In this document: in pieces, positions 1 through 43,980 of the stretch
Numbering within the stretch: position 1 is the stretch's first letter
Layout: the number at the start of each line of letters is the position of its first letter
Source of the DNA: Frigoribacterium sp. CFBP 13712
GTDB lineage: Bacteria; Actinomycetota; Actinomycetes; Actinomycetales; Microbacteriaceae
Reading direction: 5' to 3'
NCBI RefSeq assembly: GCF_014842255.1
Contig: NZ_JACYVH010000002.1
Coordinates: 66,538-110,517 of the forward strand
Length of the DNA: 43,980 bases
Position numbers and translations under genes: made by a program
The notes under the pieces: generated by a model
Told to the model about the DNA's origin: nothing
Database searches by the model: none
Seen by the model: only the letters and a program-made list of their open reading frames with translations

Positions 1-15
1 AGGGAGGCGCGGGTC
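1..15 (+). repeat. Dispersed repeat copy, cut by window edge
   Basis: The window opens with GGGAGGCGCGGGTC, one base off the AGGAGGCGCGG core of the dispersed repeat. It sits immediately downstream of the stop codon of the minus-strand aldo/keto reductase gene, a common place for this repeat. Confidence 0.6.
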
Positions 16-844
16 AGCCGACGTCGTCGGGGTGCGACCCGGTGCGCTGCCCCGACTCGAGGGCGGCGATCGCTTTGAGGTCGGCGTCGTCGAGCTCGAA
101 GCCGAACACGTCGAGGTTCGAGCGGATGCGCGACGCGGTGGCCGACTTGGGGATCACCACGAGTCCCTGCTGCAGGTGCCAGCGGATCACGACCTGCGCG
201 ACGCTCACACCCAGCCGATCGGCGATGCCGAGCAGCACCTCGTCGTCGAGGATCCGCCCGCGGGCGAGCGGCGACCACGCCTCGGTGACGATGCCGTGCG
301 CGTCGCCGAAGGCCCGCAGCTCGCGCTGGGGCAGCCACGGGTGCGCCTCGACCTGGTTCACGACCGGCACGACGTCGGTCTCGCCGAGCAGCCGCTCGAG
401 GTGCGGCACCTGGAAGTTGCTGACGCCGATCGACCGTGCCCGCCCCTCGGAGCGGATGGTCTCGAGGGCCCGATAGGTCTCGACGTACCGGTCGCGGCTC
501 GCCGCGGGCCAGTGGATGAGGTAGAGATCGACGTGGTCGGTCTCGAGCAGGCGGAGGCTTTCGTCGAACGCGCGCAGGGTCTCGTCGTAGCCGTGCTCGG
601 TGTTCCAGACCTTGGTCGTCAGATAGACGTCGTCGCGATCGAGGCCGGAGGCGCGCATCGCCCGCCCGACGCCCGCCTCGTTGCCGTAGAGGGTCGCGGT
701 GTCGATGTGCCGGTAGCCCTCGTCGAGGGCGATGCGGACGACCCTCTCGGCCTCGTCGTCGGCGACCTTGTAGACGCCGAGTCCGAGCTGGGGGATGGTC
801 GTGCCGTCGTTCAGTGCGACGCGGGGGATCTGGATGTCGGGCAT
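14..844 (-). CDS. Aldo/keto reductase, 2,5-diketogluconate reductase-like
   Basis: A 276-residue cytosolic NADPH-dependent oxidoreductase of the aldo/keto reductase superfamily, which reduces aldehydes and ketones. The catalytic tetrad is visible: D48 and Y53 in GYRHIDTATLYGNE, K78 in LTTKVWN and H111 in LYLIHWP. A C-terminal IPKSATASRIRSN stretch is the usual 2'-phosphate-binding loop for NADPH. Length and order match the AKR5-type enzymes that include 2,5-diketo-D-gluconate reductases, but the natural substrate cannot be read from the sequence. The start chosen is the ATG at 844, which gives MPDIQIPRVALNDGTTIPQLG, a typical N-terminus. It lies 32 bases behind the MFS gene on the same strand and is probably co-transcribed with it; a dispersed repeat fills the gap. 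Confidence 0.93.
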   Translation of the reverse strand: MPDIQIPRVALNDGTTIPQLGLGVYKVADDEAERVVRIALDEGYRHIDTATLYGNEAGVGRAMRASGLDRDDVYLTTKVWNTEHGYDETLRAFDESLRLLETDHVDLYLIHWPAASRDRYVETYRALETIRSEGRARSIGVSNFQVPHLERLLGETDVVPVVNQVEAHPWLPQRELRAFGDAHGIVTEAWSPLARGRILDDEVLLGIADRLGVSVAQVVIRWHLQQGLVVIPKSATASRIRSNLDVFGFELDDADLKAIAALESGQRTGSHPDDVG

Positions 845-860
845 GCATCGATCCTGCCAG

Positions 861-880
861 CCCGAGGAGGCGCGGGTCAG
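861..880 (+). repeat. Dispersed AGGAGGCGCGG repeat
   Basis: An exact core at 865-875 inside CCCGAGGAGGCGCGGGTCAG fills nearly all of the gap between the MFS stop codon and the aldo/keto reductase start. Its reading direction is opposite to the two genes. Confidence 0.9.
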
Positions 881-2085
881 CTGGGCTGGATCGCCACCGG
901 CTCGGTGTCGGGCAGCGGGCTGGCGTCGCGACCGCGCAGATCGGGAAGCGACCTGTGGAACGCGATGCCGACGAGCATGCCGACCAGGGCGAAGACGGCG
1001 GCGACGATCAGGCCGCCCTGCCCGCCGATGCGGTCGATGTAGAAACCGGCGATGGCCGAGCCGAGCGCCGAGCCGATCAGCTGGCCGGTGCCGGCCCAGC
1101 CGTAGGCCTCGGCGGTGTCGCTGAACTTGACGCTCGACGAGACGATGGCGAACATGACGGCCAGGGCGGGCGCGATGCCCACGCCGGCGATCAGCAGGGT
1201 GACGCTGAGCGGCCACAGCCCGGTCATGAAGACGGCGAGGGTCATGCCGACGAAGACGATGCCGAGTCGACGGGCGAGGGCCCAGGGGCCGACCGGCACG
1301 TGCCCGAGTGCGAGCCCGCCGACCAGCGAGCCGGCGGCGAAGATCGCCAGTGCGATGCCCGAGTCGGCGCTGCCCTCGCCGAAGAGGGCGACGACACCGG
1401 CCTCGACGGCGGCGCAGGCCCCGATGAGCAGGAACCCGGCGACGGTGGCGAGCAGCACGGTGGGGCGGGCCAGCACCTTGCCGAAGGCCCGCTTGCTGCG
1501 GGGGATGCGGACCCGGCCGACCTCGGGCGAGGCGATGAACCAGATGCCCCCGCCGACGAGGAACGCGGCGGCGAGCCAGATGGCCTCTTGCGTGCCGACC
1601 TGGGTGCCGACGAAGGTCGTGATGACCGGACCCGCCACCCAGATGATCTCCTGTGCCGAGGCGTCGAGCGAGAAGAGCGGGGTGAGCTGGTTCGAGGTGA
1701 CCATCTTGGGGTAGATGGTGCGGACGGCCGGCTGCACCGGCGGCACGCTGAGGCCGGTCACGAACCCGAGCGCCATGAACGCCGGCACGGAGAAGTCGAC
1801 CAGGGTGAAGGTGATCATCGACGCGAAGCAGACGATCAGCGTGAGGGTCAGCACGGGGCGCATGGCCCAGCGGCCCATCCAGCGACTCGTGAGCGGGCCC
1901 GAGATGGCCTGGCCGATGCTCGTCGCGGCCAGGACGAGGCCGGCGGCGGCGTACGAGTGGTGCACGTGCTCGACGTGCAGCAGGAACGCGAGCGACAGCA
2001 TGCCGAACGGGAAGCGCGCGGTCAGCTGGGCCGCGATGATGCGCGAGACGCCGGGCGTCTTCAGCAGGGTCGAATAGGTGCTCAC
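877..2085 (-). CDS. MFS transporter
   Basis: A 402-residue integral membrane protein of the major facilitator superfamily. It has about twelve hydrophobic segments, and a short basic loop (SRWMGRWAMRP) follows the second helix as in the family's signature loop. The N-terminus (MSTYSTLLKTPGVSRIIAAQLTA) is close to that of actinobacterial MFS exporters of unknown substrate. The start is a GTG at 2085. No good ribosome binding site is visible upstream, and TAGACT lies 9 bases before the GTG, so a leaderless or very short leader mRNA is possible. The C-terminus overlaps the dispersed repeat at 861-880. It is transcribed away from the nrd cluster. Substrate is not predictable. Confidence 0.88.
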   Translation of the reverse strand: MSTYSTLLKTPGVSRIIAAQLTARFPFGMLSLAFLLHVEHVHHSYAAAGLVLAATSIGQAISGPLTSRWMGRWAMRPVLTLTLIVCFASMITFTLVDFSVPAFMALGFVTGLSVPPVQPAVRTIYPKMVTSNQLTPLFSLDASAQEIIWVAGPVITTFVGTQVGTQEAIWLAAAFLVGGGIWFIASPEVGRVRIPRSKRAFGKVLARPTVLLATVAGFLLIGACAAVEAGVVALFGEGSADSGIALAIFAAGSLVGGLALGHVPVGPWALARRLGIVFVGMTLAVFMTGLWPLSVTLLIAGVGIAPALAVMFAIVSSSVKFSDTAEAYGWAGTGQLIGSALGSAIAGFYIDRIGGQGGLIVAAVFALVGMLVGIAFHRSLPDLRGRDASPLPDTEPVAIQPS

Positions 2086-2268
2086 GAGGGGACAAGTCTA
2101 CGAGCGGACGGGGTCGTCGCGACACGCCGTCGGCCCGAAGTGGGGACAGCCCGTTTCGAATGTCGGAGGTGGGGAGAAGGATGTGGAGAACTCACCGGAA
2201 ACGGGGACAACACCCGCAGAACTGTTGGCAACTTGTGGGAGACCCTGTGGAAAGTCAGCCGTGTGAGA
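2086..2268. other. Non-coding region between MFS gene and nrd promoter
   Basis: No convincing gene is seen in the first 183 bases of the 330-base gap. The stretch is rich in TGTGGA- and TTGTGGG-like words (near 2180, 2232 and 2246) that resemble DnaA boxes loosely; none matches the 9-base consensus. Confidence 0.4.
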
Positions 2269-2284
2269 GTTACACCCGTGTAAC
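2269..2284. promoter_or_regulatory. Perfect palindrome upstream of nrdH (possible operator)
   Basis: GTTACACCCGTGTAAC is a 7-2-7 perfect inverted repeat. It abuts the first NrdR-type box and lies upstream of the probable promoter. It does not itself fit the NrdR consensus, so a second regulator could bind here. Function is inferred from position only. Confidence 0.45.
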
Positions 2285-2298
2285 ACCGCATCTAGTTG
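2283..2298 (+). promoter_or_regulatory. NrdR box 1
   Basis: ACACCGCATCTAGTTG matches the NrdR consensus ACACWATATATWGTGT in the ACAC, AT and TAGT blocks. It starts 32 bases before the second box, three helical turns, which is the spacing known for NrdR box pairs. NrdR is the nucleotide-sensing repressor of ribonucleotide reductase genes; its own gene is not in this window. Confidence 0.7.
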
Positions 2299-2314
2299 CG
2301 CGTGCCAGTGTCGG

Positions 2315-2330
2315 CCACTAGATGTAGTAT
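2315..2330 (+). promoter_or_regulatory. NrdR box 2 overlapping the nrdH promoter
   Basis: CCACTAGATGTAGTAT is a near-palindrome matching about 12 of 16 consensus positions. It contains the likely -10 (TAGATG at 2319-2324, with TTGCGC 17 bases upstream, or TAGTAT at 2325-2330), so NrdR binding would block the polymerase. Confidence 0.75.
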
Positions 2331-2339
2331 CGAAGAGTC

Positions 2340-2396
2340 GCCACGGGCACTACGCACCGTGGCCCGCGAACCACCAGACCCGGCCTCGAAAGCCGG
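2340..2396 (+). promoter_or_regulatory. Structured 5' leader of nrdHIEF
   Basis: The probable leader holds two small hairpins: GCCACGG (2340-2346) with CCGTGGC (2357-2363), and CCGGC (2380-2384) with GCCGG (2392-2396). No known riboswitch is recognised; they may only stabilise the mRNA. Confidence 0.35.
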
Positions 2397-2415
2397 CCAG
2401 AACACAGGGGATCCC

Positions 2416-2649
2416 ATGGCCATCACCGTCTACACCAAGCCGTCCTGCGTCCAGTGCACGGCCACGTACCGCGCCCTCGACAACAAGGGCATCGAGTACG
2501 ACATCCTCGACGTCACGGCCGACGACGCCGCGCTCGAGACCGTCAAGGCCCTCGGCTACCTGCAGGCCCCCGTGGTCATCGCCGACGACGACCACTGGAG
2601 CGGATTCCGCCCCGACAAGATCGCCGGCCTGGCCGCCCGCATCTCCTGA
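2416..2649 (+). CDS. nrdH: NrdH redoxin
   Basis: A 77-residue glutaredoxin-like protein that acts as the hydrogen donor of class Ib ribonucleotide reductase; in this family it is reduced by thioredoxin reductase. The redox motif is C11-V-Q-C14, directly after the first strand ([10 protein letters not shown]). The C-terminal WSGFRPDKI segment is characteristic of NrdH. The chosen ATG at 2416 follows an AGGGG ribosome binding site; an upstream in-frame extension has no homology and is ignored. It is the first gene of nrdH-nrdI-nrdE-nrdF. Confidence 0.97.
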
Positions 2650-2727
2650 CCCACCCGGGTGCGCCGGGTCGACGTCGTCACGACGGAGCCCGTGCCCACC
2701 CACCGACCACGCAGGAGGGCCTCGGCC

Positions 2728-3144
2728 ATGACGAACCTCGTCTACTTCTCCAGCGTCTCGGGCAACACCCGGCGGTTCGTCGAGAAGCTGGGTGTGCCGG
2801 CGGAGCGGATCCCGCTCTTCCCGTCCGAGCCGGCACTCCACGCCACCGACCCCTACGTCCTCGTCCTGCCCACCTACGGTGGCGGCGAAGGGCGGGGCGC
2901 CGTCCCGAAGCAGGTCATCCGGTTCCTCAACGACGAGGGCAACCGGCGCCTCATCCGAGGCGTGATCGCGGCGGGCAACACCAACTTCGGAGAGGGCTAC
3001 TGCCTGGCCGGCGACATCGTCGCCGCCAAGTGCGAGGTTCCCCTTCTCTACCGTTTCGAGGTCTTCGGAACACCAGACGACGTCAACGCCGTACACACAG
3101 GATTGGAAGAATTTTGGATTCAGCAGTCGATGATCTCGAACTGA
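2728..3144 (+). CDS. nrdI: NrdI flavodoxin-like protein
   Basis: A 138-residue flavodoxin-like protein that supplies the oxidant for assembly of the Mn-tyrosyl radical cofactor of NrdF. The FMN phosphate loop is [14 protein letters not shown] near residues 7-20. Further family motifs are [17 protein letters not shown] and [13 protein letters not shown]. The ATG at 2728 has a strong AGGAGG 9-10 bases upstream. Its last 31 bases overlap the likely start of nrdE, which suggests translational coupling. Confidence 0.96.
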
Positions 3145-5288
3145 TCGCCGCGCCCGGGCAGGGCCTGGCGGGCACCACCGGGATGGACTACCACGCCCTC
3201 AACGCGATGCTCAACCTCTACGGTCCGTCGGGCGAGATCCAGTTCGACAAAGACCGTGAGGCGGCGAAGCAGTACTTCCTGCAGCACGTCAACCAGAACA
3301 CGGTCTTCTTCCACAACCTGCGCGAGCGTCTCGACTACCTGGTCGAGAACGAGTACTACGAGGCCGCGACCATCGAGCAGTACGACTTCTCGTTCGTCGA
3401 GAAGCTCAACGACCTCGCGTACTCGAAGAAGTTCCGGTTCCAGACGTTCCTCGGCGCGTTCAAGTACTACACGTCGTACACGCTGAAGACGTTCGACGGG
3501 AAGCGCTACCTCGAGCGCTTCGAAGACCGCGTGGTCATGACCGCCCTCGGTCTCGCCCAGGGCGACGAGAAGCTCGCCGTCGACCTCGTCGAGGAGATCA
3601 TCGCGGGTCGATTCCAGCCCGCGACGCCGACGTTCCTCAACACGGCCAAGGCCCAGCGCGGCGAGCTCGTCAGCTGCTTCCTGCTGCGCATCGAAGACAA
3701 CATGGAGTCGATCTCGCGCGGCATCAACTCGTCGCTGCAGCTGTCGAAGCGCGGTGGCGGTGTCGCCCTCTCGCTCTCGAACATCCGCGAGGCCGGCGCG
3801 CCGATCAAGCAGATCGAGAACCAGTCGTCGGGCATCATCCCCGTCATGAAGCTGCTCGAAGACAGCTTCAGCTACGCCAACCAGCTCGGCGCCCGTCAGG
3901 GTGCCGGTGCGGTCTACCTGAGCGCCCACCACCCCGACATCATGCGGTTCCTCGACACGAAGCGCGAGAACGCCGACGAGAAGATCCGCATCAAGACGCT
4001 GTCGCTCGGCGTCGTCGTGCCCGACATCACGTTCGAGCTCGCGAAGAACAACGAAGACATGTACCTCTTCTCGCCGTACGACGTCGAGAAGGTCTACGGG
4101 GTCCCCTTCGGCGACGTCGCGATCAGCGAGAAGTACCGCGAGATGGTCGCCGACTCGCGCATCAAGAAGACGAAGATCAAGGCGCGCGACTTCTTCCAGA
4201 CGATCGCCGAGATCCAGTTCGAGTCGGGCTACCCGTACATCGTGTTCGAAGACACGGTCAACAAGGCGAACCCGATCAAGGGCCGCATCAACATGTCGAA
4301 CCTGTGCTCGGAGATCCTGCAGGTCAACACGCCCACGACGTTCAACGAAGACCTGAGCTACAACGAGATCGGAAAAGACATCTCGTGCAACCTCGGCTCG
4401 ATGAACATCGCGCTGTCGATGGACGCCCCCGACCTCGGCAAGACCGTCGAGACGGCCATCCGCGGTCTCAGCGCGGTCAGCGACATGAGCCACATCGCCT
4501 CGGTCCGCTCGATCGAGGTCGGTAACGACCAGTCGCACGCCATCGGCCTCGGCCAGATGAACCTGCACGGCTACCTCGCCCGTGAGCACGTGCACTACGG
4601 CAGCGAAGAAGCGATCGACTTCACGAACATCTACTTCTACACGGTGCTGTTCCACGCCCTGCGGGCCTCGAACACCATCGCGATCGAACGCGGTGTCACC
4701 TTCGGCGGCTTCGCCGACAGCACCTACGCGTCGGGCGAGTTCTTCGACAAGTACACCGAGCAGGTCTGGGCCCCCTCGACCGCTCGCGGTGCGTCGCTGT
4801 TCGCCGACGCCCAGGTCGCCATCCCCACGCAAGACGACTGGCGTGAGCTGAAGGCCAGCGTCATGGCGCACGGTCTGTACAACCAGAACCTGCAGGCGGT
4901 GCCCCCGACCGGCTCGATCTCGTACATCAACCACTCGACGTCGTCGATCCACCCGATCGCGTCGAAGATCGAGATCCGCAAGGAGGGCAAGCTCGGTCGC
5001 GTGTACTACCCGGCTCCGTTCATGACCAACGAGAACCTCGAGTACTACACCGACGCCTACGAGATCGGCCCCGAGAAGATCATCGACACGTACGCCGCGG
5101 CCACGCAGCACGTCGACCAGGGTCTCTCGCTCACGCTGTTCTTCAAGGACACCGCGTCGACGCGCGACATCAACAAGGCGCAGATCTACGCATGGCGCAA
5201 GGGCATCAAGACGATCTACTACATCCGCCTCCGTCAGCTCGCGCTCGAGGGCACCGAGGTCGACGGCTGCGTCAGCTGCATGCTCTAG
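3114..5288 (+). CDS. nrdE: Class Ib ribonucleotide reductase large subunit
   Basis: The catalytic alpha subunit, which reduces ribonucleoside diphosphates to deoxyribonucleotides in complex with NrdF. Visible motifs are the first redox cysteine C188 ([10 protein letters not shown]), the radical-site region [10 protein letters not shown], the [21 protein letters not shown] loop, the paired tyrosines in TIYYIR, and the C-terminal C-x-x-C in GCVSCML, which NrdH reduces. The start is uncertain. A TTG at 3114, preceded by GGAAGA and lying inside the nrdI end, gives 724 residues, close to actinobacterial NrdE length. An ATG at 3183 ([10 protein letters not shown]) would give 701 residues but has a poor binding site. 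No dispersed repeat interrupts this gene. Confidence 0.96.
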
Positions 5289-5335
5289 AGCCGGTCGCCG
5301 CGTCGCCCCACGGCGGCGCACAGCCTCCGGTCGAC

Positions 5336-5372
5336 GGCGCGGGTCGGGAACGAAACCCGACCCGCGCCTCCT
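5336..5372 (+). terminator. Hairpin built on the dispersed repeat, between nrdE and nrdF
   Basis: A perfect 13-base-pair stem (5336-5348 with 5356-5368) encloses the loop AACGAAA. The right arm contains an exact repeat core (CCGCGCCTCCT, 5362-5372). No T-run follows, so it could act as a partial terminator, an mRNA stabiliser or an attenuator that sets the nrdE/nrdF ratio. Confidence 0.6.
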
Positions 5373-5374
5373 GA

Positions 5375-6406
<1,032 letters not shown>

Positions 6407-6417
6407 CCCCCCCCCGC

Positions 6418-6446
6418 AGGAGGCGCGGCTCGCTCCGAGCCCCGCC
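6418..6446 (+). terminator. First terminator hairpin after nrdF (repeat-based)
   Basis: An exact repeat core at 6418-6428 forms the left side of a stem, GGCGCGGCTCG (6422-6432) with CGAGCCCCGCC (6436-6446), with one mismatch and a three-base loop. Confidence 0.65.
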
Positions 6447-6454
6447 CCGCTCGT

Positions 6455-6493
6455 ACGGCGGGCGATCACGGATCTTCCGTGGTCGCCCGCCGT
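6455..6493 (+). terminator. Second terminator hairpin after nrdF
   Basis: A 17-base-pair stem (6455-6471 with 6477-6493) with a single G-T wobble and loop ATCTT. It is the stronger of two tandem hairpins that end the nrd operon. Confidence 0.75.
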
Positions 6494-6523
6494 CGTCGTC
6501 TCGGTGCCGGGAGACGTCCCCGA

Positions 6524-6529
6524 TAGGGT
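6524..6529 (+). promoter_or_regulatory. -10 box of leaderless gene 6536
   Basis: TAGGGT (TANNNT type) ends 6 bases before the ATG at 6536. No ribosome binding site is present, so transcription probably starts at the ATG. Confidence 0.6.
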
Positions 6530-6535
6530 CTGAGC

Positions 6536-7510
6536 ATGACCACGGGGGAACGAGCACCGATCGATCTGCGCCTCATCATGATCTGCGCCGGCCTCGGGGT
6601 GGCAGCGGTCGCCTTCGGGCTGCTGCCCTGGCTGCTGACCGGGGCACGCCTCCCTCTGCAGAACCTCTGGACGACTCCCGTCGTCGCCCCCGACGGCGTG
6701 ACGGCCGCACCCGATGCCATGCCGGTGTCGTTGCTGCCCTTCAGCCAGTACGCCCTCACGCTCCAGGCGGCACTGCTCGTGACCGGGTCCGCCGTGGCCG
6801 GTCTCGTGGTCCGCGCGACCGGGGTCCGTCATCGACGGGGCACCGTGATCGCGCTCCTCGTCGGCGCGGTCGGCGCTCAGCTCGTCGCGCTCATCCAGAG
6901 CACGACGACCGTCAGAGCGGGGCTGCCCGACAGCCTCGCGTCGGTCGTCTACCTCGCCGCGGTCATCGCCGCCTCGGCCATCGGGATCGCCATCGGAGTC
7001 GTCGTGCTGCTTCTCATCGCGCGGGCCCCGCGCGGGGCGGCGATCGTCGGTCTCAGCGTCGGCGCCGTGGCCGTCGTCGAATGGGGTCACGCGCTCGTCT
7101 ACCCGCCGTTCTCGCTCATCACCGAAGCCGTGCCCGTAGCGGAGGCGGTCCTCCGCTGGTCGCCCGCCGTGCTCGTGGCGGCCGCCGTCGTCTGGGCGGG
7201 GGCGTCCACGCTCGGCCGGGCGGTCGGAGCTGCGGTGTCACTGCTCGCTCTCTGGATCGGACCGGCGGCGATCACCGCGGTCTCGAGCGCCGCGGGCACC
7301 CGCGTGTACGCGAGCTACCCGTTCGAGATGGTCGACATGGCCGGGCAGGTGTTCACCTCGGCGCTCGTCTCGACGGCGGGTTGGAGTCCGGTCGTGCTCG
7401 CCGCCGTGCTGGCGGCTGCCGGCCTGGTCGCGCGTCGCCCGGTGCTGGCGTGGTTGCGCGGCCGCACCGGCCGCACCGGCCGCACCTCCGCCCCGTCCGC
7501 TACGCCATGA
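6536..7510 (+). CDS. Polytopic membrane protein of unknown function
   Basis: A 324-residue protein with about eight hydrophobic segments, roughly at residues 12-33, 62-82, 90-110, 123-150, 156-178, 190-208, 212-230 and 260-285. It has no signal peptide and no catalytic or transporter motif that I recognise. The C-terminus (LRGRTGRTGRTSAPSATP) is a basic tail encoded by a repetitive stretch that runs into the duplicated palindromic element. The mRNA is probably leaderless. It stands alone between the nrd terminators and the convergent kynureninase gene. Reading frame and codon usage look genuine. Confidence 0.82.
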   Translation: MTTGERAPIDLRLIMICAGLGVAAVAFGLLPWLLTGARLPLQNLWTTPVVAPDGVTAAPDAMPVSLLPFSQYALTLQAALLVTGSAVAGLVVRATGVRHRRGTVIALLVGAVGAQLVALIQSTTTVRAGLPDSLASVVYLAAVIAASAIGIAIGVVVLLLIARAPRGAAIVGLSVGAVAVVEWGHALVYPPFSLITEAVPVAEAVLRWSPAVLVAAAVVWAGASTLGRAVGAAVSLLALWIGPAAITAVSSAAGTRVYASYPFEMVDMAGQVFTSALVSTAGWSPVVLAAVLAAAGLVARRPVLAWLRGRTGRTGRTSAPSATP

Positions 7511-7626
7511 ACCGCGTTCGCGAAGATGAACCGCGGTGCGGCCGCACCGCAGCACCGTCTGCGACGCCGTGAAGCGCGTTCGCGAAGATGAACCGCGATA
7601 TACGGCGGTTCATCTTCGCGAACGCG
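7482..7626. repeat. Duplicated palindromic element after gene 6536
   Basis: A 22-base unit (CGCGTTCGCGAAGATGAACC plus GC) occurs at 7513-7534 and again at 7575-7596, 62 bases later; flanking bases are also similar, so the whole unit is a diverged tandem duplication. A third copy is inverted at 7605-7626 and pairs perfectly with the second, a 22-base-pair stem with the 8-base loop GATATACG. Between copies 1 and 2 lies a perfect 18-base palindrome at 7533-7550. It is a strong bidirectional terminator candidate for the convergent genes and may be a mobile or REP-like unit. Confidence 0.8.
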
Positions 7627-7705
7627 GTTCTTCGGCGAGGTGCGTAGCGGCGGGCAGCGCGGCGTCAGGTGACGAAGAGCGCGGCGCGGCGTCAGGCGTC
7701 AGGTG
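7627..7705. repeat. Short GCGTCAGG direct repeats downstream of kynU
   Basis: The rest of the gap holds imperfect direct repeats of GGCGTCAGGTG / GGCGTCAGGCGTCAGGTGTCAGG type. No gene is seen. Confidence 0.45.
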
Positions 7706-8965
7706 TCAGGCGCCGGCGAGCAGCGCGGTGCGGATCGCCGCGACGCCGAGCCGCACCTCGGCGAACGTCGTCGAGAGCGGGGAGAGTCCGATGCGCAGCC
7801 CGTCCGGGTTGCGGAAGTCGGGCACGACTCCCTCCTCCCAGAGCGCAGCCACGACGGCACGGAACGCCGGGTGCCGCACCGTCACGTGACCGCCCCGCGA
7901 CTCGGCTGAGCGCGGCGTCGCGACCTCGACCCCGAGCGGCACCAGCCACGCGTCGACCAGCTCGAAAGCGTAGTCCGTCAGCGCGAGCGACTTGGCGCGG
8001 ATCGCGTCGATGCCCGCCTCCTCGACCAGCTCGAGCATGTCGCCGAGCGGCAGCATGCCGACGATCGGCGGGGTGCCGCTGATGAACCGCCGGATGCCCG
8101 ACGCCGGCGTGTAGCCGTCGGCCATCGCGAACACGTCGGCCGCTCCCATCCACCCCTGGATCGGCTGCTCGAGCGACGGCAGCAGATCGCTCCGCGCGTA
8201 GAGGAACGCCGGCGCTCCGGGCCCGCCGTTCAGGTACTTGTACGTGCAGCCGACGGCCACGTCGACGCCCCATTCGTCGAGCCGCATCGGCACCACGCCG
8301 ACCGAATGGCACAGGTCGAACAGCACCAGCGCGCCCACGTCGTGCACGAATCGCGTGATGGCGGGCATGTCGACCAGGTAGCCCGAACGGTACGACACGT
8401 GGTTGACGAGCACGACGGCGGTGTCCTGCCCGACCACGTCGGCCAGCAGATCGACCGTGACGCCGAGAGCCGGGTCGACGTGCACCCACCGCACGGTGGC
8501 CCCCCGCTCGCGGGCGATGCCCTCGACGACGAAGCGGTCGGTCGGGAACTGGTCGTCGTCGATCACGATCTCGTGCCGATCGGGCCTCGCCGCCAGCATC
8601 GCCCGGATCGCCTTGTAGAGCAGCACCGTCGTCGAGTCGCCCACGACCGTCTGCCCGGCGGCGGCTCCGAGCGCCGCCGCCCCGATGCGGTCGCCGAGCT
8701 CGGTGGGTCGCGCCATCCACTGCTCGTCCCATGAGCGGATCAGCCGGCTGCCCCAGTCGTGCCGCACGAACGACGCGATCCTCTCGGGCGTGACCCGCAG
8801 CGGCCGCCCGAGCGAGTTGCCGTCGAGGTACGAGACGACGTCGCCGTCCGGCGCGAACCGGTCGACGAACCGCGCGAGCGGGTCGGCGGCGTCGAGCTGC
8901 TCGGACGGCAGCTCGGGCGTCGGGGGAGCGGTGGCAGGGCCGGGGGTCGAGGAGGCGCGGGTCAC
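7706..8965 (-). CDS. kynU: Kynureninase
   Basis: A 419-residue PLP enzyme that cleaves kynurenine to anthranilate and alanine in tryptophan breakdown. The PLP lysine is K243 in GCTYKYLNGGPG. The upstream DLCHSVG motif, the GDSTTVLLYKAI phosphate-binding segment and the IQGWMG substrate-site segment all match the family. The start is the GTG at 8965, which overlaps the amidohydrolase stop as GTGA, so the two are translationally coupled. The first codons (VTRASST) are made by a dispersed repeat copy, and residues 1-22 are a low-complexity leader before the conserved protein. No tryptophan dioxygenase or kynurenine monooxygenase gene lies nearby. Confidence 0.95.
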   Translation of the reverse strand: MTRASSTPGPATAPPTPELPSEQLDAADPLARFVDRFAPDGDVVSYLDGNSLGRPLRVTPERIASFVRHDWGSRLIRSWDEQWMARPTELGDRIGAAALGAAAGQTVVGDSTTVLLYKAIRAMLAARPDRHEIVIDDDQFPTDRFVVEGIARERGATVRWVHVDPALGVTVDLLADVVGQDTAVVLVNHVSYRSGYLVDMPAITRFVHDVGALVLFDLCHSVGVVPMRLDEWGVDVAVGCTYKYLNGGPGAPAFLYARSDLLPSLEQPIQGWMGAADVFAMADGYTPASGIRRFISGTPPIVGMLPLGDMLELVEEAGIDAIRAKSLALTDYAFELVDAWLVPLGVEVATPRSAESRGGHVTVRHPAFRAVVAALWEEGVVPDFRNPDGLRIGLSPLSTTFAEVRLGVAAIRTALLAGA

Positions 8966-8966
8966 G
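8948..8966 (+). repeat. Dispersed repeat forming the kynU start
   Basis: CGAGGAGGCGCGGGTCAC carries an exact core at 8950-8960. On the minus strand it provides the kynU GTG and the codons for TRASS. Confidence 0.9.
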
Positions 8967-10020
8967 AGGTCTTCTCCAGCAGGGTGTCGGGGGTGATCAC
9001 GGTGGCGGTGGCCAGCCAGTCGGCGGCGGCGCCGGGGTCGTCGGGTCGGGGCGGCGGCGTCGGGATCCAGGTGGCTCGCGAGGTGCCGCGACCGCTCTCG
9101 CCCGCTCCGCCGAGCTGAGCGCCCGCCGTCAGCGCGTGCAGCAGCAGACCGAGGCCGAGCCCGGCCCGCTGCAGGGCCCGCAGCTCGCGCGCGTTGACCC
9201 CGACGGGCAGATCGCCGTTGCCGAGGTCGGTGCCGTAGAGCACGTGACCGCCGGCGGCCCGGAACCTCGAGAGGTTCTCGACGGCGATGTCGTGCGCCGC
9301 GCCTCCTCGGCCGTGTCCGTGGATGTCGAGGGTGCTGATCCAGCTGGTGCGCGCGGCGAGGCGTTCGACGAGCTCGTCGTCGAGACGCTCGCTGAAGGGG
9401 GTGTGCGCGAAGCGGGCCACTCCGGCCGCGAGGGCGCGTCGGGCCTGCCCGACCCCCTGCACGTGAGCGACCGGCACGAGCAGATGCTCGTTGGCGGCGT
9501 CGACGATCGCCCGCAGCGTGACGTCGTCGAACACCGGCCCGACGTCGGAGTTGAGGCTGATCTTGACGAACGACGCCCCGAGGTCGCGCATCCGCTCGAC
9601 CTCGCGTCTCGCGCTCGCGGCGTCGGTCACGACCACGGCCGCGGTGTCGGGCGCCCACCCGGCGCGGCTCGGGTAGCCGGCGGGCGGGCAGAGCAGCCCG
9701 CCGGCGACGCGCACCTCGGGCCAGCGGGGGTCGAGGCGCCCGTGCTCGGGCCAGAGCGACGCGGTGTCCGGATCCCAGCCGAGGTCGTCGACCCGGGCGA
9801 TGCCGCCGGCCGCGAGGGCGAGGGGATCGATCAGCCCGAGGTGCACGTGCGAGTCCGTGAAGGGCGCGAGCAGGGTGCCGGGCAGATGCGGCAGGCCGTC
9901 GTGCACAGCGCGGGGCGGACCGAGCAGGTCGATGTCGCCCGAGACGCGCACCACCGAGCGACCCGACCACGCACCCGACCAGGCGTGATCGACCGTGACG
10001 AACCGCGCCTCCTGGGTCAT
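8962..10020 (-). CDS. Amidohydrolase-family metal hydrolase
   Basis: A 352-residue protein of the amidohydrolase superfamily (imidazolonepropionase-like). The first metal-binding H-x-H is H58 and H60 in TDSHVHLG. Later ligand candidates are the lysine of ASFVKISLNSD, the histidines of VPVAHVQG and FAHTPFSE, and the aspartate of LYGTDLGNG. The four-base overlap with kynU suggests a shared pathway, for example hydrolysis of an amide in tryptophan/kynurenine breakdown such as N-formylkynurenine; that role is inference, since known kynurenine formamidases belong to other folds. The C-terminal third has a proline-rich low-complexity loop (TWIPTPPPRPDDP). The mRNA is probably leaderless. Confidence 0.85.
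   Translation of the reverse strand: MTQEARFVTVDHAWSGAWSGRSVVRVSGDIDLLGPPRAVHDGLPHLPGTLLAPFTDSHVHLGLIDPLALAAGGIARVDDLGWDPDTASLWPEHGRLDPRWPEVRVAGGLLCPPAGYPSRAGWAPDTAAVVVTDAASARREVERMRDLGASFVKISLNSDVGPVFDDVTLRAIVDAANEHLLVPVAHVQGVGQARRALAAGVARFAHTPFSERLDDELVERLAARTSWISTLDIHGHGRGGAAHDIAVENLSRFRAAGGHVLYGTDLGNGDLPVGVNARELRALQRAGLGLGLLLHALTAGAQLGGAGESGRGTSRATWIPTPPPRPDDPGAAADWLATATVITPDTLLEKTS
9297..9307 (-). repeat. Dispersed repeat inside the amidohydrolase gene
   Basis: An exact core, read in frame as RGGAA within HGHGRGGAAHD. Confidence 0.85.
10003..10013 (-). repeat. Dispersed repeat at the amidohydrolase start
   Basis: An exact core lies five bases inside the gene and encodes QEAR of the N-terminus MTQEARFVTV. 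Confidence 0.85.
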
Positions 10021-10026
10021 GGGTCG

Positions 10027-10032
10027 ACTTTA
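10027..10032 (-). promoter_or_regulatory. -10 box of the amidohydrolase-kynU operon
   Basis: On the minus strand TAAAGT ends 6 bases before the ATG at 10020, the leaderless arrangement seen repeatedly in this window. Confidence 0.55.
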
Positions 10033-10136
10033 TGCTGCCGCCCGGCGAAGCGGGCGTGTCCGACCGAAGCGGTCGTGGCCGGCGGCCCGCCTCGGCCGGA
10101 GTCGCCCGTTCCGCCCGCTCGTCGCGTGCGGGGAGC

Positions 10137-10162
10137 CCAGGAGGTGCGGTGCCGGCACCGCA
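10137..10162. terminator. Repeat variant with perfect palindrome after aztA
   Basis: A variant core (AGGAGGTGCGG) runs into the perfect 18-base palindrome TGCGGTGCCGGCACCGCA (10145-10162). It lies just downstream of the minus-strand aztA stop and probably helps end that transcript. Confidence 0.5.
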
Positions 10163-10182
10163 GACCCGGCCCGCTCCGCTCC

Positions 10183-10854
10183 TCAGCGATCGGCGACGCG
10201 CATCACCCGCCCGTCGCGGAGGTGCACGACCCGGTCGGCCCGACCCGCCGACGACTCGTGGTGGGTCGCGTGCACGACGGTGGCCCCGCGGGCGACCTCG
10301 GCGGCGACCACCTCGGCGACGATGCCCTGCGCGTCGGCGTCGAGCCCCGCCTCCGGCTCGTCGAGCAGCACGAGGTCGGCCTGCTGCGCGAGCGCCTGCG
10401 CCAGCAGGGTGCGCTGCCGCTGCCCGCCCGAGAGCTCGCCGAAGGGGCGCGCGGCGAGCGGGCCGAGGCCGAGCCGCTCGAGGGCTCCGTCGACGAGCGC
10501 GCGGTCGGTTCGGGTCGGGCGGCGCCAGGCCCCGAGCGAGCGCCATCGGCCCATGCCGACGACGTCGCGCACCGTGACCGGCAGCCGGTCGGGCGCCGCG
10601 CTGCGCTGCACCACCCAGGCGATCGACGACACACCCGGCAGGTCCACCGAGCCGCTCGTCGGGAGGTGCGTGCCCGCCAGCACGGCCAGCAGGGTCGACT
10701 TGCCCGAGCCGTTGTGCCCCACGAGCGCGGTGACGGCGGCGCGCGGCAGCTCGAGGTCGACCGCGTGCAGTGCGACGCGCCGATCGTCGTGAGCGGCGGT
10801 CAGCCCGCGGACGGCCAGGGGCGACGGCGGAGGGGCGGTGGGCGGCGTGCTCAT
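10183..10854 (-). CDS. aztA: Zinc ABC transporter ATP-binding protein
   Basis: A 223-residue ABC ATPase that powers zinc import with the AztB permease. Walker A is GHNGSGKST (46-54), the signature LSGGQRQR (141-148), Walker B LVLLDEP (161-167), and the switch histidine lies in HATHHESS. It is divergent from aztB with one Zur-type box between them, which supports a metal-uptake role over other ABC families. The start chosen is the ATG at 10854, with TAGGCT 7 bases upstream (leaderless); an in-frame ATG at 10872 would add six residues but overlaps the promoter. ZnuC is the alternative name for this subfamily. Confidence 0.9.
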   Translation of the reverse strand: MSTPPTAPPPSPLAVRGLTAAHDDRRVALHAVDLELPRAAVTALVGHNGSGKSTLLAVLAGTHLPTSGSVDLPGVSSIAWVVQRSAAPDRLPVTVRDVVGMGRWRSLGAWRRPTRTDRALVDGALERLGLGPLAARPFGELSGGQRQRTLLAQALAQQADLVLLDEPEAGLDADAQGIVAEVVAAEVARGATVVHATHHESSAGRADRVVHLRDGRVMRVADR

Positions 10855-10861
10855 GATCCCC

Positions 10862-10867
10862 AGCCTA
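10862..10867 (-). promoter_or_regulatory. -10 box of aztA
   Basis: TAGGCT on the minus strand ends 7 bases before the aztA ATG and lies next to the Zur-type box. Confidence 0.55.
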
Positions 10868-10874
10868 TCCATAG

Positions 10875-10889
10875 TGATAATCGTTTTCA
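10875..10889. promoter_or_regulatory. Zur box between aztA and aztB
   Basis: TGATAATCGTTTTCA is a dyad of the form TGA-x-AA...TT-x-TCA, the pattern bound by the zinc repressor Zur in actinobacteria. It lies between the -10 boxes of the divergent aztA (10862-10867) and aztB (10892-10897) genes, so one bound repressor could silence both. It is strikingly AT-rich for this window. Confidence 0.8.
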
Positions 10890-10891
10890 TG

Positions 10892-10897
10892 TACAGT
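10892..10897 (+). promoter_or_regulatory. -10 box of the aztB operon
   Basis: TACAGT lies 8 bases before the aztB GTG and two bases after the Zur box. Confidence 0.55.
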
Positions 10898-10905
10898 CGT
10901 CGATC

Positions 10906-11877
10906 GTGACCTGGTTGACCGATCCCCTCAGCGCCTCCTTCGTGCTCCGAGCCCTGCTCGGCGGCGTGCTCGTCGCCGCCATCTGCGGCGTCGTCGGCAC
11001 CTGGGTCGTGCTGCGCGGCATGGCGTTCCTCGGCGAGGCGATGGCCCACGGCATGCTGCCGGGCGTCGCGCTCGCCGCGCTGCTCGGCCTGCCCGTCGTC
11101 GTCGGCGCGGCCGTCAGCGCCCTCGTGATGAGCGTCGGCGTGGGCGTCGTCGAGCGGCGGGCGAAGATCGGGGCCGACACCGCGATCGGGCTGCTCTTCG
11201 TGGGCATGCTCTCGCTCGGCGTCGTCATCGTGTCGCGCTCGCGGACCTTCGCCACCGACGTCACCTCCATCCTCTTCGGCGACGTGCTCGCCATCTCGAC
11301 GAGCGACCTGCTGCTGATGACCGGCGCCCTGGTGCTCGTCGTGCTGGTGGCCGCCGTGCTGCACCGCCCCTTCGTGGCCCTCGCGTTCGACGAGCGCCTC
11401 GCCTCGACCCTCGGTCTCCGACCCCGCCTCGCCCGGGTGGCGCTGGTCGGGCTCGTGACGATCGCCGTCGTGGCGTCGTACGGGGCCGTCGGGTCGCTGC
11501 TCGTCGTCGCCCTGCTGCTCGCCCCGGCCGTCGCCGCCGGGCACTGGGTGCGCCGGGTGCCCTCGACCATGCTGCTCGCGACCGCGTTCGGATCGCTCGC
11601 GGCCCTCGTCGGGCTGCTCGTCTCCTGGCACGCCGGGACGGCCGCCGGGGCCTCGATCGCCGGCGTGGCCGTCGCGCTCGTGCCGCTCTCGGCCGTCGTC
11701 CGCCGCCTCGTCTCCGCCGTCGCGGTCCGCCCGGGAGCGACCCCTCCTCCCGGCGAGGCACCCTCCGCCCCCGTCGGCCCCTCGACCTCCGCCCCCGTCG
11801 GCACGCCGACCTCCGCCCCCGTCGGCACGCCGACCCGTCCGAAAGGCCTCCGTGCACCCGAACGACCCCTCGTCTGA
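10906..11877 (+). CDS. aztB: Zinc ABC transporter permease
   Basis: A 323-residue membrane permease of the ABC-3 (ZnuB/MntB) type with about eight transmembrane segments. The N-terminal FVLRALLGGVLVAAICGVVGTWVVLRGMAFLGEAMAH stretch is the hallmark of the family, and GVALAALLGLPVV and LLLAPAVAAGHW follow in order. The start is a GTG at 10906, which gives VTWLTDPL; the preceding -10 suggests a leaderless mRNA. After residue about 270 the protein ends in a proline-rich cytoplasmic tail containing three TSAPVGTP-like units encoded by a 24-base tandem repeat. The last 26 bases overlap the next gene. Confidence 0.92.
   Translation: MTWLTDPLSASFVLRALLGGVLVAAICGVVGTWVVLRGMAFLGEAMAHGMLPGVALAALLGLPVVVGAAVSALVMSVGVGVVERRAKIGADTAIGLLFVGMLSLGVVIVSRSRTFATDVTSILFGDVLAISTSDLLLMTGALVLVVLVAAVLHRPFVALAFDERLASTLGLRPRLARVALVGLVTIAVVASYGAVGSLLVVALLLAPAVAAGHWVRRVPSTMLLATAFGSLAALVGLLVSWHAGTAAGASIAGVAVALVPLSAVVRRLVSAVAVRPGATPPPGEAPSAPVGPSTSAPVGTPTSAPVGTPTRPKGLRAPERPLV
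11764..11835 (+). repeat. Three 24-base tandem repeats in the aztB tail
   Basis: Units start at 11764, 11788 and 11812 with TCCGCCCCCGTCGGC at the head of each; units 2 and 3 are identical. They encode SAPVGPST/SAPVGTPT/SAPVGTPT. Such perfect in-frame repeats can change in copy number by slippage. Confidence 0.9.
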
Positions 11878-13270
11878 CCCGACCCGGCGCCCCCTTCGCC
11901 GAACCCGTCCGCTCGCGCTCGTCGCCGCGACCGCCGCGACGCTCGTCGTCCTCACGGCCTGCAGCGCCCCCGGCTCGTCGTCCGGCTCCGACACCGGCTC
12001 CGACGACGCCGCGCCGACCGACGCCTCGACCCCGCACGGCTACGTCGAGGGAGCGAGCGAGGGCAGCGAACCGCAGCTCCGACTCGCCACGATCGACCCC
12101 GAGGGCCGCGTCGACCTGCTCGACCTGCTCACCGGCGACGACGAGACCGTGGCCGAGCTGGAGCCGGCCGACGGTCTCTCGACCGACGGACGGTTCGTGT
12201 TCGCGACCCGCGCCTCCGGAACGGTCGACGTCGTCGACACCGGGGTCTGGACCGTCGACCACGGCGACCACTCGCACTACTACCGCGCCGAGGCGCGACA
12301 GGTCGGCTCGATCGAGGCGACGGCAGGGGCAGCCGAGGAGGCGCGGGTCGTTCCGGGCGCGGATCTCACCACCGTGCGGTTCCCGGCCTCGGGGGAGCAG
12401 ATCGTGCTCGACACCGAGGCGCTGGGCGCCGGCGAGATCGACGAGGTGGCCCGCTTCGACGGCGCCGGCACCGGTGCCCTCGGCGGCGAGGGCGTGCTCG
12501 TGCCGTTCGGCGACTCGCTGCTGTCGAGCACCGTGGCCGATCTCGGGCCGGACGTCGTCGCGGTGCTCGACCGCGAGGGGCGACCCGTCGACGGGGCCGA
12601 GGCCGAGTGCGTGGACCCGCGCGGCAGCATCGAGACCCGGGTGGGCGTCGTGATCGGCTGCGCCGACGGGGCCCTGCTCGCCACGACGGGCGAGGCCGCG
12701 GCCGATGCCGGCGACGGCGAGGGGGCTACCGGCGAGGGGTCGGGCGAGGCCGACGCCGATGCGGACGCCGCAGACGCCGCGGCCTCCGCTCCGGTCGTGT
12801 TCGAGCGCATCCCGTACCCCGAGGCCGTCGCGGCCGACGAGCGCGCCGTCGCCTTCGACGGACGTCGCGGCCGACCGACCGTCGCGGCGGTCGCGGGCGA
12901 CCGGGGCGCCTGGCTGCTCGACACCCGCGAGCGCAGCTGGTCGCTCGTCGAGACCCCCGCGCCGCTCGTACGCGTGTCGGCCGTCGACGACTCCGACGGC
13001 CACGTCGTCGGGCTCGACGCCTTGGGGCGCGTCGTCGTGCTCACCCGCGACGACGGGGTCGTCGCGACCACGGACCCCCTGCTGCCCTCCACCGTCGCAG
13101 ACGACACCGCCCTGGCCGGCGTCTCGCTCTCGGTCGACGCCAGCCGCGCCTACCTGAACGGCCCGCTCGAGGGCGCCGTCTTCGAGATCGACTACGCCGA
13201 CGGCGGCCGGGTGTCGCGCACCTTCGACCACGTCGACGCGCCGTCCTTCGCCGCGGAGACCGGCCGATGA
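11852..13270 (+). CDS. AztD-like secreted lipoprotein with His-rich loop
   Basis: A 472-residue predicted lipoprotein: basic N-terminus, hydrophobic core and lipobox LTAC with C37. The body looks like a beta-propeller and shares its layout with the downstream AztD, for example the GR-V-V...V-DTG-WT block. It carries the metal-binding-looking segment DHGDHSHYY (H137, H140, H142) where AztD has a single histidine. I infer an extracellular zinc-binding partner of AztC, a second AztD-type metallochaperone. Residues about 285-315 are an Asp/Ala/Gly-rich linker. A dispersed repeat encodes AEEARV near 161-166. The GTG start at 11852 has AAAGG upstream and overlaps aztB; the stop overlaps aztC as ATGA. 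Confidence 0.82.
   Translation: MHPNDPSSDPTRRPLRRTRPLALVAATAATLVVLTACSAPGSSSGSDTGSDDAAPTDASTPHGYVEGASEGSEPQLRLATIDPEGRVDLLDLLTGDDETVAELEPADGLSTDGRFVFATRASGTVDVVDTGVWTVDHGDHSHYYRAEARQVGSIEATAGAAEEARVVPGADLTTVRFPASGEQIVLDTEALGAGEIDEVARFDGAGTGALGGEGVLVPFGDSLLSSTVADLGPDVVAVLDREGRPVDGAEAECVDPRGSIETRVGVVIGCADGALLATTGEAAADAGDGEGATGEGSGEADADADAADAAASAPVVFERIPYPEAVAADERAVAFDGRRGRPTVAAVAGDRGAWLLDTRERSWSLVETPAPLVRVSAVDDSDGHVVGLDALGRVVVLTRDDGVVATTDPLLPSTVADDTALAGVSLSVDASRAYLNGPLEGAVFEIDYADGGRVSRTFDHVDAPSFAAETGR
12336..12346 (+). repeat. Dispersed repeat inside the AztD-like gene
   Basis: An exact core within GCCGAGGAGGCGCGGGTCG, encoding AEEARV in a loop. Confidence 0.9.
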
Positions 13271-14241
13271 GGGCGGCTCGGACGACCGCGCGCGCCACCG
13301 CCGCGACCGCCACCGCCAGGAGGGTCGCCCGCACGACCGCCGCAGCCACCGCGACGATGCTCGCGATCGGCCTGCTCGCCGGCTGCGCGACGCCGGCCGC
13401 CGATCGCCCGCTCGTGGTGGTGACGACGAACATCCTCGGCGACGTCGTGGGCGAGCTCGTCGGCGACCAGGTCGAGGTGATGACGTTGATGCGCCCGAAC
13501 GCCGACCCGCACTCGTTCGAGATCTCGGCGCAGGAGGCCGCCCGCATCCGCACGGCCGACCTCGTCGTCAGCAACGGGCTGGGTCTCGAGGAGGGTCTGC
13601 AGCAGCACGTCGACGCAGCTGCCGCCGACGGCGTGCCGACCGTCGAGGCCGGCGACCTGATCGATCCGCTGGTGTACGCCGACGGCGACGCCGAGGGGCT
13701 CGACGACCCGCACTTCTGGACGGATCCGACCCGCATGGTCGACGTCGTCGCGGGGGTGACCGAGGCCCTCGAGGCCGAGCTCGGCGACGACGTCGACGTC
13801 ACCGCTCTCGAGGCCGCCGCCGACCGCTACACGACCGAGCTCGAGACCCTCGACGCCGAGATGACCACCGCGTTCGAGGGCATCCCCGAGGGCCAGCGCG
13901 CCCTCGTGACGAATCACCACGTCTTCGGCTACCTCGCCGAGCGCTACGACTTCGACGTGATCGGAGCGGTCGTGCCGAGCGGGACGACCCTCGCCGCGCC
14001 GAGCGCCTCCGACCTCGACGACCTCGTGACGGCGATCGACCGCACCGGTGTGCGCGCGATCTTCGCCGACTCGTCGCAGCCCGACCGCCTCGCCCGGGTG
14101 CTGGCCGACGAGGCGGGGGTCGACGTCGCCGTCGTCGACCTCTTCACCGAGTCGCTCAGCGAACCCGGCGAGGGCGCCGAGACCTACCTCCAGATGATGC
14201 GCACGAACACGGAGCGCATCGCCACCGGCCTGTCGCCGTGA
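13267..14241 (+). CDS. aztC: Zinc ABC transporter substrate-binding lipoprotein
   Basis: A 324-residue cluster A-I solute-binding protein (ZnuA/TroA fold) anchored by a lipobox LAGC with C40 after a long, Ala/Thr/Arg-rich signal. Expected metal ligands are present: H82 (NADPHSFE), H149 (DDPHFWTDP), H217 (VTNHHVFGYLAERY) and D268 (IFADSSQ). It lacks the long His-rich loop of ZnuA, as AztC does; AztD-type proteins are thought to supply zinc to it. It starts at an ATG that overlaps the previous stop. It follows the permease and AztD-like genes in one operon, 41 bases before aztD. Confidence 0.93.
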   Translation: MRAARTTARATAATATARRVARTTAAATATMLAIGLLAGCATPAADRPLVVVTTNILGDVVGELVGDQVEVMTLMRPNADPHSFEISAQEAARIRTADLVVSNGLGLEEGLQQHVDAAAADGVPTVEAGDLIDPLVYADGDAEGLDDPHFWTDPTRMVDVVAGVTEALEAELGDDVDVTALEAAADRYTTELETLDAEMTTAFEGIPEGQRALVTNHHVFGYLAERYDFDVIGAVVPSGTTLAAPSASDLDDLVTAIDRTGVRAIFADSSQPDRLARVLADEAGVDVAVVDLFTESLSEPGEGAETYLQMMRTNTERIATGLSP

Positions 14242-14282
14242 CGCCTGGCGTCCGGGCGACCGGCCCCCACCGAAAGGAACAC

Positions 14283-15542
14283 ATGAATCACCTCCTCGAC
14301 CGCAGGGGACCGCGCCGCGTGCGCCGCGCCTCCTTCGCCCTCGCCGCCGTCGCCTCGTCGGCGCTGCTGCTCACCGCCTGCTCGTCGGGCTCCGGCCCGG
14401 CGGCGGACGACCCGTCGACGACCGCGGGCGCCGAGGTCGACTCGGCCCAGCCGCGCATCGCCCTCACCTACGACGGCGGCCTCTACGTGCTCGACGGCGC
14501 GACCCTCGAGACCGAGGCCGACATCGACCTCGCGGGCTTCAACCGGCTGAACCCGGCCGGAGACGGTCGCCACGTGCTGGTCTCGACTGCGGGCGGTTGG
14601 CAGGTGCTCGACACCGGCGCCTGGACCACCGCCGACGGCGCGCACCGCGTCGCCGACCCCGAGCTGACCGACCTCGTCTTCGAGGGCGACACCCCCGGGC
14701 ACGTCGTGCGGCACGAGGGCCGGACGATCCTCTTCGCCGACGGCACGGGCGACACCACGGTCTTCGACTCCGCCGATCTGCTCGACACGAGCGGCGGTCT
14801 GCCCGAGACCGAGACGATCTCCTCGCCGGAGGCGCACCACGGCGTCTCGATCGAGCTCGCCGACGGCACCCTGCTGACCACGATCGGCACCCCCGACGAG
14901 CGCACCGGCGTGCGGGCGCTCGACGCCGACCGCACCGAGATCGCCCGCAGCGAGGACTGCCCGTCCGTCCACGGCGAGGGCACCGCGGCCGACGAGCGCG
15001 TCGTCTTCGGCTGCACCGACGGCGTGCTGGTCTACGACGACGGGGCGTTCACCAAGATCGACGCCCCCGACGCCTACGGCCGCACCGGCAACGCGTACGT
15101 CACCGACACGTCGCCCATCGCGGTCGGCGACTACAACGACGACCCCGACGCCGAGGGCTACGAGCTGCACCGACTCGTGCTGACCGACACCGAGGCGAAG
15201 ACCGCGACGGTCGTCGACCTGCCCGACGGCGTCGAGTACACCTGGCGCGACGTCGCCCGCGGCCCCGACGACGAGATCGTCGTGCTCGGCACCGACGGCG
15301 CACTGCACGTGCTCGACGAGACCACGGGGGCCGAGACCGCCTCGTACCCGGTGATCGACCCGTGGGAGGGCCCGGCCGAGTGGCAGGACGCCCACCCGGC
15401 GCTCATCGTGCAGGGCGGCACCGCCTACGTGACCGACACGGCCGCGTCGTCGATCCACGCGGTCGACGTCGCCACCGGCGAGGTGCTCGCCACGACCGAG
15501 CTGCCCGAGGTCCCGAACGAGATCGCGGTGGTCACCGGCTGA
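14283..15542 (+). CDS. aztD: Zinc metallochaperone AztD
   Basis: A 419-residue lipoprotein with lipobox LTAC (C33) and a beta-propeller body. Diagnostic segments are SSPEAHHGVSI (H185, H186), EDCPSVHGEG (C226, H230) with a second cysteine at VFGCTDG (C244), and the final HPALIVQGGTAYVTDTAA. AztD binds zinc outside the membrane and passes it to AztC. The ATG at 14283 has a clear GAAAGGA ribosome binding site. It is the last gene of the operon, ended by a strong hairpin at 15558-15602. The segment RRASF in the signal peptide matches the dispersed repeat core (14324-14334), perhaps by chance. Confidence 0.92.
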   Translation: MNHLLDRRGPRRVRRASFALAAVASSALLLTACSSGSGPAADDPSTTAGAEVDSAQPRIALTYDGGLYVLDGATLETEADIDLAGFNRLNPAGDGRHVLVSTAGGWQVLDTGAWTTADGAHRVADPELTDLVFEGDTPGHVVRHEGRTILFADGTGDTTVFDSADLLDTSGGLPETETISSPEAHHGVSIELADGTLLTTIGTPDERTGVRALDADRTEIARSEDCPSVHGEGTAADERVVFGCTDGVLVYDDGAFTKIDAPDAYGRTGNAYVTDTSPIAVGDYNDDPDAEGYELHRLVLTDTEAKTATVVDLPDGVEYTWRDVARGPDDEIVVLGTDGALHVLDETTGAETASYPVIDPWEGPAEWQDAHPALIVQGGTAYVTDTAASSIHAVDVATGEVLATTELPEVPNEIAVVTG

Positions 15543-15557
15543 TCATCAGCGGCATCG

Positions 15558-15602
15558 CGACGCGAGCGAGGCACCGCAGGCAGCGGTGTCCCGCTCGCGT
15601 CG
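15558..15602. terminator. Bidirectional terminator between aztD and methyltransferase
   Basis: An 11-base-pair stem, CGACGCGAGCG (15558-15568) with CGCTCGCGTCG (15592-15602), encloses a second stem CACCGC/GCGGTG. It separates two convergent genes. Confidence 0.75.
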
Positions 15603-15635
15603 TCGTGCCCGCCGACCGGTGGCGGGCGGGTTCGG

Positions 15636-15656
15636 AGCCGAGGAGGCGCGGTGCCG
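15636..15656 (+). repeat. Dispersed repeat, intergenic
   Basis: GCCGAGGAGGCGCGGTGCCGG with an exact core at 15641-15651 just downstream of the minus-strand methyltransferase stop. Confidence 0.9.
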
Positions 15657-15661
15657 GCCGG

Positions 15662-16435
15662 TCAGCCGGGCAGCACCGCGCGGCTGCAGCGGGCGACGTA
15701 CGGCACCCGCACGAGGGCGAGCCCCCGGGTGTCGGGGTGGGTGTCGAGCAGATGCTCGACCCGGGCGAGCAGCTCGGCGCGCTCGCCGGGCGACAGCGTG
15801 ATGACGTAGCTGCGCGAGGCGATCATGTCGAGGAAGTCGGCGCGCTCCATCTCGTGCACCCACGCGACGTCGTGCCGCTCGATCGGGCCGAACGGCGCAC
15901 CCACGGGTGGGGCGTCCGACTGCATGTCACGCTCGCGCGGCTGCCGCATCACGCGGCTGAGCTCGGCCACCCAGGGCACGCTCTCGTCGCGGATGTTCCA
16001 GATCAGCGCGAGCGTCCCGCCGGGGCGGAGCACCCGGGCGACCTCGGGCACGGCCCGTGCCGGGTCGACCCAGTGCCAGGCCTGCGCCACGAACACGGCG
16101 TCGACCGAGTCGTCGTCGAGCGGCATCGACTCGGCCGACCCGGCGACCGACGTCGCCGCGGGCACGACCCGTTCGAGCTGCTGCCGCATGCCCTCCGACG
16201 GCTCGACGGCGGTGACCGCCGGCACCCGGCCGAGCAGCACGCGGGTCAGCTTGCCGGTGCCCGCACCGAGGTCGACGACGTGACAGGCGCCGCTCGGGAG
16301 GAGCCACTCGACGGCCTCCGTCGGGTACGACGGTCGGCCGCGCTCGTACACGTCGGCGGCGAGGCCGAACGACGCGGCGAGATCGGAATCGGGATTGGCC
16401 GGGTCGAACCCGTGCTCGAGTGGTTGATGCGTCAC
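15662..16435 (-). CDS. Class I SAM-dependent methyltransferase
   Basis: A 257-residue cytosolic methyltransferase. Motif I is VVDLGAGTGKLTRVL (near 52-66); the acidic VTAVEPSEGM loop, SAESMPLDDDSVDAVFVAQAWHWVD and VLRPGGTLALIWN follow in the order of the Methyltransf_11 group. The substrate is unknown; relatives act on small molecules or lipids. The start is a GTG at 16435 with GACAGT 6 bases upstream, again the leaderless pattern. It is divergent from the FMN reductase, with an imperfect inverted repeat in the shared 63-base promoter region. Confidence 0.88.
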   Translation of the reverse strand: MTHQPLEHGFDPANPDSDLAASFGLAADVYERGRPSYPTEAVEWLLPSGACHVVDLGAGTGKLTRVLLGRVPAVTAVEPSEGMRQQLERVVPAATSVAGSAESMPLDDDSVDAVFVAQAWHWVDPARAVPEVARVLRPGGTLALIWNIRDESVPWVAELSRVMRQPRERDMQSDAPPVGAPFGPIERHDVAWVHEMERADFLDMIASRSYVITLSPGERAELLARVEHLLDTHPDTRGLALVRVPYVARCSRAVLPG

Positions 16436-16441
16436 CGGCTC

Positions 16442-16477
16442 ACTGTCGCACGACTCATTGCGTCACAGTGCGACTGT
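16442..16477. promoter_or_regulatory. Inverted repeat in divergent promoter
   Basis: ACTGTCGCAC (16442-16451) and GTGCGACTGT (16468-16477) form a 10-base inverted repeat with one mismatch between the methyltransferase and FMN reductase genes. It overlaps the methyltransferase -10 and could be an operator. Confidence 0.4.
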
Positions 16478-16498
16478 TACGCCGCATGGAGGGGGAGC

Positions 16499-17194
16499 AT
16501 GTATCGGATGACGCCTCCACCGACGCCTCCCCTGGCCCCTTCGCTGGCCCGTCCGCAGCCGCTCCGCGTGGTCGCCGTGTCGGGCACCCTCAGCACGCCG
16601 TCCAAGACCGACGCCCTGGTCGACGCCATCCTCGACGAGCTCGCCGAGGTGCTGCCGATCGAGCGCCACGTCATCCGGGTGAGCGAGCTCGGGCCGCTCT
16701 TCGCCGGCGCCCTCACCCGCGACCAGCTCGACGAACGCGTCGAGCGCGAGCTCCGCGCCATCGAGTCCGCCGACCTGCTGATCGCCGCCTCGCCCGTCTA
16801 CCGCGCCTCCTTCACCGGTCTGTTCAAGCACCTCTTCGACTTCGTCGAGCAGTACGCCCTCGTCGACGTGCCCGTGCTGCTGGCCGCGACCGGCGGCAGC
16901 GAGCGGCACGCGCTGATCCTCGAGCACTCGCTGCGACCGCTGTTCGGGTTCTTCCAGGCGCTGACCCTGCCGCTCGGCGTCTACGCCCACGCGAGCGACT
17001 TCACCGACCGGCGCGTCACCGCCCCGCTGCTGCAGGAGCGGATCCGCAACGCCATCGCGCGCGGGCTGCCCCTGATCCGGTCGAGCATCTCAGAGAAGCA
17101 GCGCATCGAACGCGAGCTGCTCGGCGAGCGGGACGACGACGTCGCGCCCGAGCTCGAGGGAGCCGCGGCGACGCCGACCCGGCTGTACAGCTGA
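16499..17194 (+). CDS. NAD(P)H-dependent FMN reductase
   Basis: A 231-residue flavodoxin-fold reductase (FMN_red family). The flavin phosphate loop is VAVSGTLSTPSKTDALVDAIL near residues 26-46, and ASPVYRASFTGLFKHLFDFVEQYALVDVPVLLAATGG covers the second flavin-contact region. Proteins of this type supply reduced flavin to monooxygenases such as LLM-type desulfonating enzymes; no partner monooxygenase is in this window, so the pathway is open. The ATG at 16499 follows GGAGGGGGA; an ATG three codons later is a weaker alternative. The first 22 residues are a proline-rich leader. Confidence 0.87.
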   Translation: MYRMTPPPTPPLAPSLARPQPLRVVAVSGTLSTPSKTDALVDAILDELAEVLPIERHVIRVSELGPLFAGALTRDQLDERVERELRAIESADLLIAASPVYRASFTGLFKHLFDFVEQYALVDVPVLLAATGGSERHALILEHSLRPLFGFFQALTLPLGVYAHASDFTDRRVTAPLLQERIRNAIARGLPLIRSSISEKQRIERELLGERDDDVAPELEGAAATPTRLYS

Positions 17195-17220
17195 GACGCG
17201 GGCGGCGCCCGGCCGACCGG

Positions 17221-17226
17221 TATCGT
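17221..17226 (+). promoter_or_regulatory. -10 box of leaderless gene 17233
   Basis: TATCGT ends 6 bases before the ATG at 17233; no ribosome binding site is visible. Confidence 0.6.
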
Positions 17227-17232
17227 CGCAGC

Positions 17233-17637
17233 ATGACCGATTCGCCCACGCCCCGTGACGCGGGGGTCGCCCGCGCCGAGCTCCGAGACGACGAGGCGAA
17301 GCGTCTGCTCGGCATGCTGGCCCCCGGGGCGCTGCCCCTCCGCGCGCAGCAGTGGGTGGCCGACGGGCTCGACGACCCGTCGGTGACGGCCCTCGCCGAC
17401 GCGTTGACCCGTACCGACGAACAGCGCACCGAGCTGCTCGCCGAGGCGGCCGCGACGCTGGGGCTGGGCTTCGCGTCGGTCAAGGCGGCGCGGGCGTACC
17501 ACGGTGAGCGTCTCGTGGCGTCGATGACGGCGGCCTCCGCCCCCGCCGACGCGCTCGGCATGGCGAACGGCTTCACCGACACCATCGAGGAGTCGGTGCG
17601 CGACAGCATCTCGCGGCTGTTCCGCCCCCGCGGCTGA
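17233..17637 (+). CDS. Small helical protein of unknown function
   Basis: A 134-residue soluble protein, rich in Ala, Leu, Arg and Glu, with helix-forming stretches (for example EQRTELLAEAAATLGLGF and DTIEESVRDSISRLFRPRG) and no membrane segment or signal peptide. I recognise no family. Its 38-base distance from the FMN reductase stop and its own -10 suggest a separate leaderless transcript, although read-through is possible. A nested hairpin follows directly after its stop codon. Confidence 0.75.
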   Translation: MTDSPTPRDAGVARAELRDDEAKRLLGMLAPGALPLRAQQWVADGLDDPSVTALADALTRTDEQRTELLAEAAATLGLGFASVKAARAYHGERLVASMTAASAPADALGMANGFTDTIEESVRDSISRLFRPRG

Positions 17638-17642
17638 ATCGC

Positions 17643-17710
17643 CGAGACCCCACGAGAACGCAGAGACCCCCGTGCGCGCACGGGGGTCTCGTCGATTCCG
17701 TGGGGTCTCG
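17643..17710. terminator. Nested GAGACCCC hairpin, copy 1
   Basis: The inner part is a perfect 28-base palindrome (17663-17690) built on GAGACCCCCGTGCG. It is enclosed by a second pair, CGAGACCCCACG (17643-17654) and CGTGGGGTCTCG (17699-17710). All four arms carry GAGACCCC or GGGGTCTC, so alternative pairings exist. The same architecture recurs at 25005-25072. Confidence 0.8.
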
Positions 17711-17717
17711 CGAAGCG

Positions 17718-17758
17718 CAGGAGGCGCGGTGCCGGTCGGACCGGCGCCGCGCCTCCTC
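17718..17758. terminator. Hairpin of two opposed dispersed repeats
   Basis: Cores at 17719-17729 (plus) and 17747-17757 (minus) pair through an approximately 17-base-pair stem with one G-T wobble and a loop of a few bases. It stands between convergent genes and immediately after the nested hairpin. Confidence 0.85.
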
Positions 17759-17775
17759 GGTGACGACCGCGGGGA

Positions 17776-19311
17776 TTACGCCTTGCCGACCTCGAACTCG
17801 ACGACGGCCCACGACAGGGCGGGCAGGGTCAGCCGCGCCGAGCCCCCGTCGACGGTGACGCCCTCGAGCGGCACCAGGCCGACGGCGTCCTGCGCCTGCT
17901 CGGTGTTCGAGGTGAAGCGGTCGCCGCCCTCGGGCACCGTGAGCAGCTCGGCGCGCGTGACGCGTGCGCCCGAGAACCCGCGCAGGGCGAGCTCGACGTC
18001 CGCCGCCTCGTCCAGACCGCGGTTCGCGAGGAAGAACGCGACGCGCCCGGTCTCCTCGTCGTAGGTCGAGCTGACGTCGACCAGGTCGGCGTCGCCGTAC
18101 TTCGCCGTGTCGACCTTGTCGCTCGTGACGAGCGTGCGGAGGATCTGACCCGACGCGAGCGCCGCCATGCGGGCGAACGGCCAGAAGATCGTCTGACGCC
18201 AGGCCGGCCCGCCCTGCTCGCTGCGGATCGGCGCGATGACGTTCACCAGCTGCGCCTGGTTCGCGATCTTCACCCGGTCGCCGTGGCGCAGCAGCGAGTT
18301 GAGGAACGTGCCGACCACGACGGCGTCGGTGACGTTGTACTGGTCTTCGATCAGGCGAGGGTGCTCGACCCAGCCCTTCGAGACGTTGTGCGGCTGGTCG
18401 TCGGTGTCGAGGCCGGTCTGGTACCAGACGTTCCACTCGTCGAACGAGATGTCGACCTGCTTGCTGTGCTTGCCGGCCGCCTTGACGCCGTCGATGGTCG
18501 AGACGACCTCCTCGATGAAGGCGTCCATGTCGACCGCGGTCGCGAGGAAGCTCTTCGCGTCGCCGTCGTGCTCCTGGTAGTAGGCGTGCATCGAGACGTA
18601 CTCGACCTCGTCGTAGGCGTGGGTCAGCACCTCGTGCTCCCAGGCGCCGAAGGTGGGCATGCCGCGACCCGAGCTGCCGACGGCGACGAGCTCGATGGTC
18701 GGGTCGACGAACTTCATCGCCTTGGCGGCCTCCTGCGCCAGGCGCCCGTACTCGGTGGCCGTCTTGTGGCCGATCTGCCACGGGCCGTCCAGCTCGTTGC
18801 CGAGGCACCAGAGCTTGATGTCGAACGGATCCTTCGCCCCGTTGGCGATGCGGCGGTCGCTGAGGGCGGTGCCGCCGGGGTGGTTCGCGTACTCGACGAG
18901 CTCGCGGGCGGCGTCGACGCCGCGGGTGCCGAGGTTCACGGCCTCCATGACCTCGGTGCCGGCCAGCTTCGACCACTCGACGAACTCGTGCAGGCCGAAG
19001 GCGTTCGTCTCGACGGTGTGCCACGCGCCGTCGAGTCGGCGGGGGCGCTGGTCGACCGGGCCGACGCCGTCCTCCCAGTTGTAGCCGGAGACGAAGTTGC
19101 CGCCGGGGTAGCGGATCACGGTGGCGCCGAGCTCCTTGGTCAGCTCGAGGACGTCGTGGCGGAAGCCGCTCTCGTCGGCGGTGGCGTGACCGGGCTCGTA
19201 GATGCCGGTGTAGACGCAGCGGCCCATGTGCTCGACGAACGAGCCGAAGATGCGGCGGGGGACCTCGCCGATCGTGAACTCGCGGTCGACGGTGATGCGG
19301 GCGGTGGACAT
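17776..19311 (-). CDS. abfA: Alpha-L-arabinofuranosidase, GH51
   Basis: A 511-residue intracellular glycoside hydrolase (no signal peptide) that removes arabinofuranosyl residues from arabinan or arabinoxylan oligosaccharides. The acid/base glutamate is E173 in WCLGNELDGPWQ and the nucleophile E292 in DISFDEWNVWY. The IRYPGGNFVSGYNWEDGVGP segment forms the first part of the barrel as in characterised GH51 enzymes, and a beta-rich C-terminal domain completes the usual length. The ATG at 19311 has AGGAGT upstream. It is the last gene of the ABC importer operon, so imported oligosaccharides would be cut in the cytoplasm. Confidence 0.96.
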   Translation of the reverse strand: MSTARITVDREFTIGEVPRRIFGSFVEHMGRCVYTGIYEPGHATADESGFRHDVLELTKELGATVIRYPGGNFVSGYNWEDGVGPVDQRPRRLDGAWHTVETNAFGLHEFVEWSKLAGTEVMEAVNLGTRGVDAARELVEYANHPGGTALSDRRIANGAKDPFDIKLWCLGNELDGPWQIGHKTATEYGRLAQEAAKAMKFVDPTIELVAVGSSGRGMPTFGAWEHEVLTHAYDEVEYVSMHAYYQEHDGDAKSFLATAVDMDAFIEEVVSTIDGVKAAGKHSKQVDISFDEWNVWYQTGLDTDDQPHNVSKGWVEHPRLIEDQYNVTDAVVVGTFLNSLLRHGDRVKIANQAQLVNVIAPIRSEQGGPAWRQTIFWPFARMAALASGQILRTLVTSDKVDTAKYGDADLVDVSSTYDEETGRVAFFLANRGLDEAADVELALRGFSGARVTRAELLTVPEGGDRFTSNTEQAQDAVGLVPLEGVTVDGGSARLTLPALSWAVVEFEVGKA

Positions 19312-19396
19312 GGGACTCCTCAGGAGGTCGTGGCGTGCGATGACGTGTGTGCGGTGTCGTGGTCGGAGAGGGATGGGGGAGGCGCGGGTCGGGTGG
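19312..19396. repeat. Dispersed repeat variant in the permease-abfA gap
   Basis: GGGAGGCGCGGGTCGGG at about 19378-19392 is one base from the core. Otherwise the 85-base gap holds only the abfA ribosome binding site. Confidence 0.6.
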
Positions 19397-20308
19397 TCAC
19401 TGCCCCCCGAAGCCGGTGGTCGAGATGCCCTTGATGATCTGCCGCTGGAAGAACAGGAACACCAGGATGAGCGGCAGCGCGGCCAGGATCGCCGACGCCA
19501 TGTTCTGGGCGTACTGGATGCCGTAGGCGCTCTCGATGGTCTGCAGCCCGACCGGCAGCGTGAGCAGGGCGGAGTCGTTCGTGACGATGAACGGCCAGAG
19601 GAAGTTGTTCCACGCGCCGATGAACACGAAGATCGACACGGCGCCGAGGATGGGCCGCGACAGCGGCAGCAGGATGGTGAAGAACACCCGGATCCGGCCG
19701 GCGCCGTCGACGCGGGCCGCGTCTTCGAGCTCGATGGGCACCTGGTCGAAGAACTTCTTGAGCACGAAGACCATGGCCGGCGCGATGGCCTGCGGCAGGA
19801 TCACGCCCCAGTACGTGTCGACCATGTTGAAGGCGAGCATCTGGTAGAACAGCGGCACGATCAGCACCTGCGGCGGGATGATGATCGACGCGATGGTCGC
19901 GACGTAGAGCCACTTCTTGCCGGCGAAGTCGAGACGCGAGAACGCGTAGGCCACGAGCGCCGAGGTCGCGACGACGATCACGGTGATGACGATCGACGTC
20001 AGCAGGCTGTTGAAGAGCCAGACGGGGATGTTGCCCTCGGTCAGCACCGCGCGGTAGGCGTCGAGGGTGAAGCCCCCGGCCGGCAGCCAGGTCTGCGGTG
20101 TCGCTGCGGCGTCGGCCTCGCTCTTGAACGAGGTCGACAGCGACCAGAGGAACGGCAGCAGCCAGAGCACGGCGAGCACGATCAGGACGATCACGCTGGC
20201 GACGGCGAGCGGGCCGAACCGGCGCTGACCCGGCTTGTGCGGACGCGGGGCCCGGTCGGCGGTGGGGGCGCGGAGTCCGCTGCCCGGGGCGACGGCGGGG
20301 GCGGTCAT
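19397..20308 (-). CDS. ABC sugar transporter permease, MalG type
   Basis: A 303-residue permease with six transmembrane segments and the EAA loop EDAARVDGAGRIRVFFTILLPLSRP that docks on the ATPase. A proline- and arginine-rich cytoplasmic leader precedes the first helix. The ATG at 20308 has AAAGGAG upstream and overlaps the stop of the MalF-type gene as ATGA. No ATPase gene lies in the operon; CUT1 importers often share an MsiK-type ATPase encoded elsewhere. Confidence 0.94.
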   Translation of the reverse strand: MTAPAVAPGSGLRAPTADRAPRPHKPGQRRFGPLAVASVIVLIVLAVLWLLPFLWSLSTSFKSEADAAATPQTWLPAGGFTLDAYRAVLTEGNIPVWLFNSLLTSIVITVIVVATSALVAYAFSRLDFAGKKWLYVATIASIIIPPQVLIVPLFYQMLAFNMVDTYWGVILPQAIAPAMVFVLKKFFDQVPIELEDAARVDGAGRIRVFFTILLPLSRPILGAVSIFVFIGAWNNFLWPFIVTNDSALLTLPVGLQTIESAYGIQYAQNMASAILAALPLILVFLFFQRQIIKGISTTGFGGQ

Positions 20309-21279
20309 CGCTGGGCTCCTTTCCGGCGCTGCGCGGCGATGGCGAACTGCGCGACCGAGATGACGATGATCAGGGCGAAGAAGATGTACGAGATGGCCGA
20401 CGAGTAGCCGAACCGGTAGCCGGTGAACCCGGTGTCGAAGATGTACTGCACGGCCGAGCGGGTGCTGCCCGCCGGGCCGCCGGTGGTCATCTGGTAGATC
20501 TGGTCGAAGACCTTCAGCGAGGCGAGGATCTGCAGGATGACGATCAGACCGGTGGTCGGGCCGAGCTGGGGGATGGTGATCGACAGCAGCGAGCGCCACC
20601 GACCGGCGCCGTCGAGCGATGCGGCCTCGTACTGCTGGTCGGGGATGTTCTGCAGCGCGGCCAGATACAGCAGGAAGTTGAAGCCGACCGTCCACCACAC
20701 GGTGGTCGCGACGACCGCGATCATGGCCGTGCTGGGGTCTTGCAGCCAGGCAGGCTGCGGCAGCCCGAGCGTCGCGAGCACGTTGTTGATCGGCCCCAGC
20801 GTGGGGCTGTAGAGCTGGATCCAGAAAAGCGAGACGACGGTCGACGCCAGCAGATACGGCAGGAAGAAGCTCAGCCGCCAGAGCCACTGACCGGGCAGGC
20901 CCGTGTTGACGAGCAGTGCCAGCAGCAGGGCGACGACGACGAGCGGGATCGTGCTCAGCACGGTGAACCACAGAGTGTTCGCCATCGAGCGCCACATGTC
21001 GCCGTCGGCGAAGGCCTCGGCGTAGTTGGCGACGCCGATCAGCTCGCCGCCCGAGCCCGTGAGGCTCTGCCCGGTGAAGCTGAGGTACAGCCCGTGGATG
21101 ACGGGCCAGACCAGGAACAGCCCGAAGAGGATCGCGAACGGCGCCGCGAACCCCCAGCCGATCCGGTTGTCTTTGTGGGCCCCGGGCTTCAGGCGCGAGC
21201 CGGTCCGCACCCGTGCGGGTGCCGCCGATCGCGTCGTGCCCGGCGCGGCCGCGGGGGCCTTGACCGTCGTGCTGGTCAC
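20305..21279 (-). CDS. ABC sugar transporter permease, MalF type
   Basis: A 324-residue permease with six transmembrane segments after a 45-residue cytoplasmic leader. Its EAA motif is YEAASLDGAGRWRSLLSITIPQLGP. The GTG start at 21279 has GAAGGAG at good spacing. It forms a heterodimer with the MalG-type protein, to which it is translationally coupled. Confidence 0.94.
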   Translation of the reverse strand: MTSTTVKAPAAAPGTTRSAAPARVRTGSRLKPGAHKDNRIGWGFAAPFAILFGLFLVWPVIHGLYLSFTGQSLTGSGGELIGVANYAEAFADGDMWRSMANTLWFTVLSTIPLVVVALLLALLVNTGLPGQWLWRLSFFLPYLLASTVVSLFWIQLYSPTLGPINNVLATLGLPQPAWLQDPSTAMIAVVATTVWWTVGFNFLLYLAALQNIPDQQYEAASLDGAGRWRSLLSITIPQLGPTTGLIVILQILASLKVFDQIYQMTTGGPAGSTRSAVQYIFDTGFTGYRFGYSSAISYIFFALIIVISVAQFAIAAQRRKGAQR

Positions 21280-21344
21280 AGGTCGACTCCTTCGTCGTCG
21301 TGCGTCGTGGGGTGCTGCGGTGCCGGGTGCGACGACCGCTGGAG

Positions 21345-21383
21345 CCGCGCCTCCTGGAGGGCCTGGGCCGAGGAGGAGCGGGT
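21345..21383. repeat. Opposed dispersed repeats between binding protein and permease
   Basis: An exact minus-strand core (21345-21355) faces a plus-strand variant, CCGAGGAGGAGCGGGTG (about 21368-21384). Together they give an imperfect hairpin that could lower transcription of the permeases relative to the binding protein. Confidence 0.7.
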
Positions 21384-21391
21384 GGGCCCGG

Positions 21392-22759
21392 TCACACCGG
21401 TGCCGGTCGCGAGAGCTGCGTGTTCACGCGGGCGACGAACGCGCGCATGCCCGCGGCGGCGTCGTTCTTCGACAGGATCACGGACTGCACCGTGTCGAGG
21501 AAGTACGTCTGGAAGTCGGACCCCGAGCCGCTGAACCAGGCGGGCGGGTCGTAGTTGAGGTACTCGGCCGCCTCGGCGTAGTTGGCCTGCGGCTGCAGCT
21601 CGGCGTAGGCCGCGCTGTCGACGACCGGTCCGTACGCCGGGATGTGACCGGCCTCGGCCCACGAGATGGAGTCCTTCAGGATGGTCGAGACCATCTTGTA
21701 GACGTCCTCTCGCTTCACCTCGTCGACCTCGCCCTGTCGGGGCAGCACGAACGAGTGCGAGTCGGCGTAGACGGCGGGCGTGCCGAACAGGGTCGGGATG
21801 ATGCTCGCGTCGAACGGGATGCCGGCCTTCTGGGCGCTGGGCACCTCCCACACGCCGGTGAAGAGCATGCCGCTGTCGCCGCTGACGAACTCGGCGATGC
21901 CCGACTGGATGTCGCTCGCGGTGGCCATCGCCGTGCCGTCGGTCATCTTCTGCATGAACTCGAGAGCGGTGACGGCGGCCGCCTCGTCGTACTCGACCGT
22001 TCCGCCCTCGGTGAGCACCATGTCGGCGCCCTGCTGCTTGTAGAACGTGTAGAACATGCGCCACAGCTGGGCGCCGTCATTGAGGTAGCCCCACGAGGCG
22101 CCGTGCTTGCCGGTGACCGCCTGCATGGCGTTGGCGACCTCGAGGAACTGCTCGGGGCTCGTGATCTCGACCAGGCGCCCGTCGCTGCCGAGGGCCCCGG
22201 CCTTCTCGGCGATCTCGGTGTTGTACAGGAGGATGAACGGGTGCGAGTCGAGGGCGACCGAGAAGAGCTCGTCGCCGCTGAAGCCGGCCTTCCAGACGGC
22301 GGGGGCGAAGTCCTGCTCGCGCACGCCGTACGAGGCGAGCTTCTCGACGTCCCACGGGTCGAGCAGTCCGCCGGGGGCGTAGCCGGGCACGCGGGATGCG
22401 TGCATGATCGCGACGTCGGGGGCGCGGCCGCCGGCCGAGGCCATGGCGAGCTTCGTGTAGTACGGCGTGCCCCAGGCGAGCACCGTCTGGGTGGCCTTGA
22501 ACTCGGGGTTCTGGGCGTTGGCCTCGTCGACGAGGGCGGACATCTTGATGCCGTCGCCCCCGCTCAGCAGATGCCAGAAGCTGAGGCTCGCGACACCGCC
22601 GGAGCCGGCCGTCACCCCGGTCGAGCAGCCGGCGAGACCGCCGACGGCGAAGGCGCCGCCCAGCAGGGCCGCACCGCCGACCAGCAGATTGCGGCGGCTG
22701 AGGCTGCGGGGCGCGGATGTCTCGCTCGGTGTGCCGGGCGTCGTGGAACGTGGGGTCAT
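21392..22759 (-). CDS. ABC sugar-binding lipoprotein
   Basis: A 455-residue extracellular solute-binding protein family 1 member. The signal has a twin-arginine motif (SRRNLLVGGA) and a lipobox LAGC, so it is probably a Tat-exported lipoprotein. The mature part shows the usual SFWHLLSGGDGIKMSALVDEANAQNP opening. The start decision: the ribosome binding site AAAGGAG abuts a GTG at 22768 but stands 8 bases before the ATG at 22759, which is preferred. The context (GH51 enzyme, LacI regulator) suggests arabino-oligosaccharides as the ligand; this is inference. A LacI-type operator lies upstream. Confidence 0.93.
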   Translation of the reverse strand: MTPRSTTPGTPSETSAPRSLSRRNLLVGGAALLGGAFAVGGLAGCSTGVTAGSGGVASLSFWHLLSGGDGIKMSALVDEANAQNPEFKATQTVLAWGTPYYTKLAMASAGGRAPDVAIMHASRVPGYAPGGLLDPWDVEKLASYGVREQDFAPAVWKAGFSGDELFSVALDSHPFILLYNTEIAEKAGALGSDGRLVEITSPEQFLEVANAMQAVTGKHGASWGYLNDGAQLWRMFYTFYKQQGADMVLTEGGTVEYDEAAAVTALEFMQKMTDGTAMATASDIQSGIAEFVSGDSGMLFTGVWEVPSAQKAGIPFDASIIPTLFGTPAVYADSHSFVLPRQGEVDEVKREDVYKMVSTILKDSISWAEAGHIPAYGPVVDSAAYAELQPQANYAEAAEYLNYDPPAWFSGSGSDFQTYFLDTVQSVILSKNDAAAGMRAFVARVNTQLSRPAPV

Positions 22760-22795
22760 CGGGTTCACTCCTTTGTGAGTCGTCGACTGCCGACA

Positions 22796-22815
22796 GCATT
22801 ACATCGTTGTAATGC
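22796..22815. promoter_or_regulatory. LacI-type operator upstream of the sugar importer operon
   Basis: GCATTACATCGTTGTAATGC is a palindrome with 8-base perfect arms around TCGT; a central CG is typical of LacI-family operators. On the minus strand it overlaps the likely promoter (TTGCGT as -35, then TAATGC about 16 bases later), which fits repression. The LacI-family gene at 23972 is the natural candidate regulator. Confidence 0.8.
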
Positions 22816-22869
22816 AAACGCAAGGGCTTTCTCCGGCGTCGTCGCGGAGTGGCCCGTGGGGTGGGACGC

Positions 22870-22910
22870 GAGGAGGCGCGGGCCGGGTGCGACCCGACCC
22901 GCGCCTCCTC
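22870..22910. terminator. Hairpin of two opposed dispersed repeats
   Basis: An 18-base arm (22870-22887) and its inverted copy (22893-22910) differ at one position and enclose the loop TGCGA; both contain exact cores (22871-22881 and 22899-22909). It lies just after the SDR stop codon and is the probable terminator of the lacI-SDR side. Confidence 0.88.
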
Positions 22911-22924
22911 GGCGGACGTGACGC

Positions 22925-23821
22925 CTACGGCGTGGGCATGCCGCCGTCGACGTGCAGCGTCTCGCCGACGACGTAGCTCGACTCGCCCGACGCGAGGAAC
23001 ACGTAGGCGGGGGCGAGCTCGGCCGGCTGGCCCCAGCGGCCGAGGGCCGTCTGGCTGCCGACGTCGGGCAGCGCGTCGGACGGCTGACCGCCCGCGGGCT
23101 GCAGCGGGGTCCAGATCGGGCCGGGCGCGACCGCGTTGACGCGGATGCCCTTCGGCGCGAGCTGCATGGCGAGACCCTTCGAGAAGGTGTTGATCGCGGC
23201 CTTCGTCGAGGCGTAGTCGACGAGCATCGGGGCCGGCTGGTACGCCTGGATCGACGTCGTGTTGATGATCGTCGAGCCGGGGGCGAGGTGCGGCAGCGCG
23301 GCCTTGGTGATCCAGAACATGGCGTACACGTTGGTCTTGTAGGTGTCGTCGAAGTTCTGGTCGTCGAGGTCGGCGAAGTCCTCGACGTGCTGCTGCTTGC
23401 CGGCGTTGTTCACGAGGATGTCGAGGCCGCCGAGCGCGTCGACGGTCTTCTGCACGATGTCGAGGCACACCTCGCGGCTCTTGATGTCGCCGGGCAGGGC
23501 GACGGCCTTGCGGCCGGCGGCCTCGATGAGGGCGACGATCCGCTGGGCGTCCTCCTCCTCTTCGGCGAGGTAGCTGATGGCGACGTCGGCGCCTTCGCGG
23601 GCGTAGGCGATGGCGACGGCCGCGCCGATGCCCGAGTCGCCGCCGGTGACGAGAGCCTTGCGGCCCTCGAGGCGGCCCGAGCCGCGGTAGGTCTCCTCGC
23701 CGTGGTCGGCGGGCGAGCTGAGCTCCTCGTCGGTGCCGGCGCCCTCGAGGTACTGGGCCTTCGGGGTGATGTCGGCGAACTTCTTGGTGGGGTCTTCGAA
23801 TGCGTACTGGTCTGCAGACAT
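22925..23821 (-). CDS. SDR-family oxidoreductase, stress-protein type
   Basis: A 298-residue NAD(P)-dependent short-chain dehydrogenase of the YhdF/YghA group, which has a characteristic N-terminal extension (DPTKKFADITPKAQYLEGAGTDEELSSPADHGE) before the Rossmann fold. The cofactor motif is TGGDSGIG near 60-67, the NNAG motif is present, and the catalytic Ser, Tyr and Lys are in TTSIQAY and YASTK. Close relatives are general-stress proteins with undefined substrate. The ATG at 23821 follows GAGAGG. It lies between the importer operon and the lacI gene, but a link to arabinose use is not evident. Confidence 0.92.
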   Translation of the reverse strand: MSADQYAFEDPTKKFADITPKAQYLEGAGTDEELSSPADHGEETYRGSGRLEGRKALVTGGDSGIGAAVAIAYAREGADVAISYLAEEEEDAQRIVALIEAAGRKAVALPGDIKSREVCLDIVQKTVDALGGLDILVNNAGKQQHVEDFADLDDQNFDDTYKTNVYAMFWITKAALPHLAPGSTIINTTSIQAYQPAPMLVDYASTKAAINTFSKGLAMQLAPKGIRVNAVAPGPIWTPLQPAGGQPSDALPDVGSQTALGRWGQPAELAPAYVFLASGESSYVVGETLHVDGGMPTP

Positions 23822-23866
23822 GGTGGAGCCTCTCGATCTCGGCAGGGGAGGTCCGACGGTAGGCCT

Positions 23867-23948
23867 CGCCGCGCCTCCTCGTGAGGGGGCCGCTGGAGAA
23901 CGGCCGTCGTCTATCCCGACGACGAACGGAATGACAGGAGGCGCGGGC
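23867..23948. repeat. Opposed dispersed repeats between lacI and SDR genes
   Basis: Exact cores at 23869-23879 (minus) and 23936-23946 (plus) stand 56 bases apart. They could pair at a distance; the sequence between them shows no gene. Confidence 0.85.
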
Positions 23949-23971
23949 GGCCCGGGCGGTCGACCCGCCGG

Positions 23972-24982
23972 TCAGCGGCGTGCAGCCGTGCTCGCCCTCG
24001 CGACGATCGTGTGCGGGATGATCACGAGCTCGGTCGGCCGGTCGCGCTCGGCGATGCGGGCGGCCAGCAGCTCGAGGGTGCGTTCGGCGAACAGCCGCTT
24101 GTCGAGGGCCACGGTGGTGAGCGGCGGCAGCACGAAGCGGCCGTCGGCGATGTCGTCGAACCCGGCGACCGACACGTCGCCCGGCACGCGGAGGCCCGCC
24201 GACCAGAGCGCGTGCACGGCGCCGATGGCCAGCGAGTCGGTGAAGCAGAAGAGCGCGTCGGGCGCGTCGTGCCGGGCGAGGGCCTCGGTCACGGCGGCGG
24301 AGGCGGCGGCGGGCGACCACGCGTCGCACGACCAGCGCAGGCCCTCGTCGACCGCGAGGCCGGCGGCGGCCATGGCCTCGGACCAGCCCTGGGTGCGGGC
24401 GCGCGCCGTCGCCGTGTCGAAGTCGCGACCCGAGCTGCCGAGCACGGCGATGCGGCGATGGCCGAGCCCGATCAGGTGCTCGGTCATGTCGCGGGCCGCG
24501 GCGACGCTGTCGACGCGCACCTGGTCGACGAGGGTCTGCTCGACCTCGCCGATCACGACGAGCGGGGGCAGGCTCTCGGTGCCGACGATGGCGCTCTCGT
24601 CGAGGCTGGTCGGGTTGAGCACGAGACCGTCGACGAGGTGCTCCTTGCCGCGCAGCAGCAGCTCGCCCTCGCGTTCGGGGCGCGTGCCGGTCTGCTCGAG
24701 CTGCACCGCCCAGCCGCGCTCGTGCGCGACCTCGACGAACCAGTGCGACATCTCGGCGCTGTACGGCGTGGTCAGGTCGGGGAACGCCAGGGCGATCGAC
24801 CCGGTTCGTCCGTTGCGGAGCCCCCGGGCGCTGAGGTTCGGCACGTAGTCGAGCTCGGCCAGCGCCTGCTCGACGCGCTCGCGGGTCTCGGGTCGCACGA
24901 ACACGACGCCGTTGATGACGTTCGAGACGGTCTTCGGCGACACCCCGGCGAGTGCCGCCACGTCCTTCACCGTCGCGCGCAT
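23972..24982 (-). CDS. LacI-family transcriptional regulator
   Basis: A 336-residue repressor-type regulator. The N-terminal helix-turn-helix and hinge helix are clear (VKDVAALAGVSPKTVSNVIN at 5-24, then the L-Y-V-P-N-LSARGLRNG hinge), followed by a periplasmic-binding-like sensor domain that begins SIALAFPDLTTPYSAEM and includes SVAGFDDIADGRFVLPPLTTV. The substrate is probably an arabinose-containing sugar, inferred from the neighbouring GH51 and importer genes and the matching palindrome at 22796. The ATG at 24982 follows TAGCCT by 6 bases (leaderless). Confidence 0.93.
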   Translation of the reverse strand: MRATVKDVAALAGVSPKTVSNVINGVVFVRPETRERVEQALAELDYVPNLSARGLRNGRTGSIALAFPDLTTPYSAEMSHWFVEVAHERGWAVQLEQTGTRPEREGELLLRGKEHLVDGLVLNPTSLDESAIVGTESLPPLVVIGEVEQTLVDQVRVDSVAAARDMTEHLIGLGHRRIAVLGSSGRDFDTATARARTQGWSEAMAAAGLAVDEGLRWSCDAWSPAAASAAVTEALARHDAPDALFCFTDSLAIGAVHALWSAGLRVPGDVSVAGFDDIADGRFVLPPLTTVALDKRLFAERTLELLAARIAERDRPTELVIIPHTIVARASTAARR

Positions 24983-24988
24983 GCGCCA

Positions 24989-24994
24989 AGGCTA
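24989..24994 (-). promoter_or_regulatory. -10 box of the LacI-family gene
   Basis: TAGCCT followed by TGGCGC and the ATG. The same layout (TAGCGT-TGGCGC-ATG) precedes metY. Confidence 0.6.
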
Positions 24995-25004
24995 GTCGCG
25001 GCCA

Positions 25005-25072
25005 CGAGACCCCGGGAACGCGCTGAGACCCCGGCGCGCGCGGCGGGGTCTCAGCGGATGAGCGGGGTCTCG
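25005..25072. terminator. Nested GAGACCCC hairpin, copy 2
   Basis: The inner stem is 13 base pairs (25021-25033 with 25044-25056, CGCTGAGACCCCG and its complement). It is enclosed by CGAGACCCCG (25005-25014) and CGGGGTCTCG (25063-25072). It follows the hrpA stop closely and extends to within 11 bases of the lacI -10, so it may both end hrpA and shape the lacI promoter. Confidence 0.8.
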
Positions 25073-25085
25073 GCGTCGGAGCTGC

Positions 25086-28000
25086 TCAGGCGGAGGCGAG
25101 CACCTTCACGATGCGCTGCAGCGAGACGCTCTCGCTCGGCCGCAGGTCTTGAGTGAACAGGCTGAGGCGGAACTCCTCGAGCATCCACCGCGCGCGGGCG
25201 AGTGCAGGAGGCGCGGTGTCGGGCAGAGGGAACGTCCCGCCCGCGGTCTCGTACCGCTCGGTCGCCTGCTGCACCTCGCTCAGCCAGACGCGGTCGCGCT
25301 GCGGGTTCTCGAGCAGCTTCGTCGTGCGCCGGGTGATGCCGACGAGGTACACCGGCACGCGCTGCAGCTGCTGCAGCCCGGTCGCCGAGACGAAGCCGGG
25401 GTGGACGAGCCGATCGCGCTGCTGGCGCATGTCGGTCAGCGCCGCGAGGAGGTTCATCGACGTCGCGCCCTTGAGGGCCTTGTCGGCGTCGCGGGCGGCC
25501 GTCAGGGTGCGCGCCACCAGCGAGACGGTCTGGAACATCTGGTCCATCACGGCGCTCGAGACGCGGTCGCGGGCCGAGAGGAACTCCTTCTTCGTCATCA
25601 CCATGCCGTCGGGCTTCACCCGGAACAGGACGTCGTCGACGACCGCGACGAGGCAGTCCGCGAAGAGCGCCGCCGTGTTCTGGTACGGACTCGTCGCGAG
25701 GATCAGCTTCTCGGGGCTCGTCAGGTGCTGCTGCACGTAGGCGATCGGCGACGGGGTCGCGAGCATCAGCAGACGCCGCACGCCCTTCGGCGTCGCCTGC
25801 GCCTGGTCGACCGGCGTCGCCATCAGCGTGATCGAGACCGAGTCGCCGTGGTCGACCAGCGCCGGGTACGCGCGGATCACCGTGTCGCCGTGCCGGGTGT
25901 CGACCACGGCGGGCAGCTCGTCGAAGTCCCACGAGGTGATGCCGGTGCGCTCGAGGGAGTTCGCGGGGCGCTGGCCGGCGTCGGCGACCCGCCCCGCGCC
26001 TCCTCGGCCTCCGCGACCGCGGGCGTCGCGACCGCCGCCTTGCGTGACGCGCGCGACGCTGTCGCGGGTGGCGTCGCGCAGTCGGTGCTGCAGGGCGCCC
26101 AGGTCTTTGTCGCTGCCGACCTCGCGACCGCGGTCGTCGACCACGGCGTACGACACCCGGAGGTGCGCGGGCACGCGGTCGAGGTCGAAGTCGTCGACCG
26201 CGACGGGGGTGTAGGTGAGCCTCTTGATGACCGCCGCGAGGGTCGCCGTGAACGGCTCGGCGGTGTCGGCTGGGGGAGCGTCGGGCAGCTCGTCGGTGAT
26301 CTTCTTCGCCCAGTCGGCCGCGGGCACGACGTTCTTCCGGATCTGCTTCGGCAGCGACTTGATCAGCGAGGTCACCAGCTCGTCGCGGAGACCCGGCACC
26401 TGCCAGTCGAACCCGACCGGACGGAGGCGCGGCAGCAGCGGCAGGGGCACGACCACCGTCACGCCGTCGTCGTCGGCGCCGGGCTCGAACCGGTAGCGCA
26501 GCGTCAGCGTCTGGTCGCCCTGCTGCCAGGTGCTGGGGAACCCCTGCTCGTCGACGTCGGGCTCGTCGTCGCCGAGCAGGTCGGCCGCCGTCATGGTCAG
26601 CAGGTCGGGGGTGTCCTTCTGGGCCCTGCGCCACCAGCCCTCGAAGTCGCGGGTGCTGAACACGTCGGCCGGGATCCGCCGCTGGAAGAACTCGAACGCC
26701 GCGTCGCCGTCGACGAGGATGTCGCGGCGGCGGGTGCGTTCCTCCACCTCGGTCAGCTCGCGGATCAGCAGCTCGTTCTTGCGCTCGAACGCCTGCTGGG
26801 ACTCCCAGTCGCCCTCGACGAGAGCGTGCCGGATGAACAGCTCACGCGCGTAGGCCGGGTCGATGCGCGAGAACTGCACGCGCCTCCTCGGCACGATCGG
26901 CACGCCGTAGAGCGTGACCCGCTCGTAGGCGACGACGGCGCCCTGCTTCTTCTCCCAGTGCGGCTCGCCGTAGCTGCGCTTCACGAGGTCGAGGGCGAGC
27001 GGCTCGGCCCACGCGGGGTCGATGGCGCCGTTGACCCGCGCGAACAGGCGGCTCGTCTCGACCAGCTCGGCGCTCATGATCGCCGCGGGCTGCTTCTTCG
27101 CGAGCGCGCTGCCCGGGAACACCACGAAACGCGACTGCCGCGCCCCGACGTAGTCCTTCTTCTGCGGGTCGAACAGGCCGATCTGGCTGAGCAGACCGGC
27201 GAGCAGGCTGCGGTGCACCCCGTCGGGGTTCGTGCTGCGCTCGCCGATGTGCAGACCGAGGGGGCGGGAGGCGCGCGACAGCTGCCTGTACACGTCTTGC
27301 CATTCGCGGATCCGCAGGTAGTTGAGGAACTCGTCGCGGCAGAGGCGCTTGAAGGCGTTGCCGCTGAGCTCTTTCTGCTTGTCTTCGAGGTGGTTCCAGA
27401 GGTTCAGCAGGGTCATGAAGTCGCCGGCCGGGTCGCGGAACCGGGCGTGCTTCTCGTCGGCCTGGGCGCGTCTCTCGAGCGGGCGCTCGCGAGGGTCCTG
27501 GATGCTGAGGGCCGCGACGATGGCGAGCACCTCGCGGGTCGTGCCGTGCGTCTTCGACTCGACGACCATGCGGGCGAGGCGCGGGTCGATCGGCAGCCGG
27601 GTCAGCTGCTTGCCGATGCGGGTGATGTTGCCGCCCTGGGTGACGGCGCCGAGCTCGCGGAGGAGGTCGAGACCGTCTTTGATGCCGCGGGAGTCGGGCG
27701 GCTGGAGGAAGGGGAAGGCCGCGATGTCGCCGAGGTCGAGCGAGATCATCTGCAGGATGACCGCGGCGAGGTTCGTGCGGAGGATCTCGGGCTCGGTGTA
27801 CTCGGGGCGCTTCTCGAAGTCCGTCTCGCTGTAGAGGCGGATCGCGATGCCGCTGCTCGTGCGGCCCGAGCGACCGGAGCGCTGGTTGGCGCTGGCCTGC
27901 GAGATGGCCTCGATCGGGAGGCGCTGCACCTTGGCGCGGGTCGAGTAGCGGCTGATGCGGGCGGTGCCGGCGTCGATCACGTACTTGATGCCGGGCACGG

Positions 28001-28946
28001 TGAGGCTGGTCTCGGCGACGTTCGTGGCGAGGACGATGCGGCGGCGGGTGCCCGCGGTGGCGCTGGGCTGGAAGACGCGGTGCTGATCGGCGGCGCTGAG
28101 GCGGCCGTAGAGCGGCAGCACCTCGGTGTGCGGCAGGTTGCGGCCGCGGATGCTCTCTTCGGCGTCGCGGATCTCGTTCTCGCCGCTGAGGAACACCAGC
28201 ACGTCGCCGGTGCTCTCGCGGGCGAGCTCGTCGAGGCCCTCGTTGATGCCCTGCAGGTAGTCCTTGTCGTCGGCGCGCTGTCTGCGGTCGCCGGTCCGCG
28301 CCTCCTGCCGGTCGTCGTCAGGGTCGGTGTCGCCGTCGTCGTCGCCCGTGGTCTCGTCGGCGACGAGCGGGCGGTAGCGGACCTCGACCGGGTAGGTGCG
28401 GCCCGAGACCTCGACGATGGGGGCGTCGCCGAAGTGCTTCGAGAACGACTGCGGGTCGATGGTCGCGCTCGTGATGATGAGCTTGAGGTCGGGGCGGCGG
28501 GGGAGGAGCTGCTTGAGGTACCCGAGGAGGAAGTCGATGGTGAGGCTGCGCTCGTGGGCCTCGTCGATGATGATCGTGTCGTACCGGGTGAGGTCGCGGT
28601 CGAAGTGGATCTCGTTCAGCAGGATGCCGTCGGTCATCAGCTTGATCTGCGTGTCGGCGCCGACCTTGTCGGTGAAGCGGACCTGGTAGCCGACGACACC
28701 GCCGACCTCGTCGCCGAGCTCTTCGGCGATGCGCTCGCTGATCGTGCGGGCGGCGATGCGGCGGGGCTGCGTGTGGCCGATCTTCGTGCGGCCGAGCTCG
28801 AGGCAGATCTTCGGCAGCTGCGTCGTCTTGCCCGAGCCGGTGGCGCCGGCGACGATGACGACCTGGTTGTCGCGGATCGCGGCGGCGATGTCGTCGCGCC
28901 TCTGGCTGACCGGCAGCTCGGGCGGGTACGTGATGGTGGGGATCAT
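25086..28946 (-). CDS. hrpA: ATP-dependent RNA helicase HrpA
   Basis: A 1286-residue DEAH-box helicase that acts on mRNA and stalled or collided ribosomes in relatives. Walker A is GATGSGKT (34-41), the DEAH box 128-131, followed by the SAT motif (ITSATID) and the C-terminal helicase motif QRSGRSGR. The HA2/OB region and a large C-terminal DUF3418-type domain give the full HrpA length. Three exact dispersed-repeat cores, and a near copy at 26880-26890, lie in linkers: RQEARTGDRRQ between helicase motifs, RGGRGGAGRVADAG in the C-terminal part and DTAPPALAR near the end. The ATG at 28946 is chosen from the conserved start (ITYPPELPVSQRRDDI). Confidence 0.96.
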   Translation of the reverse strand: MIPTITYPPELPVSQRRDDIAAAIRDNQVVIVAGATGSGKTTQLPKICLELGRTKIGHTQPRRIAARTISERIAEELGDEVGGVVGYQVRFTDKVGADTQIKLMTDGILLNEIHFDRDLTRYDTIIIDEAHERSLTIDFLLGYLKQLLPRRPDLKLIITSATIDPQSFSKHFGDAPIVEVSGRTYPVEVRYRPLVADETTGDDDGDTDPDDDRQEARTGDRRQRADDKDYLQGINEGLDELARESTGDVLVFLSGENEIRDAEESIRGRNLPHTEVLPLYGRLSAADQHRVFQPSATAGTRRRIVLATNVAETSLTVPGIKYVIDAGTARISRYSTRAKVQRLPIEAISQASANQRSGRSGRTSSGIAIRLYSETDFEKRPEYTEPEILRTNLAAVILQMISLDLGDIAAFPFLQPPDSRGIKDGLDLLRELGAVTQGGNITRIGKQLTRLPIDPRLARMVVESKTHGTTREVLAIVAALSIQDPRERPLERRAQADEKHARFRDPAGDFMTLLNLWNHLEDKQKELSGNAFKRLCRDEFLNYLRIREWQDVYRQLSRASRPLGLHIGERSTNPDGVHRSLLAGLLSQIGLFDPQKKDYVGARQSRFVVFPGSALAKKQPAAIMSAELVETSRLFARVNGAIDPAWAEPLALDLVKRSYGEPHWEKKQGAVVAYERVTLYGVPIVPRRRVQFSRIDPAYARELFIRHALVEGDWESQQAFERKNELLIRELTEVEERTRRRDILVDGDAAFEFFQRRIPADVFSTRDFEGWWRRAQKDTPDLLTMTAADLLGDDEPDVDEQGFPSTWQQGDQTLTLRYRFEPGADDDGVTVVVPLPLLPRLRPVGFDWQVPGLRDELVTSLIKSLPKQIRKNVVPAADWAKKITDELPDAPPADTAEPFTATLAAVIKRLTYTPVAVDDFDLDRVPAHLRVSYAVVDDRGREVGSDKDLGALQHRLRDATRDSVARVTQGGGRDARGRGGRGGAGRVADAGQRPANSLERTGITSWDFDELPAVVDTRHGDTVIRAYPALVDHGDSVSITLMATPVDQAQATPKGVRRLLMLATPSPIAYVQQHLTSPEKLILATSPYQNTAALFADCLVAVVDDVLFRVKPDGMVMTKKEFLSARDRVSSAVMDQMFQTVSLVARTLTAARDADKALKGATSMNLLAALTDMRQQRDRLVHPGFVSATGLQQLQRVPVYLVGITRRTTKLLENPQRDRVWLSEVQQATERYETAGGTFPLPDTAPPALARARWMLEEFRLSLFTQDLRPSESVSLQRIVKVLASA
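25206..25216 (+). repeat. Dispersed repeat in hrpA (C-terminal)
   Basis: An exact core read in the hrpA frame as DTAPPA. Confidence 0.85.
25994..26004 (-). repeat. Dispersed repeat in hrpA (linker)
   Basis: An exact core in frame as RGGAGR within a Gly/Arg-rich linker. Confidence 0.88.
28296..28306 (-). repeat. Dispersed repeat in hrpA (helicase insert)
   Basis: An exact core encoding QEARTG inside a hydrophilic insert (TDPDDDRQEARTGDRRQ) just before the conserved YLQGINEGLDEL. Confidence 0.88.
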
Positions 28947-29020
28947 GGGCGTTCCAGCTTAAGCGCTCACGGGCCCTCCCCTGGTGCCGGGGGCCGGTCG
29001 TCCTCCACAGGGGCGCCCCC

Positions 29021-29039
29021 GCCGAGGAGGCGCGGGTCG
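29021..29039 (+). repeat. Dispersed repeat upstream of the acyl-CoA ligase
   Basis: The full-length form GCCGAGGAGGCGCGGGTCG with an exact core at 29025-29035, about 35 bases before the ligase -10 box. Confidence 0.92.
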
Positions 29040-29072
29040 ATGGACCCCGGGTGGGGGTCTGGCGAGGCGGCG

Positions 29073-29078
29073 TACTAT
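29073..29078 (+). promoter_or_regulatory. -10 box of the acyl-CoA ligase gene
   Basis: TACTAT lies 43 bases before the ATG, so this gene, unlike many neighbours, has a real 5' leader with a GGAG ribosome binding site at 29101 or 29107. Confidence 0.5.
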
Positions 29079-29121
29079 CCTGCGAGCATTACTCGTCAAC
29101 GGAGACGGAGAACACCCGAAC

Positions 29122-30705
29122 ATGAGCACCCCCTCTCGCGCGACCGCGTCGGTCGCCGCGATCCTGGCCGAATCGGCCACCCGATTCGCCGACGACATCG
29201 CCGTCATCGTGGGAGCCGAGCGCACCTCCTACGCCCAGCTCTGGCAGCAGACCCTCGCCTACGCGGGCGCACTCCGCGCCAAGGGCGTGCACGAGGGCGA
29301 CCGCGTCGCCATGCTCGTGCCCAACGTCGCCGACTTCCCCCGCGTCTACTACGCGACGCTCGCCCTCGGCGCCGTCGCGGTCCCCGTCCACGCGCTGCTC
29401 AAACGGCACGAGATCGAGTACGTGCTGCGCGACAGCGGCGCGACGATCCTGGTCTGCGCGGCCCCGCTGCTCGCCGAGGGCGCCGCCGGCGCCTCCCTGG
29501 CCGGCGTCGACGTCGTCACGGTGCTCGCCCCGGGCACCTCCGTCGACCCGCACGGCACCGGGCACGACCGGCTCGAGGCGCTCGCCGAGGCCGCCGAGCC
29601 CCTCGACACGTACGTGCCCCGCGACCCGTTCGACACCGCGACGATCCTCTACACGAGCGGCACGACCGGTCAGCCGAAGGGCGCCGAGGGGTCGCACTTC
29701 GCCCTGATCGAGCAGGTCAACACGAACCTGATGAGCACCTTCGACATGCGGCGCGGCGACGTGCTGCTCGGCGCGCTCCCGCTGTTCCACACCTTCGGTC
29801 AGACCTGCACCATGAACACCGGGCTGCGCGCGGGCGCGACGATCGTCATGCTGCCGCGCTTCGACGGCGACGCGGCCCTCGCCGCCATGGTCGAGCACGA
29901 CTGCGCGATCTTCATGGGCGTCCCGACGATGTACATGGCCCTGCTCGACGCGGCCACGCGCTCGGAGGGCAGACCGCGCCTCCGCTACGCCGTCTCGGGC
30001 GGCGCCTCGCTGCCCCTGGCCGTCCTCGAGCGCTTCGAGCAGGTCTTCGGCGCTCCACTGCACGAGGGGTACGGGCTGACCGAGACGTCGCCCGTCGCGA
30101 CCTTCAACCACGTCGGCCGCACCCCGCGGCCCGGCACCATCGGCACGCCGATCTGGGGTGTCGACGTCGAGATCGCCGACCCCGCCGTCACCGACTCGAT
30201 CGCCCTGCTGCCGCACGGCGAGATCGGCGAGCTGGTGATCCGCGGCCACAACCTGATGAACGGCTACCTGAACCGGCCCGAGGACACCGCCGAGGCGATC
30301 GTCGACGGCTGGTTCCGCACCGGCGACCTCGGCACCAAGGACGACGACGGCTACCTCACGATCGTCGACCGCACGAAGGACATGATCATCCGCAACGGCT
30401 ACAACGTGTACCCCCGCCAGGTCGAGGAGGTGCTGGCCAAGCACCCCGACGTGACCATGGCGGCGGTCTTCGGCGTGCCGCACGAGATGCACGGTCAGGA
30501 GATCGAGGCGGCCGTCGTGCTGCGCGAGGGCGCCACGGTCGAGCCCGCCGAGCTCGTCACCTTCGTCTCCGACGCGATCGCGGCGTACAAGTTCCCGCGC
30601 GTGGTGCACGTCGTCGACTCCCTGCCGCTCGGCCCGAGCGGCAAGATCCTCAAGCGGGCGCTCGTCGAGCGGTTCGGCGTGGCGGAGCCGACCCGCGCCT
30701 CCTGA
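29122..30705 (+). CDS. Long-chain fatty-acid-CoA ligase-type enzyme
   Basis: A 527-residue member of the adenylate-forming (AMP-binding) superfamily, which activates a carboxylic acid to its acyl-CoA through an acyl-AMP. The phosphate loop is LYTSGTTGQPKG near 176-187, the YGLTETSP motif follows, then GWFRTGDLG and the hinge DRTKDMIIRNGYNVYPRQVEE. The catalytic lysine is in the final GPSGKILKR. The acid substrate is not readable; the prpDBC operon downstream suggests a fatty or short-chain acid, but as inference only. The last codons PTRAS and the TGA are made by the first unit of a repeat array. Confidence 0.9.
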   Translation: MSTPSRATASVAAILAESATRFADDIAVIVGAERTSYAQLWQQTLAYAGALRAKGVHEGDRVAMLVPNVADFPRVYYATLALGAVAVPVHALLKRHEIEYVLRDSGATILVCAAPLLAEGAAGASLAGVDVVTVLAPGTSVDPHGTGHDRLEALAEAAEPLDTYVPRDPFDTATILYTSGTTGQPKGAEGSHFALIEQVNTNLMSTFDMRRGDVLLGALPLFHTFGQTCTMNTGLRAGATIVMLPRFDGDAALAAMVEHDCAIFMGVPTMYMALLDAATRSEGRPRLRYAVSGGASLPLAVLERFEQVFGAPLHEGYGLTETSPVATFNHVGRTPRPGTIGTPIWGVDVEIADPAVTDSIALLPHGEIGELVIRGHNLMNGYLNRPEDTAEAIVDGWFRTGDLGTKDDDGYLTIVDRTKDMIIRNGYNVYPRQVEEVLAKHPDVTMAAVFGVPHEMHGQEIEAAVVLREGATVEPAELVTFVSDAIAAYKFPRVVHVVDSLPLGPSGKILKRALVERFGVAEPTRAS

Positions 30706-30765
30706 GGACGACCGGCGCCTCGTGAGCCGACCCGTGCCTCCTGAGGGCGACCCGCGCCTCCTGAG
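30690..30765 (-). repeat. Four-unit tandem array of the dispersed repeat
   Basis: Units begin at 30690, 30710, 30729 and 30749, a 19-20 base period, each close to GACCCGCGCCTCCTGAG. Units 1 and 4 carry the exact core; 2 and 3 have one or two changes. Unit 1 provides the C-terminus and stop codon of the ligase. Spacers are 2-3 bases, so this is not a CRISPR array. Confidence 0.92.
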
Positions 30766-30800
30766 GGCGACGGCCGTCGCGCGATGCGGCCCGTCGCGCC

Positions 30801-30806
30801 TAGAGT
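30801..30806 (+). promoter_or_regulatory. -10 box of the prpDBC operon
   Basis: TAGAGT ends 7 bases before the GTG at 30814 and 10 before the ATG at 30817. Confidence 0.6.
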
Positions 30807-30813
30807 CGAGGGC

Positions 30814-32388
30814 GTGATGCTCAACGACGTGCACGTCCACCGTTCCGACGACCCGCTCGCCCGGGCCGACGAGCTGGCCGCGAAGCTGGCCGCAGTCGCC
30901 CTCGACCCCGTGGCCGTCGACGCCGACGTCGTCGACATGGTCGTCAACCGGGTCATCGACAACGCCGCCGTCTCGGCTGCCAGTCTCGGCCGGGCCCCCG
31001 TGGCGGCCGCCCGAGCGCAGGCCGCGGCGCGTCTGCAGACCCCCGCCGATGGCCGAGGAGGCGCGGGTCGACCGGGCACCGCCGATCGCGGTCGCGAGGG
31101 CGCCACCGTCGTCGGCCTCGACCCGGCGACCCGCGTGCAGCCCGAGTGGGCGGCGTGGGCGAACGGCGTGGCCGTGCGCGAGCTCGACTTCCACGACACG
31201 TTCCTCGCCGCCGAGTACTCGCACCCGGGCGACAACATCCCGCCGGTGCTCGCCGTGGCCCAGCACGTCGGCGCGACGGGCGAGCAGCTGGTGCGCGGTC
31301 TGGCCGCCGGCTACGAGCTGCAGATCGACCTCGTCAAGGCGATCAGCCTGCACGCCCACAAGATCGACCACGTCGCGCACCTCGGCCCGAGCGCCGCGGG
31401 CGGCATCGGCGCGCTGCTCGGACTGGACGCCGAGACGACGGCTCAGGCGATCGCGCAGGCCCTGCACACCACCACGGCGACGCGTCAGTCGCGCAAGGGC
31501 CTCATCTCGACCTGGAAGGCCTACGCCCCGGCATTCGCCGGCAAGCAGGCCGTCGTGGCCGTCGACCGGGCGCTGCGCGGGCAGACGAGCCCCAGCCCGA
31601 TCTACGAGGGCGAGGACGGCGTCATCGCCTGGCTGCTCGACGGCCCCGACGCGCACTACCGGGTGCCGCTGCCCGGCCCCGGCGAGTCGAAGCGCGCCAT
31701 CCTCGACAGCTACACGAAGGAGCACAGCGCCGAGTACCAGGCGCAGGCCTGGATCGACCTCGCCCGCCGACTCGGTCGCGAGCACCCCGAGCTGCGCGAC
31801 CCCGCCGCCGTCGAGTCGATCGTGCTGCACACCAGTCACCACACGCACGTCGTGATCGGCTCGGGCGCGGGCGATCCGCAGAAGTACGACCCGACCGCCA
31901 GCCGCGAGACGCTCGACCACTCGATCCCGTACATCGTCGCCGTCGCCCTCCAGGACGGCGAGTGGCACCACGAGCGCAGCTACGCGCCCGAGCGCGCCGC
32001 ACGCCCTGACACGGTCGCCCTCTGGCGTCGCATCACCACCGCGGAGGACGCCGAGTGGACCCGCCGGTACCACTCGATCGACCCCGCCGAGAAGGCCTTC
32101 GGCGGTCGCCTCGAGGTCACGTTCGTCGACGGCCGCCGTCTCGTCGACGAGATCGCCGTCGCGGACGCCCACCCGCTCGGCGCCCGGCCCTTCGGTCGCG
32201 ACGACTACGTGCGGAAGTTCCGCACCCTCGCCGACGGGGTGCTCGACCCGGCCGAGATCGAGAGGTTCCTCGACGTGGCGCAGCGCCTCCCCGAGCTGCG
32301 GGCCGGCGAGCTGCAGGCCCTCACCCTCGCCGCGCCTCCCGGGTCGCTCCGATCGACCGACGAGGCCCTGCCCGACGGGCTGTTCTGA
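30814..32388 (+). CDS. prpD: 2-Methylcitrate dehydratase (MmgE/PrpD family)
   Basis: A protein of about 524 residues that dehydrates 2-methylcitrate in propionyl-CoA breakdown. Family blocks are [65 protein letters not shown] and [22 protein letters not shown]. Between the N-terminal helices and WAAWANG is an insert ([18 protein letters not shown]) containing a dispersed repeat, which typical PrpD proteins lack. The start is either the GTG at 30814, favoured by the -10 spacing, or the ATG at 30817. The gene ends in a 16-base tandem duplication spanning the stop. Confidence 0.93.
31056..31066 (+). repeat. Dispersed repeat inserted in prpD
   Basis: An exact core within GGCCGAGGAGGCGCGGGTCG, encoding RGGAGR in a non-conserved insert. 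Confidence 0.9.
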
Positions 32389-32405
32389 TGACGGGCTGTT
32401 CTGAT
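32374..32405 (+). repeat. 16-base tandem duplication at the prpD stop
   Basis: GACGGGCTGTTCTGAT occurs at 32374-32389 and again at 32390-32405. The first copy contains the prpD stop codon. Further CTGATG words follow up to the prpB ATG. Confidence 0.92.
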
Positions 32406-32437
32406 GCGGGAGCCGATCTGATGCTGGAGTCCCTCTG

Positions 32438-33340
32438 ATGCTGTACTCGACGCTGACCCCGGCCGAGAAGCGCCGCCGCCTCCGGGCGCGACTCGACGAC
32501 ACCGACGAGCTGCTGCGCCTCCCCGGCGCCTTCAACCCGCTGAGCGCGCGCCTGATCGAGCAGAAGGGCTTCGAGGGCGTCTACGTCTCGGGGGCCGTCG
32601 TCAGCGCTGATCTCGGGCTGCCCGACATCGGCCTCACGACCCTGACCGAGGTGGCCCAGCGGGCGCACCAGATCGCCCGGATGACCGATCTGCCGACCCT
32701 CGTCGACGCCGACACGGGTTTCGGCGAGCCGATGAACGTCGCCCGCACCGTGCAGACGATGGAGGACGCCGGGGTCGCCGGTCTGCACATCGAGGACCAG
32801 GTCAACCCCAAGCGCTGCGGTCATCTCGACGGCAAGGCGGTGGTCGACCTCGACACCGCGCTGAAGCGGATCCGTGCCGCGGCCGACGGGCGACGCGACC
32901 CCGATCTGCTGATCATGGCGCGCACCGACGTGCGGGCGATCGACGGGCTGGCGGCGGCCGTCGACCGGGCGAAGGCGCTCGTCGACGCGGGCGCCGACGC
33001 GGTGTTCCCCGAGGCGATGACCGGTCTCGACGAGTTCGAGGCGATCGCCCGGGCCGTCGACGTGCCCGTGCTGGCCAACATGACGGAGTTCGGCAAGGGA
33101 CGCCTGCACACGGCCGACGAGCTGCGCGACGCCGGCGTGCGGATCGTCATCTACCCCGTGACGCTGCTGCGGCTCGCCATGGGCGCGGCGGCCCGCGGGC
33201 TCGACGAGATCGACTCGGCGGGGACCCAGGAGGCGCTGCTCGATTCCATGCAGCACCGCACCGATCTCTACGACCTGATCGACTACCGGGGCTACTCGGC
33301 GTTCGACTCGGGCGTCTTCGACTTCACCGTGGAGCGCTGA
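32438..33340 (+). CDS. prpB: 2-Methylisocitrate lyase
   Basis: A 300-residue enzyme of the PEP mutase/isocitrate lyase superfamily that cleaves 2-methylisocitrate to pyruvate and succinate. The active-site loop K125-R-C-G-H129 ([11 protein letters not shown]) with C127 is diagnostic, and the Mg-binding aspartates D90 and D92 are in [11 protein letters not shown]. The ATG at 32438 has GGAG about 10 bases upstream. It lies 49 bases after prpD and 39 before prpC in one operon. Confidence 0.96.
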
Positions 33341-33379
33341 CCGCGCCTCGCACGCACACCCGATCACGAAGGAGTGACC

Positions 33380-34561
33380 ATGACCGACACCATCACGACC
33401 GACCCGCCCGTCGAGCTGCACAAGGGGCTCGCCGGCGTCGTCGTCGATCGCACCGCGGTCTCGAAGGTCGACGCGGCGAGCAACTCGCTGCTCTACCGGG
33501 GGTACCCCGTGCAGCAGCTCGCCGCCGAGCGCGACATCGAGGACGTCGCCTACCTGCTGCTGCACGGCGAACTGCCGACCGCCGCCGAACGGGCCGCCTT
33601 CGACGCCGAGCTGCGGGCAGCCCGCCCGCTGGCACCGGGCCTCCTGCACGTGATCGATCTCATCCCGACGTCGGCGCACCCGATGGACGTCGTGCGGACC
33701 GCCGTCAGCGCCATCGGCGCGGCCCAGCCCGAGCCGAGCACCGCGCCGGGCGAGTACGACGCCGCCGCGACGCGACGACTCGCCACCCGCCTGTTCGCCG
33801 TGCTGCCCGCCGTCATCGCCTACGACCAGCGCCGCCGCCACGATCTGCCCCCGATCGCCCCGCGCGACGACCTCGGCTACAGCGCCGACTTCCTCCACCA
33901 GGTGTTCGGACGCGAGGCCGACCCGCTCGACGTCGACGCCTTCGACACGTCGATGGTGCTCTACGCCGAGCACTCGTTCAACGCCTCGACGTTCACGGCG
34001 CGGGTGATCGCCTCGACGCTCTCCGATCTGCACTCGTCGGTGGTCGGCGCCATCGGCGCCCTGAAGGGGCCGCTGCACGGCGGCGCGAACGAGGCGGCCC
34101 TCGAGCTGCTGGCCCGGGTGACCGACGCCGGGGGCGCCGCGGGCGCGGGCGCCTGGCTCGACGGGGCGTTCGCCCGGCACGAGAAGATCATGGGCTTCGG
34201 TCACCGGGTGTACAAGAACGGCGACAGCCGGGTGCCGACCATGGAGGAGGCGCTGGCCGGCCTCGTCGACCGGGCCCGCGCCTCCGGAGACGACCGCGTC
34301 GGCGACCTCGCCGCGACCTACGAGGCGCTCGCCGCCGGAGTGCTCGAACGGAAGAACCTGAAGCCGAACGTCGACTACCCGTCGGGGCTGGCCTACCACC
34401 TGATGGGCTTCGACACGTCGGTGTTCACGCCGCTGTTCGTCGCCGCACGGGTGCTCGGCTGGAGCGCCCACGTGATCGAGCAGCGCGAGGCGAACTCGCT
34501 GATCAGGCCGCTGAGCCACTACGACGGGGTCGAGCTGCGCGACGTGCCGCCCCGCGGCTGA
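33380..34561 (+). CDS. prpC: 2-Methylcitrate synthase / citrate synthase
   Basis: A 393-residue citrate synthase-family enzyme that condenses propionyl-CoA with oxaloacetate. Catalytic residues are H233 ([11 protein letters not shown]), H275 ([13 protein letters not shown]) and D332 (NVDYPSG). Its length and its place after prpD-prpB favour methylcitrate synthase over the housekeeping enzyme. The ATG at 33380 is preferred over the GTG at 33374, since GAAGGAG stands 5 bases before the ATG but runs into the GTG. No PrpR regulator gene is seen next to the operon. Confidence 0.95.
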
Positions 34562-34583
34562 ACCACGGGACGTCGCCGCCGCC

Positions 34584-34589
34584 TACCGT
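34584..34589 (+). promoter_or_regulatory. -10 box of leaderless gene 34597
   Basis: TACCGT ends 7 bases before the ATG at 34597. The identical hexamer and spacing precede the sulfurtransferase at 38071. Confidence 0.62.
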
Positions 34590-34596
34590 GGGCGGC

Positions 34597-36624
34597 ATGA
34601 CCAACCGCCTCGCCGACGCCGTCAGCCCGTACCTCCGCTCGCACGCCGAGAACCCCGTCGACTGGCGGCCGTGGGGGCCCGAGGCCTTCGCCGAGGCCGC
34701 CCGTCGCGACGTGCCCGTGCTCGTCTCGATCGGCTACTCGACCTGCCACTGGTGCCATGTGATGGCGCGCGAGAGCTTCTCCGACCCCGTGCTGGCCGCG
34801 GCGCTGAACGACCGGTTCGTCGCGGTCAAGGTCGATCGCGAAGAGCACCCCGACGTCGACTCGAGCTACCTCGCCGCCGCGTCGGCCTTCACGCCGAGTC
34901 TCGGCTGGCCGCTCACCGCCTTCGCGACCCCTGAGGGGCGCGTCTTCTACGCGGGTACGTACTACCCGCCGACCCCGGTCGGCGAGCATCCGGCGTTCGG
35001 CCAGGTGCTCGACGCGGTCACCGAGGCGTGGCGCGATCGGCGCGGCGAGGTGGAGGCGACCGGCCGGGCGGTCCAGGAGGCGCTGGTCGGCCGAGCCGCG
35101 CCTCCTGCGGTCGTCGACGGGGTCGTCTCGCCGACCGCGGGGCCGGCGTCGATCGCACTCCCCACGACGGAGGCCCTGCGGTCGGCGGCCGGTCGGCTCG
35201 TCCCGTTCGAGGACACCGAGCACGGCGGGCTGGGCGGGGCGCCGAAATTCCCCACCGCGCCGCTGCAACTCGCGCTGCTGACGCTCGGGGCCGGGGGAGA
35301 CCCGGCGGCCGCGGGGCTCGCGTCGCGCACGCTGCGGGCCATGGCGGCGTCGCCCCTCCGCGACGCCGTCGAGGGCGGGTTCTTCCGGTACTCGACGCGA
35401 CACGACTGGGCCGACCCGCACTACGAGCGGATGCTCTACGACAACGCGCTGCTGCTGACGGCGTATTCGCGGGCGGCGGTGCTCGAGGGCGGCGCCGGGT
35501 CGCGCGAGGCGGGTGCTGCCGGTGCCGCGGCGGGCATCGGTTCGCGCGAGGCGGCCGAGGGCGTCGCGACGTTCCTGCTCGAATGGCTGCGCACCGCGCG
35601 CGGCGGCTTCGGGTCGGCGCAGGACAGCGAGAGCACGATCGACGGCCGCCGCGTCGAGGGCGGCTACTACCTGCTCGACGCGGCCGGGCGGGCCCGGCAC
35701 GAGGCGCCGCCCGTCGACGACAAGGTCCTCACCGGCTGGAACGGCCTCGCCGTCGCCGCACTGGCTGAGGCGGGGTGGCGACTCGATCACCCCGAGTGGA
35801 TCGCCGCCGCACGCGGAGCGGCCGACCTGCTGCTCGCCGAGCACGTCACGGCGGAGGGGCGACTGCTGCGCGCCTCCACGTCGTCCGGGGTGTCGAGCGC
35901 GTCGGCCGCCCTCGAGGACTACGGGATGCTCGCCGAGGGTCTGCTGCAGCTCGCCCTCGCGACCGGGGAGCCGCGCTACGCCGTCGAGGCGCGACGGCTC
36001 GTCGACCTGTGCCTCGACGCGGGGCGGGGCGGCGGAGGAGGCGCGGGTGCGGCGGGTGCCGATCGCCCGGTGTTCGCGGCTCCCGGCGGGGGCGACCCCG
36101 TGCTGCAGGCGCAGGGGACGGCGCTCGTGACCGACCCGTCGGAGGGCGCGTACCCCTCGGGTGTCGCGTCGCTCGCGACGGCGGCGTCGACCCTGCATCG
36201 CCTCACCGGGGAGGCGCGCTACCGGACCGCCGCGGAGCTCGCGCTGGCCCCCGCCGCCGCCGCTGCCGTCGACTCGCCGTCGGCGTACGGCACGACGTTC
36301 GGCCTGCTGGCCGACCTCGCCGCGGGGGCGACGCAGGTCGTGGTCGTGGTGCCCGACGCGGCTGCCGATACGGGTGCTGGCACGGAGGTACGCGCACTCG
36401 CGGCGCGGGTCAGGAGCGAGGTCGCACCCGGGCTCGTGGTGGCCGTCGTCGACGACTCCTCGGCGCGGGCCTTCGCCGAGGCCGGGTTCGAGCTCTTCGC
36501 CGGACGCCGCTCGACGCCCGGGCCCGAGACGGCGCTCGCGACGGCCTACGTCTGCCGCGACTTCGTCTGCCGGCTGCCCGTGACCGACGTCGCATCGCTC
36601 GACCGCGAACTCGCACAGGCCTGA
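34597..36624 (+). CDS. DUF255 thioredoxin-fold protein (YyaL/SSP411 family)
   Basis: A 675-residue cytosolic protein. The N-terminus ([25 protein letters not shown]) and the CxxC motif C50-H-W-C53 in [11 protein letters not shown] define the DUF255 thioredoxin-like domain; the remainder resembles a six-hairpin (alpha/alpha) barrel, with [31 protein letters not shown] and [16 protein letters not shown] typical. The cellular role of the family is unsettled. Low-complexity insertions occur at about residues 160-190, 300-318 ([19 protein letters not shown]) and 480-495 ([13 protein letters not shown]), and two of them hold dispersed-repeat cores. A start three codons upstream is possible, but the -10 spacing supports 34597. 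Confidence 0.9.
35096..35106 (-). repeat. Dispersed repeat in the DUF255 gene (first)
   Basis: An exact core, encoding RAAPPA in a variable linker. Confidence 0.85.
36036..36046 (+). repeat. Dispersed repeat in the DUF255 gene (second)
   Basis: An exact core, encoding GGAGA in a glycine-rich linker. Confidence 0.85.
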
Positions 36625-36631
36625 CATGACG

Positions 36632-36678
36632 CGACGTGCCCGGGACCCGTCGTGTTCGGCGGTGTCTCGGGCACGTCG
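36632..36678. terminator. Terminator after the DUF255 gene
   Basis: An 11-base-pair stem, CGACGTGCCCG (36632-36642) with CGGGCACGTCG (36668-36678), lies 8 bases after the stop codon and between convergent genes. Confidence 0.7.
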
Positions 36679-36696
36679 TGATCAGGGGCCGTGCCG

Positions 36697-36746
36697 GTGC
36701 GGCCGCTGCTGCTGTTGCCGCTGCTGCTGCCGCTGAGGAGGGTTCC
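36697..36746. repeat. CTG/CCG trinucleotide-like tract
   Basis: A run of GCTGCTGCTGTTGCCGCTG type units lies between the terminator and the next minus-strand stop. It is a candidate for slippage; no gene is seen. Confidence 0.5.
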
Positions 36747-37124
36747 CTACGGGCGCGGCTTCGGCGGGCCGGGCTTGGGGTGACCGGGGATCGAGTCGCC
36801 CGAGAGATTCAGATCGGCCGGGTCGACCTCGATGTCGCCGACGTCGTCCGGTCCGCCCTCGCCGGGGAGGCTCTTGATCGCGTCGAGGTCGGTGTCGTCG
36901 TCGACGGCGGGGGAGTCGGCCGTGGTCGACCGCTGCATCTCGGCCGTCGTCTTCTCGCTGCGCGGGAAGTCCGCCGTCGGGTCGTCATTCTCCGTCGTGC
37001 CGTCGGCGGCCGGCGACGTGCTGCCGGTCGAGTCGCTGCTCGAGTCGCCGGCCTGCGTGTCGCTGGCTTGGTCGGCGCCGGGCTGGGCGCCGTTGGGCTG
37101 GGTGTCGTGCTCGTCATCGTGCAT
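36747..37124 (-). CDS. Acidic, probably disordered small protein
   Basis: A 125-residue protein very rich in Asp, Ser, Thr, Gly and Pro (MHDDEHDTQPNGAQPGADQ at the start, PGHPKPGPPKPRP at the end). It has no hydrophobic core, signal peptide or recognised domain, and is likely intrinsically disordered. Support for it being a gene: an in-frame start with TACGGT 7 bases upstream and an open frame whose composition differs from random antisense ORFs here. Function unknown. Confidence 0.6.
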   Translation of the reverse strand: MHDDEHDTQPNGAQPGADQASDTQAGDSSSDSTGSTSPAADGTTENDDPTADFPRSEKTTAEMQRSTTADSPAVDDDTDLDAIKSLPGEGGPDDVGDIEVDPADLNLSGDSIPGHPKPGPPKPRP

Positions 37125-37131
37125 GCGCGGC

Positions 37132-37137
37132 ACCGTA
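37132..37137 (-). promoter_or_regulatory. -10 box of the acidic protein gene
   Basis: TACGGT on the minus strand ends 7 bases before the ATG at 37124. Confidence 0.5.
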
Positions 37138-37198
37138 CGCCGTGGAGGTGCGCGCGACATGTGCGCCCGATCGGTCGAGCACCGGGTCGCGGGCCGCG

Positions 37199-38071
37199 TC
37201 AGGCGGCGAGCGACTCGAGCGGGGTGTCGGCGTCGGCCGACCACTCGTTCAGCGAACCGTCGTACAGGGCGACGTTGCGCTCGCCGATCAGCGTCAGAGC
37301 GAAGGCGTCGGCGCTCGCGTCGATGCCGGCCCCGCAGTAGACGACGACACGGTCTGCGCTCGCCACCGGGGCGAACACGGTTTCGATGACGCGCTCGGGG
37401 CGGAACTGGCGGTCGGCGTCGACGACGCGGTCGACCGGCACGGAGACGCTCGTGGGGATGTGCCCGAGTCTCGGGCGCCGCCCCTCGGCACCGGCGAACT
37501 CGGCCGCCGGTGACGCGCAGACGAGCGCCGCCTTCTCGTCGCCGGCCACCACGCGCTCGACGAACGCCTTGTCGACCCAGAGATCGGGTCGCTCGCTCGC
37601 CTCGAACAGCGCGGGCTCGGGCTCGACGTGCCCGCGCTCGACGGGCCGCCGCTCGTCGCGCCAGACGGAGGCGCCGCCGTCGAGCACCGCCACGTCGTCG
37701 TACCCGTACGCCCGGAAGAGCCACCAGAGACGGCAGGCCCACTCGCTGTGCGCGTCGTCGTAGACGACCACGGTCGTCTCGTTCGAGATGCCGAGCGCGC
37801 CGGCGGCGTCTTCGAAGCGCGACCGGCCGGGGCGGGTGAACGGCAGATGCGCGTCGGCGTCGCTGAAGTCGCGGATGAGGTCGGCGAACACGGCACCGGG
37901 CACGTGGCCGGCCCGGTGACCCTCGCGACCCGTTATGTAGCGGCCCGTCGGGGTGCCGTCGACACCCGCCACGGGCCGGACGGTGGTGTCGACCACGACC
38001 ATGTCGTCGGCGCCCAGGTGGTCGGCGAGCCACTGGGTCGAGACGAGAGGCGAGGTCAGCACGGGAGGCAT
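37199..38071 (-). CDS. Sulfurtransferase, two rhodanese domains
   Basis: A 290-residue thiosulfate or 3-mercaptopyruvate sulfurtransferase. The N-terminal inactive rhodanese domain (GHRAGHVPGAVFADL, VVVYDDAHSEWACRLWWLFRAYGYDDVAVLDGG) precedes the catalytic one with C246 in VVVYCGAGIDAS. A G-A-G-I-D loop after the cysteine is closer to mercaptopyruvate than to classical thiosulfate enzymes, but substrate preference is not certain. The start is set at the ATG at 38071 (MPPVLTSPLVSTQWL), where TACCGT stands 7 bases upstream; a longer frame beginning at 38122 reads through this promoter and is rejected. Confidence 0.92.
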   Translation of the reverse strand: MPPVLTSPLVSTQWLADHLGADDMVVVDTTVRPVAGVDGTPTGRYITGREGHRAGHVPGAVFADLIRDFSDADAHLPFTRPGRSRFEDAAGALGISNETTVVVYDDAHSEWACRLWWLFRAYGYDDVAVLDGGASVWRDERRPVERGHVEPEPALFEASERPDLWVDKAFVERVVAGDEKAALVCASPAAEFAGAEGRRPRLGHIPTSVSVPVDRVVDADRQFRPERVIETVFAPVASADRVVVYCGAGIDASADAFALTLIGERNVALYDGSLNEWSADADTPLESLAA

Positions 38072-38078
38072 GGCCCCC

Positions 38079-38084
38079 ACGGTA
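38079..38084 (-). promoter_or_regulatory. -10 box of the sulfurtransferase gene
   Basis: TACCGT followed by seven bases and the ATG at 38071. Confidence 0.6.
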
Positions 38085-38153
38085 GCCACCACGACCGACA
38101 TCCGGCAGGAGGCGGGCAACACGGCGTCACGCGCCGCCCGCCCGCCCGGCGCG

Positions 38154-38735
38154 TCAGCGGCCGGTCTTCTTGGCTGAGATGACGCCGGTGTCGAAGCCCA
38201 TGAGGTTGAGCCCGCCGTGGAACCGCGCGTGCTCGACCTTGATGCAGCGGTCCATGACGACCGTCAGCCCCTGCTCTTCGGCGTACCGCGCGGCCTCCTC
38301 GTTGTAGATGCCGAGCTGCACCCAGATCGTCTTCGCACCGCTCGCGAGCACGTCGTCGACGACCGAGGGGATGTCGCTCGCCTTGCGGAACACGTCGACG
38401 ATGTCGGGCACCTCGGGCAGCGACGCGAGGTCGGGGTAGGCCTTCTGCCCGAGGATCGTGTCGGCGTTCGGGTTGACGAAGTACACCCGCAGGTCGCTCG
38501 ACTGCTGCAGGTAGGTGCCGACGAAGTAGCTCGAGCGCGCGGGGTTCGGCGACGCCCCGACGATGGCGACGCTCGACGCCCCGCGGAGGATCGCCTGACG
38601 CTCACGCGCCCCCGGCCCGACCCAGGTCCGCTGCGACTTCAGGAGCTTCGCCAGAGGCGACGACGCCGGCAGCTCGCAGGTCAGGCCGTTGGTCAGCTGC
38701 GTGGTGACGGTCTCGGCGGTGGGTGCTGAGGTCAT
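38154..38735 (-). CDS. CoA-binding Rossmann-fold protein
   Basis: A 193-residue protein of the CoA_binding_2 (YccU-like) family. The nucleotide-binding start is SVAIVGASPNPARSSYFVGTYLQ near 55-77, followed by VYFVNPNADTILGQKAYPDLASLPEVPDIVDVFR and the TIWVQLGIYNEEAARYAEEQGLTVVMDRCIKVEH block with the conserved cysteine. The biochemical role is unknown; the family binds CoA. It begins 6 bases after the metY stop and uses a GAAGGGCGAG binding site inside metY, so it is co-transcribed with metY, which consumes an acylated homoserine. Confidence 0.92.
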   Translation of the reverse strand: MTSAPTAETVTTQLTNGLTCELPASSPLAKLLKSQRTWVGPGARERQAILRGASSVAIVGASPNPARSSYFVGTYLQQSSDLRVYFVNPNADTILGQKAYPDLASLPEVPDIVDVFRKASDIPSVVDDVLASGAKTIWVQLGIYNEEAARYAEEQGLTVVMDRCIKVEHARFHGGLNLMGFDTGVISAKKTGR

Positions 38736-38741
38736 GGCGGG

Positions 38742-40034
38742 TCACTCGCCCTTCGTCGCGGCGCTGAGCGCCTGGTCGAGGTCGTGGACGATGTCGTCCG
38801 GGTCTTCGATGCCGACGCTGATGCGCACCGACCCCGGCAGCACCCCCGCATCGACGAGCTGCTGCTCGCTCAGCTGGGCGTGCGTGGTCGAGCCCGGGTG
38901 GATGACGAGGGTCTTCGCGTCGCCGATGTTGGCGAGGTGGCTGGCCAGCTCGACCGACTCGATGAAGGTCCGCCCGGCGGCGCGCCCGCCCTTGAGCTCG
39001 AAGGTGAACACCGAGCCGGGCCCCTCCGGCAGGTACTTCGCCGCCCGGTCGTGGTGCGGGTGATCGGGCAGACCGGCCCAGCGCACCCGCTCGATGCGCG
39101 GGTCGGCGTCGAGCCACTCGGCGACGTGACGGGCGTTCTCGACGTGGGCGCGCATCCGGAACGGCAGGGTCTCGACGCCCTGGGCGAGCAGCCAGGCCGA
39201 GTGCGGTGCGAGGGCGGGGCCGATGTCGCGCAGCTGCTCGGCGCGGAGGCGGGTCAGGAACGCGTACTCGCCGAAGTTGCCCGACCAGTTCAGCCCGCCG
39301 TAGCTCGGCACGGGCTGGTCGAACAACGGGAACCGCTCGGTGTCCCACGCGAAGCGCCCCGACTCGACGACGACGCCGCCGAGCGTGGTGCCGTGCCCGC
39401 CGAGGAACTTCGTCGCCGAGTGGATGACGACGTCGGCGCCCCACTCGATGGGGCGGTTCAGGTACGGGGTCGAGATGGTCGAGTCGACGATCAGCGGCAC
39501 GCCGGCCGCGTGCGCGACCTCGGCGAGACCCTCGAGGTCGGCGATCTCGCCCGACGGGTTCGCGACCGTCTCGACGAACACGAGCTTCGTCTCGGGACGG
39601 ATCGCGGCGGCGTAGTCGGCCGGGTCGCTCGACTGGACGAACGTCGTCTCGACGCCGAACCGGCGGAGGGTCACGTCGAGCTGGGTGATCGAGCCCCCGT
39701 AGAGGTTCGCGCTCGCGACGATGTGGTCGCCGGCCCCGGCGAGCGAGGCGAAGGTGATGAACTGCGCGCTGAGTCCGCTCGACGTCGCGACGGCGCCCAG
39801 GCCGCCCTCGAGGCTGGCGATGCGCTCTTCGAACGAGGCCGTGGTCGGGTTCGCGAGACGGCTGTAGATGTTGCCGTACTTCTGCAGGGCGAACCGCGCC
39901 GCGGCGTCCTCCGTGTCGTCGAACACGAACGCGCTCGACTGGTAGATGGGGAGGGCCCGCGAGCCCGTCACCGCATCGGGGATGTTGCCCGCGTGGATCG
40001 CCCGCGTGCGGAAGCCGTACTCACGATCTGCCAT
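38742..40034 (-). CDS. metY: O-acetylhomoserine sulfhydrylase
   Basis: A 430-residue PLP enzyme of the Cys/Met metabolism family that makes homocysteine from O-acetylhomoserine and sulfide. The PLP lysine is K209 in IHSATKFLGGHG. YGNIYSRLANPTT, SSGLSAQFITFASLAGAGDHIVASANLYGG and the C-terminal THAQLSEQQLVDAGVLPGSVRISVGIED are typical of MetY, and the length (about 430) exceeds that of MetB/MetC (about 380-400). The ATG at 40034 follows TAGCGT by 6 bases, a leaderless start. It heads an operon with the CoA-binding protein; the sulfurtransferase follows as a separate leaderless unit, so this is a small sulfur-metabolism neighbourhood. Confidence 0.95.
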   Translation of the reverse strand: MADREYGFRTRAIHAGNIPDAVTGSRALPIYQSSAFVFDDTEDAAARFALQKYGNIYSRLANPTTASFEERIASLEGGLGAVATSSGLSAQFITFASLAGAGDHIVASANLYGGSITQLDVTLRRFGVETTFVQSSDPADYAAAIRPETKLVFVETVANPSGEIADLEGLAEVAHAAGVPLIVDSTISTPYLNRPIEWGADVVIHSATKFLGGHGTTLGGVVVESGRFAWDTERFPLFDQPVPSYGGLNWSGNFGEYAFLTRLRAEQLRDIGPALAPHSAWLLAQGVETLPFRMRAHVENARHVAEWLDADPRIERVRWAGLPDHPHHDRAAKYLPEGPGSVFTFELKGGRAAGRTFIESVELASHLANIGDAKTLVIHPGSTTHAQLSEQQLVDAGVLPGSVRISVGIEDPDDIVHDLDQALSAATKGE

Positions 40035-40040
40035 GCGCCA

Positions 40041-40046
40041 ACGCTA
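40041..40046 (-). promoter_or_regulatory. -10 box of metY
   Basis: TAGCGT, then TGGCGC, then the ATG; nearly the same bases as before the LacI-family gene. Confidence 0.6.
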
Positions 40047-40099
40047 GCCGCTGGTCGTCACGGGGCGACCGGGGAGGTAACAGAACTACACATGCCGAC

Positions 40100-40127
40100 C
40101 CGCGCCTCCTGAGCCGAGGAGGCGCGG
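40100..40127. terminator. Hairpin of two opposed dispersed repeats
   Basis: CCGCGCCTCCT (40100-40110) and AGGAGGCGCGG (40117-40127) form a perfect 11-base-pair stem with loop GAGCCG, three bases from the stop codon of the mannosyltransferase gene. Confidence 0.9.
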
Positions 40128-40129
40128 TG

Positions 40130-41833
40130 TCACTTCCAGCTGGGGATCCAGTAGTGGATGCGGATGAACTCCCAGTCGGCCAGCTGCGCCGTCCACAGCG
40201 GGTAGAAGAAGACGGTCGCCGCCACGGCGGCCACGAGCACGATGGCCGTCACGGCGATGCCGCTGCGCCGGCGGTCGATGTGATCGGTGCGCCGCCCGAG
40301 GACGATGCCGAGAACCGCGGCGAGCCCGAGCACGAGGTAGGGCTCGAACGCGATCGTGTAGAACTGGAAGACCGTGCGGTCGGAGAAGGCCAGCCAGGGC
40401 AGGTAGCCGGCCGCGACGCCGACGAGGATCGCCCCGTAGCGCCACTCGCGATGGCGGACGACCCGGTAGACCAGGTAGAGACAGGCCGCCACGGCCGCGT
40501 ACCAGATGACCGGGTTCGCCACCGAGGTGATCGCCTCGCCGCAGCGCGCGACCTCGCAGCCGCCCTGACCCTGGTCGAACCCCTGGTAGTACATGCTCGT
40601 CGGCCGCAGCATCAGCAGCCAGGTGAACGGGTTCGCCTGGTACGAGTGCGGGGTGGCGAGCCCGACGTTGAAGGCGTAGACGCCGGCCTCGTAGTGCCAG
40701 AAGTTCTGCACCACGTCGGGGACCCACGCGAGCGCGCCCGTCCAGCGCTGCCCGCCCTCTTCGACCCAGCTGCGGTAGTAGCCGCCGCCGGTGACGAACC
40801 AGCCCGTCCAGGTGGCGACGTACGCGACGAGGGCGATCGGCACCGTCAGGAGGAAGCTCACGGGGGCCTGCTTCCACAGGGTGCCCGTCAGCCAGAACTC
40901 GACCCCCGCACGTCGGCGGGCCAGCACGTCGACGACCACGGTGTAGACGGCGAAGACGGCCAGGAAGTACAGGCCGTTCCACTTGACCCCGGTCGCGAGA
41001 CCGCAGAGCAGCCCGGCGGCGAGCAGCCACGGACGCGACCAGATCGCCGGGCCCCAGGCAAGATCGCGACCGGCGCCGCGCCTCCTCGTCACCCAGTCGT
41101 CGAGTCGGCGCGACGTCCACCGCCGGTCGAGCAGCACCGCTCCGAACGCCAGCAGGCCGAAGAACATCACGAAGTTGTCGAGCAGCGACACCCGCGACAT
41201 GACGATCGCGTGCCCGTCGATGGCGAGCAGGAACCCGGCGAGGGTGCCGACGAGGGTCGAGCGCAGCAGGAGCGAGCCGATCACGGCGACGAGCGCGACG
41301 GCGAGGATCCCGACGACGGCCGTGCTGAGCCGCCAGCCCGCGGGGTCGTCCGGGCCGAGCGCCGCCATGCCCAGGCTGATCAGCCATTTGCCGAGCGGTG
41401 GATGGGCCACGAACGACGGGTCGGTCGTGAAGCCGTCGGCGCCGCCCGCGGCGAACGTCGCGTCGTAGTCGGCGGGCCAGGCGGCCTCGTAGCCGAGGTT
41501 GTGCAGCGTCCACGCGTCTTTGACGTAGTAGGTCTCGTCGAAGACCAGCGAGCCGGGCCGGCCGAGGTGCCAGAGCCGCAGCACCGCCGCGAGCAGGGTG
41601 ACGGCGATCGGGCCGCCCCACGCCCAGGCCCGACGACGCGCGGGCGTCGAGAGCAGGCGACCCCACCAGGCGTCGAGGCGGGTCATCGCGGGCGGGCCCT
41701 GGTGCGTCGACGAGGCGGCGTGAGCGGGCGTCGGGGAGTCGACCCGCGCCTCCTCGGCGTCCCGACCGTCGACCCGCGCCTCGACCCGTGCCTCGACGAG
41801 CGCGTCGGAGGCGCGCTCGGGCGGGGTCGTCAT
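40130..41833 (-). CDS. Protein O-mannosyltransferase, PMT family
   Basis: A 567-residue polytopic membrane enzyme that transfers mannose from a polyprenyl-phosphate donor to secreted proteins (GT39). The catalytic acidic pair is in FDETYYVKDAW, the HPPLGKWLISLG and LDNFVMFF motifs follow, and a C-terminal WTAQLADWEFIRIHYWIPSW segment is typical of actinobacterial Pmt. The first 49 residues are a hydrophilic leader (VEARVEARVDGRDAEEARVDS) made largely by dispersed-repeat sequence; an internal ATG at 41686 (MTRLDAWWGRLL) would give a more usual N-terminus. I keep 41833 since TACGAT lies 6 bases before it. Confidence 0.92.
   Translation of the reverse strand: MTTPPERASDALVEARVEARVDGRDAEEARVDSPTPAHAASSTHQGPPAMTRLDAWWGRLLSTPARRRAWAWGGPIAVTLLAAVLRLWHLGRPGSLVFDETYYVKDAWTLHNLGYEAAWPADYDATFAAGGADGFTTDPSFVAHPPLGKWLISLGMAALGPDDPAGWRLSTAVVGILAVALVAVIGSLLLRSTLVGTLAGFLLAIDGHAIVMSRVSLLDNFVMFFGLLAFGAVLLDRRWTSRRLDDWVTRRRGAGRDLAWGPAIWSRPWLLAAGLLCGLATGVKWNGLYFLAVFAVYTVVVDVLARRRAGVEFWLTGTLWKQAPVSFLLTVPIALVAYVATWTGWFVTGGGYYRSWVEEGGQRWTGALAWVPDVVQNFWHYEAGVYAFNVGLATPHSYQANPFTWLLMLRPTSMYYQGFDQGQGGCEVARCGEAITSVANPVIWYAAVAACLYLVYRVVRHREWRYGAILVGVAAGYLPWLAFSDRTVFQFYTIAFEPYLVLGLAAVLGIVLGRRTDHIDRRRSGIAVTAIVLVAAVAATVFFYPLWTAQLADWEFIRIHYWIPSWK
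41076..41086 (-). repeat. Dispersed repeat in the mannosyltransferase loop
   Basis: An exact core, encoding RRRGAGRD in a hydrophilic loop between membrane segments. Confidence 0.88.
41739..41795 (-). repeat. Dispersed repeat and partial copies in the mannosyltransferase leader
   Basis: An exact core at 41744-41754 (AEEARVDS) is followed by two partial copies, GACCCGCGCCTCGACC and GACCCGTGCCTCGACG, giving a small in-frame array that encodes VEARVEARVDG. Confidence 0.88.
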
Positions 41834-41839
41834 CGGGCC

Positions 41840-41845
41840 ATCGTA
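41840..41845 (-). promoter_or_regulatory. -10 box of the mannosyltransferase gene
   Basis: TACGAT on the minus strand ends 6 bases before the ATG at 41833, in a 46-base divergent promoter shared with rsmI. Confidence 0.55.
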
Positions 41846-41867
41846 ATGAGCGACGGGGCTCCCGGGG

Positions 41868-41873
41868 GACAAT
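41868..41873 (+). promoter_or_regulatory. -10 box of rsmI
   Basis: GACAAT ends 6 bases before the rsmI GTG. Confidence 0.5.
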
Positions 41874-41879
41874 GGTCGG

Positions 41880-42740
41880 GTGATCGTGCTCGCCGCCACC
41901 CCCATCGGAAACCTCGGCGACGCCTCGCGACGCCTCATCGAGACGCTGTCGAACGCCGAGGTGGTCGCTGCGGAGGACACCCGCACGGCGATCCACCTGA
42001 TGCGCGCCCTCGGCGTCGAGAACCGCCCGCGGCTGATCGCCCTGCACGAGCACAACGAGCGCGAGAAGGCGGGCGAGGTCGTCGAGCTGGCCCGCACCGC
42101 CGACGTGGTCGTGCTGACCGACGCCGGCATGCCCGCGATCAGCGACCCCGGGTTCCCCCTCGTCGAGGCCGCTGCCGCCGCGGGCGTGACCGTCACGGCG
42201 ATCCCCGGCCCGTCGGCCGTGCTCACCGCGCTCGCCGTCTCGGGCCTGCCCACCGACCGGTTCAGCTTCGAGGGGTTCCTGCCCCGCAAGCAGGGCGACC
42301 GCCTGCGGGTGCTCGGTGCGCTCGCCGACGAGCGCCGCACGATGGTCTTCTTCGAATCGCCCCACCGTCTCACCGACTCGCTCGCCGATCTCGCCACCGC
42401 GATGGGCGCCGACCGTCGCGCCGTGGTCTGCCGCGAGCTGACGAAGATGCACGAGGAGGTGCGGCGCGGCACCGCCGCCGAACTCGCCTCCTGGGCCGCG
42501 GAGGGTGTGCGCGGCGAGATCTGCATCGTCGTCGAGGGGGCGCCCGAGCGGGTCGTCGACCTCGCGGCCGGGCTGGCGCAGGTGCAGGCGCTCGTCGCCG
42601 ACGGCGTCCGCCTGAAAGAGGCCACCACCGACGTCGCGGCGGCCACGGGTCTCTCGCGCCGCGACCTGTACCAGGCCGCGCTCGCCGCCCGCCCGCCGCG
42701 CCCCGCGCCCGGTGCCGCCCCCGGGCCCGATCGCCCGTAG
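41880..42740 (+). CDS. rsmI: 16S rRNA (cytidine-2'-O)-methyltransferase RsmI
   Basis: A 286-residue SAM-dependent methyltransferase of the tetrapyrrole-methylase fold that modifies C1402 of 16S rRNA. Motifs are LAATPIGNLGDASRRLIETL at the N-terminus, AAEDTR, VVVLTDAGMPAISDPGFPLV, IPGPSAVLTALAVSGLPTDRFSFEGFLPRK and FFESPHRL. The C-terminal GVRLKEATTDVAAATGLSRRDLYQAAL helix-turn-helix-like tail is also typical. The start is the GTG at 41880, close to the -10. It is divergent from the mannosyltransferase gene, an arrangement common in actinobacteria. Confidence 0.96.
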   Translation: MIVLAATPIGNLGDASRRLIETLSNAEVVAAEDTRTAIHLMRALGVENRPRLIALHEHNEREKAGEVVELARTADVVVLTDAGMPAISDPGFPLVEAAAAAGVTVTAIPGPSAVLTALAVSGLPTDRFSFEGFLPRKQGDRLRVLGALADERRTMVFFESPHRLTDSLADLATAMGADRRAVVCRELTKMHEEVRRGTAAELASWAAEGVRGEICIVVEGAPERVVDLAAGLAQVQALVADGVRLKEATTDVAAATGLSRRDLYQAALAARPPRPAPGAAPGPDRP

Positions 42741-42806
42741 GCGGCCCCGCTCGCCCGCCACCCCCTGACCGCTCGCCCCCTGCCCGCGCGCGGTCCTGGG
42801 ACGGTT

Positions 42807-42870
42807 CGGCGGGTTCCCGTCATCGGTGGCGGGTCAGCGCTGACCCGCCACTGGTGACACGAACCCGCCG
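42807..42870. terminator. 64-base near-perfect palindrome
   Basis: Two 32-base arms (42807-42838 and 42839-42870) meet without a loop. The inner 11 bases and the outer 10 bases of each arm match perfectly, with four mismatches between. It lies between the convergent rsmI and minus-strand 42890 genes and can end transcription in both directions. Confidence 0.85.
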
Positions 42871-42889
42871 CACCGACTCCGCGCACTCG

Positions 42890-43810
42890 TCAACCTCGAT
42901 CCACGCGTGGCGCGCGAGTGCCCTGCATCATCGACTCGAAGGCGGCCCGTCGCCAGACCCGGTCCCAGGTGGGGCGGCGGAAGTCGAAACCCTGCTCTCG
43001 GAGATCGTCTTCACGCTGCTTCTCCCTCCACAGCTCGTCTCCGGTCAGGAGTCCGGCCACGGGACCGTACTTGAACCGGCCGTCCGCCTCCACGACGAGT
43101 CGCTGGTCGTCGAAGAGGCAGTCGACGAAGGCGTTTCCGCCACGGAGGAGGGGCAGTCTCACCTGCTGTCTCGGTCGCACCCAGCCGCCTTCGAAGAGCC
43201 GGACTTGGAGAATCGACTCGAGGGGAGACTCCGACAGCGGGGTCGCCAGGTCGAGTCCTGCCCCTGCGCGCCGCGCCGAAGGGTGCGTTCGTCGTGGTGC
43301 CCACTCGTCCCGCAACTCGTCGAGCGTGCAGCTCGCCGTGTGGAGCGAATGATCGAGCATCGGAACCGCCACCACCAGAGGGCTCGTGAGAGCGACGTCG
43401 ATGAGTGTGCGGGGCAGGGCCGTCACCTGGATGCCCATGATCTCGACCGTCGCGGGAAGGGAACCCGAACGATGGGCCCGGATGGACGCCTCCGATCTGC
43501 CGCCGCTCACGTCGGACCGGAGACTGTCGACGCGGGGCGGCAGCCCGCCGACGATCGGGAGGCCGTGCAGCAGAGCCGCCGTCAGATGACTCACCACCAG
43601 AGGTCTGGGTCGGGTGAGCGCGACTCCCCGGGTGCGGACCACCGCTCGCCCTCGGTCGTCGAGGAGGTTCCAGTCGTCCATCTCGACGAAGACGGCGGGT
43701 GCGATCCGGGCGAGACGACCGGACTCGACGAGGCGGTGCTGCGCGTTCCGATCGCAACCGCGTCTCGTGAGCTGTGCGGTCGTCAGGAGGGTTGTCGTGG
43801 CCGGGTCCAT
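42890..43810 (-). CDS. AbiEi-like winged-helix protein with DUF559-type domain
   Basis: A 306-residue protein. The N-terminal part (LLTTAQLTRRGCDRNAQHRLVESGRLARIAPAVFVE) resembles the winged-helix domain of AbiEi-family antitoxins, and the C-terminal part (NAFVDCLFDDQRLVVEADGRFKYG, KQREDDLREQGFDFRRPTWDRVW) resembles the DUF559/Vsr-like nuclease fold, where the V-D and E-x-D residues would bind metal. Such proteins are common and mostly single in actinobacteria; no AbiEii-type toxin gene is visible. Its codon use is slightly less GC3-biased than its neighbours. The start at 43810 (MDPATTTLL) is preferred over 43849. Function is unproven. Confidence 0.75.
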   Translation of the reverse strand: MDPATTTLLTTAQLTRRGCDRNAQHRLVESGRLARIAPAVFVEMDDWNLLDDRGRAVVRTRGVALTRPRPLVVSHLTAALLHGLPIVGGLPPRVDSLRSDVSGGRSEASIRAHRSGSLPATVEIMGIQVTALPRTLIDVALTSPLVVAVPMLDHSLHTASCTLDELRDEWAPRRTHPSARRAGAGLDLATPLSESPLESILQVRLFEGGWVRPRQQVRLPLLRGGNAFVDCLFDDQRLVVEADGRFKYGPVAGLLTGDELWREKQREDDLREQGFDFRRPTWDRVWRRAAFESMMQGTRAPRVDRG

Positions 43811-43980
43811 CACGGCACCGTGCCGCGCGCCGCCGATGCCGCGGGGCATCGGCGTGGGGTCCCGTGGACGGTTCTCCCGCCGAAGCCGCTGTGGAGGAAC
43901 GGACTCCAGCCCCCGTGCGGCCCTGTCCAGCCGAGCTCCTCACGGGGCCCGAGCCTGTCCATCGACACGGCTCGGCGGGT
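43811..43980. other. Window end, no gene recognised
   Basis: The last 170 bases hold the upstream region of the minus-strand gene and nothing I can assign. Confidence 0.4.

What the first reader, a model, noticed from the sequence alone, without database searches (positions are those of the whole stretch)
1..41795. About thirty copies of a short dispersed repeat (core AGGAGGCGCGG) in 44 kb
Seen directly: exact 11-base cores on the plus strand at 865, 6418, 8950, 12336, 15641, 17719, 22871, 23936, 25206, 29025, 31056, 36036 and 40117, and on the minus strand (given by left coordinate) at 5362, 9297, 10003, 14324, 16801, 17747, 21345, 22899, 23869, 25994, 28296, 30693, 30752, 35096, 40100, 41076 and 41744, plus several one-mismatch copies. 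The copies at 14324 and 16801 sit in ordinary coding sequence and may be chance. At about 70% GC, independent bases would give roughly 0.2 hits on both strands. Many copies extend to GCCGAGGAGGCGCGGGTCG. There is no strong strand bias (13 against 17), which argues against a Chi- or KOPS-like polar motif. The core contains a perfect Shine-Dalgarno word. This looks like a REP-like or otherwise amplifying element. I know of no named family that fits; that is a limit of memory, not a search.
Basis: partly seen in the sequence, partly recalled or inferred. Interest (0 to 1): 0.9.

Follow-up and report, generated by a model that had tools for sequence, protein, structure and literature searches.

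The report
Uptake-sequence-like motif repeated across Frigoribacterium genomes
A short DNA word is repeated over a thousand times in this bacterium's genome, and its pattern most resembles the "self" tags that some bacteria use to choose which DNA to take up, though nobody has tested this here.

Summary
In detail: 30 exact AGGAGGCGCGG copies in the window against 0.15 in shuffles and 0.3-1.1 under an order-5 Markov model. The genome has 1152 copies (552/600 by strand) against 12 for the reversed word. All 16 Frigoribacterium genomes searched carry 383-1239. Curtobacterium has related words sharing GGAGGC that differ by species. Elsewhere among 199 Microbacteriaceae only G055 shows a large excess.

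The core is sharp: near-misses at its inner bases are no commoner than for the reversed word. Half or more of the copies lie in genes, 8-20 times what synonymous shuffling gives, often in variable linkers; others follow stop codons, some paired as hairpins. Close species differ mostly by substitution, with no insert of fixed size seen; RAYT is absent in 16 of 16 genomes. This argues against REP and for something working like a DNA uptake sequence (DUS/USS). The genome has ComEA, ComEC and Tad pilus genes. Against: the window's clade lost type IV pili without visible decay of the motif, extra conservation is modest, and uptake is untested.

The parts
865..875 (+). core copy between two minus-strand genes, next to the stop end of the MFS gene 877-2085
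   Evidence: exact in G204 and G209, first base G in G035, one inner change in G199
5362..5372 (-). core copy in an intergenic hairpin before nrdF (5405-6406)
   Evidence: exact in G204, first base changed in G035, one inner change in G209 and G199, the stem changing with it
6418..6428 (+). core copy just after nrdF
   Evidence: gap in G204
8950..8960 (+). core copy at a gene end in a variable stretch
   Evidence: one change in G204
9297..9307 (-). core copy in a called gene
   Evidence: exact in G204, first base G in G199, absent in G035, G209, G167
10003..10013 (-). core copy just after an ATG of a minus-strand reading frame
   Evidence: G204 has GGGAGGCGCGG
12336..12346 (+). core copy in a called gene, extended form
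14324..14334 (-). core copy in a called gene; may be chance coding
   Evidence: no alignment in G204
15641..15651 (+). core copy near a called gene start
16801..16811 (-). chance copy in conserved coding sequence
   Evidence: core identical in all six species aligned
17719..17757 (.). inverted pair (17719 +, 17747 -): hairpin between convergent genes
   Evidence: absent in G204, G035, G209
21345..21355 (-). core copy between genes (inside a doubtful 39-aa call)
22871..22909 (.). inverted pair (22871 +, 22899 -): hairpin after the stop of the SDR gene 22925-23821
   Evidence: G035 and G209 have other hairpins here
23869..23879 (-). core copy, intergenic
   Evidence: exact in G204 and G035, one change in G199
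23936..23946 (+). core copy, intergenic
   Evidence: G204 has CGGAGGCGCGG
25206..25216 (+). core copy near the 3' end of an HrpA-like helicase gene
   Evidence: exact in G204, varies at its ends in other congeners
25994..26004 (-). core copy in a variable linker of the helicase; G035, G209, G167 and G199 carry a copy elsewhere in the same linker
28296..28306 (-). core copy in a variable linker of the helicase
29025..29035 (+). core copy, intergenic, divergent genes
   Evidence: absent in the three congeners aligned
30693..30770 (-). tandem array of about 20-bp units with core copies at 30693 and 30752; the first unit overlaps the gene's stop codon
31056..31066 (+). core copy in a variable stretch of a prpD-like gene, extended form
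   Evidence: exact in G204, absent in the other four species aligned
35096..35106 (-). core copy in a called gene
   Evidence: exact in G204, G209, G167; CGGAGGCGCGG in G035 and G199
36036..36046 (+). core copy in a called gene; own and G204 carry about 21-27 bp that the others lack
40100..40127 (.). inverted pair (40100 -, 40117 +) after the stop of the PMT gene 40130-42526
41076..41086 (-). core copy in the PMT gene
   Evidence: exact in G199, changed in the other four
41744..41754 (-). core copy in a variable stretch of the PMT gene, extended form
   Evidence: of the five congeners aligned only G204 has it

Best explanation
The repeat works like a DNA uptake sequence: a species-specific self tag with a strict core of about 11 bases (GCCG-AGGAGGCGCGG-GTCG with softer flanks), recognised by a DNA receptor on the cell's competence machinery. 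DNA carrying the tag is taken up and recombined more often, so tags accumulate by molecular drive at any tolerant place: after stop codons, where two opposed copies can double as terminator hairpins, and in variable protein linkers. SHOWN: number, sharpness, lack of clear polarity, enrichment inside genes beyond protein and codon needs, placement in variable stretches, turnover mostly by substitution between close species, related words in a second genus that differ by species, and ComEA, ComEC and pilus genes. INFERRED: that a receptor exists, that it prefers this word, that these bacteria take up DNA, and that uptake bias is the force keeping the word.
For: Abundance: 383-1239 exact 11-mers in 16 of 16 Frigoribacterium genomes, reversed control 4-27. 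In genes, observed against synonymous shuffling: 45/2.9, 39/1.9, 61/3.6, 36/2.4, 28/2.5, 15/1.9 in six species' stretches. Sharpness: 83 exact copies in own and 20 near-misses at inner core positions; the reversed word has 23 such. Equal strands. Intergenic copies nearer gene 3' ends: 27 of 37, 18 of 22, 36 of 54. Exact inverted partners for 14 of 38 intergenic copies in own (control 0.2), 2 of 22 in G204 (control 0.2). Close trio: all 14 two-of-three sites differ by one base; indels 6 of 59 against 8.5% in control; third-species retention, pooled over the three choices, 90 of 104 against 0.76. Low-GC stretches of G203 are poor in copies: 16 in 5 stretches against 148 in 15, reversed word 2 against 6. 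Dialects in Curtobacterium: inverse counts, Spearman -0.40, n 60. PilT in 13 of 16 Frigoribacterium and 58 of 60 Curtobacterium; ComEC in 16 of 16; ComEA, ComEC and Tad genes in the window's genome, the parts used by naturally competent Micrococcus luteus (passages of PMC6370729). DUS papers describe permissive places, inverted pairs, many recent copies too diverged for point mutation, a sharp drop from exact to one mismatch, and dialects (passages).
Against: The window's clade (G000, G204, G200) lacks PilT and the PilB-type ATPase, as does Curtobacterium G254, yet the motif is about as sharp in G000 and G204 as in PilT-bearing G203. Extra conservation is modest (0.865 against 0.76), while Neisseria DUS are reported 97% identical against about 85%. 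With ascertainment removed, copies shared by own and G204 are not clearly kept better than controls in G035, G209 or G199 (G167 has too few) and sit at indels much more often (G035: genes 8 of 20 against 6 of 324, intergenic 12 of 17 against 16 of 66). The gene-end bias of USS is seen in own, G204 and G203 (53 of 145 in the first or last tenth) but over six species only 100 of 224 copies lie in the end fifths (40% expected), and in G110 32 of 36 are mid-gene. Copies share 20-24 bp runs beyond independent columns. Many other Microbacteriaceae have PilT without this word; whether they have words of their own was not established. Own-only stretches: 3 copies in 9.3 kb, uninformative. No competence is known to me in either genus.
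Confidence: 0.4

Rival explanations
1. It is the recognition site of an abundant intracellular DNA-binding protein (nucleoid organisation, repair or an unknown HIP1-like process); sites are held by selection for binding, and species dialects follow changes of the protein.
For: A strict core with softer flanks, near-misses at chance level, both strands, in and out of genes, kept in lineages without T4P.
Against: No candidate protein was searched for; why sites should avoid conserved protein stretches (24 sites shown) and low-GC stretches is unexplained, as are the hairpin pairs.
Confidence: 0.22
2. It began as the stem of a standard bidirectional terminator hairpin placed after stop codons; single copies are broken or half hairpins and spill-over into neighbouring genes.
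For: Intergenic copies cluster after stop codons, and opposed +- pairs lie mostly 27-33 nt apart; in Curtobacterium 20 of 23 opposed pairs have 27-29 nt spacing, with paired changes in the printed stems. In G204, copies in genes also have partners with up to 2 mismatches above control (9 of 39 against 1.8).
Against: Termination does not need one fixed sequence, and orthologous terminators change sequence freely; 25 of 45 copies in genes of own lie mid-gene (1.9 expected) and copies in genes of own have no exact partner above chance (2 of 45 against 1.2).
Confidence: 0.18
3. It is a REP-like or other small mobile element that is copied to new places by an unknown enzyme.
For: Subfamilies with 20-24 bp shared runs, tandem arrays, indels at copies against distant species, identical 44-nt hairpins at different places in Curtobacterium G244.
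Against: No RAYT in 16 of 16 Frigoribacterium genomes (Curtobacterium not searched); no insert of defined length seen in the alignments printed; close species differ mostly by substitution; many copies are shared between species; the flanks vary although the core does not.
Confidence: 0.12
4. Chance, codon use or protein sequence (for example Glu-Glu-Ala-Arg) explains the copies.
For: A few copies are plain conserved coding sequence (16801, 63594 and largely 53933 of the 244-kb stretch).
Against: 30 against at most 1.1 expected; 45 against 2.9 after synonymous shuffling; named loci of 17 other genera hold 0-4 core copies each.
Confidence: 0.01

Closest known systems
DNA uptake sequences of Neisseriaceae (DUS) and uptake signal sequences of Pasteurellaceae (USS)
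   Same: Around a thousand copies or more, strict core, both strands without clear polarity, inside and outside genes, permissive places, inverted pairs after genes, sharp drop from exact to one mismatch, species dialects with a shared core (passages of PMC3630211, PMC2397512, PMC1939737; abstract and findings of PMC2346458).
   Different: High-GC Actinobacteria; word unrelated; uptake untested; no receptor known; the window's clade lacks type IV pili; conservation weaker than reported for DUS; gene-end bias in some species only.
REP/BIME elements with RAYT (TnpA-REP)
   Same: Hundreds of short dispersed copies, some paired as hairpins outside genes.
   Different: No RAYT found; unit not palindromic in Frigoribacterium; half or more of the copies in genes; no fixed insert seen between close species.
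Hairpin terminators of actinobacteria lacking a U-tract (recalled, no call)
   Same: Hairpins just after stop codons.
   Different: One genome-wide sequence, and single copies inside genes.
HIP1 of cyanobacteria (recalled, no call)
   Same: Very abundant short word in and out of genes, lineage-restricted.
   Different: HIP1 is an 8-bp palindrome; this word is non-palindromic and longer.

Membership tests
DUS/USS | Hundreds to thousands of copies, far above expectation, on both strands | tested here: met
DUS/USS | Copies in genes as well as between them, at permissive places | tested here: met
   places judged on the 24 gene sites and 20 intergenic sites printed
DUS/USS | Sharp core: exact copies dominate over one-mismatch forms | tested here: met
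   inner core positions
DUS/USS | Motif more conserved than its surroundings | tested here: inconclusive
   weakly so in the close trio (90 of 104 against 0.76); not so against distant congeners
USS | Bias towards gene ends | tested here: inconclusive
   53 of 145 in end tenths in three species; 100 of 224 in end fifths over six, absent in G110
DUS/USS | Under-represented in acquired DNA | tested here: inconclusive
   low-GC stretches poor in copies in G203; own-only stretches 3 in 9.3 kb; 33 viral contigs hold the 17-mer once each
DUS/USS | Species dialects around a shared core | tested here: met
DUS/USS | Competence machinery present (ComEA, ComEC and a type IV filament) | tested here: met
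   ComEC 16 of 16; ComEA and Tad genes in own; PilT missing in own clade
DUS/USS | The word raises DNA uptake; a receptor binds it | not testable with these tools
   needs an experiment
REP with RAYT | RAYT transposase (PF01797) in the genome | tested here: not met
   0 of 16 genomes
REP with RAYT | Extragenic palindromic unit | tested here: not met
   45 of 83 copies fully inside gene calls in own; non-palindromic
REP with RAYT | Clean empty sites between close species | tested here: not met
Chi/KOPS | Orientation follows replication direction | tested here: not met
   no strong bias; origin and terminus were not mapped
Intrinsic terminators | Hairpins after stop codons | tested here: inconclusive
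   met for paired copies only: own 14 of 38 intergenic and 2 of 45 in genes, G204 2 of 22 and 2 of 39
Rfam RNA families | Match at gathering score | tested here: not met
   0 matches in the window

The most novel reading that the evidence does not exclude
Frigoribacterium and Curtobacterium hold the first uptake-sequence system found in Actinobacteria: related self tags with species dialects around a GGAGGC core, read by a receptor on a Tad or type IV pilus feeding ComEA/ComEC, built up by biased uptake independently of Neisseria and Haemophilus.
Probability: 0.36. Interest if true: 0.92.

Novelty: new variant of a known kind. Interest (0 to 1): 0.78.

Why it matters
The papers seen here describe uptake sequences for Pasteurellaceae and Neisseriaceae. 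A third, unrelated origin in high-GC Gram-positive bacteria, with dialects over dozens of species, would let the old question of why such tags exist (drive or benefit) be tested by comparison. Even if it is a protein-binding site or a terminator element, a sharp thousand-copy word that differs by species is unusual and needs an explanation.

Tried and rejected
Chance and Markov models, strong polarity, RAYT, Rfam and tRNA, phage carriage (33 viral contigs, one copy each). A first conservation profile looked like strong selection; I then saw that choosing copies exact in one species gives such a peak under neutral decay, repeated it with a third species and withdrew that claim. An apparent plus-strand bias in the listing is an artefact of a truncated listing. 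The output was cut, so its own-to-G204 tally was not used; one search replaced it. K-mer scans of pooled named loci (65 of the 80 loci; 15 unplaced or other loci left out) showed no comparable word in other genera, but the stretches are short and from one locus. Literature: in eight searches none of the papers listed was, by its title and start of abstract, on this word or on uptake sequences in these genera; the lists are capped and only open-access papers are held. I read passages of PMC3630211, PMC2397512, PMC1939737 and PMC6370729, and the abstract and findings section of PMC2346458. One search failed on a syntax error of mine.
Full report
OBSERVATION. The 30 positions given are exact. Shuffles give 0.15; Markov order 5 gives 1.14, or 0.30 when the copies are masked first. 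In the own genome (G000, 3.16 Mb, 40 contigs) the 11-mer occurs 552 + 600 times, its reversed control 7 + 5; the 16-mer with up to two mismatches 512 + 538, control 15 + 13. No tRNA and no Rfam family at gathering score was found in the window.

WHO HAS IT. In 199 Microbacteriaceae genomes the 14-mer with one mismatch stands at 901 in the own genome and 452-515 in three congeners; the others are at or near control level apart from three Curtobacterium (36-73, control 9-16) and G150 (54 against 22). The core GGAGGCGCGG: 926-1562 in four Frigoribacterium, 220-688 in three Curtobacterium, 399 against 142 in G055; otherwise near or below control, with small excesses such as 133 against 98 (G125) and 17 against 5 (G051). 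G055 had one copy in the 80 kb read, so its copies may be clustered. All 16 Frigoribacterium genomes carry 383-1239 copies of the 11-mer. In 65 named loci, Frigoribacterium has 41 core copies in 59 kb and the 17 other genera 0-4 each. The genus names come from contig lengths (listing).

DIALECTS. Curtobacterium stretches show CGGCCTGGAGGC(G/A)CGG, CGGACTGGAGGCGCGG or CGGACGGGAGGCTCGTGG by species, sharing GGAGGC with AGGAGGCGCGG. In 60 Curtobacterium genomes CTGGAGGCGCGG occurs 10-479 times, some genomes being at control level, and GGACGGGAGGC 21-584 times; the two are inversely related (Spearman -0.40, p 0.0015).

ANATOMY. Over 244 kb of the own genome the consensus is (G)CC(G)-AGGAGGCGCGG-G(T/G)CG, alike for copies in and between genes. 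Density is 1.69 per kb between genes and 0.20 in genes. Single changes at inner core bases are no commoner than for the reversed word: 20 against 23 in own, 27 against 32 in G204, 25 against 37 in G203, with 83, 61 and 118 exact copies. Within genes the word exceeds synonymous shuffling in all six sets: 45 against 2.9, 39 against 1.9, 61 against 3.6, 36 against 2.4, 28 against 2.5, 15 against 1.9. Intergenic copies lie nearer gene 3' ends (27 of 37, 18 of 22, 36 of 54) and opposed +- pairs are mostly 27-33 nt apart. Exact opposed partners: own 14 of 38 intergenic (control 0.2) and 2 of 45 in genes (1.2); G204 2 of 22 (0.2) and 2 of 39 (0.0). Gene-end bias is uneven: 53 of 145 copies in the first or last tenth in own, G204 and G203, but 100 of 224 in the end fifths over six species and 32 of 36 mid-gene in G110. 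Spacing is near random, slightly even in G204 and G035. In Curtobacterium 20 of 23 opposed pairs lie 27-29 nt apart; the printed ones read as near-perfect 44-nt hairpins with paired changes. Orientation shows no strong link with strand or GC skew: in 20 stretches of the complete genome G203, 47 + and 36 - where skew is positive, 38 + and 43 - where negative. Gene calls are from a home-made caller and have errors at gene ends.

HOW IT CHANGES. Own against G204 (about 88% identity): of aligned 10-mer cores 69 of 115 are exact in G204 and 69 of 99 the other way; control words 0.33 and 0.32. A conservation peak is not proof, because copies were chosen as exact in one species. Tested free of that, copies exact in own and G204 are not clearly kept better than nearby control words in G035, G209 or G199 (G167 has too few aligned sites), and lie at indels far more often: in G035 genes 8 of 20 against 6 of 324, intergenic 12 of 17 against 16 of 66. 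The alignments printed (24 gene sites; 20 intergenic sites) show mostly variable linkers and swapped terminator hairpins; at some linkers other species hold a copy at another spot. In the close trio G209, G110, G208 (93% identity): 30 sites in all three, 14 in two (each one base off in the third), 9 in one, 6 with indels, 32 not aligned; indels 6 of 59 against 8.5% in control; third-species retention pooled over the three choices 90 of 104 against 0.76. The recent differences printed show no insert of fixed size. Copies do share runs of 20 or more bases beyond independent columns (own 75 pairs against 7), so short-tract copying, for example by recombination, is not excluded. For Neisseria DUS, many recent copies are likewise too diverged for point mutation, which the authors ascribe to recombination (passages).

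MACHINERY. RAYT: 0 of 16. ComEC: 16 of 16. The own genome has adjacent ComEC and ComEA genes and Tad pilus genes (the TadE match is below its cut-off). PilB, PilT, PilC and two pilin-like genes lie together in G035. PilT is over its cut-off in 13 of 16 Frigoribacterium, missing in G000, G204 and G200, and in 58 of 60 Curtobacterium, missing in G254 and in the incomplete G233. PilT is also in many relatives without the word (98 of 199 over cut-off in all), so it does not predict this word. Micrococcus luteus is reported to transform with Tad-type pili plus ComEA and ComEC (passages), so loss of type IV pili need not end uptake; this step is inferred.

JUDGEMENT. Number, sharpness, lack of clear polarity, use of tolerant places in and out of genes, hairpin pairs, turnover and dialects together match published uptake sequences better than any other known kind that I compared. 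The weak points are the lack of type IV pili in the window's own clade without visible decay, the modest conservation, the uneven gene-end bias and the lack of any uptake experiment. I give 0.40 to uptake (0.42 before the gene-end bias was rechecked), 0.22 to another binding protein, 0.18 to terminator hairpins with spill-over, 0.12 to a mobile element.

Noticed in passing
L114-L116 (G209): A second over-represented word, TCGAGGGCGGGT (GAGGGCGGGT 13 against 1.0 expected in 51 kb), twice close together in one stretch printed.
   Followed up: no
L123 (G200): CGCATCGATGCGTA-like word, GCATCGATGC 8 counts over both strands in 20 kb against 0.28 expected (the word is a palindrome, so 4 places).
   Followed up: no
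L176-L179 (G150): CGTGGAGTCTC, 8 copies in 80 kb against 0.13 expected, in a PilT-bearing genome of another genus.
   Followed up: no
L164-L167 (G031, Curtobacterium): TACGGCCAGCA 11 times in 80 kb against 0.1 expected.
   Followed up: no
own genome, L124-L133 and window: GGGGGGGGGG counted 10 times over both strands in 244 kb against 0.01 expected, overlapping counts included.
   Followed up: no
G000, G204, G200: Loss of the type IV pilus ATPases in the window's species and its two nearest relatives by DNA match, in an otherwise piliated genus.
   Followed up: partly
own stretch 104906-104925 (bases counted from the window start), window 30693-30770, G000:C4:114168-114213: Tandem arrays of the motif with 19, about 20 and 15 bp period; the first two at gene ends.
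   Followed up: partly
L192-L195 (G055): 399 core copies genome-wide but one in 80 kb, which suggests local clusters, perhaps a repetitive gene.
   Followed up: no
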